From assembly GCF_002149035.1 (NCBI RefSeq), contig NZ_NGFP01000013.1, positions 1-50,858 on the forward strand: DNA of 50,858 bases, read 5' to 3'. Within the stretch, counting starts at the first letter, position 1, and each line of letters opens with the position of its first letter. Below the pieces are notes generated by a model that worked only from the letters and a program-made list of their open reading frames with translations, was not told where the DNA came from and did not search any database. The DNA comes from Streptosporangium minutum (lineage in GTDB: Bacteria > Actinomycetota > Actinomycetes > Streptosporangiales > Streptosporangiaceae). The translations under genes and the position numbers were made by a program. This document shows, one piece after another, positions 1 through 50,858 of this stretch.

Positions 1-55
1 GCTCTCCCCGGAGGCCGGAGAAGTCACGCACGCCAAGATCATGACTGCACGTGCG

Positions 56-89
56 AGGGCCCGCACCGCCGGACGGCGGTGCGGGCCCT
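56..89 (-). terminator. hairpin terminator after DUF4287 gene
   Basis: A perfect 15-bp stem (56-70 with 75-89, 4-nt loop) lies 15 bases past the stop codon of the minus-strand DUF4287 gene. No U-tract follows, so this is the I-shaped hairpin type often seen in actinobacteria. Its role is inferred from position and stem strength. Confidence 0.6.
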
Positions 90-104
90 GCGAAGATGGA
101 CGGC

Positions 105-332
105 TTACAGGTAGCGACTACGGCGGTGGCGCTCGTGCTCGTGCACGATGGCGGCCGCGTAGCCGTGGGTCAGCCCGTGCTCGTCGGCGAGCCAGTTGGC
201 CCGCTCGTCACAGCGCAGGAAAGACGGGCCGTTGTCGATGGCTTGGAACCACTCTGGGAGGGCGCGTCCCGTGATATCCGGGACCCTTGCGATCAACTTG
301 CTCTGCGTCTCCAGTGAGTGGTTCAACGACAT
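105..332 (-). CDS. DUF4287 domain small protein
   Basis: A 75-aa soluble protein. The C-terminal half has the pattern expected of DUF4287 proteins: a tryptophan-containing helix (NWLADEHGL), then GYAAAIVHEHERHR, resembling the family's W-L-x-x-x-x-GL-x-x-G-x-A-x-A-I-V-H signature. The family has no established biochemical function. I start at the ATG at 332 because GGAGG sits 5 nt upstream; an in-frame upstream start at 401 has no such site and adds unlikely residues. The gene stands alone and is followed by a strong hairpin. The family call rests on pattern memory rather than a search. Confidence 0.7.
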   Translation of the reverse strand: MSLNHSLETQSKLIARVPDITGRALPEWFQAIDNGPSFLRCDERANWLADEHGLTHGYAAAIVHEHERHRRSRYL

Positions 333-479
333 GGGCACCTCCACGGATAGGGCTCCTTTGCTCGACAGTGCATCACGAGTCCGCAGATAGCAAGCCCTCA
401 CTAGCTGGTCATCCGTGATGATGCGTCGCTCATTGGTGGCTTCTCGTTCATCGGCTTGCCCACCCCGCGCAAGAAGAAA

Positions 480-506
480 CCCCCGCCGGAGATGCTCCGG
501 CGGGGG
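480..506. terminator. bidirectional hairpin terminator
   Basis: A perfect 12-bp GC-rich stem with a 3-nt loop (480-491 / 495-506), followed by TTTT on the plus strand and by GTTTCTT on the minus strand. It lies just past the stop of the minus-strand Bax-inhibitor-like gene and probably terminates it. Confidence 0.75.
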
Positions 507-531
507 TTTTCGGTCATGCCTGATCGCTTGC

Positions 532-1317
532 CTAGTCGCTGCTGGAGAAATAGCTCAGCAGACGCAGGATTTCCAGGTAGATCCAGACCAGGGTGACCGT
601 CAGGCCGAAGGCCATCAGCCAGGAGTACTTCTCCGGGGCGCCGGCGCGCACGCCCTGCTCGACCGAGTCGAAGTCGAGCAGCAGGAAGAAGCAGCCGATC
701 AGGATCGCGGCGATGCTGAACACGTAGGCCAGCGGGCCGCCCGAGCGGATGCCGATGCCGTCCTCGATGAAGAAGGTCGCGACCCAGTTGACGAGCATGA
801 GGCCCATCAGGCCCAGACCCGCCGCCACGACGAACTTGGTGAACTTCGGGGTGACACGGATGATCCGCAGCGAGTACACGGCGAGCATGGCGGCGAAGGC
901 CAGAGCCGTGCCGACCACCGCCTGGAAGACGATGCCGTTGTACAGGTTGTTGTACATGTGGCTGATCACGCCGATGGCCACGCCGTAGGAGACGGCGTAT
1001 CCGAGGATCAGCACCGGGTTCGTGCTCTGCTTGAACGAGACAATCAGGCCGAGGACGAGACCGGCGATCACACCGACGAGCAGGGCCGCCGTGCCGAGGT
1101 TGAGCGCCCAGGCCACCGCCGCGGAGACGACCAGCGTCCCCAGCGTGATGAACCCGCGCACCACCACGTCGTCGATCGTCATGGTCCGCTGCGCGGGGGG
1201 CGCGTACGCCGGCCTGTCGTACATCCCCTGAAGCTGGTCAGGGGTGGGGGTCGGCGCTCCCCATGCCTGCTGCTGCCCGTTGGACTGCCGACTGAATACG
1301 GGGTTCTTACTCTCCAT
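532..1317 (-). CDS. Bax inhibitor-1/YccA family membrane protein
   Basis: A 261-aa integral membrane protein. A hydrophilic Gln/Pro-rich N-terminal tail of about 45 residues is followed by about seven hydrophobic segments, the architecture of the Bax inhibitor-1 (BI-1/YccA) family. Members are linked to membrane-protein quality control or ion leak; the role in actinomycetes is not established. The ATG at 1317 is preceded by GGAGG at good spacing (GTGGAGGCAGCG-ATG). A GTG four codons upstream would place this Shine-Dalgarno inside the gene, so I reject it. The gene appears monocistronic, with a terminator 25 bases downstream. Family is likely correct; function is not predicted beyond that. Confidence 0.85.
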   Translation of the reverse strand: MESKNPVFSRQSNGQQQAWGAPTPTPDQLQGMYDRPAYAPPAQRTMTIDDVVVRGFITLGTLVVSAAVAWALNLGTAALLVGVIAGLVLGLIVSFKQSTNPVLILGYAVSYGVAIGVISHMYNNLYNGIVFQAVVGTALAFAAMLAVYSLRIIRVTPKFTKFVVAAGLGLMGLMLVNWVATFFIEDGIGIRSGGPLAYVFSIAAILIGCFFLLLDFDSVEQGVRAGAPEKYSWLMAFGLTVTLVWIYLEILRLLSYFSSSD

Positions 1318-1550
1318 CGCTGCCTCCACGCTGCGACCTACGCGATCAGCGTATTAGATCGGTTGTCACACGGCCGTATCGTGTTGATATCCATGTCTGT
1401 CTCATCCATGTGGCCGTACGGCTACCGCCGAGTGATCCAACGAACGGCCTGCCCGCCAGGTTCCCGTCTCTCACAGCTATCACGGCCCGCTCACCGGGAA
1501 CCCACCGGAGAGCCGCCGGGCCACCGCCCCACCACGGTCCGGGAGACAGA

Positions 1551-1637
1551 ACGGGCCCGTGACCGCGTCACCGGTCACGGGCCGTTCATCCGCATGGGCG
1601 CGCGGTGCCCCGGGAGGGACTCGAACCCTTTTAAGAG
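1551..1637 (-). repeat. displaced tRNA 3' fragment plus terminator (attachment-site copy)
   Basis: Read on the minus strand, 1637-1606 reproduces the 3' part of the tRNA at 5500-5572, from the anticodon loop (CTTAAAA) through the T-loop (GGGTTCGAGTCCC) to an acceptor-like GGGGCA. The first half of a tRNA is missing. A 12-nt piece present in the intact copy is absent here. The similarity continues into a downstream hairpin (cccgtgaccg / cggtcacggg, 1556-1581) that has a counterpart at 5445-5477. Homology breaks exactly in the anticodon loop, a common tyrosine-recombinase crossover point. I read this as the attB-derived end of an integrated element. No gene is visible between 1330 and 1753. Confidence 0.65.
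1556..1581 (-). terminator. tRNA-fragment-associated hairpin
   Basis: A 10-bp perfect stem with a 6-nt loop follows the tRNA 3' fragment on the minus strand. It is a copy of the hairpin after the intact tRNA (5445-5477) and was probably that tRNA's terminator before the island inserted. Confidence 0.5.
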
Positions 1638-1753
1638 GCGCAGCGACTCCATCTCAACATCCCCTCTGACCTGCATCGGGATGCGATTCCTAAGGGTGGT
1701 GCCCCATTTTTGCGCCGGGATTTGACCGATCGGCGCCCTGGACGAGTTACAGA

Positions 1754-3373
1754 TCACTCCAGCGCCTGGGCTTCTCCCAATTGGCCCAGATCCCTCAGCA
1801 CGCAAGCCAGGTTGTTCCGACTGATCAACGTGGACGGGTGCTTCTCACCTAACACCCGACGACAAATCCCCAACACCGCCCGATGCTCGGCCTCAGCCTC
1901 CACCAACCGCCCCAAATCCTTCAGCACGCCGGCCAGATTGCCCCGGCTGGTCAACGTGGACGGATGCTCCTCACCGTCGCTGTCGCGGCGAGCCTGAACG
2001 GCCTGCTGGAAAGCTGCAGCGGCAAGGCCGTAACGGCCTTGCGCCTGCATCTGCAGGGCAACGGCCTCGGTGTCGGTTGTGACGGCATGACGGAGGATGA
2101 CGGGAATGACCCGGTCAGGAACATGTGCAGTCGGCCCGAGGCGTTGCTGGTGGCGGTCCACCAGATAGTCGAACACCTCCGTCCTCGCCCCGTTCTCGTC
2201 CACCGATTGCAGCAGGGCTGCGGTGGAGCGCCGCTGCCGGGTCGCCCACTGCCAGGCCTGCTCCAGTGGTTCGGGCCGTAGCCGCTGGCCGCCGTGCTCG
2301 TCGAGGTAGCCCTGGTGCAGCTCCTCCAGCAACGCCTTGGGGAGGGGGGACAGGTGGCCGGCGCGGCGGCAGTCGACCGCGGCCGCCACCAATGCCGCTC
2401 CGCGGGGGTTGCGGCCGACCGCCCAGGCATTGTCATAGGCGTCCTGCAGGTGCGGCCCGGCCGCCAGATACTCGGCGATGCCGTACTCGCCGGCGTAGTC
2501 CAGGGCATCGGCGATCCGCTCATCGGCCGCCCGGACGTGGGCGCGCTCCAGCTCCGCCGGGCTGAAGATCCGCTTCAGGCGGATCCGGTGCGCCTGCTCC
2601 AGCACGTGGGCGGCCTGATCGCCCAGTCCCCGCTGGGTGGCGTCGGAGTCGGGCGGAAGGTGGGTCAGCTGGTCTTCCTCGGCGCTGCGCAGCGTAGCCA
2701 GGATCACCTTGTGGCCCCGGCCGCCGAGGATGCGAGCGAGCTGCACCGAGGTGAGCGTCCCCGAGCGCAGGAAGTGCTCCAGGTCGTCCAGCCACAGCAC
2801 CGCCTTGCGCGCCCGGCCGATCCGCTCGATGAGGGCGGCCATCACGTCCTTGCCGGCGTTCTTGTCTCCGGGCACGAACACCTGATGGTCGGGAAGCTGG
2901 GCGCGCAGCGCCTCGAACCCCGCCCGTGTTTTGCCCGCCGTGGAGTCTCCCACCAGCAGCACGAACCCGCCCGCGGCGAGCTGCTCGCGTAGCTCGCCGT
3001 CGACATCTCGCGGCACATAGACCGGCACCCGGTTACCCGCTACCCGCCCGGGCTCCGCCCCCGTCGCCTGAGCCGGGGCACTGGGGTGGACTCCCAGCGG
3101 CAACGGATCACGCACCTGCCGCACCTTCGGCACCCGGCCCGACCTGAACGTCAGCAGACCGTCGGCGACCTTGAACCGCTGCTCGTCACGGCGTTGCCCC
3201 AGCCGCTTGAGCCGCTCCTGCCAGAACCCGGCCGCTACCAGCGCCAGTGCCGCCACCAGCGCAACTGCCCCCAGCACCCACGGATCGGTGACCTTGAACG
3301 CGGCCAGCACCGCCGGAGCGGCCGCCACCAACACCAGTCCGCCGATCACCGCAGCGATCCGGCCCCGCCCCAT
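1754..3373 (-). CDS. membrane-anchored STAND-like NTPase with C-terminal TPRs
   Basis: A 539-aa protein. Two hydrophobic segments (about residues 5-26 and 32-50) anchor the N terminus. A P-loop NTPase domain follows, with Walker A GDSTAGKT (142-149) and Walker B AVLWLDDLEH (191-200). The C-terminal ~90 residues carry two kinesin-light-chain-type TPRs with the motif HPSTLxSRxNLAxxLxDLG. Relatives usually carry many more TPRs, so this copy looks short; it ends 115 bases from the tRNA fragment. Sensor-NTPase-repeat architecture is shared by STAND signalling and anti-phage proteins, but here that role is inference from architecture and island location. Start ATG 3373 has GGAGG upstream. It is the only large gene in the island. 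Confidence 0.75.
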   Translation of the reverse strand: MGRGRIAAVIGGLVLVAAAPAVLAAFKVTDPWVLGAVALVAALALVAAGFWQERLKRLGQRRDEQRFKVADGLLTFRSGRVPKVRQVRDPLPLGVHPSAPAQATGAEPGRVAGNRVPVYVPRDVDGELREQLAAGGFVLLVGDSTAGKTRAGFEALRAQLPDHQVFVPGDKNAGKDVMAALIERIGRARKAVLWLDDLEHFLRSGTLTSVQLARILGGRGHKVILATLRSAEEDQLTHLPPDSDATQRGLGDQAAHVLEQAHRIRLKRIFSPAELERAHVRAADERIADALDYAGEYGIAEYLAAGPHLQDAYDNAWAVGRNPRGAALVAAAVDCRRAGHLSPLPKALLEELHQGYLDEHGGQRLRPEPLEQAWQWATRQRRSTAALLQSVDENGARTEVFDYLVDRHQQRLGPTAHVPDRVIPVILRHAVTTDTEAVALQMQAQGRYGLAAAAFQQAVQARRDSDGEEHPSTLTSRGNLAGVLKDLGRLVEAEAEHRAVLGICRRVLGEKHPSTLISRNNLACVLRDLGQLGEAQALE

Positions 3374-3599
3374 CCCTGCGCCTCCGGCCCATGTGATCCC
3401 GCCGTTGCCAAACCTCCGTAGATCACAGGAAAACGCACATCACCAGCAGCGTCCACCGCTTCGGCGCATCTGCCGCACCCTGGTACGGCCCCGCGCACAT
3501 CCCTCCGCTCTGATCATCTGCAGCCGGAAGAAAGGCGTTGTGCTCGGGATCTTGTGGCCGGAGCATGGTAGTGCGACTGCTCCTGTGGCGGTCACGCAA

Positions 3600-3782
3600 G
3601 TCCCTGTAGCTCAACTGGATCGAGCGGCCCAAAAACGAAGGGTGTCATGCCAGGAGGTTGCGGATGCACCGGGACCGGGCCTGTGCGGGCAACCGTACGG
3701 GTTGGGGAACCTCAGCCCCCGGCAGGGAAGCGCGTTTCCAAACCTGGCAACGTTGATACGGGTTCGAATCCCGTCAGGGACA
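3600..3782 (+). ncRNA. tRNA-like RNA with a ~130-nt insertion in place of the anticodon arm
   Basis: The ends form a tRNA body: a 7-bp acceptor stem (GTCCCTG 3600-3606 with CAGGGAC 3775-3781), discriminator A, a D-arm with GCTC/GAGC and conserved GG (3609-3625), and a perfect 5-bp T-arm with TTCGAAT loop (3758-3774). No anticodon arm with U33 can be found. Instead 3626-3757 can fold: an enclosing helix GCCAGG (3649-3654) with CCTGGC (3743-3748), and hairpins at 3666-3686, 3690-3704, 3704-3719 and 3725-3739. The layout recalls tmRNA, but the acceptor has no G3-U70 pair and no tag-reading frame is proven. Alternatives are an intron-bearing tRNA (no group I core seen) or a tRNA broken by an insertion. 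Intact base-pairing at both ends argues against decay. Confidence 0.5.
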
Positions 3783-3965
3783 CAGATGGCAGCGGCGTGA
3801 CCGACGACGAAACTGAAGATAGCGGCTTTACAGACCCGCCGCGAAACCGCTCCGACCAGCAAAAATATTCTTCCGCAAGATAGTTTCGGCAGGCATTCGG
3901 CATGATCAGGCCCGTGAGCCCCGCAGAACCACGCTTCACAAGCCCCATCCACCAGTCCGTGTTCA

Positions 3966-4190
3966 TAAGCCGGTCACTCGGGTGACCTGCTGCGTCAGGG
4001 CCGCCCACGTGTTCCCCGCAGACACGGGCGGGTGCGCTCTCCCCGGGCCTGATCCCGCCGCCCGGCGTGAACGAGGCGTTGTCGGTGTCCTTCGTCGGCC
4101 CCAGCCTGGGGTACGCCAGGATGCGATCGCTGTCGTCCACGAGGACGACGTAGACGAAGGGGCGAAGGGGTGCGAGATCGCGGAGAATGA
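3966..4190 (-). pseudogene. possible Nudix hydrolase remnant
   Basis: One minus-strand frame encodes a Nudix-like start of domain (RPFVYVVLVDDSDRILAYPR, then SFTPGGGIRPGES), the first half of a GX5EX7REUXEEXGU box. The rest of the box is missing or out of frame; another frame gives only a weak VTRVTGL. No good ribosome site is seen, and the open frame runs into the tRNA-like RNA. I treat it as decayed, with low confidence. Apart from this and the tRNA-like RNA, 3374-4328 shows no gene. Confidence 0.3.
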
Positions 4191-4328
4191 CGGCACGACC
4201 CGCCAATAGTGATATCTCAGAGCCAGCGCGAATGGCGGAAAACTGTAACCCTCCCAGCACCTTCGAGCGTCCATAGCGTCGAGAGAGTCTTGGGGGCGTT
4301 TCTTCCCGCCCATCACAGAGGAGCCATC

Positions 4329-4811
4329 ATGCAGCCGGTACGGTACCGTCCACCCCCCGCCGCCCTCGACGTTCTGCTGATGCTCTCGAATTACCTGCGC
4401 GACCTCAATACAGAGAGCACAGGTCCCTTCCTGGCCCATCACCTCAAGAACGTCGTCTCCAAGAAACCGCTCGAGAACATGGTGCGTGCGAAACTCAGGG
4501 AGATCAACACCAACGCGGGCCAGGACGACGAGCTACGGCTGACGCTCAGACTCAGCATGGCGCAAGAGATGTTGGAGCAACTGCGCACCGGAGCGCAGAC
4601 CGATCCCGGCTTCGCCGAGGTGCTCAACGAGCAGCGGGAGTACGACTTCAACGAGATTCTGCCCGGGGGGAAGAAGACACTCACCCTGGCAGGGGTGCTC
4701 GACGAACTGGGCAAGATTGACTTTTTGGGGAACGCGCCCTGCATGAACTATGTGGGTGGCCAGGTCCAGGACTACCTGGACGAGCTGTCCGGCCGCCCGC
4801 GTCGCCCGTAG
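4329..4811 (+). CDS. hypothetical protein in island
   Basis: A 160-aa soluble protein that I do not recognise. It is mostly helical in appearance, with a charged middle (VRAKLREINTNAGQDDELRL) and no membrane segment, signal peptide or obvious catalytic motif. The ATG at 4329 is preceded by GAGGAG at suitable spacing; an in-frame ATG 40 codons upstream lacks a ribosome site and adds residues unlike a protein. It is the only plus-strand gene in the tRNA-bounded island and has no partner gene. Codon use is less extreme in third-position GC than in the housekeeping genes, consistent with acquired DNA. Confidence 0.55.
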   Translation: MQPVRYRPPPAALDVLLMLSNYLRDLNTESTGPFLAHHLKNVVSKKPLENMVRAKLREINTNAGQDDELRLTLRLSMAQEMLEQLRTGAQTDPGFAEVLNEQREYDFNEILPGGKKTLTLAGVLDELGKIDFLGNAPCMNYVGGQVQDYLDELSGRPRRP

Positions 4812-5439
4812 GAACAGCCATCCGGTCGTGGCGGCCAGCCGTACGGCATGCGTGCTCAGCCCGACGTATTCCGGCAGCACCACCGCCACGACCGCGCATT
4901 CGCCGGGGGCGGACGCCCATCCACCTCAGCAGCCTGACTACCGTCCAACCCCGTGATCGTTTCCAGTCAGCTCGCCTACTCCATGAAGGCCGGCGCACCG
5001 TCAGCATGGCGGCCGGAGCACGGCCGTGCGGGAGAACAATCCCGGACCACACGCGCAGAGTGCCGTTGAGCGCAGGGCCGTGTAGTGGCGCGCCACATCG
5101 CCACTTTGGATAAAAGCCACCCGACATCACTCACGGCAGCCAAGACGCCTCAAACTCCTGGCCTTCTGATCCGTAGGGGAACCCTCACCTCGACCCCTTC
5201 ACTCCTTTGACCTGCCCGAACGCCGAGTCCGTGAGTTGACAGCATCCCCTATGGCAAGGCATTGGGAATGACCATGGCCGCAGAGACCCTCCCACAAGTC
5301 GCATAGCGGGTTCGTGCCAGCAGGGCCGGCAGCAACGCCCAGCTGAGCCGGCGCTTTTACAGAGCCCTGGCTGATATAGGGCGGCACCGGCGTTGACACC
5401 GCACACCATCGGGGACAGCCGTAGACAGCCGGAGGGCAC
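4812..5439. other. stretch without recognisable gene
   Basis: About 630 bases between the unknown 160-aa gene and the tRNA terminator. Several open frames overlap one another here but none has a ribosome site or a recognisable motif. This is where an integrase would be expected next to the tRNA junction, and none is seen. The element therefore looks defective. Confidence 0.5.
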
Positions 5440-5544
5440 AGAACGGCCCGTGACCGTGTTTCTATTGGTCACGGGCCTGATCTGGCTGATCACTATCAGT
5501 GCCCCCGGAGGGACTCGAACCCTCACTCGAACCCTTTTAAGGGG
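5440..5544 (-). repeat. tRNA-side attachment-site copy
   Basis: This segment, covering the 3' part of the tRNA from its anticodon loop and the following hairpin, is the counterpart of 1551-1637. Both share the anticodon-loop/T-arm sequence, the acceptor 3' strand and the hairpin, in the same orientation, 3.9 kb apart. Confidence 0.6.
5445..5477 (-). terminator. tRNA terminator hairpin
   Basis: A perfect 11-bp stem (5445-5455 / 5467-5477, 11-nt loop) begins 23 bases past the tRNA 3' end on the minus strand. Confidence 0.6.
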
Positions 5545-5572
5545 TTTGCCTCTGCCGTTGGGCTACGGGGAC
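5500..5572 (-). tRNA. class I tRNA with anticodon UAA, identity uncertain
   Basis: A 73-nt cloverleaf: acceptor GTCCCCG/CGGGGGC (one T-G wobble), D-arm GCC/GGC with GG in the loop, anticodon stem AACCC/GGGTT with loop CTTAAAA, variable loop CGAGT, T-arm GAGGG/CCCTC with loop TTCGAGT, discriminator A, no encoded CCA. With U33 in place the anticodon is UAA, which reads the leucine codon UUA. Bacterial tRNA-Leu is class II with a long variable arm, whereas this has five variable bases, so leucine identity is doubtful. AGGGTTCGAGT occurs twice in the gene (anticodon stem/variable loop and T-arm), suggesting an internal duplication. It could be non-functional or charged with another amino acid. 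Confidence 0.6.
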
Positions 5573-5792
5573 GCCGTAATCATACGTAACAGACCACTCA
5601 TCCGAGGAGCACAACTTCGCATCATGCGTCACACGAACATGTGACCGGCGTTGTGTCTCTAAGGCCCTTGTACGTAACCGATCCGGGCCGCCGGAGCGCG
5701 GCCGCGCGCCCCCGGACCAAGGCGCGGAACGCCGTCGCCCCGGTGCCTGCGGGCCCGGGGCGACGGTGGGAACGAGGGGTCGCGAGTGACGG

Positions 5793-6650
5793 TCAGCGGC
5801 CGCGCCCGGGGTCGTCGACGTCGCCTTCAGCCTCGAGACGCTCCTTGCGCACCTGACCCGAGACGGTCTCCTGCCCGGTGACCGTCTCCTTGGTCATCCG
5901 GACCCGTTCGACCGGCACGGTCTCGGTGTCCACCACCGGCCGTTCCTCGTGGAGGGTGACCTCGTGCTCGGCCTCGGTGATCTCCGGCCCGTCCATCGCC
6001 GCCGCCCGGTTGGCGTCGGTGATCGGCTCCCGTTCGAGACGCACCTCTTCGTGGCTGACCGGTACGGTGATCTGCTCCTCTTCGGTGACCACGTACTTGC
6101 GCAGCCGCGCCCGGCCCGTCTCCTGGGACTCGGTGTGCGCACGGAGTCTCTCCTCCGAGCGGGTCATGGCGTCGTCCTCGCGAGCCGTCGCGTCACCCGT
6201 ACGGGCCGTCATGTCGTCCTCGCGAGCCGTCGCGTCACCCCCGCTCCACTCACGGCGTTCCCGTTCCCGCCGGCCGCCCGAATGGGCCCACCCTCCTTCG
6301 CCGGGCTCGTTGGCCTGTTCCCAGGCCCCTTCCCAGGAGATCTCGTAGTAGCGGTAGAGCTCGCGCTCCTCCTCGGCGGACAGATGACCGCCGGCCTCGA
6401 CGTCGACGTTGGGAGCGTTCTTGATGCGGGCCTTGTCGTAGCCGACCTCCACATGGTCGGCGACCACATCTGCGCTCTGCACCGGCACGAAGGTCTCCTT
6501 CATGCCGAAGAGTCCGGTCTTCACGCACAGCCACTCGGGCCGGCCTGTGGCGTCGTCGAGGTAGACGTGCTTGACCTCGCCGACCTTCTCTCCTTCGACG
6601 TCGTACAGCGGGTGATCGATCACCATAGGAATCTGCTCTTGCGTGATCAT
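5793..6650 (-). CDS. PRC-barrel and DUF2382 (YsnF/AvaK-type) stress protein
   Basis: A 285-aa soluble protein. The N-terminal ~110 residues match a PRC-barrel (VIDHPLYDVEGEKVGEVKHV, then LFGMKETFVPV). The C-terminal ~110 residues are the DUF2382 domain, with the LRKYVVTEEEQITVPVSHEEV strand pattern and repeated E/V/T strands. The linker is very charged and contains a 14-residue repeat (TAREDDMTARTGDA...) encoded by a 28-nt exact DNA repeat. PRC-barrel/DUF2382 proteins are common in actinobacteria and in general-stress regulons; the molecular role is unknown. Start ATG 6650 has AAGGGA upstream. The upstream ~100 bases are unusually AT-rich for this genome and probably hold the promoter. Confidence 0.85.
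   Translation of the reverse strand: MITQEQIPMVIDHPLYDVEGEKVGEVKHVYLDDATGRPEWLCVKTGLFGMKETFVPVQSADVVADHVEVGYDKARIKNAPNVDVEAGGHLSAEEERELYRYYEISWEGAWEQANEPGEGGWAHSGGRRERERREWSGGDATAREDDMTARTGDATAREDDAMTRSEERLRAHTESQETGRARLRKYVVTEEEQITVPVSHEEVRLEREPITDANRAAAMDGPEITEAEHEVTLHEERPVVDTETVPVERVRMTKETVTGQETVSGQVRKERLEAEGDVDDPGRGR
6171..6240. repeat. 28-nt exact repeat, 42-bp period
   Basis: The same 28 bases occur at 6171-6198 and 6213-6240, inside the charged linker of the PRC-barrel/DUF2382 gene. The 42-bp period keeps the reading frame (14 codons). Confidence 0.85.
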
Positions 6651-6771
6651 GGTGTCTTTCCCTTTCTCGTCCGGTCCCCGCGTGGTCTACCACGGAACAA
6701 AAGGAGGAAAACGGACTTAAGGAACAGAACTGCTAAATAACTATAAAAACCTTAAAATGCCACAAGAGGGT

Positions 6772-7308
6772 TTATTCTCCGGTCGGCTCCGTCGCCGGTT
6801 CCGCTCTGCGGACCGCCCAGGCGCGGATGACGCGGTCCAGGAAAAGCACGCCGTCGAGATGGTCGAGCTGGTGCTGGATGCAGCGGGCCTCGAATGCGTC
6901 GGCGTCGATGGTGACGGGGGCGCCGCTGCCGGGGCGTTCGCCCCGGACGGTGATGCGGGTCGCGCGCAGGACGTCACCGGTCAGGCCGGGGACGGACAGG
7001 CAGCCCTCGCGGGCGGGTTCCCAGCGGGAGGCGGCGACCAGCCGGGGATTCGCCACGACCAGCTCCCCGGCGCAGGAACGGGCTCCGGGATGGAGGGAGA
7101 CGTCGACGGAGAGCAGCCGCCAGCCCAGGCCTATCTGGGGGGCGGCCAGGCCCGTGCAGTGCCGTGCCCGGCGCATGGTGGCGAGGAGGTCGGCCGCCGC
7201 GACGACGACCCCGGGGTCGGCGGGGTCCACGGGGAGTGCCCGGGCGCTCAGCACGGGGTGCGGGGCGGCGATCAGCTCGCGGGGGGTCCCTGACGCGGGC
7301 ACGCCCAT
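6772..7308 (-). CDS. peptide deformylase-like protein with Glu-to-Gln in HExxH
   Basis: A 178-aa protein of the peptide deformylase family, which removes the formyl group from nascent N-terminal methionine using a bound metal. Motif 1 is GLAAPQIG (53-60) and motif 2 is EGCLS (101-105), whose Cys is a metal ligand. Motif 3 reads HQLDH (146-150) where active enzymes have HExxD-H, so the catalytic glutamate is glutamine at position 147. Both metal-binding histidines remain. The protein may be inactive, slow or specialised; the genome presumably has another deformylase. Start ATG 7308 overlaps the stop of the ACT-domain gene (ATGA), implying translational coupling. I did not assign the symbol def because of the substitution. 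Confidence 0.85.
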   Translation of the reverse strand: MGVPASGTPRELIAAPHPVLSARALPVDPADPGVVVAAADLLATMRRARHCTGLAAPQIGLGWRLLSVDVSLHPGARSCAGELVVANPRLVAASRWEPAREGCLSVPGLTGDVLRATRITVRGERPGSGAPVTIDADAFEARCIQHQLDHLDGVLFLDRVIRAWAVRRAEPATEPTGE

Positions 7309-7805
7309 CACAGCACGTCCGGCTCGGCGGGACGGAAGGTGATCTCGGAGCCGAGGCCGGCGCCCACCGCGGCCAGGCGGCACATCAGATCCGCCACGTC
7401 CACCGCCTCCGGCAGCCGCACGTCCGCGATCAGGACGTACAGCCGGCCGCAGAGACGGGACGTCATGCCGGTGATGTCGCCACCGGCTCCGGCGAGCACC
7501 GCGCTGACCGCGGAGATGATGCCGGGGCGGTCGGGGCCGTGAAGCGTCAGCACGTAGCCGAGGCCGTCCGGGTCGCGGCCAGAGTCACGGCGGGACTCGA
7601 CATCGGTCACGGTGACCGCCACCCCGGGGAAGGCCGAGGCCGGCGGCAGCCCGCCGGAGACCAGCAGCATCATCGCGACATGGCCGCCGAGCAGCGTCAT
7701 CGCCGAATCCTCGACGTTCGCGCCACACCCGGCGAGCACCGCGGTCACCTCGGCGATCGTTCCCGGTCTGTCCACTCCCAGCACGGTGATCGCAGACAAG
7801 CCCAC
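7308..7805 (-). CDS. tandem ACT-domain (GcvR-like) regulator
   Basis: A 165-aa soluble protein with two ACT domains, each beginning with a V-D/PDRPG-I pattern (VLGVDRPGTIAEVTAVLAGC near the N terminus and LTLHGPDRPGIISAVSAVLA near residue 88). This is the GcvR/PurU-like tandem-ACT layout used to bind amino acids. No catalytic domain is attached. It starts at GTG 7805 after a G-rich ribosome site and overlaps the deformylase-like gene by ATGA. Coupling to a deformylase-like protein is suggestive, since PurU-type enzymes pair ACT domains with formyl transfer, but any functional link is inference. Confidence 0.8.
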   Translation of the reverse strand: MGLSAITVLGVDRPGTIAEVTAVLAGCGANVEDSAMTLLGGHVAMMLLVSGGLPPASAFPGVAVTVTDVESRRDSGRDPDGLGYVLTLHGPDRPGIISAVSAVLAGAGGDITGMTSRLCGRLYVLIADVRLPEAVDVADLMCRLAAVGAGLGSEITFRPAEPDVL

Positions 7806-7911
7806 CCCCGCCCCCCTCCCGGCTTGGGCTGGGGCTCAAGGGACGAGCATGACGATCAGCAACAAACCCCGACGAGAACCCAGCAGTTTCCCACCTGTGG
7901 GTGCCCGGGAC

Positions 7912-9228
7912 TCAGGACGTCGTGGCCTCGCGGAACTCCGTACGCGGCGCCTCGATCTCTCCGAGTGAGACGGTCTCCCGCTTGAAGAACAGCGCCAAGG
8001 TCCAGTCCGCCATCACACGGACCTTGCGGTTGAGAGTAGGCACCCGCGACAGATGGTAGGTGCGGTGCATGAACCACGCAGGCAATCCGCGAAGCTTGAC
8101 CCCGTAGACGTTGGCGACGCCCTTGTGAAGGCCCAGCCCGGCGACCGATCCGACGTACTTGTGCCGGTAGTCGACCAGTTCCTCTCCGTGGAGCAGGCGG
8201 GTGATGTTGTCGGCGAGGACCTTGGCCTGCCGTACGGCGTGCTGGGCGTTGGGCGCGCAGTACTGGCCCGGGTTGGTCACGTCGGGCACCCCGGCCACGT
8301 CTCCGGCGGAGAAGGCGTCGTCGACCCCGGCGACGGTCAGGCGGGTGGTCGTCTTGATCCGGCCGCGCTCGTCCAGCGGCAGGTCGCCGGCGTTGACGAC
8401 CGGGCTGGGCTTGACGCCGGCGGTCCACACGATGGTCGCCGACTCGAACTCCGAACCGTCGGAGAGCTTGACCAGACCGCCCTCGCAGGAGTCCAGGCGG
8501 GTGTTCATCTTGACCTCGATGCCCCGCTCGCGGAGCTGCTCGGCGGTCCACTTGCCCATCTCGGGGCCGACCTCGGGCAGGATGCGGTCGGTCGCCTCGA
8601 CGAGGACCCAGCGCATGTCCTCGCGGGAGACGGTGCGGTAGTAGCGGACGGCGTCGACGGCCATGTCCTCCAGCTCGGCGAGCGCCTCGACGCCCGCGAA
8701 GCCGCCGCCGATCACGACGAACGTCAGCGCCCTGCGACGCAGAGCCTCGTCGTCGTCGGACTCGGCCCGGTCGAGGAGTTCGAGCACCCGGTTGCGGAGC
8801 GCGATCGACTCGCCGACCGTCTTGAAGCCGATCGCGGCGTCGGCGAGACCGGGGATGGGGAGGGTGCGGGAGATCGAGCCGGCGGCCATGACCACGATGT
8901 CGTAGCCGATCTCGTGCGGCGTGCCGACGTTGGGCGCGAAGGTGACCGTCTTGGCCGCGTGGTTGACCTTGGAGACCTTGCCGTTGAGGATCGTCGCCTT
9001 CCTCAGCACCCGGCGGAGCGGGACCACCACGTGCCGGGGCGAGAGGTTCCCGGCCGCGGCCTCGGGGAGGAAGGGCTGGTAGGTCATGTGGGATTCGGGA
9101 GTGAGGACGGTGATGCGCACGCTGCCGTCGCGCAGTTCCTTGCTGAGCGTGTGCTGCAGGCGCAGCACGGTGTAGAGGCCGACGTAGCCCCCACCGACGA
9201 CCACGATGTGCTTGGAGTTGCGGTTCAC
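7912..9228 (-). CDS. ndh: type II NADH dehydrogenase
   Basis: A 438-aa flavoprotein that oxidises NADH and passes electrons to quinone at the inner face of the membrane without pumping protons. Motifs: FAD-binding GGGYVG near the N terminus, a second dinucleotide fold VVIGGGFAGVEALAE for NADH near residue 170, and AGDVAGVPD near the C-terminal FAD site. I choose GTG 9228, preceded by AAGGA. The ATG at 9276 would place a perfect Rex operator (9255-9272) inside the coding sequence. Rex controls ndh in streptomycetes (established), so the operator supports both the start and the assignment. It lies downstream of the uracil-DNA glycosylase gene but with its own 170-bp promoter region. Confidence 0.85.
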   Translation of the reverse strand: MNRNSKHIVVVGGGYVGLYTVLRLQHTLSKELRDGSVRITVLTPESHMTYQPFLPEAAAGNLSPRHVVVPLRRVLRKATILNGKVSKVNHAAKTVTFAPNVGTPHEIGYDIVVMAAGSISRTLPIPGLADAAIGFKTVGESIALRNRVLELLDRAESDDDEALRRRALTFVVIGGGFAGVEALAELEDMAVDAVRYYRTVSREDMRWVLVEATDRILPEVGPEMGKWTAEQLRERGIEVKMNTRLDSCEGGLVKLSDGSEFESATIVWTAGVKPSPVVNAGDLPLDERGRIKTTTRLTVAGVDDAFSAGDVAGVPDVTNPGQYCAPNAQHAVRQAKVLADNITRLLHGEELVDYRHKYVGSVAGLGLHKGVANVYGVKLRGLPAWFMHRTYHLSRVPTLNRKVRVMADWTLALFFKRETVSLGEIEAPRTEFREATTS

Positions 9229-9254
9229 TTCGGCGCCATCCTTAGATCCAGGCT

Positions 9255-9272
9255 TTGTGAAAGCTTTCACAA
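9255..9272. promoter_or_regulatory. Rex operator upstream of ndh
   Basis: A perfect 18-bp palindrome, TTGTGAAAGCTTTCACAA, matching the actinobacterial Rex consensus TTGTGAA-N4-TTCACAA. It lies 27 bp upstream of the chosen ndh start. A TATGCT sequence (9272-9277, minus strand) could be the -10 element, which would put the operator over the transcription start. Rex represses when the NADH/NAD+ ratio is low, so ndh should be induced when NADH builds up. Confidence 0.85.
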
Positions 9273-9398
9273 GCATACGTCCACCCCGCCGGTCGCGCCA
9301 TGCGCCCTCCAGGCAACTTGCGCCAGTCTTTCCAAAATCGGGATGAACTATCTCCCTTCTCCCCAAAAGTACGGTCAGCACTCTCTTTATGGTCGAGT

Positions 9399-10196
9399 TC
9401 ACGGGGAACGGAGAGCGTTCGCCCTGGTGAAGACCTGGTCAAGCATCTCGGCGGTCACCCGGCCGGTGAAAGTGTTCTGCTGGCTCGGGTGGTAGCACCC
9501 GAGAAGCCAGGCCGGAGCCCCGTCGCGGGAGATCTCCACCTCGGCGCCGTGCCCGAAGGGCGGCCTGGGCCGCGGCAGGTCGTACCCGGCGTCCTTCAGC
9601 GCGGGCCAGACCGCCTGCCAGGCGAAGCCTCCCAGCGCGACCACCACGCGCACGCCGCCGGCGACCAGCGCGACCTCCCGGGACAGCCACGGGAGGCAGG
9701 TGGCCCGCTCCGACGGCTCGGGCTTGTTGGCCGGCGGGGCGCACCGGACGGCGGCCACCATGCGCGTGCCGATGAGCCGCTGCCCGTCGCCCGCGTGGAC
9801 GCTGGTCTCCCGCGCGGCCAGGCCCGTCCGGTGGAGCGAGGCGAACAGCCAGTCCCCGCTGCGGTCCCCGGTGAAGATGCGGCCGGTCCGGTTGCCCCCG
9901 TGCGCGGCCGGGGCCAGTCCGACGATGAGGACCTCCGGCCTCTCATCCCCCCACCCCGCGATGGGCCGTCCCCAGTAGGTCTCCCCGGCGAAGGCCCGCC
10001 GCTTGACCGTCGCGACCTCCTCGCGCCACTCCACCAGGCGCGGGCAGGCCCGGCAGACCGACTGCCGGGCCGTGAGTTCGGCGAGGGTACGGCTCCCGGC
10101 CGCGAGCTCTCTCACCTCGGAGGGGTCATGGGCGACGGGGGTGTCCGGCCGGGCGGGATCGCCCGGCCAGCCGGATCCGGGAGGAACATAGGTCAT
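9399..10196 (-). CDS. family 5 (UdgB-type) uracil-DNA glycosylase
   Basis: A 265-aa DNA-repair glycosylase that excises uracil, and often hypoxanthine, from DNA. Visible motifs: [14 protein letters not shown] (motif 1, lacking the usual Asp/Asn water-activating residue, as in family 5) and [15 protein letters not shown] (motif 2). Cysteines in SVCRACP and in [10 protein letters not shown]...RATCLPWL are placed to bind the family's [4Fe-4S] cluster. Start ATG 10196 has GAGGTC just upstream. It is separated from ndh by a promoter region, so operon membership is uncertain. The family call is firm. Confidence 0.9.
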
Positions 10197-10294
10197 GACC
10201 TCGATGGTGCCCGATCGGACGAGGTCGATGGGCCGGGAGGCCGAGCGCGTCCCGGTCTCCCAGTGGGGAGAGCTCCGGCCCCGGACAGCGAAAA

Positions 10295-10321
10295 GCGGCG
10301 CCCGCCGGAAGCGGGCGCCGC
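10295..10321 (-). terminator. rho-independent terminator of secreted-protein gene
   Basis: A perfect 11-bp GC stem (10295-10305 / 10311-10321, 5-nt loop) followed on the minus strand by TTTT, 40 bases past the stop at 10361. Confidence 0.85.
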
Positions 10322-10360
10322 CTGTTTCAATCAGGACGAGACGCTGAGACGAGACTCGGG

Positions 10361-11779
10361 TCAGGCCTTCGGGGTCCCATCAGCCTTGGGGCAGACCGCC
10401 TCGTAGTCCACGGTGGTCGAGCCGCCGCCGACGATCCCGAACCGGGCGTTGCCGCCCTTGAGGCCGTCCGAAGCGCTGGTGAAGGAGACGGACTTGGTGC
10501 CCTCCGAGGTGAACTCCAGGTCCTCGGACTTCACCACGGAGCCGTTGAGGCTCCAGGTGACGGTGAGCTTGATCGGGCCGGTGGCGTAGATGCTGCCGGT
10601 GCCGGTGACCGAGCCCGCCGGGCAGCCGGCCTCGACCTGCTTGACCGACGTGCCGGCCTGGATCCAGGCCTTCGACGCCGGCGGGGCGGCCTTGCAGGTG
10701 ACCTTGCCCTCGACGGTGCCGCTGGTCGAGCCGCCGTAGATCTCGATCGAGCGCTTGCTGGTCCCGGACGCCGAGGCGGTCCAGGAGTCGCTCACGCTGC
10801 GGCTCTGGTGGCCGTAGCCACGGCCGTCGAAGTAGACGCTCTGCCAGCCGCCCGCGACACCGTCACGGATCCAGCGGTACTTGACCTCACCACGACCGTG
10901 CGAGGCGCTGATCGTGCCGGTGAAGGTGCGGGTGACCGGGCAGTCGCCCTCGTAGTTCGAGGGAGCGTTGACGGAGGCCGAGACCTTCGGCGACCAGTCC
11001 CGGCACGAGATCTTGAAGTAGGCGCGGTTGGAGGAGGCGTCACCCGGGTCGAGGATCTGCAGAACCGCCCAGCCACGCAGGTTCTCGTGCGGCCTGATCA
11101 CGTGGTAGACCTTGCGCGAGCCGTAGACGCGCACGGCGTCCCGGTCGACGACGCGGCCGTTGACGACCCACTGGTAGCGCACCCAGCGCGTGCCGGAGGC
11201 GGTGATGCGGCCGATGAGGGTCGCCTCACAGTTGCGCTCGTCGACCCACGCCTGGGCACCGACGGTGTGGGTGTTGACGACGTGCTTGTCGCCGTCCCAC
11301 TCGTCGTCGCCACAGGAGACCTTGAAGTAGCCCTTGGCGGAGGTGACCTTGCGCGGCGCCAGGACCTGCAGCGCCTGCCAGCCCTTGAGGTCGCCGCCCT
11401 TGAAGGTCGAGGACTCCTTCACCGTGACGTACTTGACGCCCTTGCCCTTGAGCACGAACGTCTTGACGGCGCTCTTGGAGCCGTTCCCGCGCAGCCAGCG
11501 GTAGGCCACGGTGGTCTTGCCCCCGTAGGCCTTCACCTTGATCCGCGAGGAGAACGTCACCCGGGTGGGGCACTCGTCGGAGTTGGACGGGGAGGCCTTC
11601 GTCTTGCTCACCGAGACCGCGGGCCTCGGCGTGGCGGAGGAGGAGGAAGCCACCTTCCCCGCCTGGTTGGTGGAACCGCTGGCCGCCGCTGCGGGCGTGG
11701 CCAGAAGTCCTGCCGCCATCGTCGCCAGCATGGCCGTGCTGGCTCCTACGGCGGCTAGCTTACGAGCTAGTCCGGACAT
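10361..11779 (-). CDS. secreted protein with four Cys-bounded beta modules
   Basis: A 472-aa exported protein that I cannot name. A Sec signal peptide (Lys-containing start, hydrophobic core, ATPAAAA cleavage region near residue 30) is followed by a Ser/Thr/Ala-rich spacer. Then come four related modules of about 80-90 residues. Each opens with a Cys (DECPTRV, RNCEAT, GDCPVT, AGCPAG) and closes with another (VSCG, ISCR, VTCK, AVCP), suggesting one disulfide per Ig-like beta domain. YRW/YQW occurs at the same place in the first three modules. No catalytic motif, sortase site or transmembrane anchor is seen. Start ATG 11779 has GGAG about 10 nt upstream. It is likely a structural or adhesive wall-associated protein (inference). 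Confidence 0.75.
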
Positions 11780-11949
11780 GAGGGGATGCTCCGTTTCGTT
11801 AGGAACGAAAGTGCGCTCCGGAGACGGTTGCCGCCCCGACACCAGCTGTGCCGGGCCCCACGGCAAAGCCTCGCTAAAGCTTCTTTACCTAACCATAAAA
11901 CGGAAGGATCCCTCAATACTCCCTCGGCATAGGAAATGTCCAGATGTTG

Positions 11950-12909
11950 TTAAGGTTTAGACACGGACCAGGCGATTCCATCCAGAATGTCGTGTTCACT
12001 GACAACGACATCGGTGAAACCGAACCGTTCCATAATCCGGTCCAGAATCAGCGCACCCGCGCCGATCACGTCGACCCGGCCGGGATGCATGACGGGAATG
12101 GCCGCCCGCTTCTCGTGGCTCATCGCCAGCAGTCGCTCGGAAACCTCGCGGACCCTATTTACCGCAATCCGCGAGTGGTGAATTTTATCCGGATCATATC
12201 CAGGCAGGTCAAGCGCTATTCCCGCGACGGTGGTAACGGAGCCTGCGAGGCCGACCAATGTGAGCGCCCGCTCCACCGCGACCTCCTGGGCGACCCGGTC
12301 GAGCGCCTCGTCGATGTCCGCGACCACGGCCTCCACCACCTCGGCCGACGGCGGGACGCCCGCGTCGCGCAGGTGCCGCTCGGTCAGCCGGACGCAGCCG
12401 ATGTCGACCGACAGCGCGGCCTCCACGTGCGTGGAACCGAGCACGAACTCGGTGGAACCACCGCCGATGTCGACCACGAGGTACGGCGGGCGGGTGCCGT
12501 CGGGGGTGGGCAGGCCGGTCTCGGGCGAGAGCCGTACCAGGTCGCGGGTGGCGCCGGTGAACGACAGCTCCGCCTCCTCGGCGCCCGTGATCACCTCGGG
12601 CTCCACGCCGAAGATCTCGCGCACGCCGTCCACGAAGTCCTGCCGGTTGGCGGCGTCCCTGGTGGCGCTGGTGGCCACCACGCGGACCGCGGAGGCGCCG
12701 TGCTGGTCGATGAGCTTGGCGTAGCCGCGCATCGCGCCGAAGGTGCGCTCCAGAGCCTCCGGAGCCAGCCTGCCGGTCTCGTCCACTCCCTGGCCGAGCC
12801 GGACGATCTCCATCCGCCGCTCGACGTCGGTCAGGGTGTCGGCCTCGATGTCCGCGATGAGCAGACGGACGGAATTGGTGCCACAGTCGATGGCGGCGAC
12901 GCGGGTCAC
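11950..12909 (-). CDS. ppx: Ppx/GppA exopolyphosphatase family phosphatase
   Basis: A 319-aa protein of the sugar-kinase/Hsp70 ATPase fold that hydrolyses polyphosphate or pppGpp. The N-terminal phosphate-binding loop DCGTNSVRLLIAD and the second loop VVDIGGGSTEFVLG are intact. The length is that of the short actinobacterial Ppx form, which lacks the C-terminal HD domain of E. coli Ppx. GTG 12909 overlaps the DUF501 stop (GTGA) and has GAGGAG upstream. The window also carries ppk1 (47.8 kb), so synthesis and breakdown of polyphosphate are both encoded here, though far apart. The choice between Ppx and GppA activity cannot be made from sequence alone. Confidence 0.88.
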   Translation of the reverse strand: MTRVAAIDCGTNSVRLLIADIEADTLTDVERRMEIVRLGQGVDETGRLAPEALERTFGAMRGYAKLIDQHGASAVRVVATSATRDAANRQDFVDGVREIFGVEPEVITGAEEAELSFTGATRDLVRLSPETGLPTPDGTRPPYLVVDIGGGSTEFVLGSTHVEAALSVDIGCVRLTERHLRDAGVPPSAEVVEAVVADIDEALDRVAQEVAVERALTLVGLAGSVTTVAGIALDLPGYDPDKIHHSRIAVNRVREVSERLLAMSHEKRAAIPVMHPGRVDVIGAGALILDRIMERFGFTDVVVSEHDILDGIAWSVSKP

Positions 12910-13520
12910 TTGCTCTCCTCTTCGGTGCTCGCGGTCACGGCCGCCTCTTCGGCGTCCACGGACGGGGACGCCTCTCCGCTCTGCATGGTTCCGGTCCCGG
13001 TCCCGGTCCCGGTCCCGGTCTCCGCGACGGAGCAGCAGGGCCCGTCGGCCCACCACTCACCGAGCGCGTCGAGGGCCTCGCGGCCGAAGGGGTTGACACC
13101 GGGGACCGCCAGCTCGTGCCCGACCAGGGCGTGCAGGCACTTGACCCTGGTCGGCATGCCCCCGGTGCTCTGCATGTCCCTGGGCAGCGGCTCCAGGCCG
13201 TCCTCGGCGGCGGCCTTGTCGCGGCGCGCGACGTAGTCGTCGTGGGCGGCCCGGTAGGCCTGGGCCAGGGCGGGATCCTCGGCGAGCCTGGCCTGCATGG
13301 CCCGCATCATCCCGGAGGTCTCCAGCGTGCCGATGGCCGAGGCCGCCTTCGGGCAGGTCAGGTAGTACAGCGTCGGGAACGGCGAGCCGTCGGGCAGCCG
13401 GGGCGCGGTCTCCACCACATCGGGCAGCCCGCACGGACAGCGGTGCGCCACCGCCCGCAGCCCCCGTGGCGTCCGGCCGAGCTGCCGCTCCACCGCCGCC
13501 ACATCGCGATCATCCACCAT
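12906..13520 (-). CDS. DUF501 domain protein
   Basis: A 204-aa protein of the DUF501 family, which in Actinobacteria regularly sits between the ftsB-like gene and ppx, as here. The N-terminal ~165 residues hold the domain, including the Cys/His-containing AHRCPCGLP and the TGGMPTRVKCLHALVGHELA segment. The C-terminal tail is low complexity, with a TGTGTGTGTG run encoded by five exact ccggtc hexamers, followed by an acidic end. Function is unknown. ATG 13520 is preceded by AGGGGGT; the stop overlaps ppx by GTGA. The repeat makes the tail prone to length variation. Confidence 0.85.
   Translation of the reverse strand: MVDDRDVAAVERQLGRTPRGLRAVAHRCPCGLPDVVETAPRLPDGSPFPTLYYLTCPKAASAIGTLETSGMMRAMQARLAEDPALAQAYRAAHDDYVARRDKAAAEDGLEPLPRDMQSTGGMPTRVKCLHALVGHELAVPGVNPFGREALDALGEWWADGPCCSVAETGTGTGTGTGTMQSGEASPSVDAEEAAVTASTEEESK
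12991..13020. repeat. (ccggtc)5 hexanucleotide repeat
   Basis: Five perfect tandem copies of ccggtc in the 3' part of the DUF501 gene. They encode alternating Thr-Gly on the minus strand. Expansion or loss of units keeps the frame. Confidence 0.95.
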
Positions 13521-13561
13521 CCGTGACACCCCCTGAGAAGACGGCACCCAGGTTATCGGGG

Positions 13562-13969
13562 TCATCCCGCGCCCCCGGCCGCCTTCTGGCCCTTCCCGGT
13601 GTCGGCGGCCTCAACCGACTCCCAGAGCGTCTGGTACCACGGCGGCCTGACGACCTTCTTCTCCCCCGTCGTGCCCTTGCCCTCCGAGCGCTCCCTGCCC
13701 ATGACGACATAGCACTTGTGCCCGGGGTCGCAGTAGAAGAGCCGCTCCCTGGCCTGCCGCTTGATGTAGCCGGGGTCCTGGAGCTGCTTGTGCCGGTCGT
13801 CGAGGGCCTTGATGGCCTCAAGCTCCCTGACCTGCTGCTGCTGGAGCTGGGAGATCTGGCGGCGCTGCGCGATGTACTCCCGCACCGGGTAGGCGAGGCT
13901 CATGGCGATCGCGCACACCACGATCGCGAGGATCGCCGCCCGTCCGGTCAACTGCGGCCGTTTCGCCAT
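13562..13969 (-). CDS. septum formation initiator (FtsB/DivIC family)
   Basis: A 135-aa bitopic membrane protein. A basic N terminus (AKRPQLTGR) is followed by one transmembrane segment (AAILAIVVCAIAMSLAYPV), then a coiled coil (EYIAQRRQISQLQQQQVRELEAI broken into heptads) and the family's DPGYIKRQARERLFYCDPG region. FtsB/DivIC proteins join FtsL and FtsQ in the divisome. Start ATG 13969 has GGGAGAGG upstream. The eno-ftsB order is conserved in Actinobacteria. The C-terminal extension after the DivIC motif is charged and of unknown role. Confidence 0.88.
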   Translation of the reverse strand: MAKRPQLTGRAAILAIVVCAIAMSLAYPVREYIAQRRQISQLQQQQVRELEAIKALDDRHKQLQDPGYIKRQARERLFYCDPGHKCYVVMGRERSEGKGTTGEKKVVRPPWYQTLWESVEAADTGKGQKAAGGAG

Positions 13970-14099
13970 GCACCTCTCCCGTCTGTGCTCCCTGCCGTGC
14001 CACGCACGACGGCCCGGGGGCCTTCCCGCGCCACGACCCGGACGCCACCGGCGCCCTCCGTGCTCCGGCACGGAACCGGACACCGGACGGTCTCCGGCG

Positions 14100-14142
14100 C
14101 GGTACGGCTTGTGCCCGACCAAATCGGGCGCAAGCCGTACCG
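14100..14142 (-). terminator. strong hairpin after enolase
   Basis: A 19-bp stem with a single G-U wobble (14100-14118 / 14124-14142, 5-nt loop) lies directly after the eno stop on the minus strand. No U-tract follows. It may terminate or attenuate before the ftsB-like gene. Confidence 0.75.
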
Positions 14143-14149
14143 TGCGAAA

Positions 14150-15436
<1,287 letters not shown>

Positions 15437-15538
15437 CTAAAGTCGCAGGACAGTTTGCCTCAGAAGCCTATCGATGCCTACCTGTCGGTATGGCGGCCGC
15501 CGTCCCCGCCGGGCCGGTCGTGTGCTCCAATCGAAGGC

Positions 15539-16282
15539 ATGAGCGATCTCACGGCGCTCGACCGGATCCGCGGACTGCTGATCCCGGTCCTGCCGGAGCC
15601 CATCTCCGATCCCGGATATCTGGACCTCCTCGGTGAGGCGTCCCCCGCCGGGTCCCCGGCACAGCGGCTCATGCGTTCGGGCTTCCTGCCGAGGATCTAC
15701 GAGCGGTTCTGGCGGCCCGCGCTGGTCGGGGCGGTGAAGGGCCCGCTCGGGCCGGACACCGGGCAGGAGGAGGCACTGGTCCGCGCGATGCTCGCGCTGG
15801 GGCCCGCCGACCTGGTGCTGGACGTGGCCTGCGGTCCAGGCAACATCACGCGGGCCCTGGCCCGCGACATCGACGACGGGCTGGTCGTGGGGATCGACGC
15901 CTCGGCGACGATGCTCGCCCGCGCGGTCCGCGACACCGCGCCGGGACACATCGGTTACGTGCGGGGAGACGCCGTGAACCTGCCCTTCCGGCCCGCGAGC
16001 TTCGACGCGGTGTCCTGCATGGCCGCGCTCTACCTGTTCGACCGGCCCTTCGAGGCCCTCGCGGGGATGGCCCGGGTGCTCAGGCCCGGCGGCCGTATCG
16101 CCCTCATGACCACCCGGCGGCTGCCGCTGGCCGGCCCGGTCAACGACCTGGTCGGCGCGGTCTCGGGGATCCGCATGTTCGGCGACCGCGAGGTGACCGA
16201 CGCCCTCACCCGGCTCGGCTTCTCCGGGGTGCGCCAGAAGGTCTACGGGCTCATGCAGTTCGTGAGCGGGCGCCTGGCCTGA
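15539..16282 (+). CDS. class I SAM-dependent methyltransferase
   Basis: A 247-aa protein with the class I methyltransferase signature: motif I VLDVACGPGNITRAL (about residues 98-112), the acidic end of strand 2 (VVGIDASATML), GDAVNLPFRPASFDAVSC, and a post-motif RVLRPGGRIALMT. The ~75-residue N-terminal extension resembles small-molecule (UbiE-like) methyltransferases. The substrate cannot be deduced. ATG 15539 follows GAAGG at a short distance. The gene is divergent from eno and convergent with mazG, so it is probably transcribed alone. Confidence 0.8.
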   Translation: MSDLTALDRIRGLLIPVLPEPISDPGYLDLLGEASPAGSPAQRLMRSGFLPRIYERFWRPALVGAVKGPLGPDTGQEEALVRAMLALGPADLVLDVACGPGNITRALARDIDDGLVVGIDASATMLARAVRDTAPGHIGYVRGDAVNLPFRPASFDAVSCMAALYLFDRPFEALAGMARVLRPGGRIALMTTRRLPLAGPVNDLVGAVSGIRMFGDREVTDALTRLGFSGVRQKVYGLMQFVSGRLA

Positions 16283-16290
16283 CCGGCCCC

Positions 16291-17256
16291 TCAGGCGTCG
16301 TCGGAGGCGCCGCCCGTCTCCCAGGCGCGGACCCGGTCGCGGTAGAGGCGGGCGGTGGCGCGCAGCTCGGCCTCCGGATCGAGGCCGGCCGCGTGCGCCT
16401 GCCGTACGAGCTCGAACAGCCGCGCCCCCAGGTCGCCGGCGGCCGGCTCGGCGGGGAGGACGGGGGGAGCCCCGGCGCGCTCGGCGCGGCGCAGGAGCTG
16501 GGCTGCGAGGGAGAGGGCGGGCTGCCCCATCGGGACGCCGTCCAGGACCGACCCCGAGTCGCCGCCGTTCTTGGCCGCGCGCTCGGCCGCCTTGATGGTC
16601 TCCCAGTTGTCGCTGACCTCCTCGGCGCCCTCGACCCGGGTGTCGGCGAACACGTGCGGGTGTCGGCGGACCAGCTTGGAGACGATCCCCTCGGCCACGT
16701 CGTCGATGTCGAAACCGCCGGCGCGGTCATGGGCGACCCGCGCGTGGAAGACCACCTGGAGCAGCAGGTCGCCCAGCTCCTCGCGCAGGGCGGCGTAGTC
16801 GCCCTCCTCGATGGTCTCCAGCACCTCGTAGGCCTCTTCGAGGAGGTACGGCACCAGCGACTCGTGGGTCTGCCCGGCGTCCCACGGGCAGCCGGTCCGG
16901 AGCCGGTCCATCACCGCGACCAGGTCGAGCAGCCGTGCCCCGGGCAGGTCGTAGGAGCCGGGCACGACCTCGATCACCGGCGGGTCCTCAAGCGCCACGG
17001 CCGCGTAGCCGATGGAGCGCATCAGCGCCTCGTCGGCCTCCAGCCACACGACGGTCTCCTCGCGCGCCTGCCGGACCAGGGCGGCCGGATCCGGCGTCAC
17101 GACCTCGACGGCGATCCCCGCGTCGGCGAGGTAGGGCAGGTGCGGATGGTCCGCCGACCCGGTGCGCACCGGACCATCCTCAAGGACCTGCCACGCGCGG
17201 CGGCTGAGCAGCCCCGGGGCGACCCGGGGCGAGGTGGTGACGACGATCAGGGGCAT
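16291..17256 (-). CDS. mazG: MazG nucleoside triphosphate pyrophosphohydrolase
   Basis: A 321-aa house-cleaning enzyme that hydrolyses NTPs and dNTPs to monophosphates and pyrophosphate. The MazG domain starts near residue 108 (VMDRLRTGCPWDAGQTHESL) and carries the metal-binding acidic helices EEAYEVLETIEEGDY and EELGDLLLQVVFHARVA. The first ~100 residues form an extra N-terminal domain, as in other actinobacterial MazG proteins. The C terminus is a second, weaker helical region. It starts at ATG 17256, 10 bases past the foldase-like lipoprotein gene, so the two are probably co-transcribed after mfd. Confidence 0.92.
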   Translation of the reverse strand: MPLIVVTTSPRVAPGLLSRRAWQVLEDGPVRTGSADHPHLPYLADAGIAVEVVTPDPAALVRQAREETVVWLEADEALMRSIGYAAVALEDPPVIEVVPGSYDLPGARLLDLVAVMDRLRTGCPWDAGQTHESLVPYLLEEAYEVLETIEEGDYAALREELGDLLLQVVFHARVAHDRAGGFDIDDVAEGIVSKLVRRHPHVFADTRVEGAEEVSDNWETIKAAERAAKNGGDSGSVLDGVPMGQPALSLAAQLLRRAERAGAPPVLPAEPAAGDLGARLFELVRQAHAAGLDPEAELRATARLYRDRVRAWETGGASDDA

Positions 17257-17266
17257 GCCGTCGAGG

Positions 17267-17887
17267 CTACTGCTGCGGCGCCGCGGCGGGACCCGCGCCG
17301 AAACGGCCGCTGTCGAGGAAGATGTTCGGCTGCTCCTGGCTCGGCTGCGCGTTGATCTGCCCGTAACGGGGGTTCCAGGTGATCTTCACGCTCGCCAGGT
17401 CCTTGATCGCCTGCTCCTGGCCCCGCTGGAGGGCGGCCTGGTCGCTGCCGCCGCCGTACTTGGCCATGAGCTTGGTCATCAGCAGCTTCGCCCTGGTGAA
17501 GTCACGCGCCTGCGAGGGCGCCACGGCCTGCTGGAGCATCTGCTGCTCGTGCTGGGCCTGGCCGCCGGTGGCGGAGATCACCTGATCGATCTCCGCGTCG
17601 GTGACCGTGACGCCCTTGCTCTCGGCCACCTTGGTGTACTGCTTGGCGGTGGCGAGCTGGAAGAGCACGACCTGCGGGAGGCTGCCGGGGAACTTCAGGT
17701 CCGCCACGGAGACGTTGACCTTCGCCAGCGCGGCCTCGAACTCCCGGACGTTGCCGTCCAGCTCGTTGGAGCTGATCCGGTCACCGCCCACCACCGCGGC
17801 GGCGCCGGCCTGCGTCGGAGAGCAGGCGGTCAGCGCGACACCCGCGGCGGCGACCGCCACGATGACACGCACTCGAGTCGACTTCAC
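17267..17887 (-). CDS. SurA N-terminal-like lipoprotein
   Basis: A 206-aa predicted lipoprotein. The signal peptide ends in a lipobox (ALTAC), and the mature protein resembles the SurA/PrsA N-terminal helical chaperone domain: GDRISSNELDGNVREFEAAL, later TDAEIDQVI and a long helical hairpin. There is no PPIase (parvulin) domain. Members of this family between mfd and mazG are common in actinomycetes and probably help exported proteins fold. I choose GTG 17887, which has AAGGGA about 6 nt upstream; an in-frame ATG five codons earlier would overlap that site. The C terminus is Gln/Pro/Ala-rich. Confidence 0.8.
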   Translation of the reverse strand: MKSTRVRVIVAVAAAGVALTACSPTQAGAAAVVGGDRISSNELDGNVREFEAALAKVNVSVADLKFPGSLPQVVLFQLATAKQYTKVAESKGVTVTDAEIDQVISATGGQAQHEQQMLQQAVAPSQARDFTRAKLLMTKLMAKYGGGSDQAALQRGQEQAIKDLASVKITWNPRYGQINAQPSQEQPNIFLDSGRFGAGPAAAPQQ

Positions 17888-17914
17888 ATGCGATCCCTTC
17901 ACGACAAACGCCGC

Positions 17915-21445
<3,531 letters not shown>

Positions 21446-21592
21446 CAGATTCGCCCACAGCCCCACGACGGCAACACGACAGGCCCCCGGCCGGTGAGGC
21501 ACGGGGGGTACCACCCAAGGCTACCGAAGTGCGGGCCGGTGCTCCGGCCTTCAGGCCGGGGCGAAGGCCCGCGGGGAGGCCGCCAGGCCCGC

Positions 21593-21644
21593 GCGCGCCC
21601 CGAGAGTCCCCGGCAGGAGCGCGCCCTGAGAGTCTCCGGCAGGA
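21593..21644. repeat. two 26-bp tandem repeats
   Basis: Two adjacent 26-bp units (21593-21618 and 21619-21644) that differ at only two positions, in the intergenic region between mfd and the plus-strand methyltransferase. A perfect 7-bp hairpin (21544-21559) lies beside them, and a run of short ccggcccg units follows. Confidence 0.85.
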
Positions 21645-21793
21645 ATGGCATCCTCCTGCCCGCCGGTCCGCCGGCCCGCCGGCCCGCCGCAGGCGGCCGG
21701 GGCCTACCTGCCGGACGCCCTCCCGCAGGGAGATCACCGGTGAGGAGTGGGAAATGCGCGACGAATCGTATTGAGTTGACTACTCTTAGTCAC

Positions 21794-22528
21794 ATGTCAG
21801 AGGTACGGTCGGTCGTCGCACGAGACGACATATTCAGTCGGCGCATCCGCGAGCAGTGGACGGGGCAGTCGGGCCGGCGGCTCGACGTCCTGGTCGCCGG
21901 GTGCGGGTGGCCCGACCCGCTGGAGCTGGAGCTGGACCAGATGGAGGCCCGGGTCACCGGGATCGACGAGGACCTGCCGGTGCTGCGGGCGAGCACGTCC
22001 ACGCGCAAGGACCTGGACTCCTGGGCGCTGGGCGATCTGCGGTCGGTGCCGGTGCCGCCGCGGTCGTTCGACATCGTCTACGTGTCGTTCCTGCTGGAGC
22101 GGATCGAGCACCCCGAGCTGGTGCTCGACCGGCTGCTCACCGGGCTGCGGCCGGGCGGGCTGCTGCTGCTGCGGATGCGCGACAGGGCCTCCGCCTACGG
22201 GACGTACGACCGGCTGGCGCCCGCCGCGCTGCGGCGGGCGCTGTGGCGCAGGTTCGCCCCGCCCGGCACCGTGGGCCCCCTGCCCTCCTTCTACGGACAG
22301 GTCACCTCGCGCGAGGGGATGCACTCCTTCTGCCTGACGCGCGGCCTCATGGTGACCGACGACGTCTCGGCGACGAGCGGACCGGCACTGCGCGGGCCGC
22401 TGGGCAGGCCGGCCCGGGTTGCCTGCTCCCTGATGGAGACCCTCTCCAGAGGGCGGCGCCCCTCCTCGCACGATGAGATCATCATGGTGATCCGCAAGCC
22501 CCAGAGCCACTTCGCCCGGTTGATCTGA
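21794..22528 (+). CDS. SAM-dependent methyltransferase-like protein
   Basis: A 244-aa protein with a class I methyltransferase fold: VLVAGCGWPDPLELEL as motif I (glycine pattern partly degenerate), GIDEDLPVL as the strand-2 acidic loop, RSFDIVYVSFLLERIEHPE and LRPGGLLLLRMRDR. Motif I lacks the usual GxGxG, so cofactor binding could be altered. The substrate is unknown. Start ATG 21794; no clear Shine-Dalgarno is visible. A TTGACT sequence at 21776 and TACTCT just upstream of the ATG could be promoter elements of a short-leader transcript (weak). It stands between mfd and the sulfate-activation gene, and I see no link to either. Confidence 0.7.
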   Translation: MSEVRSVVARDDIFSRRIREQWTGQSGRRLDVLVAGCGWPDPLELELDQMEARVTGIDEDLPVLRASTSTRKDLDSWALGDLRSVPVPPRSFDIVYVSFLLERIEHPELVLDRLLTGLRPGGLLLLRMRDRASAYGTYDRLAPAALRRALWRRFAPPGTVGPLPSFYGQVTSREGMHSFCLTRGLMVTDDVSATSGPALRGPLGRPARVACSLMETLSRGRRPSSHDEIIMVIRKPQSHFARLI

Positions 22529-22598
22529 GAGTCACTCGGCTGGTGCGGGGGAAACGGAGTGGGTAAGCTGACGAAATCCGACTAATTCGATCGGGATT

Positions 22599-23837
22599 GT
22601 GGAGCAGATGACGGCGCCTTTCGAGTGGACCCCCGACGCCCGCGAGCTGGCCGATCTGGAGCTGCTGCTCTCCGGCGCCTTCCAGCCGCTGACGGGCTTC
22701 CTGACCTCAGCGGACGCGCACGCGGTGGACGAGCACGGCACGCTGGCGGACGGCACTCCGTGGCCCGCGCCCGTGACGCTCGCCCTGCCCGACGACCACC
22801 CCGCCGCGCCCGGCGACCGCATCACGCTCCGTGACCCCGAGGGCGCCGCGCTGGCCGTGCTGACCGTCACCGAGCGGGCGGACGGCTCCGTCGCCGGCCC
22901 GCTGGAAACGCTGGACGCGCCGGAGCACGGGCCGTTCGCCCGGCTGCGCCGTACTCCCGCCGAGGTCCGCAAGGAACTGGCCGGCCGGGAGGTGCTGGCG
23001 GTCACCATGCGCGGGCCGCTGGACGACCTGGAGGAGATCAGGGCGACCGCCGAGGAGCTGGACGCGGCGATCCTGCTGCTCCCGCTGGCCTTCGGCGAGG
23101 CGGGCCCCGCGGTGGTCCGCGCCGCGCTCAAGGCCCGCGACCGGCTGCCCGAGGGCACGCTCGTGACCGTGGTGCCCCTCGCGCCCCGGCACGAGCCCAG
23201 CATCGACCTGGAGCTGCGCGAGCACGTGGCGGAGGCCTACGGCGCGACGGAGCACCTGGCCGGCCCCGAGCCCGTGACGCTCCCCGGGCCGCCGCACCGG
23301 CGGGGACTGGTGGTCTTCCTCACCGGCCTGTCGGGCTCCGGCAAGTCCACCGTCGCGCGAGGGCTGCGGGACGCGCTGCTGGAGCGCGGCAGCCGTACGG
23401 TCACCTATCTCGACGGCGACGTGGTCCGTCACCTGCTGTCGGCGGGGCTGAGCTTCTCCAAGAAGGACCGTGACCTCAACATCCGCCGGATCGGGTTCGT
23501 CGCCGCCGAGGCCGCCAGGCACGGCGGTCTGGCGATCTGCGCGCCCATAGCCCCCTACGCCGCCACCCGCGACGAGGTCCGCGCGATGGTCGAGGCCGTC
23601 GGCGCCGACTTCCTGCTCGTCCACGTGTCCACGCCGCTCGCCGAGTGCGAGCGCCGCGACCGCAAGGGGCTCTACGCCAAGGCCCGGGCCGGGATCATCC
23701 CCGAGTTCACCGGCGTCTCCGACCCCTACGAGGAGCCCGACGACGCCGACCTGGTCGTCGACACCACCTCGATCAGCGTGGACCGGGCCGTCCAGCAGGT
23801 GCTGGATCCGCTGATCCGGGGAGGGTGGGTCCGTTGA
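22599..23837 (+). CDS. cysC: adenylyl-sulfate kinase with degenerate sulfurylase-like N-domain
   Basis: A 412-aa protein. Residues ~230-412 are a complete APS kinase, which makes PAPS from APS and ATP: Walker A GLSGSGKSTVARGL, DGDVVRHLLSAGLSFSKKDRD, and the lid region KGLYAKARAGIIPEFTGV. The first ~225 residues begin like the PUA-type domain of ATP sulfurylase (LLLSGAFQPLTGFL) but lack its catalytic HxGH-type motif, so this part is probably regulatory or structural. ATP sulfurylase activity is supplied by CysN/CysD at 35.8-38.1 kb. Start GTG 22599, or ATG 22608, which has GGAG close by. With the three sulfotransferase genes downstream, PAPS here probably serves sulfation. Confidence 0.9.
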   Translation: MEQMTAPFEWTPDARELADLELLLSGAFQPLTGFLTSADAHAVDEHGTLADGTPWPAPVTLALPDDHPAAPGDRITLRDPEGAALAVLTVTERADGSVAGPLETLDAPEHGPFARLRRTPAEVRKELAGREVLAVTMRGPLDDLEEIRATAEELDAAILLLPLAFGEAGPAVVRAALKARDRLPEGTLVTVVPLAPRHEPSIDLELREHVAEAYGATEHLAGPEPVTLPGPPHRRGLVVFLTGLSGSGKSTVARGLRDALLERGSRTVTYLDGDVVRHLLSAGLSFSKKDRDLNIRRIGFVAAEAARHGGLAICAPIAPYAATRDEVRAMVEAVGADFLLVHVSTPLAECERRDRKGLYAKARAGIIPEFTGVSDPYEEPDDADLVVDTTSISVDRAVQQVLDPLIRGGWVR

Positions 23838-23936
23838 GGCGCGAGTACGGCAGCGCCGACCCGGGGAGGACACGCCCGTCGAGAGGCGAGTACGGCAGCG
23901 CCGATCCGGGGAGGGCACGCCCGTCGAAGCGCGACC
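23813..23936. repeat. 45-bp minisatellite spanning the cysC stop codon
   Basis: Units at 23813-23857, 23858-23902 and a partial third at 23903-23936. Units 1 and 2 share the end gcgagtacggcagcgcc; units 2 and 3 share ggggagg(g/a)cacgcccgtcga. The first unit contains the last codons and stop of cysC. Confidence 0.85.
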
Positions 23937-23978
23937 ACAGGACCGTGCACGCGGCCGTCGAGGAAAGGTGAACGACCG

Positions 23979-24932
23979 ATGGGCATCGACTTCCCCCTCG
24001 CGGCCGGATCGTTCTTCGTCGCGATCGTCGTCGGCCTGACCGGCATGGGCGGCGGCGCGCTCATGACGCCGATGATGATGCTGTTCTTCAACGTGCCGCC
24101 CCTGGCGGCCGTCTCCAGCGACCTGGTCGCCTCGGCCGTGATGAAGCCCGTGGGCGGGGCCGTCCACATGCGCCGGGGCACCGTCAACCTGCGGCTGGTC
24201 GGCTGGCTGTGCGCGGGATCGGTGCCCGCGGCCTTCTGCGGGGTGCTCGTGGCCCGGGCGTTCGGGGACGGCGAGCAGATCCAGCAGACGATCAAGTACG
24301 CCCTGGGCGTCGCGCTGCTGCTGGCCGTCGCGGGCCTGGTCGCCAAGGCCTGGCTCTCGCGGCGCGAGGGGGAGGTCTCGACCGACCTCGGTGAGATCGT
24401 CGTGCGCCCATTTCCGACCTTACTGGTCGGTACAATCGGGGGCCTGGTCGTCGGCATCTCGTCCGTGGGCTCGGGGTCTCTGATCATCGTGGCGCTGCTC
24501 GCGCTCTACCCCGCGCTGAAGGCCAACCAGCTCGTCGGCACCGATCTGGTCCAGGCCGTCCCGCTGGTCGTCTCGGCCGCCCTCGGGCACCTGCTGTTCG
24601 GCGACTTCCAGCTCGACGTCACCATCTCGCTGCTGGCCGGCTCGATCCCCGGCGTCTACCTGGGCGCGCGGATCTCGGCCCGGGCTCCCGGCGGGATCAT
24701 CCGGGCGCTGCTCGCGGTGGTGCTGCTGGCGTCGGCGCTGAAACTCCTCGGCGTGGGCAACACGGCCACGCTCTGGATCCTGGCCGGCGCCGTGGCTGCG
24801 GCCGCCGCCGGGTGGTCACTGCTCAGGGACCGGGGTCGCGCGGAGGTAGGGGTCGCGGGCGAGGTCGGAGAAGGTCCTCAGGCCGCCGGGAGTGGTGTCG
24901 AAACGGGTGTCCCCTCGCGGCGCCCGCGGTGA
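23979..24932 (+). CDS. TauE/SafE family permease
   Basis: A 317-aa polytopic membrane protein with about eight hydrophobic segments and the two half-repeats of the TauE/SafE family (VGLTGMGGGALMTP near the N terminus; VGISSVGSGSLIIVALLALYP in the second half). Family members move sulfite, sulfoacetate and other organosulfur or sulfate-related anions. Placement directly after APS kinase suggests sulfate or sulfite transport connected to sulfation, in either direction; this is inference. Start ATG 23979 has GAGGAAAGG upstream. The 3' end overlaps the convergent glycosidase gene by 117 bp, and the last ~45 residues are hydrophilic, possibly an extension. Confidence 0.85.
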   Translation: MGIDFPLAAGSFFVAIVVGLTGMGGGALMTPMMMLFFNVPPLAAVSSDLVASAVMKPVGGAVHMRRGTVNLRLVGWLCAGSVPAAFCGVLVARAFGDGEQIQQTIKYALGVALLLAVAGLVAKAWLSRREGEVSTDLGEIVVRPFPTLLVGTIGGLVVGISSVGSGSLIIVALLALYPALKANQLVGTDLVQAVPLVVSAALGHLLFGDFQLDVTISLLAGSIPGVYLGARISARAPGGIIRALLAVVLLASALKLLGVGNTATLWILAGAVAAAAAGWSLLRDRGRAEVGVAGEVGEGPQAAGSGVETGVPSRRPR

Positions 24933-25928
24933 GTCGAAGTAGACCAGCGCCTTGATCTGGGGGTAGCGCCGCATCTCCTCGCGCACCGAGGAGAAGAACG
25001 ACTCCTTGAACCCGGGCCGGCCGCGGCGCTCGAACACGCCCCATTCGGCGATCATGAAGGGCTTGCCGGGGAAGCGCGACTGCATCCAGCGGTAGAACCC
25101 CGGCCACCCGGCGAACTCCTCGCGGGTCTTGTTGACCAGCCCGTCGAAGGTCTCCACCCTGTCGTCGGCATACGGGTCCATCGCCACCCAGTCGACCACG
25201 TCGTCACCGGGGTAGAGCCTCTCGAACCACGGCTTGGCGGCCCAGTTGGGCGCGCCCATGTAGGTCATGACCGTGACCGCGTTCCGGACGCCCCGCTGCC
25301 GCAGGCGCAGCACCACGTGCCGGAACATCGCGGAGTAGTCCTCGGCGGTCATCCCCGAGCCCGGCGCCTCGCGCACGTCGTTCTCCGGCTCGTGGTGCAC
25401 GGTCAGGAAGAACCTCTCGGGGAAGCTCTTCAGGACGTAGTCGGCCAGGCGGTCGATCCGCTGGTCCAGCGCACCCCCGGCGATCTCCGCCCAGGTCCGG
25501 TCGGAGGACGGCTTCCAGTTGATCAGCAGGAGCCTGCGGCCCGCGGGGTCGCGCGCGATCTTCCGCTCCTCGGGGGTCGGGAAGAGCTCCGGGCCCCGGT
25601 GGTAGACGTGCATGATGGCGGCCGGGCGGCCCATGCGCCCCTCGGCCCGCTCCAGCGCCCGCCCGGGCCGCCTGCCGGTGAAGATCTCCGGCGCGATCCC
25701 CCACCACGCCCCGCACGAGGGGATGAGCTTCACGGTGACCTCGCAGGCGGCCCCCGACGGGCGGATGCCCAGCAAACCGTTGACCCGGGCGGCGGCGCGT
25801 TCCGGCGACTCCGCGGAGACCGCCGCGGGCTGAGCGCACGCGCCCATTCCCAGGACCAGGACGAGACCTGATCCGCCGATTCTGGCCTTGCGGGAAATTA
25901 TCCCTAAAGTGGCATTTATCCGATGCAA
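24816..25928 (-). CDS. GH26-like secreted glycosidase lipoprotein
   Basis: A 370-aa exported protein with a (beta/alpha)8 glycosidase look. HHEPENDV carries a candidate acid/base glutamate and FMIAEWGVFE the nucleophile glutamate, in the order of family GH26 (mannanase/glucanase-like). The N terminus has a basic region, a hydrophobic stretch (GGSGLVLVLGMGAC) and a likely lipidated Cys. I place the start at TTG 25928, after GAGG at 6 nt, because it gives a normal signal length; GTG 25982 (GGGAGG nearby) is possible but makes a long hydrophilic leader. It is divergent from the polysaccharide operon and may trim or release that polymer (inference). Codon 8 is a rare TTA. Confidence 0.75.
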   Translation of the reverse strand: MHRINATLGIISRKARIGGSGLVLVLGMGACAQPAAVSAESPERAAARVNGLLGIRPSGAACEVTVKLIPSCGAWWGIAPEIFTGRRPGRALERAEGRMGRPAAIMHVYHRGPELFPTPEERKIARDPAGRRLLLINWKPSSDRTWAEIAGGALDQRIDRLADYVLKSFPERFFLTVHHEPENDVREAPGSGMTAEDYSAMFRHVVLRLRQRGVRNAVTVMTYMGAPNWAAKPWFERLYPGDDVVDWVAMDPYADDRVETFDGLVNKTREEFAGWPGFYRWMQSRFPGKPFMIAEWGVFERRGRPGFKESFFSSVREEMRRYPQIKALVYFDSPRAPRGDTRFDTTPGGLRTFSDLARDPYLRATPVPEQ

Positions 25929-26124
25929 CGGTTCCTCGCAGACACTCCGCTTGCACGTTTCTTGACTTTCTCCGGAGCACACCCTCCCACCCTCCGGACG
26001 TGCCATGTCACGGACTTTGCCGGTCCGTGCCGCAGCCGACCGGCAAGAGGCGGGAAATGTCGGATAAACGATAGTTATCGCACCGTGATTAGCAGGATCA
26101 ATCTGAAGAAAATCTTGTGTAATG

Positions 26125-26148
26125 GGTCGGGGAAATGGCGACCCGACC
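26125..26148 (+). promoter_or_regulatory. hairpin in polysaccharide operon promoter region
   Basis: A perfect 7-bp inverted repeat, GGTCGGG / CCCGACC, with a 10-nt spacer, just upstream of a TATAGT. It could be an operator or, if transcription starts earlier, a leader hairpin. A second short dyad, CGATAGTTATCG, lies at 26069-26080. The surrounding DNA is AT-rich for this genome. Confidence 0.35.
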
Positions 26149-26154
26149 TATAGT
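26149..26154 (+). promoter_or_regulatory. candidate -10 element for the wzz-wzy operon
   Basis: TATAGT fits the TAnnnT -10 consensus and lies 48 bases before the Wzz-like start. No good -35 is seen at 16-18 nt, so an activator may be needed. Weak evidence. Confidence 0.3.
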
Positions 26155-26201
26155 TCCTAGGGTTCTGAAGCGCCGACGCCGCCCGAAAGGGACCGCAACG
26201 T

Positions 26202-27482
26202 ATGAGCCTGCCACCGGACACCCCCGTCCGCCGCTCCGGTGGAGATCTGGCGGACTACGTCTCCCTCGTCCGCCGCAGATGGCCGATCCTGCTGTTCTTC
26301 CTCGCGGCCGGGATCGGCGGCGGCGTCGCCCTGCTCCGGCTCACCCCGCCCGCCTACACCGCCACCGCCCAGGTGCTGGTCTCCCCGACGGGCCTCTCCG
26401 AACAGACCAACCAGGTCACCAACCGGCAGCGCGAGCCGCTCAACCTCGACACCGAGGTGCAGATCGCCCAGTCCGCCGTGGTCGCCGAGAAGGCCCGGGC
26501 CGTGCTCAAGAGCACGCCGGAGCCCGTCGACGTCTCCGTGCCGCCCAACACCTCGGTTCTGGAGATCTCCTACACCGCCGCCGACCCGCACACCGCGGCC
26601 GCCGGGGCCGGCGCCTACGCGCAGGCCTATCTGGCCAACCGGGAGGAGTCCGCCACGCAGGCACTGGACGCCCAGCTCAAGGCACTCCTCGCCAAGCTCA
26701 AGCAGGTCAACGCCAGCCTGGTCACGGTGGCGGGCACGCTCCCCGGCCTGGCGAGGGGGACGGCGGAGCGGACCATCGCCCTGCAGCGGCAGACCGTGCT
26801 CAGCCGCCAGATCTACAACCTCACGGTCAGGTACGACGCGCTCAGGACCGTCCCCGTCACCCCGGGTTCGGTGATCAGCGAGCCGGTCGCCCCGGCCGAG
26901 CCCGGCGCGCCCAGCCCTCCCCTGCATCTCGGCAGCGGCCTCATGATCGGCCTGCTCGCCGGGGTCGGCGCCGCCTGGGTCCGCGACCGCCTCGACACCA
27001 GGATCCGCACGGGCTCCGATCTCAGGCGCCTGACCGGCCTCGACGTCCTCAGCGCGGAGGAGATCGGAGAGCCGGCGGACCGCGCGGGGAGCGCCGTGCT
27101 GCTGATCGCCCTGCCGGGGACGTCCTCGCGTGACGTGGCGCAGGCCGTACGCGGTCTCAACGAGCGCGGGATCCCCGTGCTCGGCGCACTCGCCGTCCCA
27201 CCGGCCGGGCCGTCGCCCGTCCCGGGCGCCCAGCCCCCGGAGAGCGGACGGACCTCGGAGAGCGGGCGGACTCCGAGGACGGGACGGATCTCGAAGACCG
27301 GCCGCGTGCCGAAGACCCGCCGGACCCGCGCCCCCGCCCCGACTGCCGCCTCCGCCTCCGCGCCCGTCGCCTCCGACGGGACGGCCCACCCCGTCACCGG
27401 AGGCCGGCCCGCGCCGGCCCAGGCTCCCCTGCCGACGCAGCCGCACCCGCCCGCGGCCGACAAGATGGTCTTCCCGACGTGA
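26202..27482 (+). CDS. Wzz-type polysaccharide chain-length/co-polymerase protein
   Basis: A 426-aa membrane protein. A Wzz domain (YVSLVRRRWPILLFFLAAG as first membrane helix) is followed by a ~200-residue extracytoplasmic helical region and a second membrane segment near residue 250 (LMIGLLAGVGAAWVRDRLD). After it, DLRRLTGLDVL and then VLLIALPGTSSRDVAQAVRG resemble the start and end of the cytoplasmic tyrosine kinase (BY-kinase) that is often fused or partnered, but no P-loop is present. The tail is Pro/Ala-rich with degenerate SGRT/TGRI hexapeptide repeats and no Tyr cluster. It regulates polymer length with the Wzy-like protein, whose start overlaps this stop (GTGA). ATG 26202 has AAGGGA upstream. 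Confidence 0.85.
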   Translation: MSLPPDTPVRRSGGDLADYVSLVRRRWPILLFFLAAGIGGGVALLRLTPPAYTATAQVLVSPTGLSEQTNQVTNRQREPLNLDTEVQIAQSAVVAEKARAVLKSTPEPVDVSVPPNTSVLEISYTAADPHTAAAGAGAYAQAYLANREESATQALDAQLKALLAKLKQVNASLVTVAGTLPGLARGTAERTIALQRQTVLSRQIYNLTVRYDALRTVPVTPGSVISEPVAPAEPGAPSPPLHLGSGLMIGLLAGVGAAWVRDRLDTRIRTGSDLRRLTGLDVLSAEEIGEPADRAGSAVLLIALPGTSSRDVAQAVRGLNERGIPVLGALAVPPAGPSPVPGAQPPESGRTSESGRTPRTGRISKTGRVPKTRRTRAPAPTAASASAPVASDGTAHPVTGGRPAPAQAPLPTQPHPPAADKMVFPT

Positions 27483-28771
27483 GAGGCCTCCACCCGGCGG
27501 CCTGGCCGATCGCCGCGCTGCTCATCGGCTACCCCCTCTGGTGGGCACTGGGCTTCGGCGGCCTGTCGGTGATCGTGCTGGCCCCGCCGATGGCACTGGC
27601 CCTGTGGCGGCGGCGGCCGATCAGGGCACCGCGCGGGTTCGGGCTCTGGCTGCTGCTGCTGGCGGGCTACCTGGTCAGCGCGCTCATGCTCGACGAGATG
27701 CCGCCGGACACCTACGGCGAGCTCGGCGCCGGACGGGTGATCGGCTACCTGATGCGCCTGTTCCTCTACGTCTCACTGATGATCATGGTCCTCTACCTGG
27801 GCAACCTGACCGAGCAGGAGTTGCCGCAGCTCACCCTCGTACGGATGCTCGGCGTGCTGTTCGTCACGACCGTCGCCGGCGGCCTGCTCGGCGTGCTGGT
27901 CCCCCGGGCCGACTTCACCTCGCCGGTCGAGCGGATCCTGCCCCACTGGATCAGCGGCAACTCCTTCGTCCACAACCTGATCCACCCCACCGCCGCCCAG
28001 GTGCAGAAGGTGCTCGGCCACTCCTCCCCGCGCCCGGAAGCCCCGTTCGAGTGGGCCAACGCCTGGGGCAGCAACATCTCGGTGCTGCTCATCTGGTTCG
28101 TGGTCGGCTGGTGGGTGTACGGCGGGCCGCGCAGGCGCCTGGCCGTGGTCCCGCTGATCGCGCTGGCCGCCGTCCCGATCGTCTACTCCCTCAACCGCGG
28201 CCTCTGGATCGGCCTGGGCATCGCCACCGTCTACCTGTTCCTGCGCCTGGGCGCGAGGGCCCGCGTCGTGGTCCTCTCCGCCACCGCCTGCGGCGCACTG
28301 GTGTTCTTCCTCAGCCCGCTGCAGGCGATGGTGGCCCAGCGGCTGGACAGCCCGCACAGCAACGACATCCGCGCCTTCACCGTCACGGCGACCGTCGCGG
28401 CTGCGGCCACCTCACCGATCATCGGCTACGGCAACACCCGCAACGCGATGGGCAACCACCGCACGGTCACCACCGGGAAGACCGGCTGGTGCGACGTCTG
28501 CGGCCACCCTCCGCTGGGCAGCGACGGCCAGCTCTGGCACCTGATGATCACGCAGGGATTCGTCGGAGCCGCCCTCTACGTGGCGTTCTTCGCCGGGGCC
28601 GTCCGCCGCCACTGGCGCGACCGGAGCCCGATCGGCCTGGCCGGGGTCCTGGTGATGATCCTCACCCTGCTCTACATGTTCGTCTACGACGGGCTGGTCA
28701 CGCCGCTCAACCTGTATCTGATCTCATTCGCGCTGCTCTGGAGGAACTCAATGGCGAGCGGGGCCGCATGA
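27479..28771 (+). CDS. Wzy-like O-antigen/exopolysaccharide polymerase
   Basis: A 430-aa polytopic membrane protein with about eleven hydrophobic segments and a long extracytoplasmic stretch near residues 140-200, as in the Wzy/WaaL O-antigen ligase superfamily. NRGLWIGLGIATVYLFLRLG resembles the conserved arginine-containing segment of WaaL/Wzy proteins. These enzymes join lipid-linked repeat units outside the membrane. GTG 27479 overlaps the Wzz-like stop by four bases, and the gene's own stop overlaps the next start (ATGA), so translation of the operon is coupled. A ligase role instead of polymerase cannot be excluded. Confidence 0.8.
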   Translation: MRGLHPAAWPIAALLIGYPLWWALGFGGLSVIVLAPPMALALWRRRPIRAPRGFGLWLLLLAGYLVSALMLDEMPPDTYGELGAGRVIGYLMRLFLYVSLMIMVLYLGNLTEQELPQLTLVRMLGVLFVTTVAGGLLGVLVPRADFTSPVERILPHWISGNSFVHNLIHPTAAQVQKVLGHSSPRPEAPFEWANAWGSNISVLLIWFVVGWWVYGGPRRRLAVVPLIALAAVPIVYSLNRGLWIGLGIATVYLFLRLGARARVVVLSATACGALVFFLSPLQAMVAQRLDSPHSNDIRAFTVTATVAAAATSPIIGYGNTRNAMGNHRTVTTGKTGWCDVCGHPPLGSDGQLWHLMITQGFVGAALYVAFFAGAVRRHWRDRSPIGLAGVLVMILTLLYMFVYDGLVTPLNLYLISFALLWRNSMASGAA

Positions 28772-29667
28772 ACGACGCCCGCGCCCGGCTGCGCTACCTC
28801 GACGAGACCGTCGGCCTGCTGTTCCCCGGCTCCGGCGGGCGCCGGCCGTACAGCGTGCTGCCCCACCCCCTGCTCCCCCGCAGGCTGGCGCCCCGCGCGT
28901 GGTGGCATCCCGGCAGGAAGGTCATGGTCGCCTCGGATGAGGGCACGATCGAGACCTATCTCAGCGAGGTGCTGAGCGCCCCCGTCAGAATCGTGCTGCA
29001 CGTCCGGCCCGCCCTGCGGGCCAACCGGAAGCCGGTCCTGGAGGCCCACGCCCCGGACGGGCTGGCCGCCTTCGTGAAGATCGGCGACACCGACCGGAGC
29101 CGCGAGCTCATCGCGAACGAGGCGCGGGCGCTCGACCTGCTCGCCGGCGTGGCGCTGAAGACCGTCGTCCCCCCGGCCGTGCTGCACCACGGCTCCTGGC
29201 GCGGTCTGTCCGTGCTCGCGCTGACCCCGCTCCCGGTACGGCGAGGCCGGATCCCCGAAGACCTGCTCATCGGGGCGGTCGGCGAGATCAGCCGGATATC
29301 CGGCCACGGGTCCGCCTGGCACGGCGACTTCTCGCCGTGGAACATCGCCCGCGGAGCGGACGGGCGGCTGCTGGTCTGGGACTGGGAGCGGTTCGCCACC
29401 GGCGTGCCACTCGGCTTCGACGCCGTCCACCACTTCTTCCAGCGCGCCCTGCGCCGCACCCGCCCGGCGACCGCGGCACGGGCCTGCGTGGCGCAGGCCC
29501 TGCCGATCCTGGCCCCGTTCGGGCTGTCGGCGGCGGAGGCCAGGCTGACCGCGATCCGCTACCTGGTCGCGCTGGCCGACCGGCACGCGGCCGACGGTCA
29601 CGCCCCGCTCGGCCCGGCCGAGCACTGGCTCAACCCCGCCGTCGACTTCGAGGAGGCCCTGACGTGA
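28768..29667 (+). CDS. aminoglycoside-phosphotransferase-fold kinase
   Basis: A 299-aa soluble protein with the C-terminal lobe of the APH/choline-kinase fold: catalytic loop HGDFSPWNI (near residue 190) and the metal-binding WDWERF about 15 residues later. The N-lobe has FVKIGD with a plausible ATP-binding lysine, followed by the helix glutamate in NEARALDLL. The fold phosphorylates small hydroxylated substrates such as sugars or choline. Here it sits between the polymerase and a sulfotransferase with four-base overlaps on both sides, so it likely phosphorylates a sugar or precursor of this polymer (inference). Start ATG 28768 overlaps the wzy-like stop. Confidence 0.75.
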   Translation: MNDARARLRYLDETVGLLFPGSGGRRPYSVLPHPLLPRRLAPRAWWHPGRKVMVASDEGTIETYLSEVLSAPVRIVLHVRPALRANRKPVLEAHAPDGLAAFVKIGDTDRSRELIANEARALDLLAGVALKTVVPPAVLHHGSWRGLSVLALTPLPVRRGRIPEDLLIGAVGEISRISGHGSAWHGDFSPWNIARGADGRLLVWDWERFATGVPLGFDAVHHFFQRALRRTRPATAARACVAQALPILAPFGLSAAEARLTAIRYLVALADRHAADGHAPLGPAEHWLNPAVDFEEALT

Positions 29668-30521
29668 GACCCAGGCTGAAGCGTTCCGTCCACGCCTTGT
29701 CGCGGACCGCCGGACGCCTCACCGCCGGGAGCCGGGTGCTGCCCTCCTTCCTGATCGCCGGGGCGCAGCGCTCCGGCACCACCTCGCTCTACCGGGCGCT
29801 GGCCCAGCATCCGCTGATCCTCAAGCCCGTCCTTCACAAGGGCGTCCACTACTTCGACGTGGCCTACGACCGCGGCCTGCCCTGGTACCGGGCACATTTC
29901 CCGCTGCAGGCCACGGCCTCCCGGCTGGCGCGCCGGTACGGCTGCCGCCCGCAGGCCTTCGAGTCGTCGCCCTACTACCTTTTCCACCCGCTCGCCTGCC
30001 CCCGGATCGCCTGGGACCTGCCGGGGGTGAAGGTGATCGTGCTGGTCCGCGACCCGGTGGAACGCGCCTTCTCCGCCCATGCCCACGAGCTGGCCCGGGG
30101 CTTCGAGAACGAGACCTCCTTCGCCAGGGCGGTGGAGCTGGAGGAGAGCCGGCTGGCCGGGGCGGTGGAGGGGCTGTGCGCCTCCCCGTACTCGGTGAAC
30201 CACGCCCACCGCCACCACGCCTACCTGGCCAGGGGGCGCTACGCCGAGCAGCTCGCCCCGCTGGAGCCGCTGATCGGCCGGGACCGGGTGCTCGTCCTGG
30301 ACAGCGGGCGGTTCTTCACCGAACCGGAGACCGTCTACGACCGGGTGCTGGAGTTCCTCGGACTGCCGCACATCGGCGACCCGGTGTTCGAACGGCACAA
30401 CCCCCGGCCCCGGCCCACGCCGATGCCCGAGCCGCTCCGCCGTGAGCTGACCGACCGCTTCGAGGAGTCCGACGCCCTGCTGACCCCATGGCTCGGCACG
30501 GAGCCGACATGGCGGCGCTGA
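29664..30521 (+). CDS. PAPS-dependent sulfotransferase (first of three)
   Basis: A 285-aa sulfotransferase that moves sulfuryl groups from PAPS to a hydroxyl or amine. The 5'-phosphosulfate loop is AGAQRSGTTSLYRAL (about residues 29-43), and the 3'-phosphate site is VKVIVLVRDPVERAFSAHAH. HKGVHYFD and FESSPYYLFHP are typical of bacterial and heparan-type carbohydrate sulfotransferases. There is no signal peptide, so it acts in the cytoplasm on lipid-linked or nucleotide sugars. GTG 29664 overlaps the kinase stop and has GAGGAGG at ideal distance. Sequence differs clearly from the other two sulfotransferases, suggesting a different acceptor position. Confidence 0.9.
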   Translation: MRPRLKRSVHALSRTAGRLTAGSRVLPSFLIAGAQRSGTTSLYRALAQHPLILKPVLHKGVHYFDVAYDRGLPWYRAHFPLQATASRLARRYGCRPQAFESSPYYLFHPLACPRIAWDLPGVKVIVLVRDPVERAFSAHAHELARGFENETSFARAVELEESRLAGAVEGLCASPYSVNHAHRHHAYLARGRYAEQLAPLEPLIGRDRVLVLDSGRFFTEPETVYDRVLEFLGLPHIGDPVFERHNPRPRPTPMPEPLRRELTDRFEESDALLTPWLGTEPTWRR

Positions 30522-30603
30522 CCTCCCCCGGGGACGCCCCCGCCGAACAGTGCGCACCCCGACAGGGCGACACCAACACCTCCGCCTCAGGACGGGGGCC
30601 GGC

Positions 30604-31908
30604 GTGGTGGCGCTGACCCTGCCCCGGCTGCCCCGGCTGCCCCGGCTGAACGGGCCCGCGCGGGGCGGGCTGGCCGGGCTGGCCGGGGCCGCGACCGCCG
30701 CCGCCGCGCAGTTCGCGGTGGTCGTGCTGGTCACCCGGGCGGCCGGCCAGGAAGCCGCAGGCACCTTCTTCGCGGCGACCGCGCTGTGCCTGATGGCCGC
30801 CGGCATCCTGCGGATGGACGCCGGCAACGGGCTGATCTACTTCATCGCCCGCTCCCGGCCGTTCGGATACCGCTGCACCTCCGGCTACGTCCGCGCGGCG
30901 CTCGTCCCGGTGGTGACGCTCTCGCTGGTCACGGGGGTGACGGTCCTGCTCAGCGCCCCCGACCCCACGGTCCGGGTGCTGGCCGCGGCGCTGCCGGTGG
31001 TGGTGTGCGCGGACGTCGTGGTGGCCGCGACCCGCGGGTTCGGCGCGATGCGGCCGACCGTGCTGCTGGACGGCGTGCTCCAGCCGGTGGCCCAGCTCGT
31101 GCTGGTCTCGGCCGTGGTGGTGGCGGGGGCGGGGTCGGTGCCGCTGCTCGCGGCGGCCTGGGCCCTGCCGTCCCTGCCGGTCCTGCTGCTGTCGGCGATC
31201 TGGCTGCGCCGGCGGCTGCCGTACACGCCCTACCTGCCGGGGACCGCGCACGACCTGTGGCGCTACACCTGGCCCCGGTCGATGGCCGCCGGGATCCAGG
31301 CGGTGTTCCAGCGACTCGACATCGTGGTCGTGGCGATGCTCGCCGGGCCGGTCGAGGCCGCGGTCTACACCGCCGCCACCCGATTCAAGATCGTGGGTCA
31401 GCTCGCCAACCAGGGGCTGACCCAGGCCGTGCAGCCGAGGCTGGTGCGGGCGCTGGCCGCGGGAGACCTGGCGCGCGCCCGCGAGCTGTACCAGTCGACC
31501 ACCATGTGGCTGGTCCTGCTGACCTGGCCGATCTGGCTGGGCTATGCCGTGCTCGCGCCGTGGCTGCTCGGCCTGTTCGGCGACGGCTACGCCTCCGGCG
31601 TCCCGGTGGCGCTCGTGCTGGCCGCGACGATGATGCTCGCCACCGCCTGCGGCATGGTCGACGTGGTGTTGACCTCCGCCGGACACACCGGCTCCAGCCT
31701 GGCCAACCTGGTCGCCGCCATCACGGTGACCGTGGTCCTGGACGCGCTGCTGGTCCCCGCCTGCGGGGCGTCCGGCGCCGCCCTCGGCTGGGCCGGGGGC
31801 ATGCTGGTCAAGAACCTGCTCCCGCTGTGGCAGATCCATCGCCGGTACGGCCTGCGCCCCTTCGGCGTCCACAGCCTGGCCGCCCTGAAGGCGTGGCGGG
31901 CACGATGA
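30604..31908 (+). CDS. Wzx-like polysaccharide flippase (MOP superfamily)
   Basis: A 434-aa membrane protein with 12-14 hydrophobic helices and the general look of PST/MATE-type flippases: ARGGLAGLAGAATAAAAQF as first helix, YTAATRFKIVGQLANQG in the second half and paired helices to the end. It would carry undecaprenyl-diphosphate-linked repeat units across the membrane for the Wzy-like polymerase. I start at GTG 30604 (a second GTG follows at 30607) because G-rich sequence lies just upstream; GTG 30550 would add an unlikely basic leader. The stop overlaps the next sulfotransferase start (ATGA). Confidence 0.82.
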   Translation: MVALTLPRLPRLPRLNGPARGGLAGLAGAATAAAAQFAVVVLVTRAAGQEAAGTFFAATALCLMAAGILRMDAGNGLIYFIARSRPFGYRCTSGYVRAALVPVVTLSLVTGVTVLLSAPDPTVRVLAAALPVVVCADVVVAATRGFGAMRPTVLLDGVLQPVAQLVLVSAVVVAGAGSVPLLAAAWALPSLPVLLLSAIWLRRRLPYTPYLPGTAHDLWRYTWPRSMAAGIQAVFQRLDIVVVAMLAGPVEAAVYTAATRFKIVGQLANQGLTQAVQPRLVRALAAGDLARARELYQSTTMWLVLLTWPIWLGYAVLAPWLLGLFGDGYASGVPVALVLAATMMLATACGMVDVVLTSAGHTGSSLANLVAAITVTVVLDALLVPACGASGAALGWAGGMLVKNLLPLWQIHRRYGLRPFGVHSLAALKAWRAR

Positions 31909-32807
31909 CGCCCGTGCTGGTGACCGGGCTGCCGAGGAGTGGGACGAGCTGGACGGGCAAGATGCTCGCGGCGGGCGGCGAGCTGGTCTACGTCAACGAG
32001 CCGCTGAACCCCCAGCACCCGCCCGGGCAGTGCCCAGGGGTGCTCAACGCCCAGGTCACCCACCGTTTCCAGTACATCTGCCCGGACAACGACGAGACCT
32101 GGCTGCCCGCCTTCGCCGACACCGTCGCACTGCGCTACCGGTTCCTGGCCGAGCTGCGCCGCAACCGCTCGCCGTACGACCTGGCGAGGATGGTCCGGTA
32201 CGGCACTGCGTTCACGCTCGGCCGGCTGACCGGGCGCCGGGCGCTGCTGGACGATCCGTTCGCGCTGTTCTCGGCCGGCTGGTTCGCCGAGCGGCTCGGT
32301 TGCCGGGTGGTCATCCTGCTCCGCGACCCCGTGTCGTTCGTCGGGAGCTGGCAGCGGCTGGGCTGGACGATCTACTTCCACGAACTGCTCGAACAGCCGT
32401 TGCTGATCCGGGACCACCCGCACCTGGAGGAGCTCCGCCCGCTGGTGGGCTGCCAGGACCGGATCGCCAAGGCCGTCGCCCTGTGGCGGGCGGCCCGGAC
32501 CGTCGCCGCCGACCTGGCCACGCGGCATCCGGGAATCCTGCTGGCCCGCTACGAGGACCTGGCCGCCGATCCGCAACGGGGCTTCCGCCGCCTGTACGAC
32601 TGGTCGGGCCTGACCTGGTCCACCCGCGCCGAGGAGCGCGTCTCCCGCGCGTGTACGGCAGCCGCCACCGATGCCGGCGGCTTCGCCTGGAGCGGTCTTT
32701 CCCGCACCGCCTACCGGCCGATGGACTCCCGCCGGGCCCTGGCCACGGCGGCCGACCGGCTGACCCCGGAGGAGATCGATCGGGTCAGAGAGCTGGCCTA
32801 CCGGTAG
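31905..32807 (+). CDS. PAPS-dependent sulfotransferase (second of three)
   Basis: A 300-aa cytoplasmic sulfotransferase. The PAPS loop TGLPRSGTSWTGKMLA starts at residue 6, and ILLRDPVSFVGSWQRLGW supplies the 3'-phosphate contact. ILLARYEDLAADPQRGFRRLYDW matches the conserved YEDL segment of the Sulfotransfer_1/3 families. The N-terminal loop is immediately at the protein start, so the domain is complete with no leader. Start ATG 31905 overlaps the flippase stop; this is the last gene of the plus-strand operon. The acceptor is unknown, presumably a sugar of the lipid-linked unit. Confidence 0.9.
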   Translation: MTPVLVTGLPRSGTSWTGKMLAAGGELVYVNEPLNPQHPPGQCPGVLNAQVTHRFQYICPDNDETWLPAFADTVALRYRFLAELRRNRSPYDLARMVRYGTAFTLGRLTGRRALLDDPFALFSAGWFAERLGCRVVILLRDPVSFVGSWQRLGWTIYFHELLEQPLLIRDHPHLEELRPLVGCQDRIAKAVALWRAARTVAADLATRHPGILLARYEDLAADPQRGFRRLYDWSGLTWSTRAEERVSRACTAAATDAGGFAWSGLSRTAYRPMDSRRALATAADRLTPEEIDRVRELAYR

Positions 32808-32848
32808 GCCTCCCCACCCCCTCGTGCCTGACCACTGTGGGAGGGGCC
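32807..32848. terminator. hairpin between convergent polysaccharide operons
   Basis: Imperfect inverted repeat GGCCTCCCCAC (32807-32817) / GTGGGAGGGGCC (32837-32848), with an alternative CCTGAC/GTCAGG pairing beside it. It fills the 44-bp gap between the two convergent operons and probably terminates both. No U-tract. Confidence 0.5.
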
Positions 32849-32851
32849 ACG

Positions 32852-33691
32852 TCAGGAGAACAGCCGCCGGAGCAGGCAGGCGGTGAGCAGCCAGAGCGCG
32901 AACGGCAGGTCGTGGAGCAGATATCGGCGGGCCAGCCGGCCGGGCTCGTTGAGCAGCCGGAAGAGCCACTCCAGCCCGGCTCGCTGCATCCACTGGGGCG
33001 CCCGGCGCACCGCACCGGCGGCGAACGCGATGGCCGAGCCGCATCCGACGAACCAGGTGCCGGGCAGGTCCTTGCGGAGCATCCCGATGAGCCGGTCCTG
33101 CTTGGGGAAGCCGAGCCCGACGAAGACCAACCGGGGCCCGGCTGCCACCACCGCGTCCCTGACCTTCGCGTAGCTCTCGGAGTCGGCCTCGAACCCGTAC
33201 GGCGGGGCGTCGGTCCCGGCGACGAGCAGCCCGGGATGGCGGGCGGTCAGCCGGCCGGCCGCCTGCGTGGCCACCCCCGGCGGCCCGCCCAGCAGGTAGA
33301 TCGGATAGCGGTAGAAGGCGGCGGCCTCCGCCAGGGACCAGATCAGATCGGCGCCGGCCACCCGGCTGGGGACGGGCGTGCCGAGCAACTTCGCCGCCCA
33401 CACCAGCGGCATGCCGTCGGCCACCACGAGGTCGGCCTCCTCGATGATCTCGCGCACCTCGGAGTCGCGGGCGGCGGCCCAGCTGATATCCACGTTCGGG
33501 GTGACGAGGTGACCGCCCTCACCGCGTTTCAGCGCGTCGACCACGTGGTCGACGACCTCGCTCTCGGTCATCGGATCGATCGCCAGACCGGCTACGTGCA
33601 CCCTGCGGCGGAGCCGCCTGCGGGTGGCCTTGTCCGGTCGCGTCCGCTGGCGCGGGACGCTCAACGTCTCATGGACGGTCCTGAACGCCAT
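32852..33691 (-). CDS. WecG/TagA/CpsF family (GT26) glycosyltransferase
   Basis: A 279-aa glycosyltransferase of the WecG/TagA/CpsF family, which adds ManNAc, ManNAcA or related sugars to a lipid-linked first sugar. Typical motifs: HLVTPNVDISWAA, VVADGMPLVWAAKLLG, RVAGADLIW, IYLLGGPPGVA and VFVGLGFPKQD. A basic N-terminal extension of ~30 residues (ATRRRLRRR) and a C-terminal hydrophobic/basic end (LWLLTACLLRRLF) suggest membrane association. ATG 33691 overlaps the preceding GT2 stop (ATGA). It is the last gene of the minus-strand operon. Confidence 0.9.
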   Translation of the reverse strand: MAFRTVHETLSVPRQRTRPDKATRRRLRRRVHVAGLAIDPMTESEVVDHVVDALKRGEGGHLVTPNVDISWAAARDSEVREIIEEADLVVADGMPLVWAAKLLGTPVPSRVAGADLIWSLAEAAAFYRYPIYLLGGPPGVATQAAGRLTARHPGLLVAGTDAPPYGFEADSESYAKVRDAVVAAGPRLVFVGLGFPKQDRLIGMLRKDLPGTWFVGCGSAIAFAAGAVRRAPQWMQRAGLEWLFRLLNEPGRLARRYLLHDLPFALWLLTACLLRRLFS

Positions 33692-34632
33692 CAGATGCCG
33701 TGCCCGCGGTGATGCAGCGTGCTGAGCACGGCCTGGGCCGACACCAGACCCGCCGCCACGGCGAGCGCGAGGGGCGCGCGGGGTTCGCCGTGCCGCGCGG
33801 CGAACGCCCGCCAGGCCCAGCGGCCCGCCTCCCGCCGCCGGCCGAGAGCGGCGTGGTGGAAGGCGAGTTGACCGTAGACCCGCGCCGCGCCGCGCGGATC
33901 CACGGCCAGATCAGGATGCCGGGCGAGCATCCACTCCAGCCCGGCGATTCGATCGGCCCAGCGGGTCACGTACAGGGAACCGCCCCAGCGGACGTGTACC
34001 AGGGGACGGTCGACATGCACGATCGGGTGGCGCGCGGCGGCGCGCAGCGCCAGGTCCCAGTCCTCGTTCTGGCCGTTGGGGGCGCTCTCGTCGACCCAGA
34101 GGGTGCCCCTCCGGAACAGGAACGTCGAGGAGTGGACCATCACCATGCGCGAGCGCACCAGATGGGCACGGGTGACCAGGTCGGTCCCGGCGAGACGGGG
34201 AACGCGGCGGGAGCCGTACTCGACCTCGATGGCGCAGCTGGAGAACTCCGCAGCCGGCTCCGCCTCCAGGGCGGCGACCTGGGCGCTGAGCTTGCCGGGC
34301 AGCCACTGGTCATCGTCGTCGCAGAAGGCCACCAGGTCCGTGCCGAGCGCCGCGATGCCCGTGTTGCGCGCCCCGGGCAGGCCGGGGCTGAGCCGGTTGG
34401 CCACCACCCGGACGCCGCGCGCCCCCGCCGTCTGCCTCCGGGCCGCCGGAAGCCGGTCGGCCAGCAGGCCGGCCACCTGGTCGACGACCGAGACCGGGTC
34501 GCCGTCGTCCACGACGATGACGACCTCCACGGCACCGGAATGATCCTGACCGAGCGCGGCGCGCGTGGCCGAGCGCAACTGGTCGGGCCGACGCCCTCTT
34601 GTGGGGATGACCACACCTACCGATGGACTCAT
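33691..34632 (-). CDS. GT2-family glycosyltransferase
   Basis: A 313-aa GT-A fold glycosyltransferase: VGVVIPTRGRRPDQLRSA at the N terminus, VEVVIVVDDGDP, PGARNTGIAAL and the metal-binding FCDDDDQWLPGKL motif near residue 110, then NGQNEDWDLALRAA with the catalytic-base region. It should add a nucleotide-sugar-derived residue to the growing lipid-linked unit. The C-terminal ~70 residues are helical and rich in Ala/Arg. Start ATG 34632 overlaps the upstream sulfotransferase stop, and its own stop overlaps the WecG-like start, so the three are translationally coupled. Confidence 0.88.
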   Translation of the reverse strand: MSPSVGVVIPTRGRRPDQLRSATRAALGQDHSGAVEVVIVVDDGDPVSVVDQVAGLLADRLPAARRQTAGARGVRVVANRLSPGLPGARNTGIAALGTDLVAFCDDDDQWLPGKLSAQVAALEAEPAAEFSSCAIEVEYGSRRVPRLAGTDLVTRAHLVRSRMVMVHSSTFLFRRGTLWVDESAPNGQNEDWDLALRAAARHPIVHVDRPLVHVRWGGSLYVTRWADRIAGLEWMLARHPDLAVDPRGAARVYGQLAFHHAALGRRREAGRWAWRAFAARHGEPRAPLALAVAAGLVSAQAVLSTLHHRGHGI

Positions 34633-35594
34633 GCGAGCCTCCCGCGATAGCCGTACTTGTGCATGAGCGGCCAGGTCAGTGCGGCGACCAGGCGTTGGTG
34701 CCGGCCTGAGGCGGCGGTGCGCCAGCCCTCGTCCGGGGTCAGCCCGATCCGGCCGACCGTGAAGCGCATGGGGTTGCCCGAGGCCGTGTGGGCCATCGAG
34801 AGCTCGGCCCCGCCGTCGGCGAGGAAGTCCAGGCGGGGCCGGAGCCCGATCCTGGCGGCCAGGCGCCTGAGCGTGTCGGCGGGGGCTCCGAGGAGGTCCT
34901 CGTAGCGGATCCGGGTGACGGAGACGCCCCGGCGTGCCAGGAGCTCCAGGCTGAGGTTCTGGGCCAGCCAGTGCAGTGAGGTCCGGGCCGGTGACCAGCG
35001 GGTCATGGGGCGGCCGTCCTCGGGGCGCGCGACCCGCCGGTGCCAGGAGTGCGCGACCGCCCGGGGGTCGCGGACGACGTGCACGACATGCACGTCGACT
35101 CCGGCGGCGGCCAGGCAGAAGGCCAGGGAGGCGTGCTTGCTGGAGTCGATCACGATCGGGCACCCCGCGACCTCGCCCGCCGCGTCGTACAGGCGGCGAT
35201 GGGCGGCGGCGTACTCTCTCAGCTCGGCGATGCCGGAGGACGGCCAGCCGCCGTCGACCGGCCGCTCCTCGGTGAGGAGCTGGGCCAGGAGGGGGATGCG
35301 CCGGGTGCGGTCCACCCGGCGCCGGAGTGCCAGCACCCGGTGGGCCAGCCCCTCCGACCAGCCGCCGAACGCGCGCTCGCCGACCTTGCGCCAGAACGGG
35401 CACGAGCCGAACGGCTCGCGGCATCCGCACGCCTCGTCCGCCAGCACACCCCGCGCCCAGAGGTGAACGACCTCTCCGAGCGGCACGACGCCGGGCACCT
35501 CACCGAGGAGGCGCTCCAGCAGAGTGGTGCCGCTACGGCCGAGGCCGCCCACGAAAACGACCCTGGCGGGGGTGGGACTGTCAGACACAGGCAC
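34629..35594 (-). CDS. PAPS-dependent sulfotransferase (third of three)
   Basis: A 321-aa sulfotransferase. PAPS loop: FVGGLGRSGTTLLERLLG (about residues 13-30); 3'-phosphate site: VHVVRDPRAVAHSWHRR. CGCREPFGSCPFWRKV carries a Cys cluster seen in several Sulfotransfer_3-type actinobacterial proteins, and IVIDSSKHASL and RIRYEDLL are also present. GTG 35594, with a second GTG two codons later; no strong ribosome site. About 225 bases separate it from cysN, and I see no gene there. It opens the sulfotransferase-GT2-WecG trio, all with ATGA overlaps. Confidence 0.9.
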   Translation of the reverse strand: MPVSDSPTPARVVFVGGLGRSGTTLLERLLGEVPGVVPLGEVVHLWARGVLADEACGCREPFGSCPFWRKVGERAFGGWSEGLAHRVLALRRRVDRTRRIPLLAQLLTEERPVDGGWPSSGIAELREYAAAHRRLYDAAGEVAGCPIVIDSSKHASLAFCLAAAGVDVHVVHVVRDPRAVAHSWHRRVARPEDGRPMTRWSPARTSLHWLAQNLSLELLARRGVSVTRIRYEDLLGAPADTLRRLAARIGLRPRLDFLADGGAELSMAHTASGNPMRFTVGRIGLTPDEGWRTAASGRHQRLVAALTWPLMHKYGYRGRLA

Positions 35595-35819
35595 GAATCC
35601 TTACCCGACGGATACGGAACGTACCGACAATAGCGCGGAGAGTAACCAAGGAGTCAGGGAACAGACAAAGGATCTACCTGGGAAGCGTCCGGCCCGGACC
35701 GCGCCACCCGGCGACCACCCCGTCCCGGCAGCACGACGGCCCCCTCCCCCGCGCCGTTGTTGTCGGCGGCGTCGGCGGAGAGGGCCGGCGTGGTGTCTGC
35801 GGTGACGCCCGGGACGGGC

Positions 35820-37082
35820 CTACTTCGCCTCGACGATCATCCCGGCGCCGACGGTGTTGCTGGTGGACTCGTCCACGAGGATGAAACCGCCGGTGAGGCG
35901 GTTCCTCGCGTAGTCGTCCACGAACAGCGGCTGGGTGATGCGGAGCGAGACACGGCCGATCTCGTTCAGGCCGAGCGACTGGGCCGACTCGTCACGGTGC
36001 AGGGTGTTGACGTCCAGCCGGTAGTGCAGGTCGCGGACCAGGGCGCGGGCCGTCCGGGTGGTGTGCTTGATGGTCAGCTTGGTGCGCGGCCCCAGCTTGG
36101 TGACGTCGCTCATCCAGCAGATCATCGCCTCCAGCTCCTGGGCCACGTGCGGCTGGTTGTTCGGACGGCAGATCATGTCGCCACGCGAGATGTCGATGTC
36201 GTCCTCCAGCCGCAGGGTCACCGACATCGGCGCGAACGCCTCGTCCACCGGCCCGTCGAAGGTGTCGATCGACGCGATCCGCGTGATCAGGCCCGAGGGC
36301 AGGTGCATCACCTCGTCACCCGGCTTCAGCACGCCGCCGGCGACCTGGCCCGCGTATCCCCGGTAGTCGTGGAGGGCGGGATCGGTGGCCCGCTGCGGCC
36401 GGATGACGTACTGGACGGGGAAACGCACGTCGACCAGGTTCCGGTCGGAGGCGATGTGCACGTGCTCCAGGTGGTGCAGCAGGGAGGAGCCGTTGTACCA
36501 GGGCATGCTCTCCGAGCGCGACACCACGTTGTCGCCGTGCAGCGCCGAGATCGGGATGAACGTCAGGTCGGGCGCGTTCAGCTTGGCGGCGAAGGAGGTG
36601 AACTCCTCACGGATCTCCTCGAACCGCTCCTGTGAGTAGTCGACCAGGTCCATCTTGTTCACGGCCAGCACCAGGTGCGGGACACGCAGCAGCGTGGTCA
36701 GGAACGCGTGCCGCCGCGACTGCTCCAGCACGCCCTTGCGCGCGTCGATCAGGACGATCGCCAGGTCGGCCGTGGACGCGCCGGTGACCATGTTCCGGGT
36801 GTACTGGATGTGCCCGGGGGTGTCGGCGATGATGAACTTGCGCTTGGGCGTGGCGAAGTAGCGGTAGGCCACGTCGATCGTGATGCCCTGCTCCCGCTCG
36901 GCCCGCAGGCCGTCGGTGAGCAGCGACAGGTCGGTGTATTCGGTGCCGCGGTCGCGGGAGGTGCGCTCGACCGCCTCAAGCTGGTCTTCGAAGATCGCCT
37001 TGGAGTCGAAGAGCAGCCGCCCGATGAGGGTCGACTTTCCGTCGTCGACGCTTCCCGCCGTGGCAAAGCGAAGGATGTCCAT
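35820..37082 (-). CDS. cysN: sulfate adenylyltransferase large subunit (GTPase)
   Basis: A 420-aa EF-Tu-like GTPase that drives APS synthesis by CysD. G1 is AGSVDDGKSTLIGRLL, the switch region EREQGITIDVAYRYF, G3 DTPGHIQYTRNM, G4 NKMDL, followed by two beta-barrel domains. It ends without a fused APS kinase domain, consistent with the separate cysC at 22.6 kb. Start ATG 37082, with GGAG about 10 nt upstream. A 118-bp gap separates it from cysD. There is no cysH, sulfite reductase or siroheme gene nearby, which is unusual for an assimilation operon and fits supply of PAPS to the adjacent sulfotransferases. Confidence 0.96.
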   Translation of the reverse strand: MDILRFATAGSVDDGKSTLIGRLLFDSKAIFEDQLEAVERTSRDRGTEYTDLSLLTDGLRAEREQGITIDVAYRYFATPKRKFIIADTPGHIQYTRNMVTGASTADLAIVLIDARKGVLEQSRRHAFLTTLLRVPHLVLAVNKMDLVDYSQERFEEIREEFTSFAAKLNAPDLTFIPISALHGDNVVSRSESMPWYNGSSLLHHLEHVHIASDRNLVDVRFPVQYVIRPQRATDPALHDYRGYAGQVAGGVLKPGDEVMHLPSGLITRIASIDTFDGPVDEAFAPMSVTLRLEDDIDISRGDMICRPNNQPHVAQELEAMICWMSDVTKLGPRTKLTIKHTTRTARALVRDLHYRLDVNTLHRDESAQSLGLNEIGRVSLRITQPLFVDDYARNRLTGGFILVDESTSNTVGAGMIVEAK

Positions 37083-37200
37083 CAGAACTGCTCTCCAGAG
37101 GTCGTACGGCTTTCGCGGGAAGACTGCGTCGGAAGTGGCCCTCGGCTCTCGCCCGGCCGGCCCTCCACGAGGACCGATCGGCGCGACAGAAGATCACGCA

Positions 37201-38115
37201 CTAGAAGTAGCCCTCCTTCTTGCGGTCTTCCATGGAGGCCTCGGAGGCCCGGTCGTCGGCGCGGGTGGCACCGCGCTCGGTGATCCGGGTGGCGGCGATC
37301 TCGCTGATGATCTCCTCGACCGTCGCGGCGGTCGACTGGACGGCCCCGGTGCAGGTCACGTCGCCGACGGTGCGGTAGCGGACGACGCTCTCGAAGAGCT
37401 GCTCGTCCTCGTCGCGGGTGATGAACTCGCTGTCGGCCAGCAGCATGCCGTCACGCTCGAACACCTTGCGCGTGTGCGCGTAGTAGATCGACGGGATCTC
37501 GATGCCCTCACGCCGGATGTAGTCCCAGATGTCGAGCTCGGTCCAGTTGGACAGCGGGAACACCCGGATGTGCTCACCCTTGCGGATCTTGGAGTTGTAG
37601 AGGTTCCACAGCTCCGGCCGCTGGCTCTTCGGGTCCCACTGGCCGAACTCGTCGCGGAAGGAGAACACCCGCTCCTTGGCGCGGGCCTTCTCCTCGTCGC
37701 GGCGGGCGCCGCCGAACACCGCGTCGTACTCGTTGTCCTCGATCGCGTCCAGCAGCGTGGTGGTCTGCAGCCGGTTGCGGGAGGCCCGGCGGCCGGTCTC
37801 CTCGGCCACCCGGCCGGCGTCGATGGAGTCCTGGACGCTGGCCACGACCAGCCGTGCGCCCAGCTCCTCGGCCCGGCGGTCGCGGAACTCGATGACCTCG
37901 GGGAAGTTGTGCCCGGTGTCCACGTGCATCAGCGGGAAGGGGATCGGCGCCGGCCAGAACGCCTTCTCTGCGATGCGCAGCATGACGATGGAATCTTTAC
38001 CACCGGAGAAGAGCAGACACGGACGCTCGAACTCGGCCGCCACTTCACGCATGATGTGAATGGCCTCTGCCTCGAGGACATCGAGCTGCGACGTGGTGTA
38101 GTCGCACTGGAGCAT
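37201..38115 (-). CDS. cysD: sulfate adenylyltransferase small subunit
   Basis: A 304-aa PP-loop protein that forms APS from sulfate and ATP. The nucleotide-binding SGGKDSIVMLRIAEKAF, MHVDTGHNFPEVIEFRD, and the C-terminal WTELDIWDYIRREGIEIPSIYYAHTR signature (here in shorter pieces) are all present. The length is that of standard CysD. It lies 20 bp after cysQ and upstream of cysN, in a wbaP-like gene-cysQ-cysD-cysN order on the minus strand. It works as a heterodimer with CysN. Confidence 0.97.
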   Translation of the reverse strand: MLQCDYTTSQLDVLEAEAIHIMREVAAEFERPCLLFSGGKDSIVMLRIAEKAFWPAPIPFPLMHVDTGHNFPEVIEFRDRRAEELGARLVVASVQDSIDAGRVAEETGRRASRNRLQTTTLLDAIEDNEYDAVFGGARRDEEKARAKERVFSFRDEFGQWDPKSQRPELWNLYNSKIRKGEHIRVFPLSNWTELDIWDYIRREGIEIPSIYYAHTRKVFERDGMLLADSEFITRDEDEQLFESVVRYRTVGDVTCTGAVQSTAATVEEIISEIAATRITERGATRADDRASEASMEDRKKEGYF

Positions 38116-38135
38116 CAGACTCTCCTAGCGGGAAT

Positions 38136-38903
38136 TTATCGGTGCAGATCCCGGATTCCAGCGAGCAACGTTGGCGCTAGTCCCGGTAGGGAAACAAGGA
38201 TATCCGGCAATGAGGGGTCGCCCTGGTTATACGTCAGGGGCGAGCCGTCAATGCGGCTGGCGTGGGCTCCTGCGGCGAGGGCCACGGCGACCGGCGCGGC
38301 GGAGTCCCATTCGTACTGGCCGCCGGCGTGCACGTAGGCCTCGACCTCTCCGGTGAGCACCGCGGAGATCTTGGCGCCGGCCGATCCGATCGGGACCAGG
38401 TCGGCGCCGGTGAGGCGGGCCAGGTTCTGGACGAACTCCGGCGGCCGGGTCCGGCTGACCGCGATCCGCGGCCCGGCCTCCGGCCGGACGGCGGGCAGCA
38501 CGGGGGGTTCGAGGGTCGACAGGGTCCGGCCCTGGGCGGGCAGCGCCACCGCCCCGGCGCTCAGCCTGCCGTTCTCCCAGAGCGCCACGTGGACCGCCCA
38601 GTCGCCGCGCCCCTCCTCGGCGAACTCCCGGGTGCCGTCCAGGGGGTCGACGATCCAGACCCGCTCGGCCTTGAGGCGCCGGGGGTCGAGACGCTCTTCC
38701 CGGGTCGCCTCCTCGGACAGCACACTGTCACCCGGACGCAACCGTGCCAGGGCGTCCATCAGGAACACGTGCGCGGAGGCGTCGCCCTCCTTGCGGAGCG
38801 TGGAGGGGTCGGCGAACCCTTCCTTCTCCCGCAGGGCGAGCAGCCTCTCACCGGCCTCCGTCGCCAGGTCCGTGGCGAGAACGTGATCGTCGCGAATCGT
38901 CAT
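38136..38903 (-). CDS. cysQ: 3'(2'),5'-bisphosphate (PAP) phosphatase, CysQ family
   Basis: A 255-aa inositol-monophosphatase-fold enzyme that hydrolyses PAP, the inhibitory by-product of sulfotransferases, to AMP. The metal-binding motif VWIVDPLDGTREFAE and the second motif YEWDSAAPVAVALAAG are intact, with LSEEATREE as the first acidic site. I start at ATG 38903, which overlaps the stop of the sugar-transferase gene (ATGA). A PAP phosphatase coupled to the initiating transferase and followed by CysD/CysN supports a sulfation role for the locus. Inositol monophosphatase activity cannot be excluded from sequence. Confidence 0.9.
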   Translation of the reverse strand: MTIRDDHVLATDLATEAGERLLALREKEGFADPSTLRKEGDASAHVFLMDALARLRPGDSVLSEEATREERLDPRRLKAERVWIVDPLDGTREFAEEGRGDWAVHVALWENGRLSAGAVALPAQGRTLSTLEPPVLPAVRPEAGPRIAVSRTRPPEFVQNLARLTGADLVPIGSAGAKISAVLTGEVEAYVHAGGQYEWDSAAPVAVALAAGAHASRIDGSPLTYNQGDPSLPDILVSLPGLAPTLLAGIRDLHR

Positions 38904-40387
38904 CAGTATGCTCCAGCCCCTCGCGCGACAGCCGACCAAGTCTTCCACAGGATCTGCAGGTCCAGCGTGAGGGACCAATTCTCCACATAACGCAGATCTA
39001 GCCGCACCGATTCCTCCCAAGATAGGTCAGACCGCCCACTTACCTGCCAGAGGCCGGTCATCCCCGGCTTGACCAGCAGCCTGCGCCGGACGTCGTCGCC
39101 GTAGCGGGCGACCTCGTCGGGCAGCGGAGGCCGGGGGCCGACCAGCGACATGTGACCGAGCACCACATTGATCAACTGGGGCAGCTCGTCGAGGGAGTGA
39201 CGGCGCAGCCGGGCGCCCAGCGGGGTCACCCGAGGATCTTTGCGGATCTTGAACAGCACGCCCTGCCCGTCTCCGGCGAGGTCGATCCGCTGCTGCTCGG
39301 CGTCGGCGCCCATCGTCCGGAACTTGTAGATCGTGAACTCGGTGCCGCCCCGGCCCACCCTGGTCTGCCGGAAGAACGCGGGCCCGGGACTCGACATCCG
39401 CACGGCCGCCACCAGGCCGACGAGGAGCGGCAGCAGCGCCACCAGCAGCAGCCCCGCCCCGACCCGGTCGAAGAGGTTCTTGACCACCTGGCGCAGGCCC
39501 GCGATCTCGGGGTGGTCCACGTGCAGCAGCGGCAGCCCGGCCGCCGGGCGGATCGTGATCCGCGGCCCGGCCACCTCCATCAGCGCCGGGGCGACGACCA
39601 GGTCGGTGTCGGTCTTCTCCAGCCGCCAGGCCAGCCGCCGCAGCGCCAGGCCGTCCATCTCCGGGCAGGCCAGCACGGCCACGGTGTCGGCCGCGATCTG
39701 CCCGACCACGAGCGGGACGTCGGAGAGGTCACCCAGGACCGGGACCCCCTCCACGTCGCCCATGCCGTCACGCGGCATGCAGACCCCCACGACCTCCATG
39801 CCGTGGTAGCGCTCCCGGCGGAACCGGCGGATCAGCTCGGCGGTCGCGGCCCGGTGGCCGACCGTCACGACCCGCCGCATGCAGCGCCCGCGCGCCCGCC
39901 TCCGGTGCAGGGAGCGGCGCAGGCCGTAGCGCGCGAGGAGGGTGAGCAGCGTCGTCAGCGGCAGCGCCAGCACCACGTAGCCGCGGGCCACATCGGTCTT
40001 GGTCAGGTAGGCGCCGATGGCGAGGGCGGCGGTGAGCATGAAACCGCACTGGAAGACCCGCTGGAACTCCTCCGGGCCCAGGCCGAACAGGCGGGGCTCG
40101 TAGGCGCGGTTCAGCGCGACCGCGCAGATCCAGACGGCGGGGAGTGCGGCGCTCAACATCACATAGGGGGTGACGTAGGGAGTAACCTCGCCGAAGCGGA
40201 CGAACAGCGCCAGGAAGCCCGCGAGGGAGGCGGAGCCCATGTCGGCGGCGACGGCTCGCGCCCGGTATCCGCGCACCCAGCCCGGCATACGCGGACGGGT
40301 CGCCGGCACCGGTCTCGGCGCCGCCTGGACGACGGTAACGTCGCGCACGCGCTCCCCCTGCGTAGCCATTCGTGGACGGACAGTCAC
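38903..40387 (-). CDS. polyprenyl glycosylphosphotransferase (WbaP/EpsE type)
   Basis: A 494-aa membrane enzyme that starts repeat-unit assembly by moving a sugar-1-phosphate onto undecaprenyl phosphate. Four N-terminal transmembrane segments and a Rossmann-like CoA-binding middle domain (RVVTVGHRAATAELIRRF) precede a fifth hydrophobic segment (GAGLLLVALLPLLVGLVAAVR). The catalytic domain then carries YKFRTMGADAEQQR, LDELPQLINVVLGHMSLVGP and VKPGMTGLWQVSGRSDLSWE. GTG 40387 and ATG 40369 are both possible; neither has a good ribosome site. It is the first gene of the minus-strand polysaccharide/sulfate-activation operon. Confidence 0.92.
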   Translation of the reverse strand: MTVRPRMATQGERVRDVTVVQAAPRPVPATRPRMPGWVRGYRARAVAADMGSASLAGFLALFVRFGEVTPYVTPYVMLSAALPAVWICAVALNRAYEPRLFGLGPEEFQRVFQCGFMLTAALAIGAYLTKTDVARGYVVLALPLTTLLTLLARYGLRRSLHRRRARGRCMRRVVTVGHRAATAELIRRFRRERYHGMEVVGVCMPRDGMGDVEGVPVLGDLSDVPLVVGQIAADTVAVLACPEMDGLALRRLAWRLEKTDTDLVVAPALMEVAGPRITIRPAAGLPLLHVDHPEIAGLRQVVKNLFDRVGAGLLLVALLPLLVGLVAAVRMSSPGPAFFRQTRVGRGGTEFTIYKFRTMGADAEQQRIDLAGDGQGVLFKIRKDPRVTPLGARLRRHSLDELPQLINVVLGHMSLVGPRPPLPDEVARYGDDVRRRLLVKPGMTGLWQVSGRSDLSWEESVRLDLRYVENWSLTLDLQILWKTWSAVARGAGAY

Positions 40388-40420
40388 TGGATGTTAGCGG
40401 GCAGAAGAAAGGCCGGAGGG

Positions 40421-40990
40421 TTGAAGACCGAAACGTATATCTCTGTGGATATTGAAGCGGATGGCCCGATTCCTGGGCCGTATTCGATGGTCAGCTTCGG
40501 CATGGCCGTGGCCGGGCGGATGACCGGGAAGGCCTTCGAACCCGTCGATCCGCAGATCCACACCTTCTACGCCGAGCTGAAGCCGATCAGCGGGGACCAC
40601 GTGCCCGAGGCGCTGGCCGTCAGCGGGCTCGACCGGGAGACGCTGATCCGCGAGGGCGCGGAGCCCTCTGCGGCGATGAAGGACGCCGCCGTGTGGATCC
40701 GTGAGGTGTGCGGCAACAGCACTCCGGTGCTGGCGGCCTACCCGCTCGCCTACGACTGGATGTGGATGTACTGGTACTTCATGCGCTTCGACGGTGCCTC
40801 GCCGTTCGGGCACTCGCGTTGCCTGGACATCAAGACGCTCTACGCCGCCAAGGCGGGGGTGCCCATCGGCTGGGCCACCAAGCGGCAGATGCCCAGGCAT
40901 CTGCTCTCCTCGCGGCCGCACACCCACAACGCGCTCGACGACGCGATCGAGCAGGCGGAGCTGCTGCAGAACCTGATGGCCCTCACCTGA
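40421..40990 (+). CDS. DEDD-type 3'-5' exonuclease
   Basis: A 189-aa exonuclease-fold protein. YISVDIEADGPIPGPYSM gives the first Asp/Glu pair (motif ExoI), AYPLAYDWMWMYWYF the second Asp, and HTHNALDDAIEQAELL the His and last Asp of a DEDDh enzyme. The nucleic-acid substrate is unknown. I start at TTG 40421, since relatives begin a few residues before ETYISVDIEADG; ATG 40391 (ten codons upstream) is an alternative. It is divergent from the sugar-transferase gene, with a very short shared promoter region, and convergent with pth. Confidence 0.8.
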   Translation: MKTETYISVDIEADGPIPGPYSMVSFGMAVAGRMTGKAFEPVDPQIHTFYAELKPISGDHVPEALAVSGLDRETLIREGAEPSAAMKDAAVWIREVCGNSTPVLAAYPLAYDWMWMYWYFMRFDGASPFGHSRCLDIKTLYAAKAGVPIGWATKRQMPRHLLSSRPHTHNALDDAIEQAELLQNLMALT

Positions 40991-40994
40991 GCGC

Positions 40995-41015
40995 GCCGCC
41001 GTACAGCACGGCGGC
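40995..41015. terminator. hairpin between exonuclease gene and pth
   Basis: An 8-bp perfect stem, GCCGCCGT / ACGGCGGC, with a 5-nt loop, five bases past the exonuclease stop and followed by further self-complementary GC sequence. It lies between convergent genes. Confidence 0.5.
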
Positions 41016-41119
41016 GCCGCCGTGCGGCACGGCCGGGAAGCACCGGCGTGGCCCGATCGGCCGTACGGCGCGCCGGAACCCGCCGGCCGCACGCCTCTCC
41101 CGCCTGGGCGCGTCTCCGG

Positions 41120-41725
41120 CTACCTGGGGGGTCCGGAGACGTTCAGGTCGCCCGCGTGGAAGGTGTTCTGGGTCGGCTCAAGGCCCGAGGTGATCAGCGA
41201 CTCGACCATGTCGGCCGCCCGGTCGACCAGGAACGGCAGGTCCTTGCGCTCGGCGGTGGCGAAGTCCCGCAGGACGTAGGCTGCGGCGTCCATCCGGCCG
41301 GGCGGGCGGCCGATGCCGAACCGCACCCGCAGGTAGTCCTTGGTGGCCAGGGACTTGGTGATCGACTTCAGCCCGTTGTGACCGTTGTCCCCGCCGCCCA
41401 GCTTGGCCCGGAGCGCGCCGTAGGGGATGTCCAGCTCGTCGTGGACCGCGATCACGCGCGCCGGATCCACCTTGTAGAAGTCGGCCAGGGCCTTGACCGG
41501 CCCGCCCGAGAGGTTCATGAAGGACAGGGGCTTGGCCAGCACCGCCGGAGCGCCCGCCAGGCGGCCCTCCAGCACCTCGGCCCGCGATCTGTGGACCTTG
41601 AAGCGCCCGCCGGCCCGCGCGGCGAGCTCGTCGAGCACCATGAAACCCGCGTTGTGCCGGTTCCCGGCATACTCCGGCCCGGGATTCCCCAGGCCAACGA
41701 CCAACCAGCGGTCCACGGTCGGCAT
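41120..41725 (-). CDS. pth: peptidyl-tRNA hydrolase
   Basis: A 201-aa enzyme that releases peptides from peptidyl-tRNA dropped by ribosomes. [20 protein letters not shown] contains the catalytic His, [12 protein letters not shown] the substrate-contact Asn, and HDELDIPYG plus [15 protein letters not shown] complete the family signature. Full length. It starts at ATG 41725, downstream of rplY on the same strand, with a 10-bp hairpin between them. The rplY-pth pairing is widespread. Confidence 0.97.
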
Positions 41726-41739
41726 CCCTTCATATGCGC

Positions 41740-41771
41740 GTCAGGGCAGCCCGGTGCCGGACTGCCCTGAC
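41740..41771 (-). terminator. hairpin between rplY and pth
   Basis: A perfect 10-bp stem, gtcagggcag (41740-41749) / ctgccctgac (41762-41771), with a 12-nt loop, directly after rplY and before pth. With no U-tract, it may attenuate or process the transcript. Confidence 0.5.
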
Positions 41772-41788
41772 AGGTGTAGCAGAGAAAA

Positions 41789-42406
41789 CTACTCGGCGGC
41801 CTCGGCGGACTCGCCCTCGGCGGCCTCAGCGGCCTCGGCGGGCGCACCCTCGGCGGCCTCGGCCTCCGGCTCGGCGGTCGGCGCCGCGGTGACGTGCAGG
41901 ACCAGCGTCTCCGGGTCGGCGATCAGGGTGGTGCCCTCGGGCAGCTTCAGGTCGCCGGCCGTGAACTGGGTGCCGATCTCCATGCCCTCGACGTCGACCT
42001 CGACGCCCGTCGGGATGTGGGTGGCCTCGGACTCGACCGAGACGGAGACGAGCTGCTGGTCGAGGATGCCGTCGGCCACCTCGCCCACCACGGTGACGGG
42101 GATGTCGATGGTGACCTTCTCGCCGCGCTTGACGAGCAGGAGGTCGACGTGCTCAAGGAAGCCCTTGATCGGGTCGCGCTGGACGCCCTTGGGCAGGGCC
42201 AGCTCGGTGGCCGCGCCCTCAAGGCGGATCAGCACGTTCGGCGTGCGCAGGGCGAGCAGGAGCTCGTGACCCGGGAGGGCCAGGTGCTGCGGGTCCGTGC
42301 CGTGCCCGTAGAGGACGACGGGCACCTTGTTCTCGCGACGGATCTTGCGAGCGGCGCCCTTGCCGAACTCGTTGCGCGACTCGGCCTGGATGACTACTTC
42401 GGACAC
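41789..42406 (-). CDS. rplY: ribosomal protein bL25 (CTC/TL5 form)
   Basis: A 205-aa 5S-rRNA-binding ribosomal protein. The N-terminal L25 domain (NEFGKGAARKIRRENKVPVV, VDLLLVKRGEKV) is followed by the C-terminal TL5/CTC beta domain (TQFTAGDLKLPEGTTL). It ends in an acidic Glu/Ala tail of about 30 residues made of AAEG-type repeats. GTG 42406 has AGGAG at good spacing; an upstream in-frame start lacks one. It sits between prs and pth, the usual actinobacterial order. Confidence 0.96.
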   Translation of the reverse strand: MSEVVIQAESRNEFGKGAARKIRRENKVPVVLYGHGTDPQHLALPGHELLLALRTPNVLIRLEGAATELALPKGVQRDPIKGFLEHVDLLLVKRGEKVTIDIPVTVVGEVADGILDQQLVSVSVESEATHIPTGVEVDVEGMEIGTQFTAGDLKLPEGTTLIADPETLVLHVTAAPTAEPEAEAAEGAPAEAAEAAEGESAEAAE

Positions 42407-42568
42407 GACGGATCTCCTAGGGATCTTCGACGGTTGGAAAGGTGCGTTCCCCCTCACCCGCCCTAGCGGAAGGCGTTACGAACGCACGCAATCTGCATAG
42501 CCTACCGGTGTATTACCGGGCTCCGCCCCGCGACGCGGGATCACGGCGCCCGGCGCCCCGCTCGCGGG

Positions 42569-43546
42569 TCAGCTGTCACCCTCGAACAGACTCGTCACCG
42601 AGCCGTCGCTGAAGACCTCGGTGATCGCGCGGGCGATCAGCGGGGCGATCGACAGCACGGTGAGCTTGTCGAACCTCTTCTCCTCGGCGAGCGGCAGCGT
42701 GTTGGTGACGATCACTTCGGAGATCTTGGAGTTCTTCAGCCGGTCCACCGCCGGGTCGGAGAACACCGCGTGGGTGGCTGCCACGAGCACGTTGGTGGCG
42801 CCCTGCTCGTACAGCGCGTCGGCCGCCTTGCAGATCGTGCCCGCGGTGTCGATCATGTCGTCGATCAGCACGCAGGTACGGCCGCGCACCTTGCCGACGA
42901 CCTCGCTCACCTTCACCTGGTTGGCGACGTCGAGATCACGGCGCTTGTGGATGAAGGCCAGCGGGGTGCCCAGCGTGTCGGCCCAGCGCTCCGACAGCCG
43001 CACCCGGCCGGTGTCGGGCGAGACGATCGTGGTCGTCTCCAGGTCGAGCTTGTCCTTGAGGTAGTTGAACAGCACCGGCATGGCGAACAGGTGGTCCACC
43101 GGGCCGTCGAAGAAGCCCTGGATCTGGGAGGTGTGCAGGTCGATCGACATCAGCCGGTCGGCGCCCGCGGTCTTGAACATGTCGGCCATCAGGCGGGCGG
43201 TGATCGGCTCGCGGCCCCGGCCCTTCTTGTCCTGGCGGGCGTAGCCGAAGAACGGCATGATCACGGTGATCCGCTTGGCGGAGGCGCGCTTGAGCGCGTC
43301 CACCATGATCAGCTGTTCCATGATCCATTTGTTGATGGGCCCGGTGTGGCTCTGGATGACGAACGCGTCACATCCCCGGACCGACTCCAGGTAGCGGGCA
43401 TAGATCTCGCCGTTGGCGAAGTCACGCAGCGTGGTGGGGGTCATCTCCACCCCGAGATGGCTGGCCACCTCCTCCGCGAGATCCGGATGCGCGCGCCCGG
43501 AGAAGAACATCAGGTTCTTCTCGCCGGTCTGCTTGATGCCACTCAC
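42569..43546 (-). CDS. prs: ribose-phosphate pyrophosphokinase
   Basis: A 325-aa enzyme making PRPP from ribose 5-phosphate and ATP for nucleotides, His and Trp. Signature segments: MFFSGRAHPDLAEEVA, FGYARQDKKGRGREPITARL (flexible loop and ATP contacts), the metal site DLHTSQIQGFFDGPVDHL and the PRPP loop VLIDDMIDTAGTI. GTG 43546 overlaps the glmU stop (GTGA) and has GGGGAG upstream. Class I PRPP synthetase; standard length. Confidence 0.97.
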   Translation of the reverse strand: MSGIKQTGEKNLMFFSGRAHPDLAEEVASHLGVEMTPTTLRDFANGEIYARYLESVRGCDAFVIQSHTGPINKWIMEQLIMVDALKRASAKRITVIMPFFGYARQDKKGRGREPITARLMADMFKTAGADRLMSIDLHTSQIQGFFDGPVDHLFAMPVLFNYLKDKLDLETTTIVSPDTGRVRLSERWADTLGTPLAFIHKRRDLDVANQVKVSEVVGKVRGRTCVLIDDMIDTAGTICKAADALYEQGATNVLVAATHAVFSDPAVDRLKNSKISEVIVTNTLPLAEEKRFDKLTVLSIAPLIARAITEVFSDGSVTSLFEGDS

Positions 43547-44994
43547 GACTTGCTCCCCTGCTGGTTCCCGGTCTCGGCGGCCCGCAGCGCCGCCTCGGCC
43601 GATTTGGTGCCCGCGCGCCTGCGCGCGACCCACCCTTCAATGTTGCGCTGCTGTCCTCGGGCCACCGCCATCGCCCCGGGCGGGACGTCGTTGATGAGCA
43701 CCGAACCCGCCGCGGTGTAGGCGCCGTCCCCGACGGTGATCGGCGCGACGAGCATGTTGTCGCTGCCGATCCGGACGTGTTCGCCCACCGTCGTGTGGTG
43801 TTTCTCGACTCCGTCGTAGTTGACGAAGACGCAGGCGGCCCCGATGTTGGAGCCCGCCCCGATCGTGGCGTCGCCGACATAACTCAGGTGGGGAACCTTC
43901 GCACCCTCGCCCACCTGCGCGTTCTTCATCTCGACGTAGGTCCCGGCCTTGGCCTTGCGGGCCAGCACGGTGCCCGGCCGCAGGTAGGCGTAGGGCCCCA
44001 CCAGAGCCTCGGGGCCGATCTCGGCCTCGACGCAGACGGCGTTGCGGACCACCGCGCCCGCACCGACGACCGTGTCGGTCAGCGTCGTGGCCGGGCCGAT
44101 CTCGGCGCCCTCGGCGACGGCCGTACGGCCGTGCAGCTGGGTGCCGGGATGGATCACCACGTCCTGTTCCAGGGTCACGTCCACGTCCACCCACGTGGTG
44201 GCCGGGTCGACCACCGTGACCCCCGCGCGCATGTGGGTCTCCAGCAGCCGGGAGTTGAGCACCTTGCGGGCGAAGGCGAGCTGCACGCGGTCGTTGACGC
44301 CCTCCACCTCGACGTAGTCGGCCGCGATGTGCGCGCCGACGCGGTGGCCGTCCTCCCTCAGGATGGACAGGACGTCGGTGAGGTACTCCTCGCCCTGGAC
44401 GTTGGAGGTGGACACCCGCTTGACGGCGTCCGCCAGCAGGGCCCCGTCGAAGGCGTAGACCCCGGAGTTCATCTCCCGGACCGCCCGCTGCTCGGGGCTG
44501 GCGTCCTTCTCCTCGACGATCTCCAGGACCGCACCCGTGGTGTCGCGGATGATCCGGCCGTAGCCGTACGGGTTGGGGACCTCGGCGGTGAGGACGGTGA
44601 CGGCGTTGCCGTCCCGCCCGTGCCGCTCCAGGAGCGTGGCGAGGGTCTCGGCGCGCAGCAACGGCGTGTCCCCGTAGGTCACCAGGACGGTGCCGTCGAT
44701 GCCTCCGACCGTTTCCAGCACGATCCTGACGGCGTGGCCGGTCCCCCTCTGCTCGGCCTGTACGACGGCCTGTGCGTCGGGGCTGGTCCGCGTCAGGTGC
44801 GCCTGGACCCGCTCTCGTTCGTGACCTATGACAACAATGAGCCGCTCGGGTTCGAGACCTCGAGCGGCGGTGAGCATGTGGTCGACCAGGGTACGGCCGC
44901 ACAGCTCGTGCAGGATCTTGGGCGTTTTCGACTTCATCCGGGTGCCCTCGCCTGCGGCGAGGACGATGACGGCGGCCGGGCGCGGCACACTCAC
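43543..44994 (-). CDS. glmU: bifunctional GlcN-1-P acetyltransferase / GlcNAc-1-P uridylyltransferase
   Basis: A 483-aa enzyme making UDP-GlcNAc for peptidoglycan and other glycans. The N-terminal pyrophosphorylase has LAAGEGTRMKSKTPK, GTGHAVR and TYGDTPLL. The C-terminal left-handed beta-helix acetyltransferase has VGPYAYLRPGT, the catalytic His region NYDGVEKHHT and VAPITVGDGAYTAAGS. GTG 44994 follows GAGGGAG at about 8 nt. UDP-GlcNAc is also a plausible precursor for the polymer of the nearby locus. The Ala/Gln/Ser-rich C-terminal tail is typical of actinobacterial GlmU. Confidence 0.97.
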   Translation of the reverse strand: MSVPRPAAVIVLAAGEGTRMKSKTPKILHELCGRTLVDHMLTAARGLEPERLIVVIGHERERVQAHLTRTSPDAQAVVQAEQRGTGHAVRIVLETVGGIDGTVLVTYGDTPLLRAETLATLLERHGRDGNAVTVLTAEVPNPYGYGRIIRDTTGAVLEIVEEKDASPEQRAVREMNSGVYAFDGALLADAVKRVSTSNVQGEEYLTDVLSILREDGHRVGAHIAADYVEVEGVNDRVQLAFARKVLNSRLLETHMRAGVTVVDPATTWVDVDVTLEQDVVIHPGTQLHGRTAVAEGAEIGPATTLTDTVVGAGAVVRNAVCVEAEIGPEALVGPYAYLRPGTVLARKAKAGTYVEMKNAQVGEGAKVPHLSYVGDATIGAGSNIGAACVFVNYDGVEKHHTTVGEHVRIGSDNMLVAPITVGDGAYTAAGSVLINDVPPGAMAVARGQQRNIEGWVARRRAGTKSAEAALRAAETGNQQGSKS

Positions 44995-45160
44995 GGACGA
45001 GGCTCCCTCGGCGTCGCGGCTGAGACATGACAAAGCGGGATGCCAGATGGCTACCACGAGGGCATCGCCTGGTCACCCACTCGACAACGTGAGGATACCT
45101 TCCCCGCCGAGAACCCACCCAGCCGACCAGCCCGATCAATAAACCGGACACAAGGGATGG

Positions 45161-45232
45161 CTCCGGCACCAGGACTCGAACCTGGACAACAAGGACCAAA
45201 ACCTTGCGGGCTGCCAATTACCCAATGCCGGA
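45161..45232 (-). tRNA. tRNA-Gln (UUG)
   Basis: A complete 72-nt cloverleaf: acceptor TCCGGCA/TGCCGGA, D-loop with GG, anticodon stem CAAGG/CCTTG with loop TTTTGGT (anticodon TTG), T-arm with TTCGAGT, discriminator G. The 3' CC following may be part of an encoded tail. The standalone gene upstream of glmU agrees with common actinobacterial context. Confidence 0.93.
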
Positions 45233-45482
45233 TCAACCTGGCGGATCGAACGGGGTCCGAACGCCCGGCCCCCCTACGATACCGAGCCCTTGATATCAAA
45301 CGCGCCTCGTTTTGGGTCTCCATCGACCATAGAGGCGATCAAGTGGGGGAACGATCGCTCGCAGACGGCGGCGGACACACCGTTTAGCAGGTCAAGCTGG
45401 TGGTAGACAAGACATGAAACCGCTACGGGATCCACCGGTGAGAGTCAGCTTCCCTCCATTAGTTACTTAGGGATTCCTAACT
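45233..45482. other. intergenic stretch between tRNA-Gln and desaturase
   Basis: No gene is seen. The right half is less GC-rich and should contain the desaturase promoter. A quasi-palindrome TAGGGATTCCTA occurs at 45468-45479, just before the TACG-N4-CGTA dyads. Confidence 0.5.
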
Positions 45483-45509
45483 TACGATGGCGTAGGTTAC
45501 GGTGGCGTA
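45483..45509. promoter_or_regulatory. paired TACG-N4-CGTA operators upstream of the desaturase
   Basis: Two inverted repeats, TACG-ATGG-CGTA (45483-45494) and TACG-GTGG-CGTA (45498-45509), spaced 15 bp centre to centre, 47 bp before the desaturase ATG. Two stacked dyads upstream of a gene with a neighbouring TetR regulator are consistent with a TetR dimer-of-dimers operator. That the adjacent TetR protein binds is inference. Confidence 0.55.
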
Positions 45510-45556
45510 GCCAGTCGAAGCCCACCATTTTTCACCGAGCCTCCGCGAGGTAGCGC

Positions 45557-46498
45557 ATGACCGTCACGGCAGAACGCCCTGCTCCGGGCCCCAAACCAGA
45601 CGCCGATCCCGAGCCGAAGACCAAACCCGAGATCATCGTCTTCATGGTGATCGTGGCCGCGCCGCTGATCGCCCTGATCGCCGCCGTACCCTTCGCCTGG
45701 GGATGGGGGCTGGGCTGGAGCGACATCGTGATCGCCGGTGTCTTCTACGTCATCACCGGCCTGGGCGTGACCGTCGGCCTGCACCGCCACTTCACCCACG
45801 GCTCCTTCAAGGCCAAGCGCCCGCTGAAGATCGCGCTGGGCATCGCCGGCAGCCTCTCCCTGGAGATGTCGGTGCTGGACTGGGTGGCCACCCACCGCAA
45901 GCACCACAAGTTCTCCGACAAGGAGGGGGACCCGCACTCGCCGTGGCGGTTCGGGACCGGCTTCCGGGCCGTGACCAAGGGGCTCCTCTGGGCGCACATG
46001 GGCTGGCTGTTCGAGACCGACCGGGCCAACCGTGAGAAGTACGCCCCGGACCTGGTCAAGGACCCGGACATCGTCAAGCTCCACAAATACTTCCCGGTGC
46101 TGGCGATCACCTCGCTGGTGCTCCCCGGGCTGCTGGGCGGCCTGCTGACCATGTCGTGGTGGGGCATGGCGACCGGCTTCTTCTGGGGCACGCTGGTCCG
46201 GATCGGGCTGCTGCACCACGTGACCTGGTCGATCAACTCCATCTGCCACGTCTTCGGCGAGGAGGTCTTCGAGTCGCGCGACAAGTCGCGCAACGTCTGG
46301 TGGCTGGCCGTCCCCTCGTTCGGTGAGTCCTGGCACAACCTGCACCACTCCGACCCCACCTGCGCCCGGCACGGCGCGCTCAAGGGCCAGATCGACCTCA
46401 GCGCGGGCGTGATCCGCGGGTTCGAGAAGGCCGGCTGGGCCTACGACGTCCGCTGGCCGACTCCCGAGCGGCTGGCGGCGAAGCGCATTGCCGCCTGA
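45557..46498 (+). CDS. membrane fatty-acyl desaturase (acyl-CoA delta-9 type)
   Basis: A 313-aa di-iron membrane enzyme that places a double bond in acyl chains to adjust membrane fluidity. All three histidine boxes are present: HRHFTH (76-81), HRKHH (about 113-117) and HNLHH (about 264). Hydrophobic segments at ~27-50, 56-75, ~165-185 and 190-210 form the membrane core. A Pro/Lys-rich hydrophilic N terminus precedes them. Start ATG 45557 follows gaggtagcgc. The downstream TetR gene and the upstream dyads suggest regulation by an acyl-CoA-responsive repressor. The electron donor is not encoded nearby. Confidence 0.93.
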   Translation: MTVTAERPAPGPKPDADPEPKTKPEIIVFMVIVAAPLIALIAAVPFAWGWGLGWSDIVIAGVFYVITGLGVTVGLHRHFTHGSFKAKRPLKIALGIAGSLSLEMSVLDWVATHRKHHKFSDKEGDPHSPWRFGTGFRAVTKGLLWAHMGWLFETDRANREKYAPDLVKDPDIVKLHKYFPVLAITSLVLPGLLGGLLTMSWWGMATGFFWGTLVRIGLLHHVTWSINSICHVFGEEVFESRDKSRNVWWLAVPSFGESWHNLHHSDPTCARHGALKGQIDLSAGVIRGFEKAGWAYDVRWPTPERLAAKRIAA

Positions 46499-46714
46499 CG
46501 GCTCTACGGGGGCCGCCCTGGCGGCCCGCGTACCGACCACCCCATCCGACAACCCCGCGGAGACCACCTCGCCGGCCCGCGCCATTCCGGCGCCGCCCAG
46601 GGGCACCGCGGTGACCGCTCCGGCAGCACGCGCCGCGCCGCCACCGCCCGGCGGTGGCGCGGAGGCCGCCCCGGCGGCCCAGGCCGTGGTTCCCGCCTCA
46701 CAACCGGGGAGCGC

Positions 46715-46720
46715 CATTAT
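46715..46720 (+). promoter_or_regulatory. candidate -10 of a leaderless TetR transcript
   Basis: CATTAT lies seven bases before the GTG start of the TetR gene, in an AT-rich pocket, and there is no Shine-Dalgarno near the GTG. That spacing suits a leaderless mRNA. No clear -35. Confidence 0.35.
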
Positions 46721-46727
46721 TAGAACC

Positions 46728-47726
46728 GTGAGCGAACCCCGACGACGCATGTCAGGCAAGGAACGCCGGGAGCAGCTGATCCAGATCAGCAGGACTCTGT
46801 TCGCGGAGAAGGGTTTCGACGGCACATCGGTCGAGGAGATCGCGGCCACCGCGAATGTCTCCAAGCCGGTGGTCTACGAACATTTCGGCGGTAAGGAGGG
46901 CGTCTACGCGGTCGTCGTCGACCGGGAGATGCAGAAGCTGCTGGCCATGGTGACGGAGGCGCTCTCCGCCTCGCACTCGCTGATCAAGCTGGAGCGGGCC
47001 GCGCTGGCGCTGCTGGCCTACGTGGAGGAGAACAGCGAGGGCTTCCGCATCCTGGTCCGCGACTCGCACGCGGCCTCGGGGACGGGCACGTTCGCCAGCC
47101 TGATCAACGACATCGCCAGCCAGGTCGAAGACGTGATGGTCGACGAGTTCGTGGGGCGGGGCTACGACCCGAAACTGGCGCCGATGTACGCCCAGATGCT
47201 GGTCGGCATGGTGGCGCTGACCGGGCAGTGGTGGCTGGACGTGCGCAGACCCCCTCGTGAGGAGGTGGCCGCGCACCTGGTCAACCTGGCATGGAACGGC
47301 CTCGTCGGACTGGACCCGCGGCCCCGGCTGACCGCCTCCTCCCGCGGCATGGAACAGCGGCGCGCGCCGCTGCCGCCGCGCCCGACCGACAAGGAACTGC
47401 GGGAGATGGGCAAGGCCCGCGAACGCGAGGCCAAGGAGCAGGAGAAGGTCCGCGAGCGCGAGGCCAAGGAGCAGGAGAAGCTGGCCCGGGACCAGGAGAA
47501 GGCGCGGCTCCGGGAGCAGCGCGACCTGGAGAAGGCCCGCGAACGGGAGATCCGCGAGCAGGCGCGGCTCCTCAAGGAGCAGGAGAGGATCCGCGAGCGC
47601 GAGCTCAAGGAGCAGGAGAAGATCCGGGTGCGGGAGGCCAAGGCCGCCGAGCGGGAGGCCGCCCGGCAGACCGGGGACACCGACCGTCCCGGCGAGGGAC
47701 GGGAGAAAATCGAATCAAGCGAGTAA
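46728..47726 (+). CDS. TetR-family regulator with long charged C-terminal helix
   Basis: A 332-aa regulator. The N-terminal TetR helix-turn-helix is clear: RREQLIQISRTLFAEKGFDG, TSVEEIAATANVSKPVVYEHF, KEGVYAVVVD. A helical ligand domain follows to about residue 200. Then come ~110 residues made almost only of Lys, Glu, Arg, Ala and Gln (KEQEKVREREAKEQEK and similar), predicted to form a single charged helix or coiled coil. TetR proteins are normally ~200 aa, so this tail is extra. GTG 46728 is chosen; the upstream in-frame Pro/Ala-rich stretch (46488 on) overlaps the desaturase end and looks non-coding. Likely regulates the desaturase gene. Confidence 0.82.
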   Translation: MSEPRRRMSGKERREQLIQISRTLFAEKGFDGTSVEEIAATANVSKPVVYEHFGGKEGVYAVVVDREMQKLLAMVTEALSASHSLIKLERAALALLAYVEENSEGFRILVRDSHAASGTGTFASLINDIASQVEDVMVDEFVGRGYDPKLAPMYAQMLVGMVALTGQWWLDVRRPPREEVAAHLVNLAWNGLVGLDPRPRLTASSRGMEQRRAPLPPRPTDKELREMGKAREREAKEQEKVREREAKEQEKLARDQEKARLREQRDLEKAREREIREQARLLKEQERIRERELKEQEKIRVREAKAAEREAARQTGDTDRPGEGREKIESSE

Positions 47727-47788
47727 GCAACAGCGGCAGTTGAGCCTGAATTAACGTTCCGTTCAACCAAAGCGGGCATTCTGGTCAT

Positions 47789-49852
47789 ATGTCCGCCGAA
47801 CCCGCACACCCCGCCGCCGAAGGACTGCTCCTTCCACAAGAGCGTTTCCTCAATCGCGAGGAGAGCTGGCTCCAGTTCAATCAGCGGGTCCTGGAACTGG
47901 CGGAAGATCCGTCCCTGCCCTTGCTGGAGAGGGTCAGGTTTCTGGCGATCTTCGCCAGCAACCTGGACGAGTTCTTCCGGGTGCGGGTGGCCGGCCTCAA
48001 GCGGCGGATGGCCACCGGCCTGTTGCTACGGACCAAAAGCGGGTTGAAGCCCCGCGAGGAGCTGGCCAGGATCGCCGCCATAGCCGACGATCTCGCCCAG
48101 CGGCACTCGGCCTGCTTCCACGACCGGCTCTGCCCGCAGCTGGCCGCCGAGGGCATCGAGATCACGCACTGGGAGGAGCTCGGCCGGGACGAGCGCACCG
48201 AGATGCGCAAGCTGTTCCGGGAGCGGATCCGGCCGGTGCTGACGCCGCTGGCCGTCGATCCCGCCCATCCTTTTCCCTATATTTCCGGCCTGTCACTCAA
48301 CCTTGCCGTTACCGTCCGAAATCCCACGACCGGTCACACCGTGTTCGCCCGGGTGAAGGTGCCGAGCCAGCTCCCCCGCTTCGTGGCGGCGTCCAAGGAC
48401 CGTTTCGTCCCGCTCGAAGAGGTGATCGCCGCCCACCTCGGCCAGCTCTTCAAGGGCATGGAGGTCGTCGAGCACCACGTCTTCCGGGTGACCCGCAACG
48501 AGGACCTCGACGTGGACGAGGACGTCACCGAGAACCTCATGCAGGCGCTGGAACGGGAGCTGCTCAAGCGCCGCTTCGGCCCGCCGGTCCGGCTGGAGGT
48601 CGAGGACACCATCACGCCCGAGGTGCTCGACCTGCTGGTGGACGAGCTGGGGGTGGCCGACCACGAGATCTACCGGCTGCCCGGCCCGCTGGACCTGACC
48701 GGGCTGCACGCGATCGCCGACCTGGACCGGGGAGAGCTGGGCTTCCGCCCCTTCGTGCCCGCCGAGGTCGTCCACGTCGAGGACGACATCTTCGCGGTGC
48801 TCCGCGAACGGGACGTGCTGCTGCACCACCCGTACGACTCGTTCGCCACGAGCGTGCAGCGCTTCATCGAACAGGCGGCGGCCGATCCGAGCGTGCTGGC
48901 CATCAAGCAGACGCTCTACCGCACCAGCGGCGACTCCCCGATCGTGGACGCGCTGGTCGACGCGGCCGAGGCGGGCAAGCAGGTCGTCGTGGTGGTGGAG
49001 ATCAAGGCACGCTTCGACGAGCGTGCCAACATCACCTGGGCGCGCAAGCTGGAGCGGGCCGGCTGTCACGTGGTCTACGGGGTGGTGGGACTGAAGACCC
49101 ACTGCAAACTGGCCCTCGTCGTACGGCAGGAGCCCTCGGGCGAGCTGCGCAGCTACTGCCACATCGGCACCGGCAACTACAACCCCAAGACCGCCCGGGT
49201 CTACGAGGACCTGGGGCTGCTCACCGCCGATCCGCTGGTCGGCGAGGATGTCACCGACCTGTTCATCCACCTGACCGGATACTCCAGCCACTCGGCCTAC
49301 CGGCGGCTGCTGGTCGCCCCGCACTCGATGCGCGGCGGGCTGCTGGCCAGGATCGAGCGGGAGACCTCCCACCAGCGGGCGGGCCGCCCGGCCGCCATCC
49401 GGATGAAGACGAACTCCCTGGTGGACGAGCCGGTCATCGACGCGCTCTACCAGGCCTCCCAGGCGGGCGTCCCGGTCGACCTGTGGGTGCGCGGGGTGTG
49501 CACGCTGCGGCCTGGCGTTCCCGGACTGTCGGAGAACATCCGGGTCAGGAGCGTGCTGGGCCGTTTCCTCGAACATTCGCGGATCTACGAGTTCGGCCGG
49601 GGACGCAGGCCAGAGATCTGGATCGGCAGCGCCGACCTGATGCGCCGCAACCTGGACCGCCGGGTGGAGGCGCTGGTCAAGGTCACCAGCCAGCAGCAGC
49701 GGCTCTACCTCAGCGACCTGCTCGACCGGGCGGCGTCGGAGGAGACCTCCACCTGGTGGCTCAACTCGGACGGGACGTGGACCCGGCACCGGGGCGACGA
49801 CCTGCAGACCCATCTGATCGGTACCCGGAGGTGGAGGACGATTGATGACTGA
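47789..49852 (+). CDS. ppk1: polyphosphate kinase 1
   Basis: A 687-aa enzyme that polymerises the ATP gamma-phosphate into polyphosphate. The N-domain begins [19 protein letters not shown] and includes [19 protein letters not shown]. The catalytic core has [35 protein letters not shown], the autophosphorylated His in [13 protein letters not shown], and [21 protein letters not shown]; the PLD-like second His lies in the final domain. Length is standard. ATG 47789 follows a region with no obvious ribosome site apart from tctgGTCAT. The stop overlaps the MutT1-like start by eight bases, an arrangement common in actinomycetes. Confidence 0.97.
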
Positions 49853-50723
49853 GCCGGACGTCCATCCGACTGACATGATCCGCGCCGCGGGCGCGGTGGT
49901 GTGGCGGGGCACGGAGTCCGCACCGGAGGTCGCCCTCGTCCACCGGCCGAAATACGACGACTGGACGTTCCCGAAGGGGAAGCTGAAGCCCGGTGAGCAC
50001 GTCATCGCGGGCGCGTTGCGCGAGGTCGCCGAGGAGACGGGGATCACCGCGCTGCTCGGCCGGTCGCTGCCGCCCATCCACTACCTGAAGGGCAAGCGGC
50101 TCAAACGCGTCGACTACTGGGCGGCCCGGGTGGCCTCCGGGGACCGGTACACCGCGGTGGACGAGGTCGACGAGGTGGTCTGGCTGCCGGTGAAGGAGGC
50201 CAGGCGGCGGCTGACCTACGAGTGGGACGCCGGGCTGCTCCGCGCGCTCACCGCGGTCCCCCTGGAGACCACGCCGCTCATCCTCGCCCGGCACGGCCTG
50301 GCCGGGTCACGCCAGGACTGGGAGGGCGACGACGACGAGCGGCCGCTGGACGCGGCCGGCGCGATGCAGGCCGAGGTACTCGCGGACGTGCTGTCCGGCT
50401 ACCGTCCCACCGACCTGATCAGCTCCCCCAGCAGGCGGTGCGTGCAGACCCTGGAACCGTACGCCGAGCGGCTCGGCCTGGAGATCCGGCGCGAGCGCCT
50501 GCTGTCGGAGACCCACTACGACCCCCGTGCCTGCCTGCGCCTGGTCACCAAGGCGATGGCCTCGGACCGGCCCGCGGTGATCTGCAGCCACGGCAAGGTC
50601 CTGCCCGAGCTGATCGCCGGGGTGAGCGACCGGCCGGGGGACGTGCAGCTGCGCAAGGGCGCGTTCATGGTGCTGCACCACGCCGCCGGCAGGATCGTGG
50701 GCATGGACCGCTACCTCACCTGA
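49845..50723 (+). CDS. Nudix hydrolase fused to histidine phosphatase (MutT1-like)
   Basis: A 292-aa two-domain protein. Residues ~10-140 are a Nudix domain with box [22 protein letters not shown] (shown in parts: [17 protein letters not shown]). Residues ~148-292 are a histidine-phosphatase domain opening with [12 protein letters not shown] (RHG) and [15 protein letters not shown], later [11 protein letters not shown]. This is the layout of mycobacterial MutT1, which cleans 8-oxo-(d)GTP and diadenosine polyphosphates. ATG 49845 overlaps ppk1 and follows GGAGGTGGAGG. The last codons fall within the tandem repeat that runs off the window. Confidence 0.93.
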
Positions 50724-50858
50724 CGGCTCACCGCCCGCGGACCTCCCTCACCTGACAGGTCCTCGCCCGCGAACCCCGCACCTGACGGCTCCCCGCCCGA
50801 GGACCTCCCTCACCTGACAGGTCCTCGCCCGCGAACCCCGCACCTGACGGCTCCCCGC
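50717..50858. repeat. alternating ~31-bp tandem repeats at the window end
   Basis: Five units starting cacctgac: A (50717-50748), B (50749-50778), A (50779-50810), B (50811-50840) and a cut A (50841-50858). A units are 32 bp (cacctgacggct...), B units 30 bp (cacctgacaggt...). The two A-B pairs form a 62-bp period. The first unit includes the stop codon of the MutT1-like gene. It continues past the window. Confidence 0.9.

What the first reader, a model, noticed from the sequence alone, without database searches (positions are those of the whole stretch)
22599..40387. An 18-kb locus that looks like a complete sulfated-polysaccharide system in an actinomycete
Seen: initiating sugar transferase, two glycosyltransferases, Wzz-, Wzy- and Wzx-like proteins, three distinct sulfotransferases with intact PAPS loops, APS kinase, CysN/CysD, CysQ, a TauE/SafE permease and a secreted GH26-like glycosidase, in contiguous and largely overlapping genes. 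Known: PAPS is made by CysND plus CysC, used by sulfotransferases, and PAP is removed by CysQ. Inferred: the locus makes, sulfates, exports and trims an acidic surface polymer. Sulfated polysaccharides are well known from algae and animals but rarely described in Gram-positive soil actinomycetes.
Basis: partly seen in the sequence, partly recalled or inferred. Interest (0 to 1): 0.85.

Follow-up and report, generated by a model that had tools for sequence, protein, structure and literature searches.

The report
Sulfated spore-matrix polysaccharide locus in Streptosporangium
A soil bacterium carries a gene set that most likely builds a sulfate-coated sugar polymer for the matrix around its spores; the set matches one recently shown by gene deletion to be needed for normal spore sacs in a distant relative, and its core recurs in many actinomycete families.

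Summary
Window 21.8-40.4 kb carries a Wzx/Wzy polysaccharide locus with three sulfotransferases and genes to make PAPS and remove PAP. The genus is Streptosporangium; all 16 sampled genomes of it, the own one included, carry the locus's short APS kinase. Gene order is nearly that of the wps-1 cluster of Actinoplanes missouriensis (one gene pair inverted, 35-62% identity), whose deletion mutants form squashed sporangia and release few spores (PMC13390465; sulfate predicted, not shown). New here: in 394 genomes of the class all 58 strong Wzy hits lie within 10 kb of this sulfotransferase family; the fused 'ATP sulfurylase/APS kinase' has a degenerate sulfurylase half and is the only APS kinase found in both genomes. 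The published AMIS_7390 deletion, called unexpected, then reads as a PAPS-null mutant: genetic evidence that sulfation itself matters. Against a dedicated system: two relatives keep the sulfate-activation genes beside pth without the polymer genes, and genera without sporangia carry the locus. No sulfate has been measured.

The parts
21794..22528 (+). g0: SAM-dependent methyltransferase, probably part of the locus (WpsF of wps-1 is also predicted to be one)
22608..23837 (+). g1: APS kinase with N-terminal PUA-like, degenerate and shortened ATP-sulfurylase half; sole APS kinase found in the genome
23979..24932 (+). g2: TauE/SafE permease (accessory; present in 14 of 20 related loci)
24816..25928 (-). 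g3: probably exported GH26-like glycosidase with HHEP and AEWG motifs that fit the two catalytic Glu of GH26 (roles recalled); start uncertain, up to 26006
   Evidence: each motif in 73 of 75 relatives, lipobox-like pattern in 66 of 75
26202..27482 (+). g4: Wzz-like chain-length protein (WpsK)
27479..28771 (+). g5: Wzy-like polymerase (WpsJ)
28768..29667 (+). g6: small-molecule kinase fold (WpsI)
29664..30521 (+). g7: sulfotransferase A (WpsH), related to heparan sulfate sulfotransferases
30550..31908 (+). g8: Wzx-like flippase (WpsG)
31905..32807 (+). g9: sulfotransferase B; no separate match in the Actinoplanes stretch
32852..33691 (-). g10: WecG/TagA glycosyltransferase GT26 (WpsC)
33691..34632 (-). 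g11: GT2 glycosyltransferase (WpsA)
34629..35594 (-). g12: sulfotransferase C (WpsB)
35820..37082 (-). g13: CysN, GTPase subunit of ATP sulfurylase
37201..38115 (-). g14: CysD, catalytic subunit of ATP sulfurylase; only copy found in the genome
38136..38903 (-). g15: CysQ-like PAP phosphatase
38903..40387 (-). g16: initiating polyprenyl-phosphate sugar transferase
   Evidence: TIGR03025 6.2e-123, over its cut-off

Best explanation
A wps-1-type Wzx/Wzy pathway that makes a sulfated extracellular polysaccharide, most likely a component of the spore or sporangium matrix. g16 starts a repeat unit on undecaprenyl phosphate; GT26 (g10) and GT2 (g11) extend it to about three sugars; sulfotransferases g7, g9 and g12 add sulfate in the cytoplasm, where PAPS is; kinase g6 and methyltransferase g0 may further decorate or cap it; Wzx (g8) flips it, Wzy/Wzz (g5, g4) polymerise it, and the exported GH26 enzyme trims it. 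CysND makes APS; g1, an APS kinase whose ATP-sulfurylase half looks dead, makes PAPS; CysQ removes PAP. Shown here: gene content, homology to wps-1, tight Wzy-sulfotransferase linkage, a single APS kinase. Shown by others in A. missouriensis: sporangium defects of mutants. Inferred: sulfate on the polymer, sugar number, order of steps, matrix role in Streptosporangium.
For: Domains and intact motifs. Homologous, nearly colinear order in A. missouriensis L130: GT2 50%, STC 54%, WecG 53%, Wzx 45%, STA 56%, kinase 37%, Wzy 40%, Wzz 35%, APS kinase part 62%. Published single-gene mutants: wpsA, C, G, H, I, J, K squashed sporangia, wpsF distorted, wpsB and wpsE milder, AMIS_7390 severe, no visible growth difference. 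58 of 58 Wzy hits of 240 bits or more have the STA family within 10 kb, 51 within 2 kb; 56 of 59 STA hits of 300 bits or more lie within 10 kb of a Wzy hit. Kinase directly upstream of STA (gap -16 to 236 bases, same strand) in 21 of 21 loci examined, which were picked for strong Wzy hits. AMIS_7390's counterpart is the only APS kinase found in G569 and g1 the only one in G000; both genomes have a CC...CxxC...ECGLH-type CysH, so cysteine should not need PAPS (meaning of the pattern recalled). dN/dS of the three sulfotransferases 0.20-0.34 against two congeners.
Against: No chemical evidence of sulfate in any of these polymers. AMIS_7390 was not switched on with wps-1 at day 3, and the authors could not complement the cluster deletions. 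AMIS_7390 still scores over the Pfam ATP-sulfurylase cut-off across half that domain (44.7 against 24.3 bits), so 'dead' rests on lost motifs. Of 19 related genomes whose APS kinase is not of the short form, 6 have no STA at 1e-20 and 2 only a distant one; two of these (G030, G032) keep pth-cysQ-cysD-cysN with no polymer genes in the 20 kb fetched. Nonomuraea, Microbispora and Microtetraspora, which lack true sporangia (recalled), carry the locus. STA has Gly where heparan sulfotransferases have the catalytic Glu.
Confidence: 0.75

Rival explanations
1. The polymer is real and sulfated but is a vegetative capsule or hyphal coat; the sporangium phenotype of Actinoplanes is one use among several.
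For: Strong Wzy and STA hits occur together in 55 genomes of 11 families of the class sample, and named hits include genera without sporangia (morphology recalled).
Against: In A. missouriensis wps-1 is activated early in sporangium formation and mutants grow normally.
Confidence: 0.4
2. The cysN-cysD-cysQ and apsK genes are housekeeping sulfur-assimilation neighbours and the polymer cassette merely sits inside them.
For: CysD is the only one found in the genome and no PF01747 sulfurylase was found; in G030, with no STA at 1e-20, the order pth-cysQ-cysD-cysN-tauE-apsK is compact and uninterrupted.
Against: With an APS-reductase-type CysH an APS kinase is not needed for cysteine, so apsK should serve sulfotransferases; deletion of its wps-1 counterpart gives a sporangium defect without a visible growth defect. 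Both readings can hold: an old block shared with the polymer.
Confidence: 0.35
3. The sulfotransferases act on a glycolipid or small metabolite, as in mycobacterial sulfolipids, and the polymer is not sulfated.
For: Sulfotransferase folds do not tell the acceptor; STA lacks the catalytic Glu of glycosaminoglycan sulfotransferases.
Against: Linkage of STA with this Wzy in 58 of 58 strong hits, overlapping genes, and the same squashed-sporangium class for wpsH and wpsJ deletions.
Confidence: 0.1

Closest known systems
wps-1 cluster AMIS_7280-AMIS_7380 plus AMIS_7390, Actinoplanes missouriensis (PMC13390465)
   Same: GT2, GT26, Wzx, heparan-type sulfotransferase, second sulfotransferase, kinase-like, Wzy, Wzz and fused APS kinase in nearly the same order; GH26 and methyltransferase genes in both
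   Different: The GT2/sulfotransferase C pair is inverted. The window adds a third sulfotransferase, CysND, CysQ, an initiating sugar transferase and TauE; its APS kinase has a shorter sulfurylase remnant (409 versus 506 aa); its GH26 is closer to the gene next to AMIS_7390 (41%) than to WpsE (24%). A DUF4262 gene was not seen in the window locus
Synechan (xss) cluster of Synechocystis (PMC8205485; listing and start of abstract seen only)
   Same: Sulfotransferases in a bacterial exopolysaccharide cluster; product reported as sulfated
   Different: Cyanobacterial; gene content not compared here
Two-domain APS kinase of Thiobacillus denitrificans (PDB 3cr8)
   Same: Closest solved relative of AMIS_7390; sulfurylase-like half without activity, by its paper's title, seen in the reference list of PMC13213808 (passages only)
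   Different: The window protein has lost more of the core
Heparan sulfate 3-O- and N-sulfotransferases
   Same: STA profile matches them at about 1e-22 to 1e-20 with PAPS-binding motifs
   Different: Gly60 in place of their catalytic Glu, invariant in 21 of 21; acceptor unknown

Membership tests
wps-1-type locus | Homologous Wzz, Wzy, kinase, STA, Wzx, WecG, GT2, second sulfotransferase and APS kinase clustered in the same order | tested here: met
   with one difference: the GT2/sulfotransferase C pair is inverted. L130 taken as A. missouriensis because its DUF4262 span 27-152 equals the published WpsD span and the contig is 8,773,466 bases, the length recalled for that chromosome
wps-1-type locus | Needed for sporangium formation | not testable with these tools
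   shown only in A. missouriensis
Wzx/Wzy-dependent polysaccharide pathway | Initiating transferase, glycosyltransferases, flippase, polymerase, chain-length protein together | tested here: met
   Wzy_C hit is below its curated cut-off but the protein is homologous to WpsJ
Sulfated polysaccharide producer | Sulfate esters on the polymer | not testable with these tools
   no chemistry available
PAPS-dependent sulfotransferases | 5' and 3' PAPS-binding motifs | tested here: met
   STA GxQRxGTT and RDPxxRAxSA invariant in 21 of 21; STB GLPRSGTSW with R140 and S148 in 17 of 17; STC GxGRSGxT and RDxRxVAxSW in 18 of 18. Motif roles recalled
Heparan sulfate sulfotransferases | Catalytic Glu two residues before the conserved His of the HFFD motif (recalled) | tested here: not met
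   Gly at that column in 21 of 21
Bifunctional ATP sulfurylase/APS kinase | Intact ATP sulfurylase core (QxRN and GRDxAG motifs; recalled) | tested here: not met
   neither motif in the proteins; 0 of 18 aligned keep QxRN; PF01747 has no hit in the own genome. AMIS_7390 keeps a partial PF01747 match
Two-domain APS kinase | Sulfurylase-like half plus intact APS kinase domain | tested here: met
   activity itself not testable
APH / fructosamine-kinase fold (g6) | Kinase fold with HGDxxxxN and DWE catalytic residues | tested here: met
   fold only, substrate unknown

The most novel reading that the evidence does not exclude
Many actinomycete families share a sulfated matrix polysaccharide whose Wzy polymerase, sugar kinase and sulfotransferase are inseparable; sulfate supplied by an APS kinase with a dead sulfurylase half is structurally required for spore packaging, so the published AMIS_7390 mutant is in effect a sulfation-null bacterium, and bacteria have their own counterpart of a glycosaminoglycan matrix.
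Probability: 0.5. Interest if true: 0.78.

Novelty: new variant of a known kind. Interest (0 to 1): 0.6.

Why it matters
It turns one predicted cluster in one species into a system found across many families, names which genes always travel together, and gives a simple genetic reading of an unexplained mutant. If sulfate is confirmed, sulfated matrix polymers would be a normal feature of many soil actinomycetes, with new sulfotransferase families and a ready source of sulfated polysaccharides.

Tried and rejected
Rejected: that g1 makes APS itself (sulfurylase motifs and much of the core are gone). Rejected: that the hit on contig C46 is a second CysD or CysH; it is a protein with an SGGKDS motif but without their other features (judged by eye). 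Rejected: that the PUA-APS kinase is a local oddity; it is genus-wide in the sample. Not resolved: a second, more distant STA clade (E about 1e-69 to 1e-84) is common in genus g94 of family f39, so the 228 of 250 genomes mix two clades; its loci were not examined. Not resolved: substrate of g6, number of sugars, names of the unnamed families. A weak WbdD match (E 0.1; Foldseek 3.7e-4) suggested chain capping by kinase plus methyltransferase; kept as an idea only.

Limits of counts: the tool scored at most 4 and 6 candidates per genome in the rows I saw. The fused-kinase genome G010 was fetched only as 8.5 kb (L054) and not analysed. In one search the 19 of 80 loci of 20 kb or less were left out of the tally. 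In one search genes outside 0.85-1.25 of the window length were left out (kept: 76 kinases, 79 STA, 73 STB, 59 STC, 75 GH26). One row (L131) was dropped from the sulfotransferase C alignment. One regular expression for the STB 3' motif was badly written (10 of 73); the patterns there matched 76 and 77 of 79 STA, 70 of 73 STB (5' motif), 51 and 58 of 59 STC. Alignments A3, A5 and A7 were used for the motif statements instead. One genome search, the second structure job and three paper searches were not used.
Full report
What is there. The window is the first 50,858 bases of contig C35 (67,514 bases) of a 9.58 Mb genome.

Where it comes from. The best named match is Streptosporangium canum (98% identity in sulfotransferase A), followed by other Streptosporangium species and by Planomonospora, Planobispora, Planotetraspora, Acrocarpospora, Microtetraspora, Nonomuraea, Sphaerisporangium, Sinosporangium, Microbispora and Spongiactinospora (540 of 576 pattern matches encode a relative, best 80 kept). 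Genome G011, which the tool puts in the window's genus, has the S. canum contig by its length. The window's own species may have been left out of that list.

How conserved it is. The short PUA-APS kinase is present nearly end to end at 78% identity or more in 22 of 60 genomes of the relatives sample: 16 of 16 of the genus, own genome included, and 6 others of the family. In 20 fetched loci, g1, g4, g5, g6, g7, g9 and g10 are in 20 of 20, g3 and g8 in 19 of 20, TauE in 14 of 20; g11, g12 and CysN in 19 of 20, the missing one (L052) being a contig end. Of 61 named loci longer than 20 kb, g3-g7 are in 61, g8 and g9 in 60, g1 in 59, g0 in 58; later genes are limited by the 10 kb flank. The neighbour mfd was found upstream in 56 of 61, and pth downstream in 16 of the 20 (four stretches end before it), so the locus keeps its chromosomal place. 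Sulfotransferase dN/dS is 0.20-0.34 in two comparisons.

The Actinoplanes link. PMC13390465 (abstract, introduction, wps-1 domain section, single-mutant section and discussion read, other passages by word search) describes wps-1 and AMIS_7390 in A. missouriensis. I found the same region in genome G569, whose contig is 8,773,466 bases long, the length I recall for that species; its DUF4262 gene has the published span 27-152. Window proteins map onto it in nearly the same order; the GT2 and sulfotransferase C genes are inverted as a pair, and the GH26 gene that matches best stands on the far side of the APS kinase. Sulfotransferase A is WpsH, C is WpsB; B, CysN, CysD, CysQ, TauE and the initiating transferase have no separate match in that 20 kb. 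In the paper, deletion of wpsA, C, G, H, I, J or K gave squashed sporangia, wpsF distorted ones, wpsB and wpsE milder effects, wpsD none, and AMIS_7390 an 'unexpected' severe defect, with no visible growth difference.

A reading of the unexpected mutant. AMIS_7390 and the other fused proteins lack ATP-sulfurylase motifs; 0 of 18 aligned proteins keep QxRN, while the PDB sulfurylase row printed has it. AMIS_7390 does keep a partial PF01747 match over its cut-off; the window protein does not. The closest solved protein is 3cr8, the Thiobacillus denitrificans enzyme whose paper title states absence of ATP sulfurylase activity (title seen in the reference list of PMC13213808). One APS kinase was found in G569, at AMIS_7390's place, and one, g1, in the window's genome. 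Both genomes carry a CysH with the CC...CxxC...ECGLH pattern of iron-sulfur APS reductases (meaning recalled), and CysN with CysD elsewhere in G569 or at the locus here. So PAPS should not be needed for cysteine, and losing this kinase should abolish PAPS and all sulfation while leaving growth intact, which is what was reported. This is inference; the authors read the enzyme as sulfur-amino-acid metabolism, and its transcription did not rise with wps-1 at day 3.

Sulfotransferase and polymerase travel together. In 394 genomes drawn evenly from the class, profile A2 (Wzy) gave 79 hits; all 58 of 240 bits or more have the sulfotransferase A family (225 bits or more) within 10 kb and 51 within 2 kb. 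Of 75 sulfotransferase hits of 225 bits or more, 65 lie within 10 kb of a Wzy hit; of the 59 of 300 bits or more, 56 do, the other three having no Wzy hit on their contig. Weaker Wzy hits mostly lack it: 7 of 21 below 240 bits have it within 10 kb. The 55 genomes with both a Wzy of 240 and an STA of 300 bits or more fall in 11 families. The kinase lies directly upstream of sulfotransferase A in 21 of 21 loci examined.

What speaks against a dedicated system. Of 19 related genomes whose APS kinase is not of the short form, 9 have a strong sulfotransferase A hit, 2 a second-clade hit, 2 only a distant one and 6 none at 1e-20. In G030, which has none, pth, cysQ, cysD, cysN, tauE and apsK stand in a compact row; the window's order is that row with the polymer genes between tauE and cysN and the initiating transferase beside cysQ. 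The polymer cassette is therefore either nested in, or was lost from, an older sulfate-activation block, and CysND is shared with cysteine synthesis. Hits in genera without sporangia (recalled morphology) argue for a wider spore or surface role.

Literature. Searches listed one paper predicting a sulfated polysaccharide from an actinomycete cluster (PMC13390465) and, in the rows I saw (20 of 141, 12 of 23, 8 of 10, all rows in the rest), none whose title or abstract start reports a demonstrated one for these genera. A word search of that paper's main text found no 'conserved', 'homolog' or 'ortholog', so the spread described here seems not to be in it; its supplement was not seen.

Verdict.

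Noticed in passing
L049 (G029:C8) and L107 (G029:C7): One Planomonospora genome lacks Wzx between sulfotransferases A and B but carries a second wps-type locus with its own Wzx; possible sharing of a flippase.
   Followed up: partly
L130 17405-18721 and 7135-8130: A. missouriensis has two GH26 genes around wps-1; the window's GH26 is closer to the one beside AMIS_7390 (41%) than to WpsE (24%).
   Followed up: partly
L045, L046, L047: About 3.6-4.5 kb of extra sequence between sulfotransferase B and WecG in two Streptosporangium and one Microtetraspora genome; content not examined.
   Followed up: no
G025:C118:22156-24916 and C136:23664-26747: One genome of the family carries two arrays of three tandem sulfotransferase-A genes; an assembly artefact is not excluded.
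   Followed up: no
G000:C46:27074-27403: PAPS-reductase-domain protein with an SGGKDS motif that looks like neither CysD nor CysH; possibly of the DndC kind (judged by eye).
   Followed up: no
window 40478-40990: Rv2179c-like exoribonuclease gene between the locus and pth, with no match in some related loci.
   Followed up: no
G000 contigs C117, C279, C68, C1: Five further sulfotransferase-domain matches outside the window that would share the same PAPS supply.
   Followed up: no
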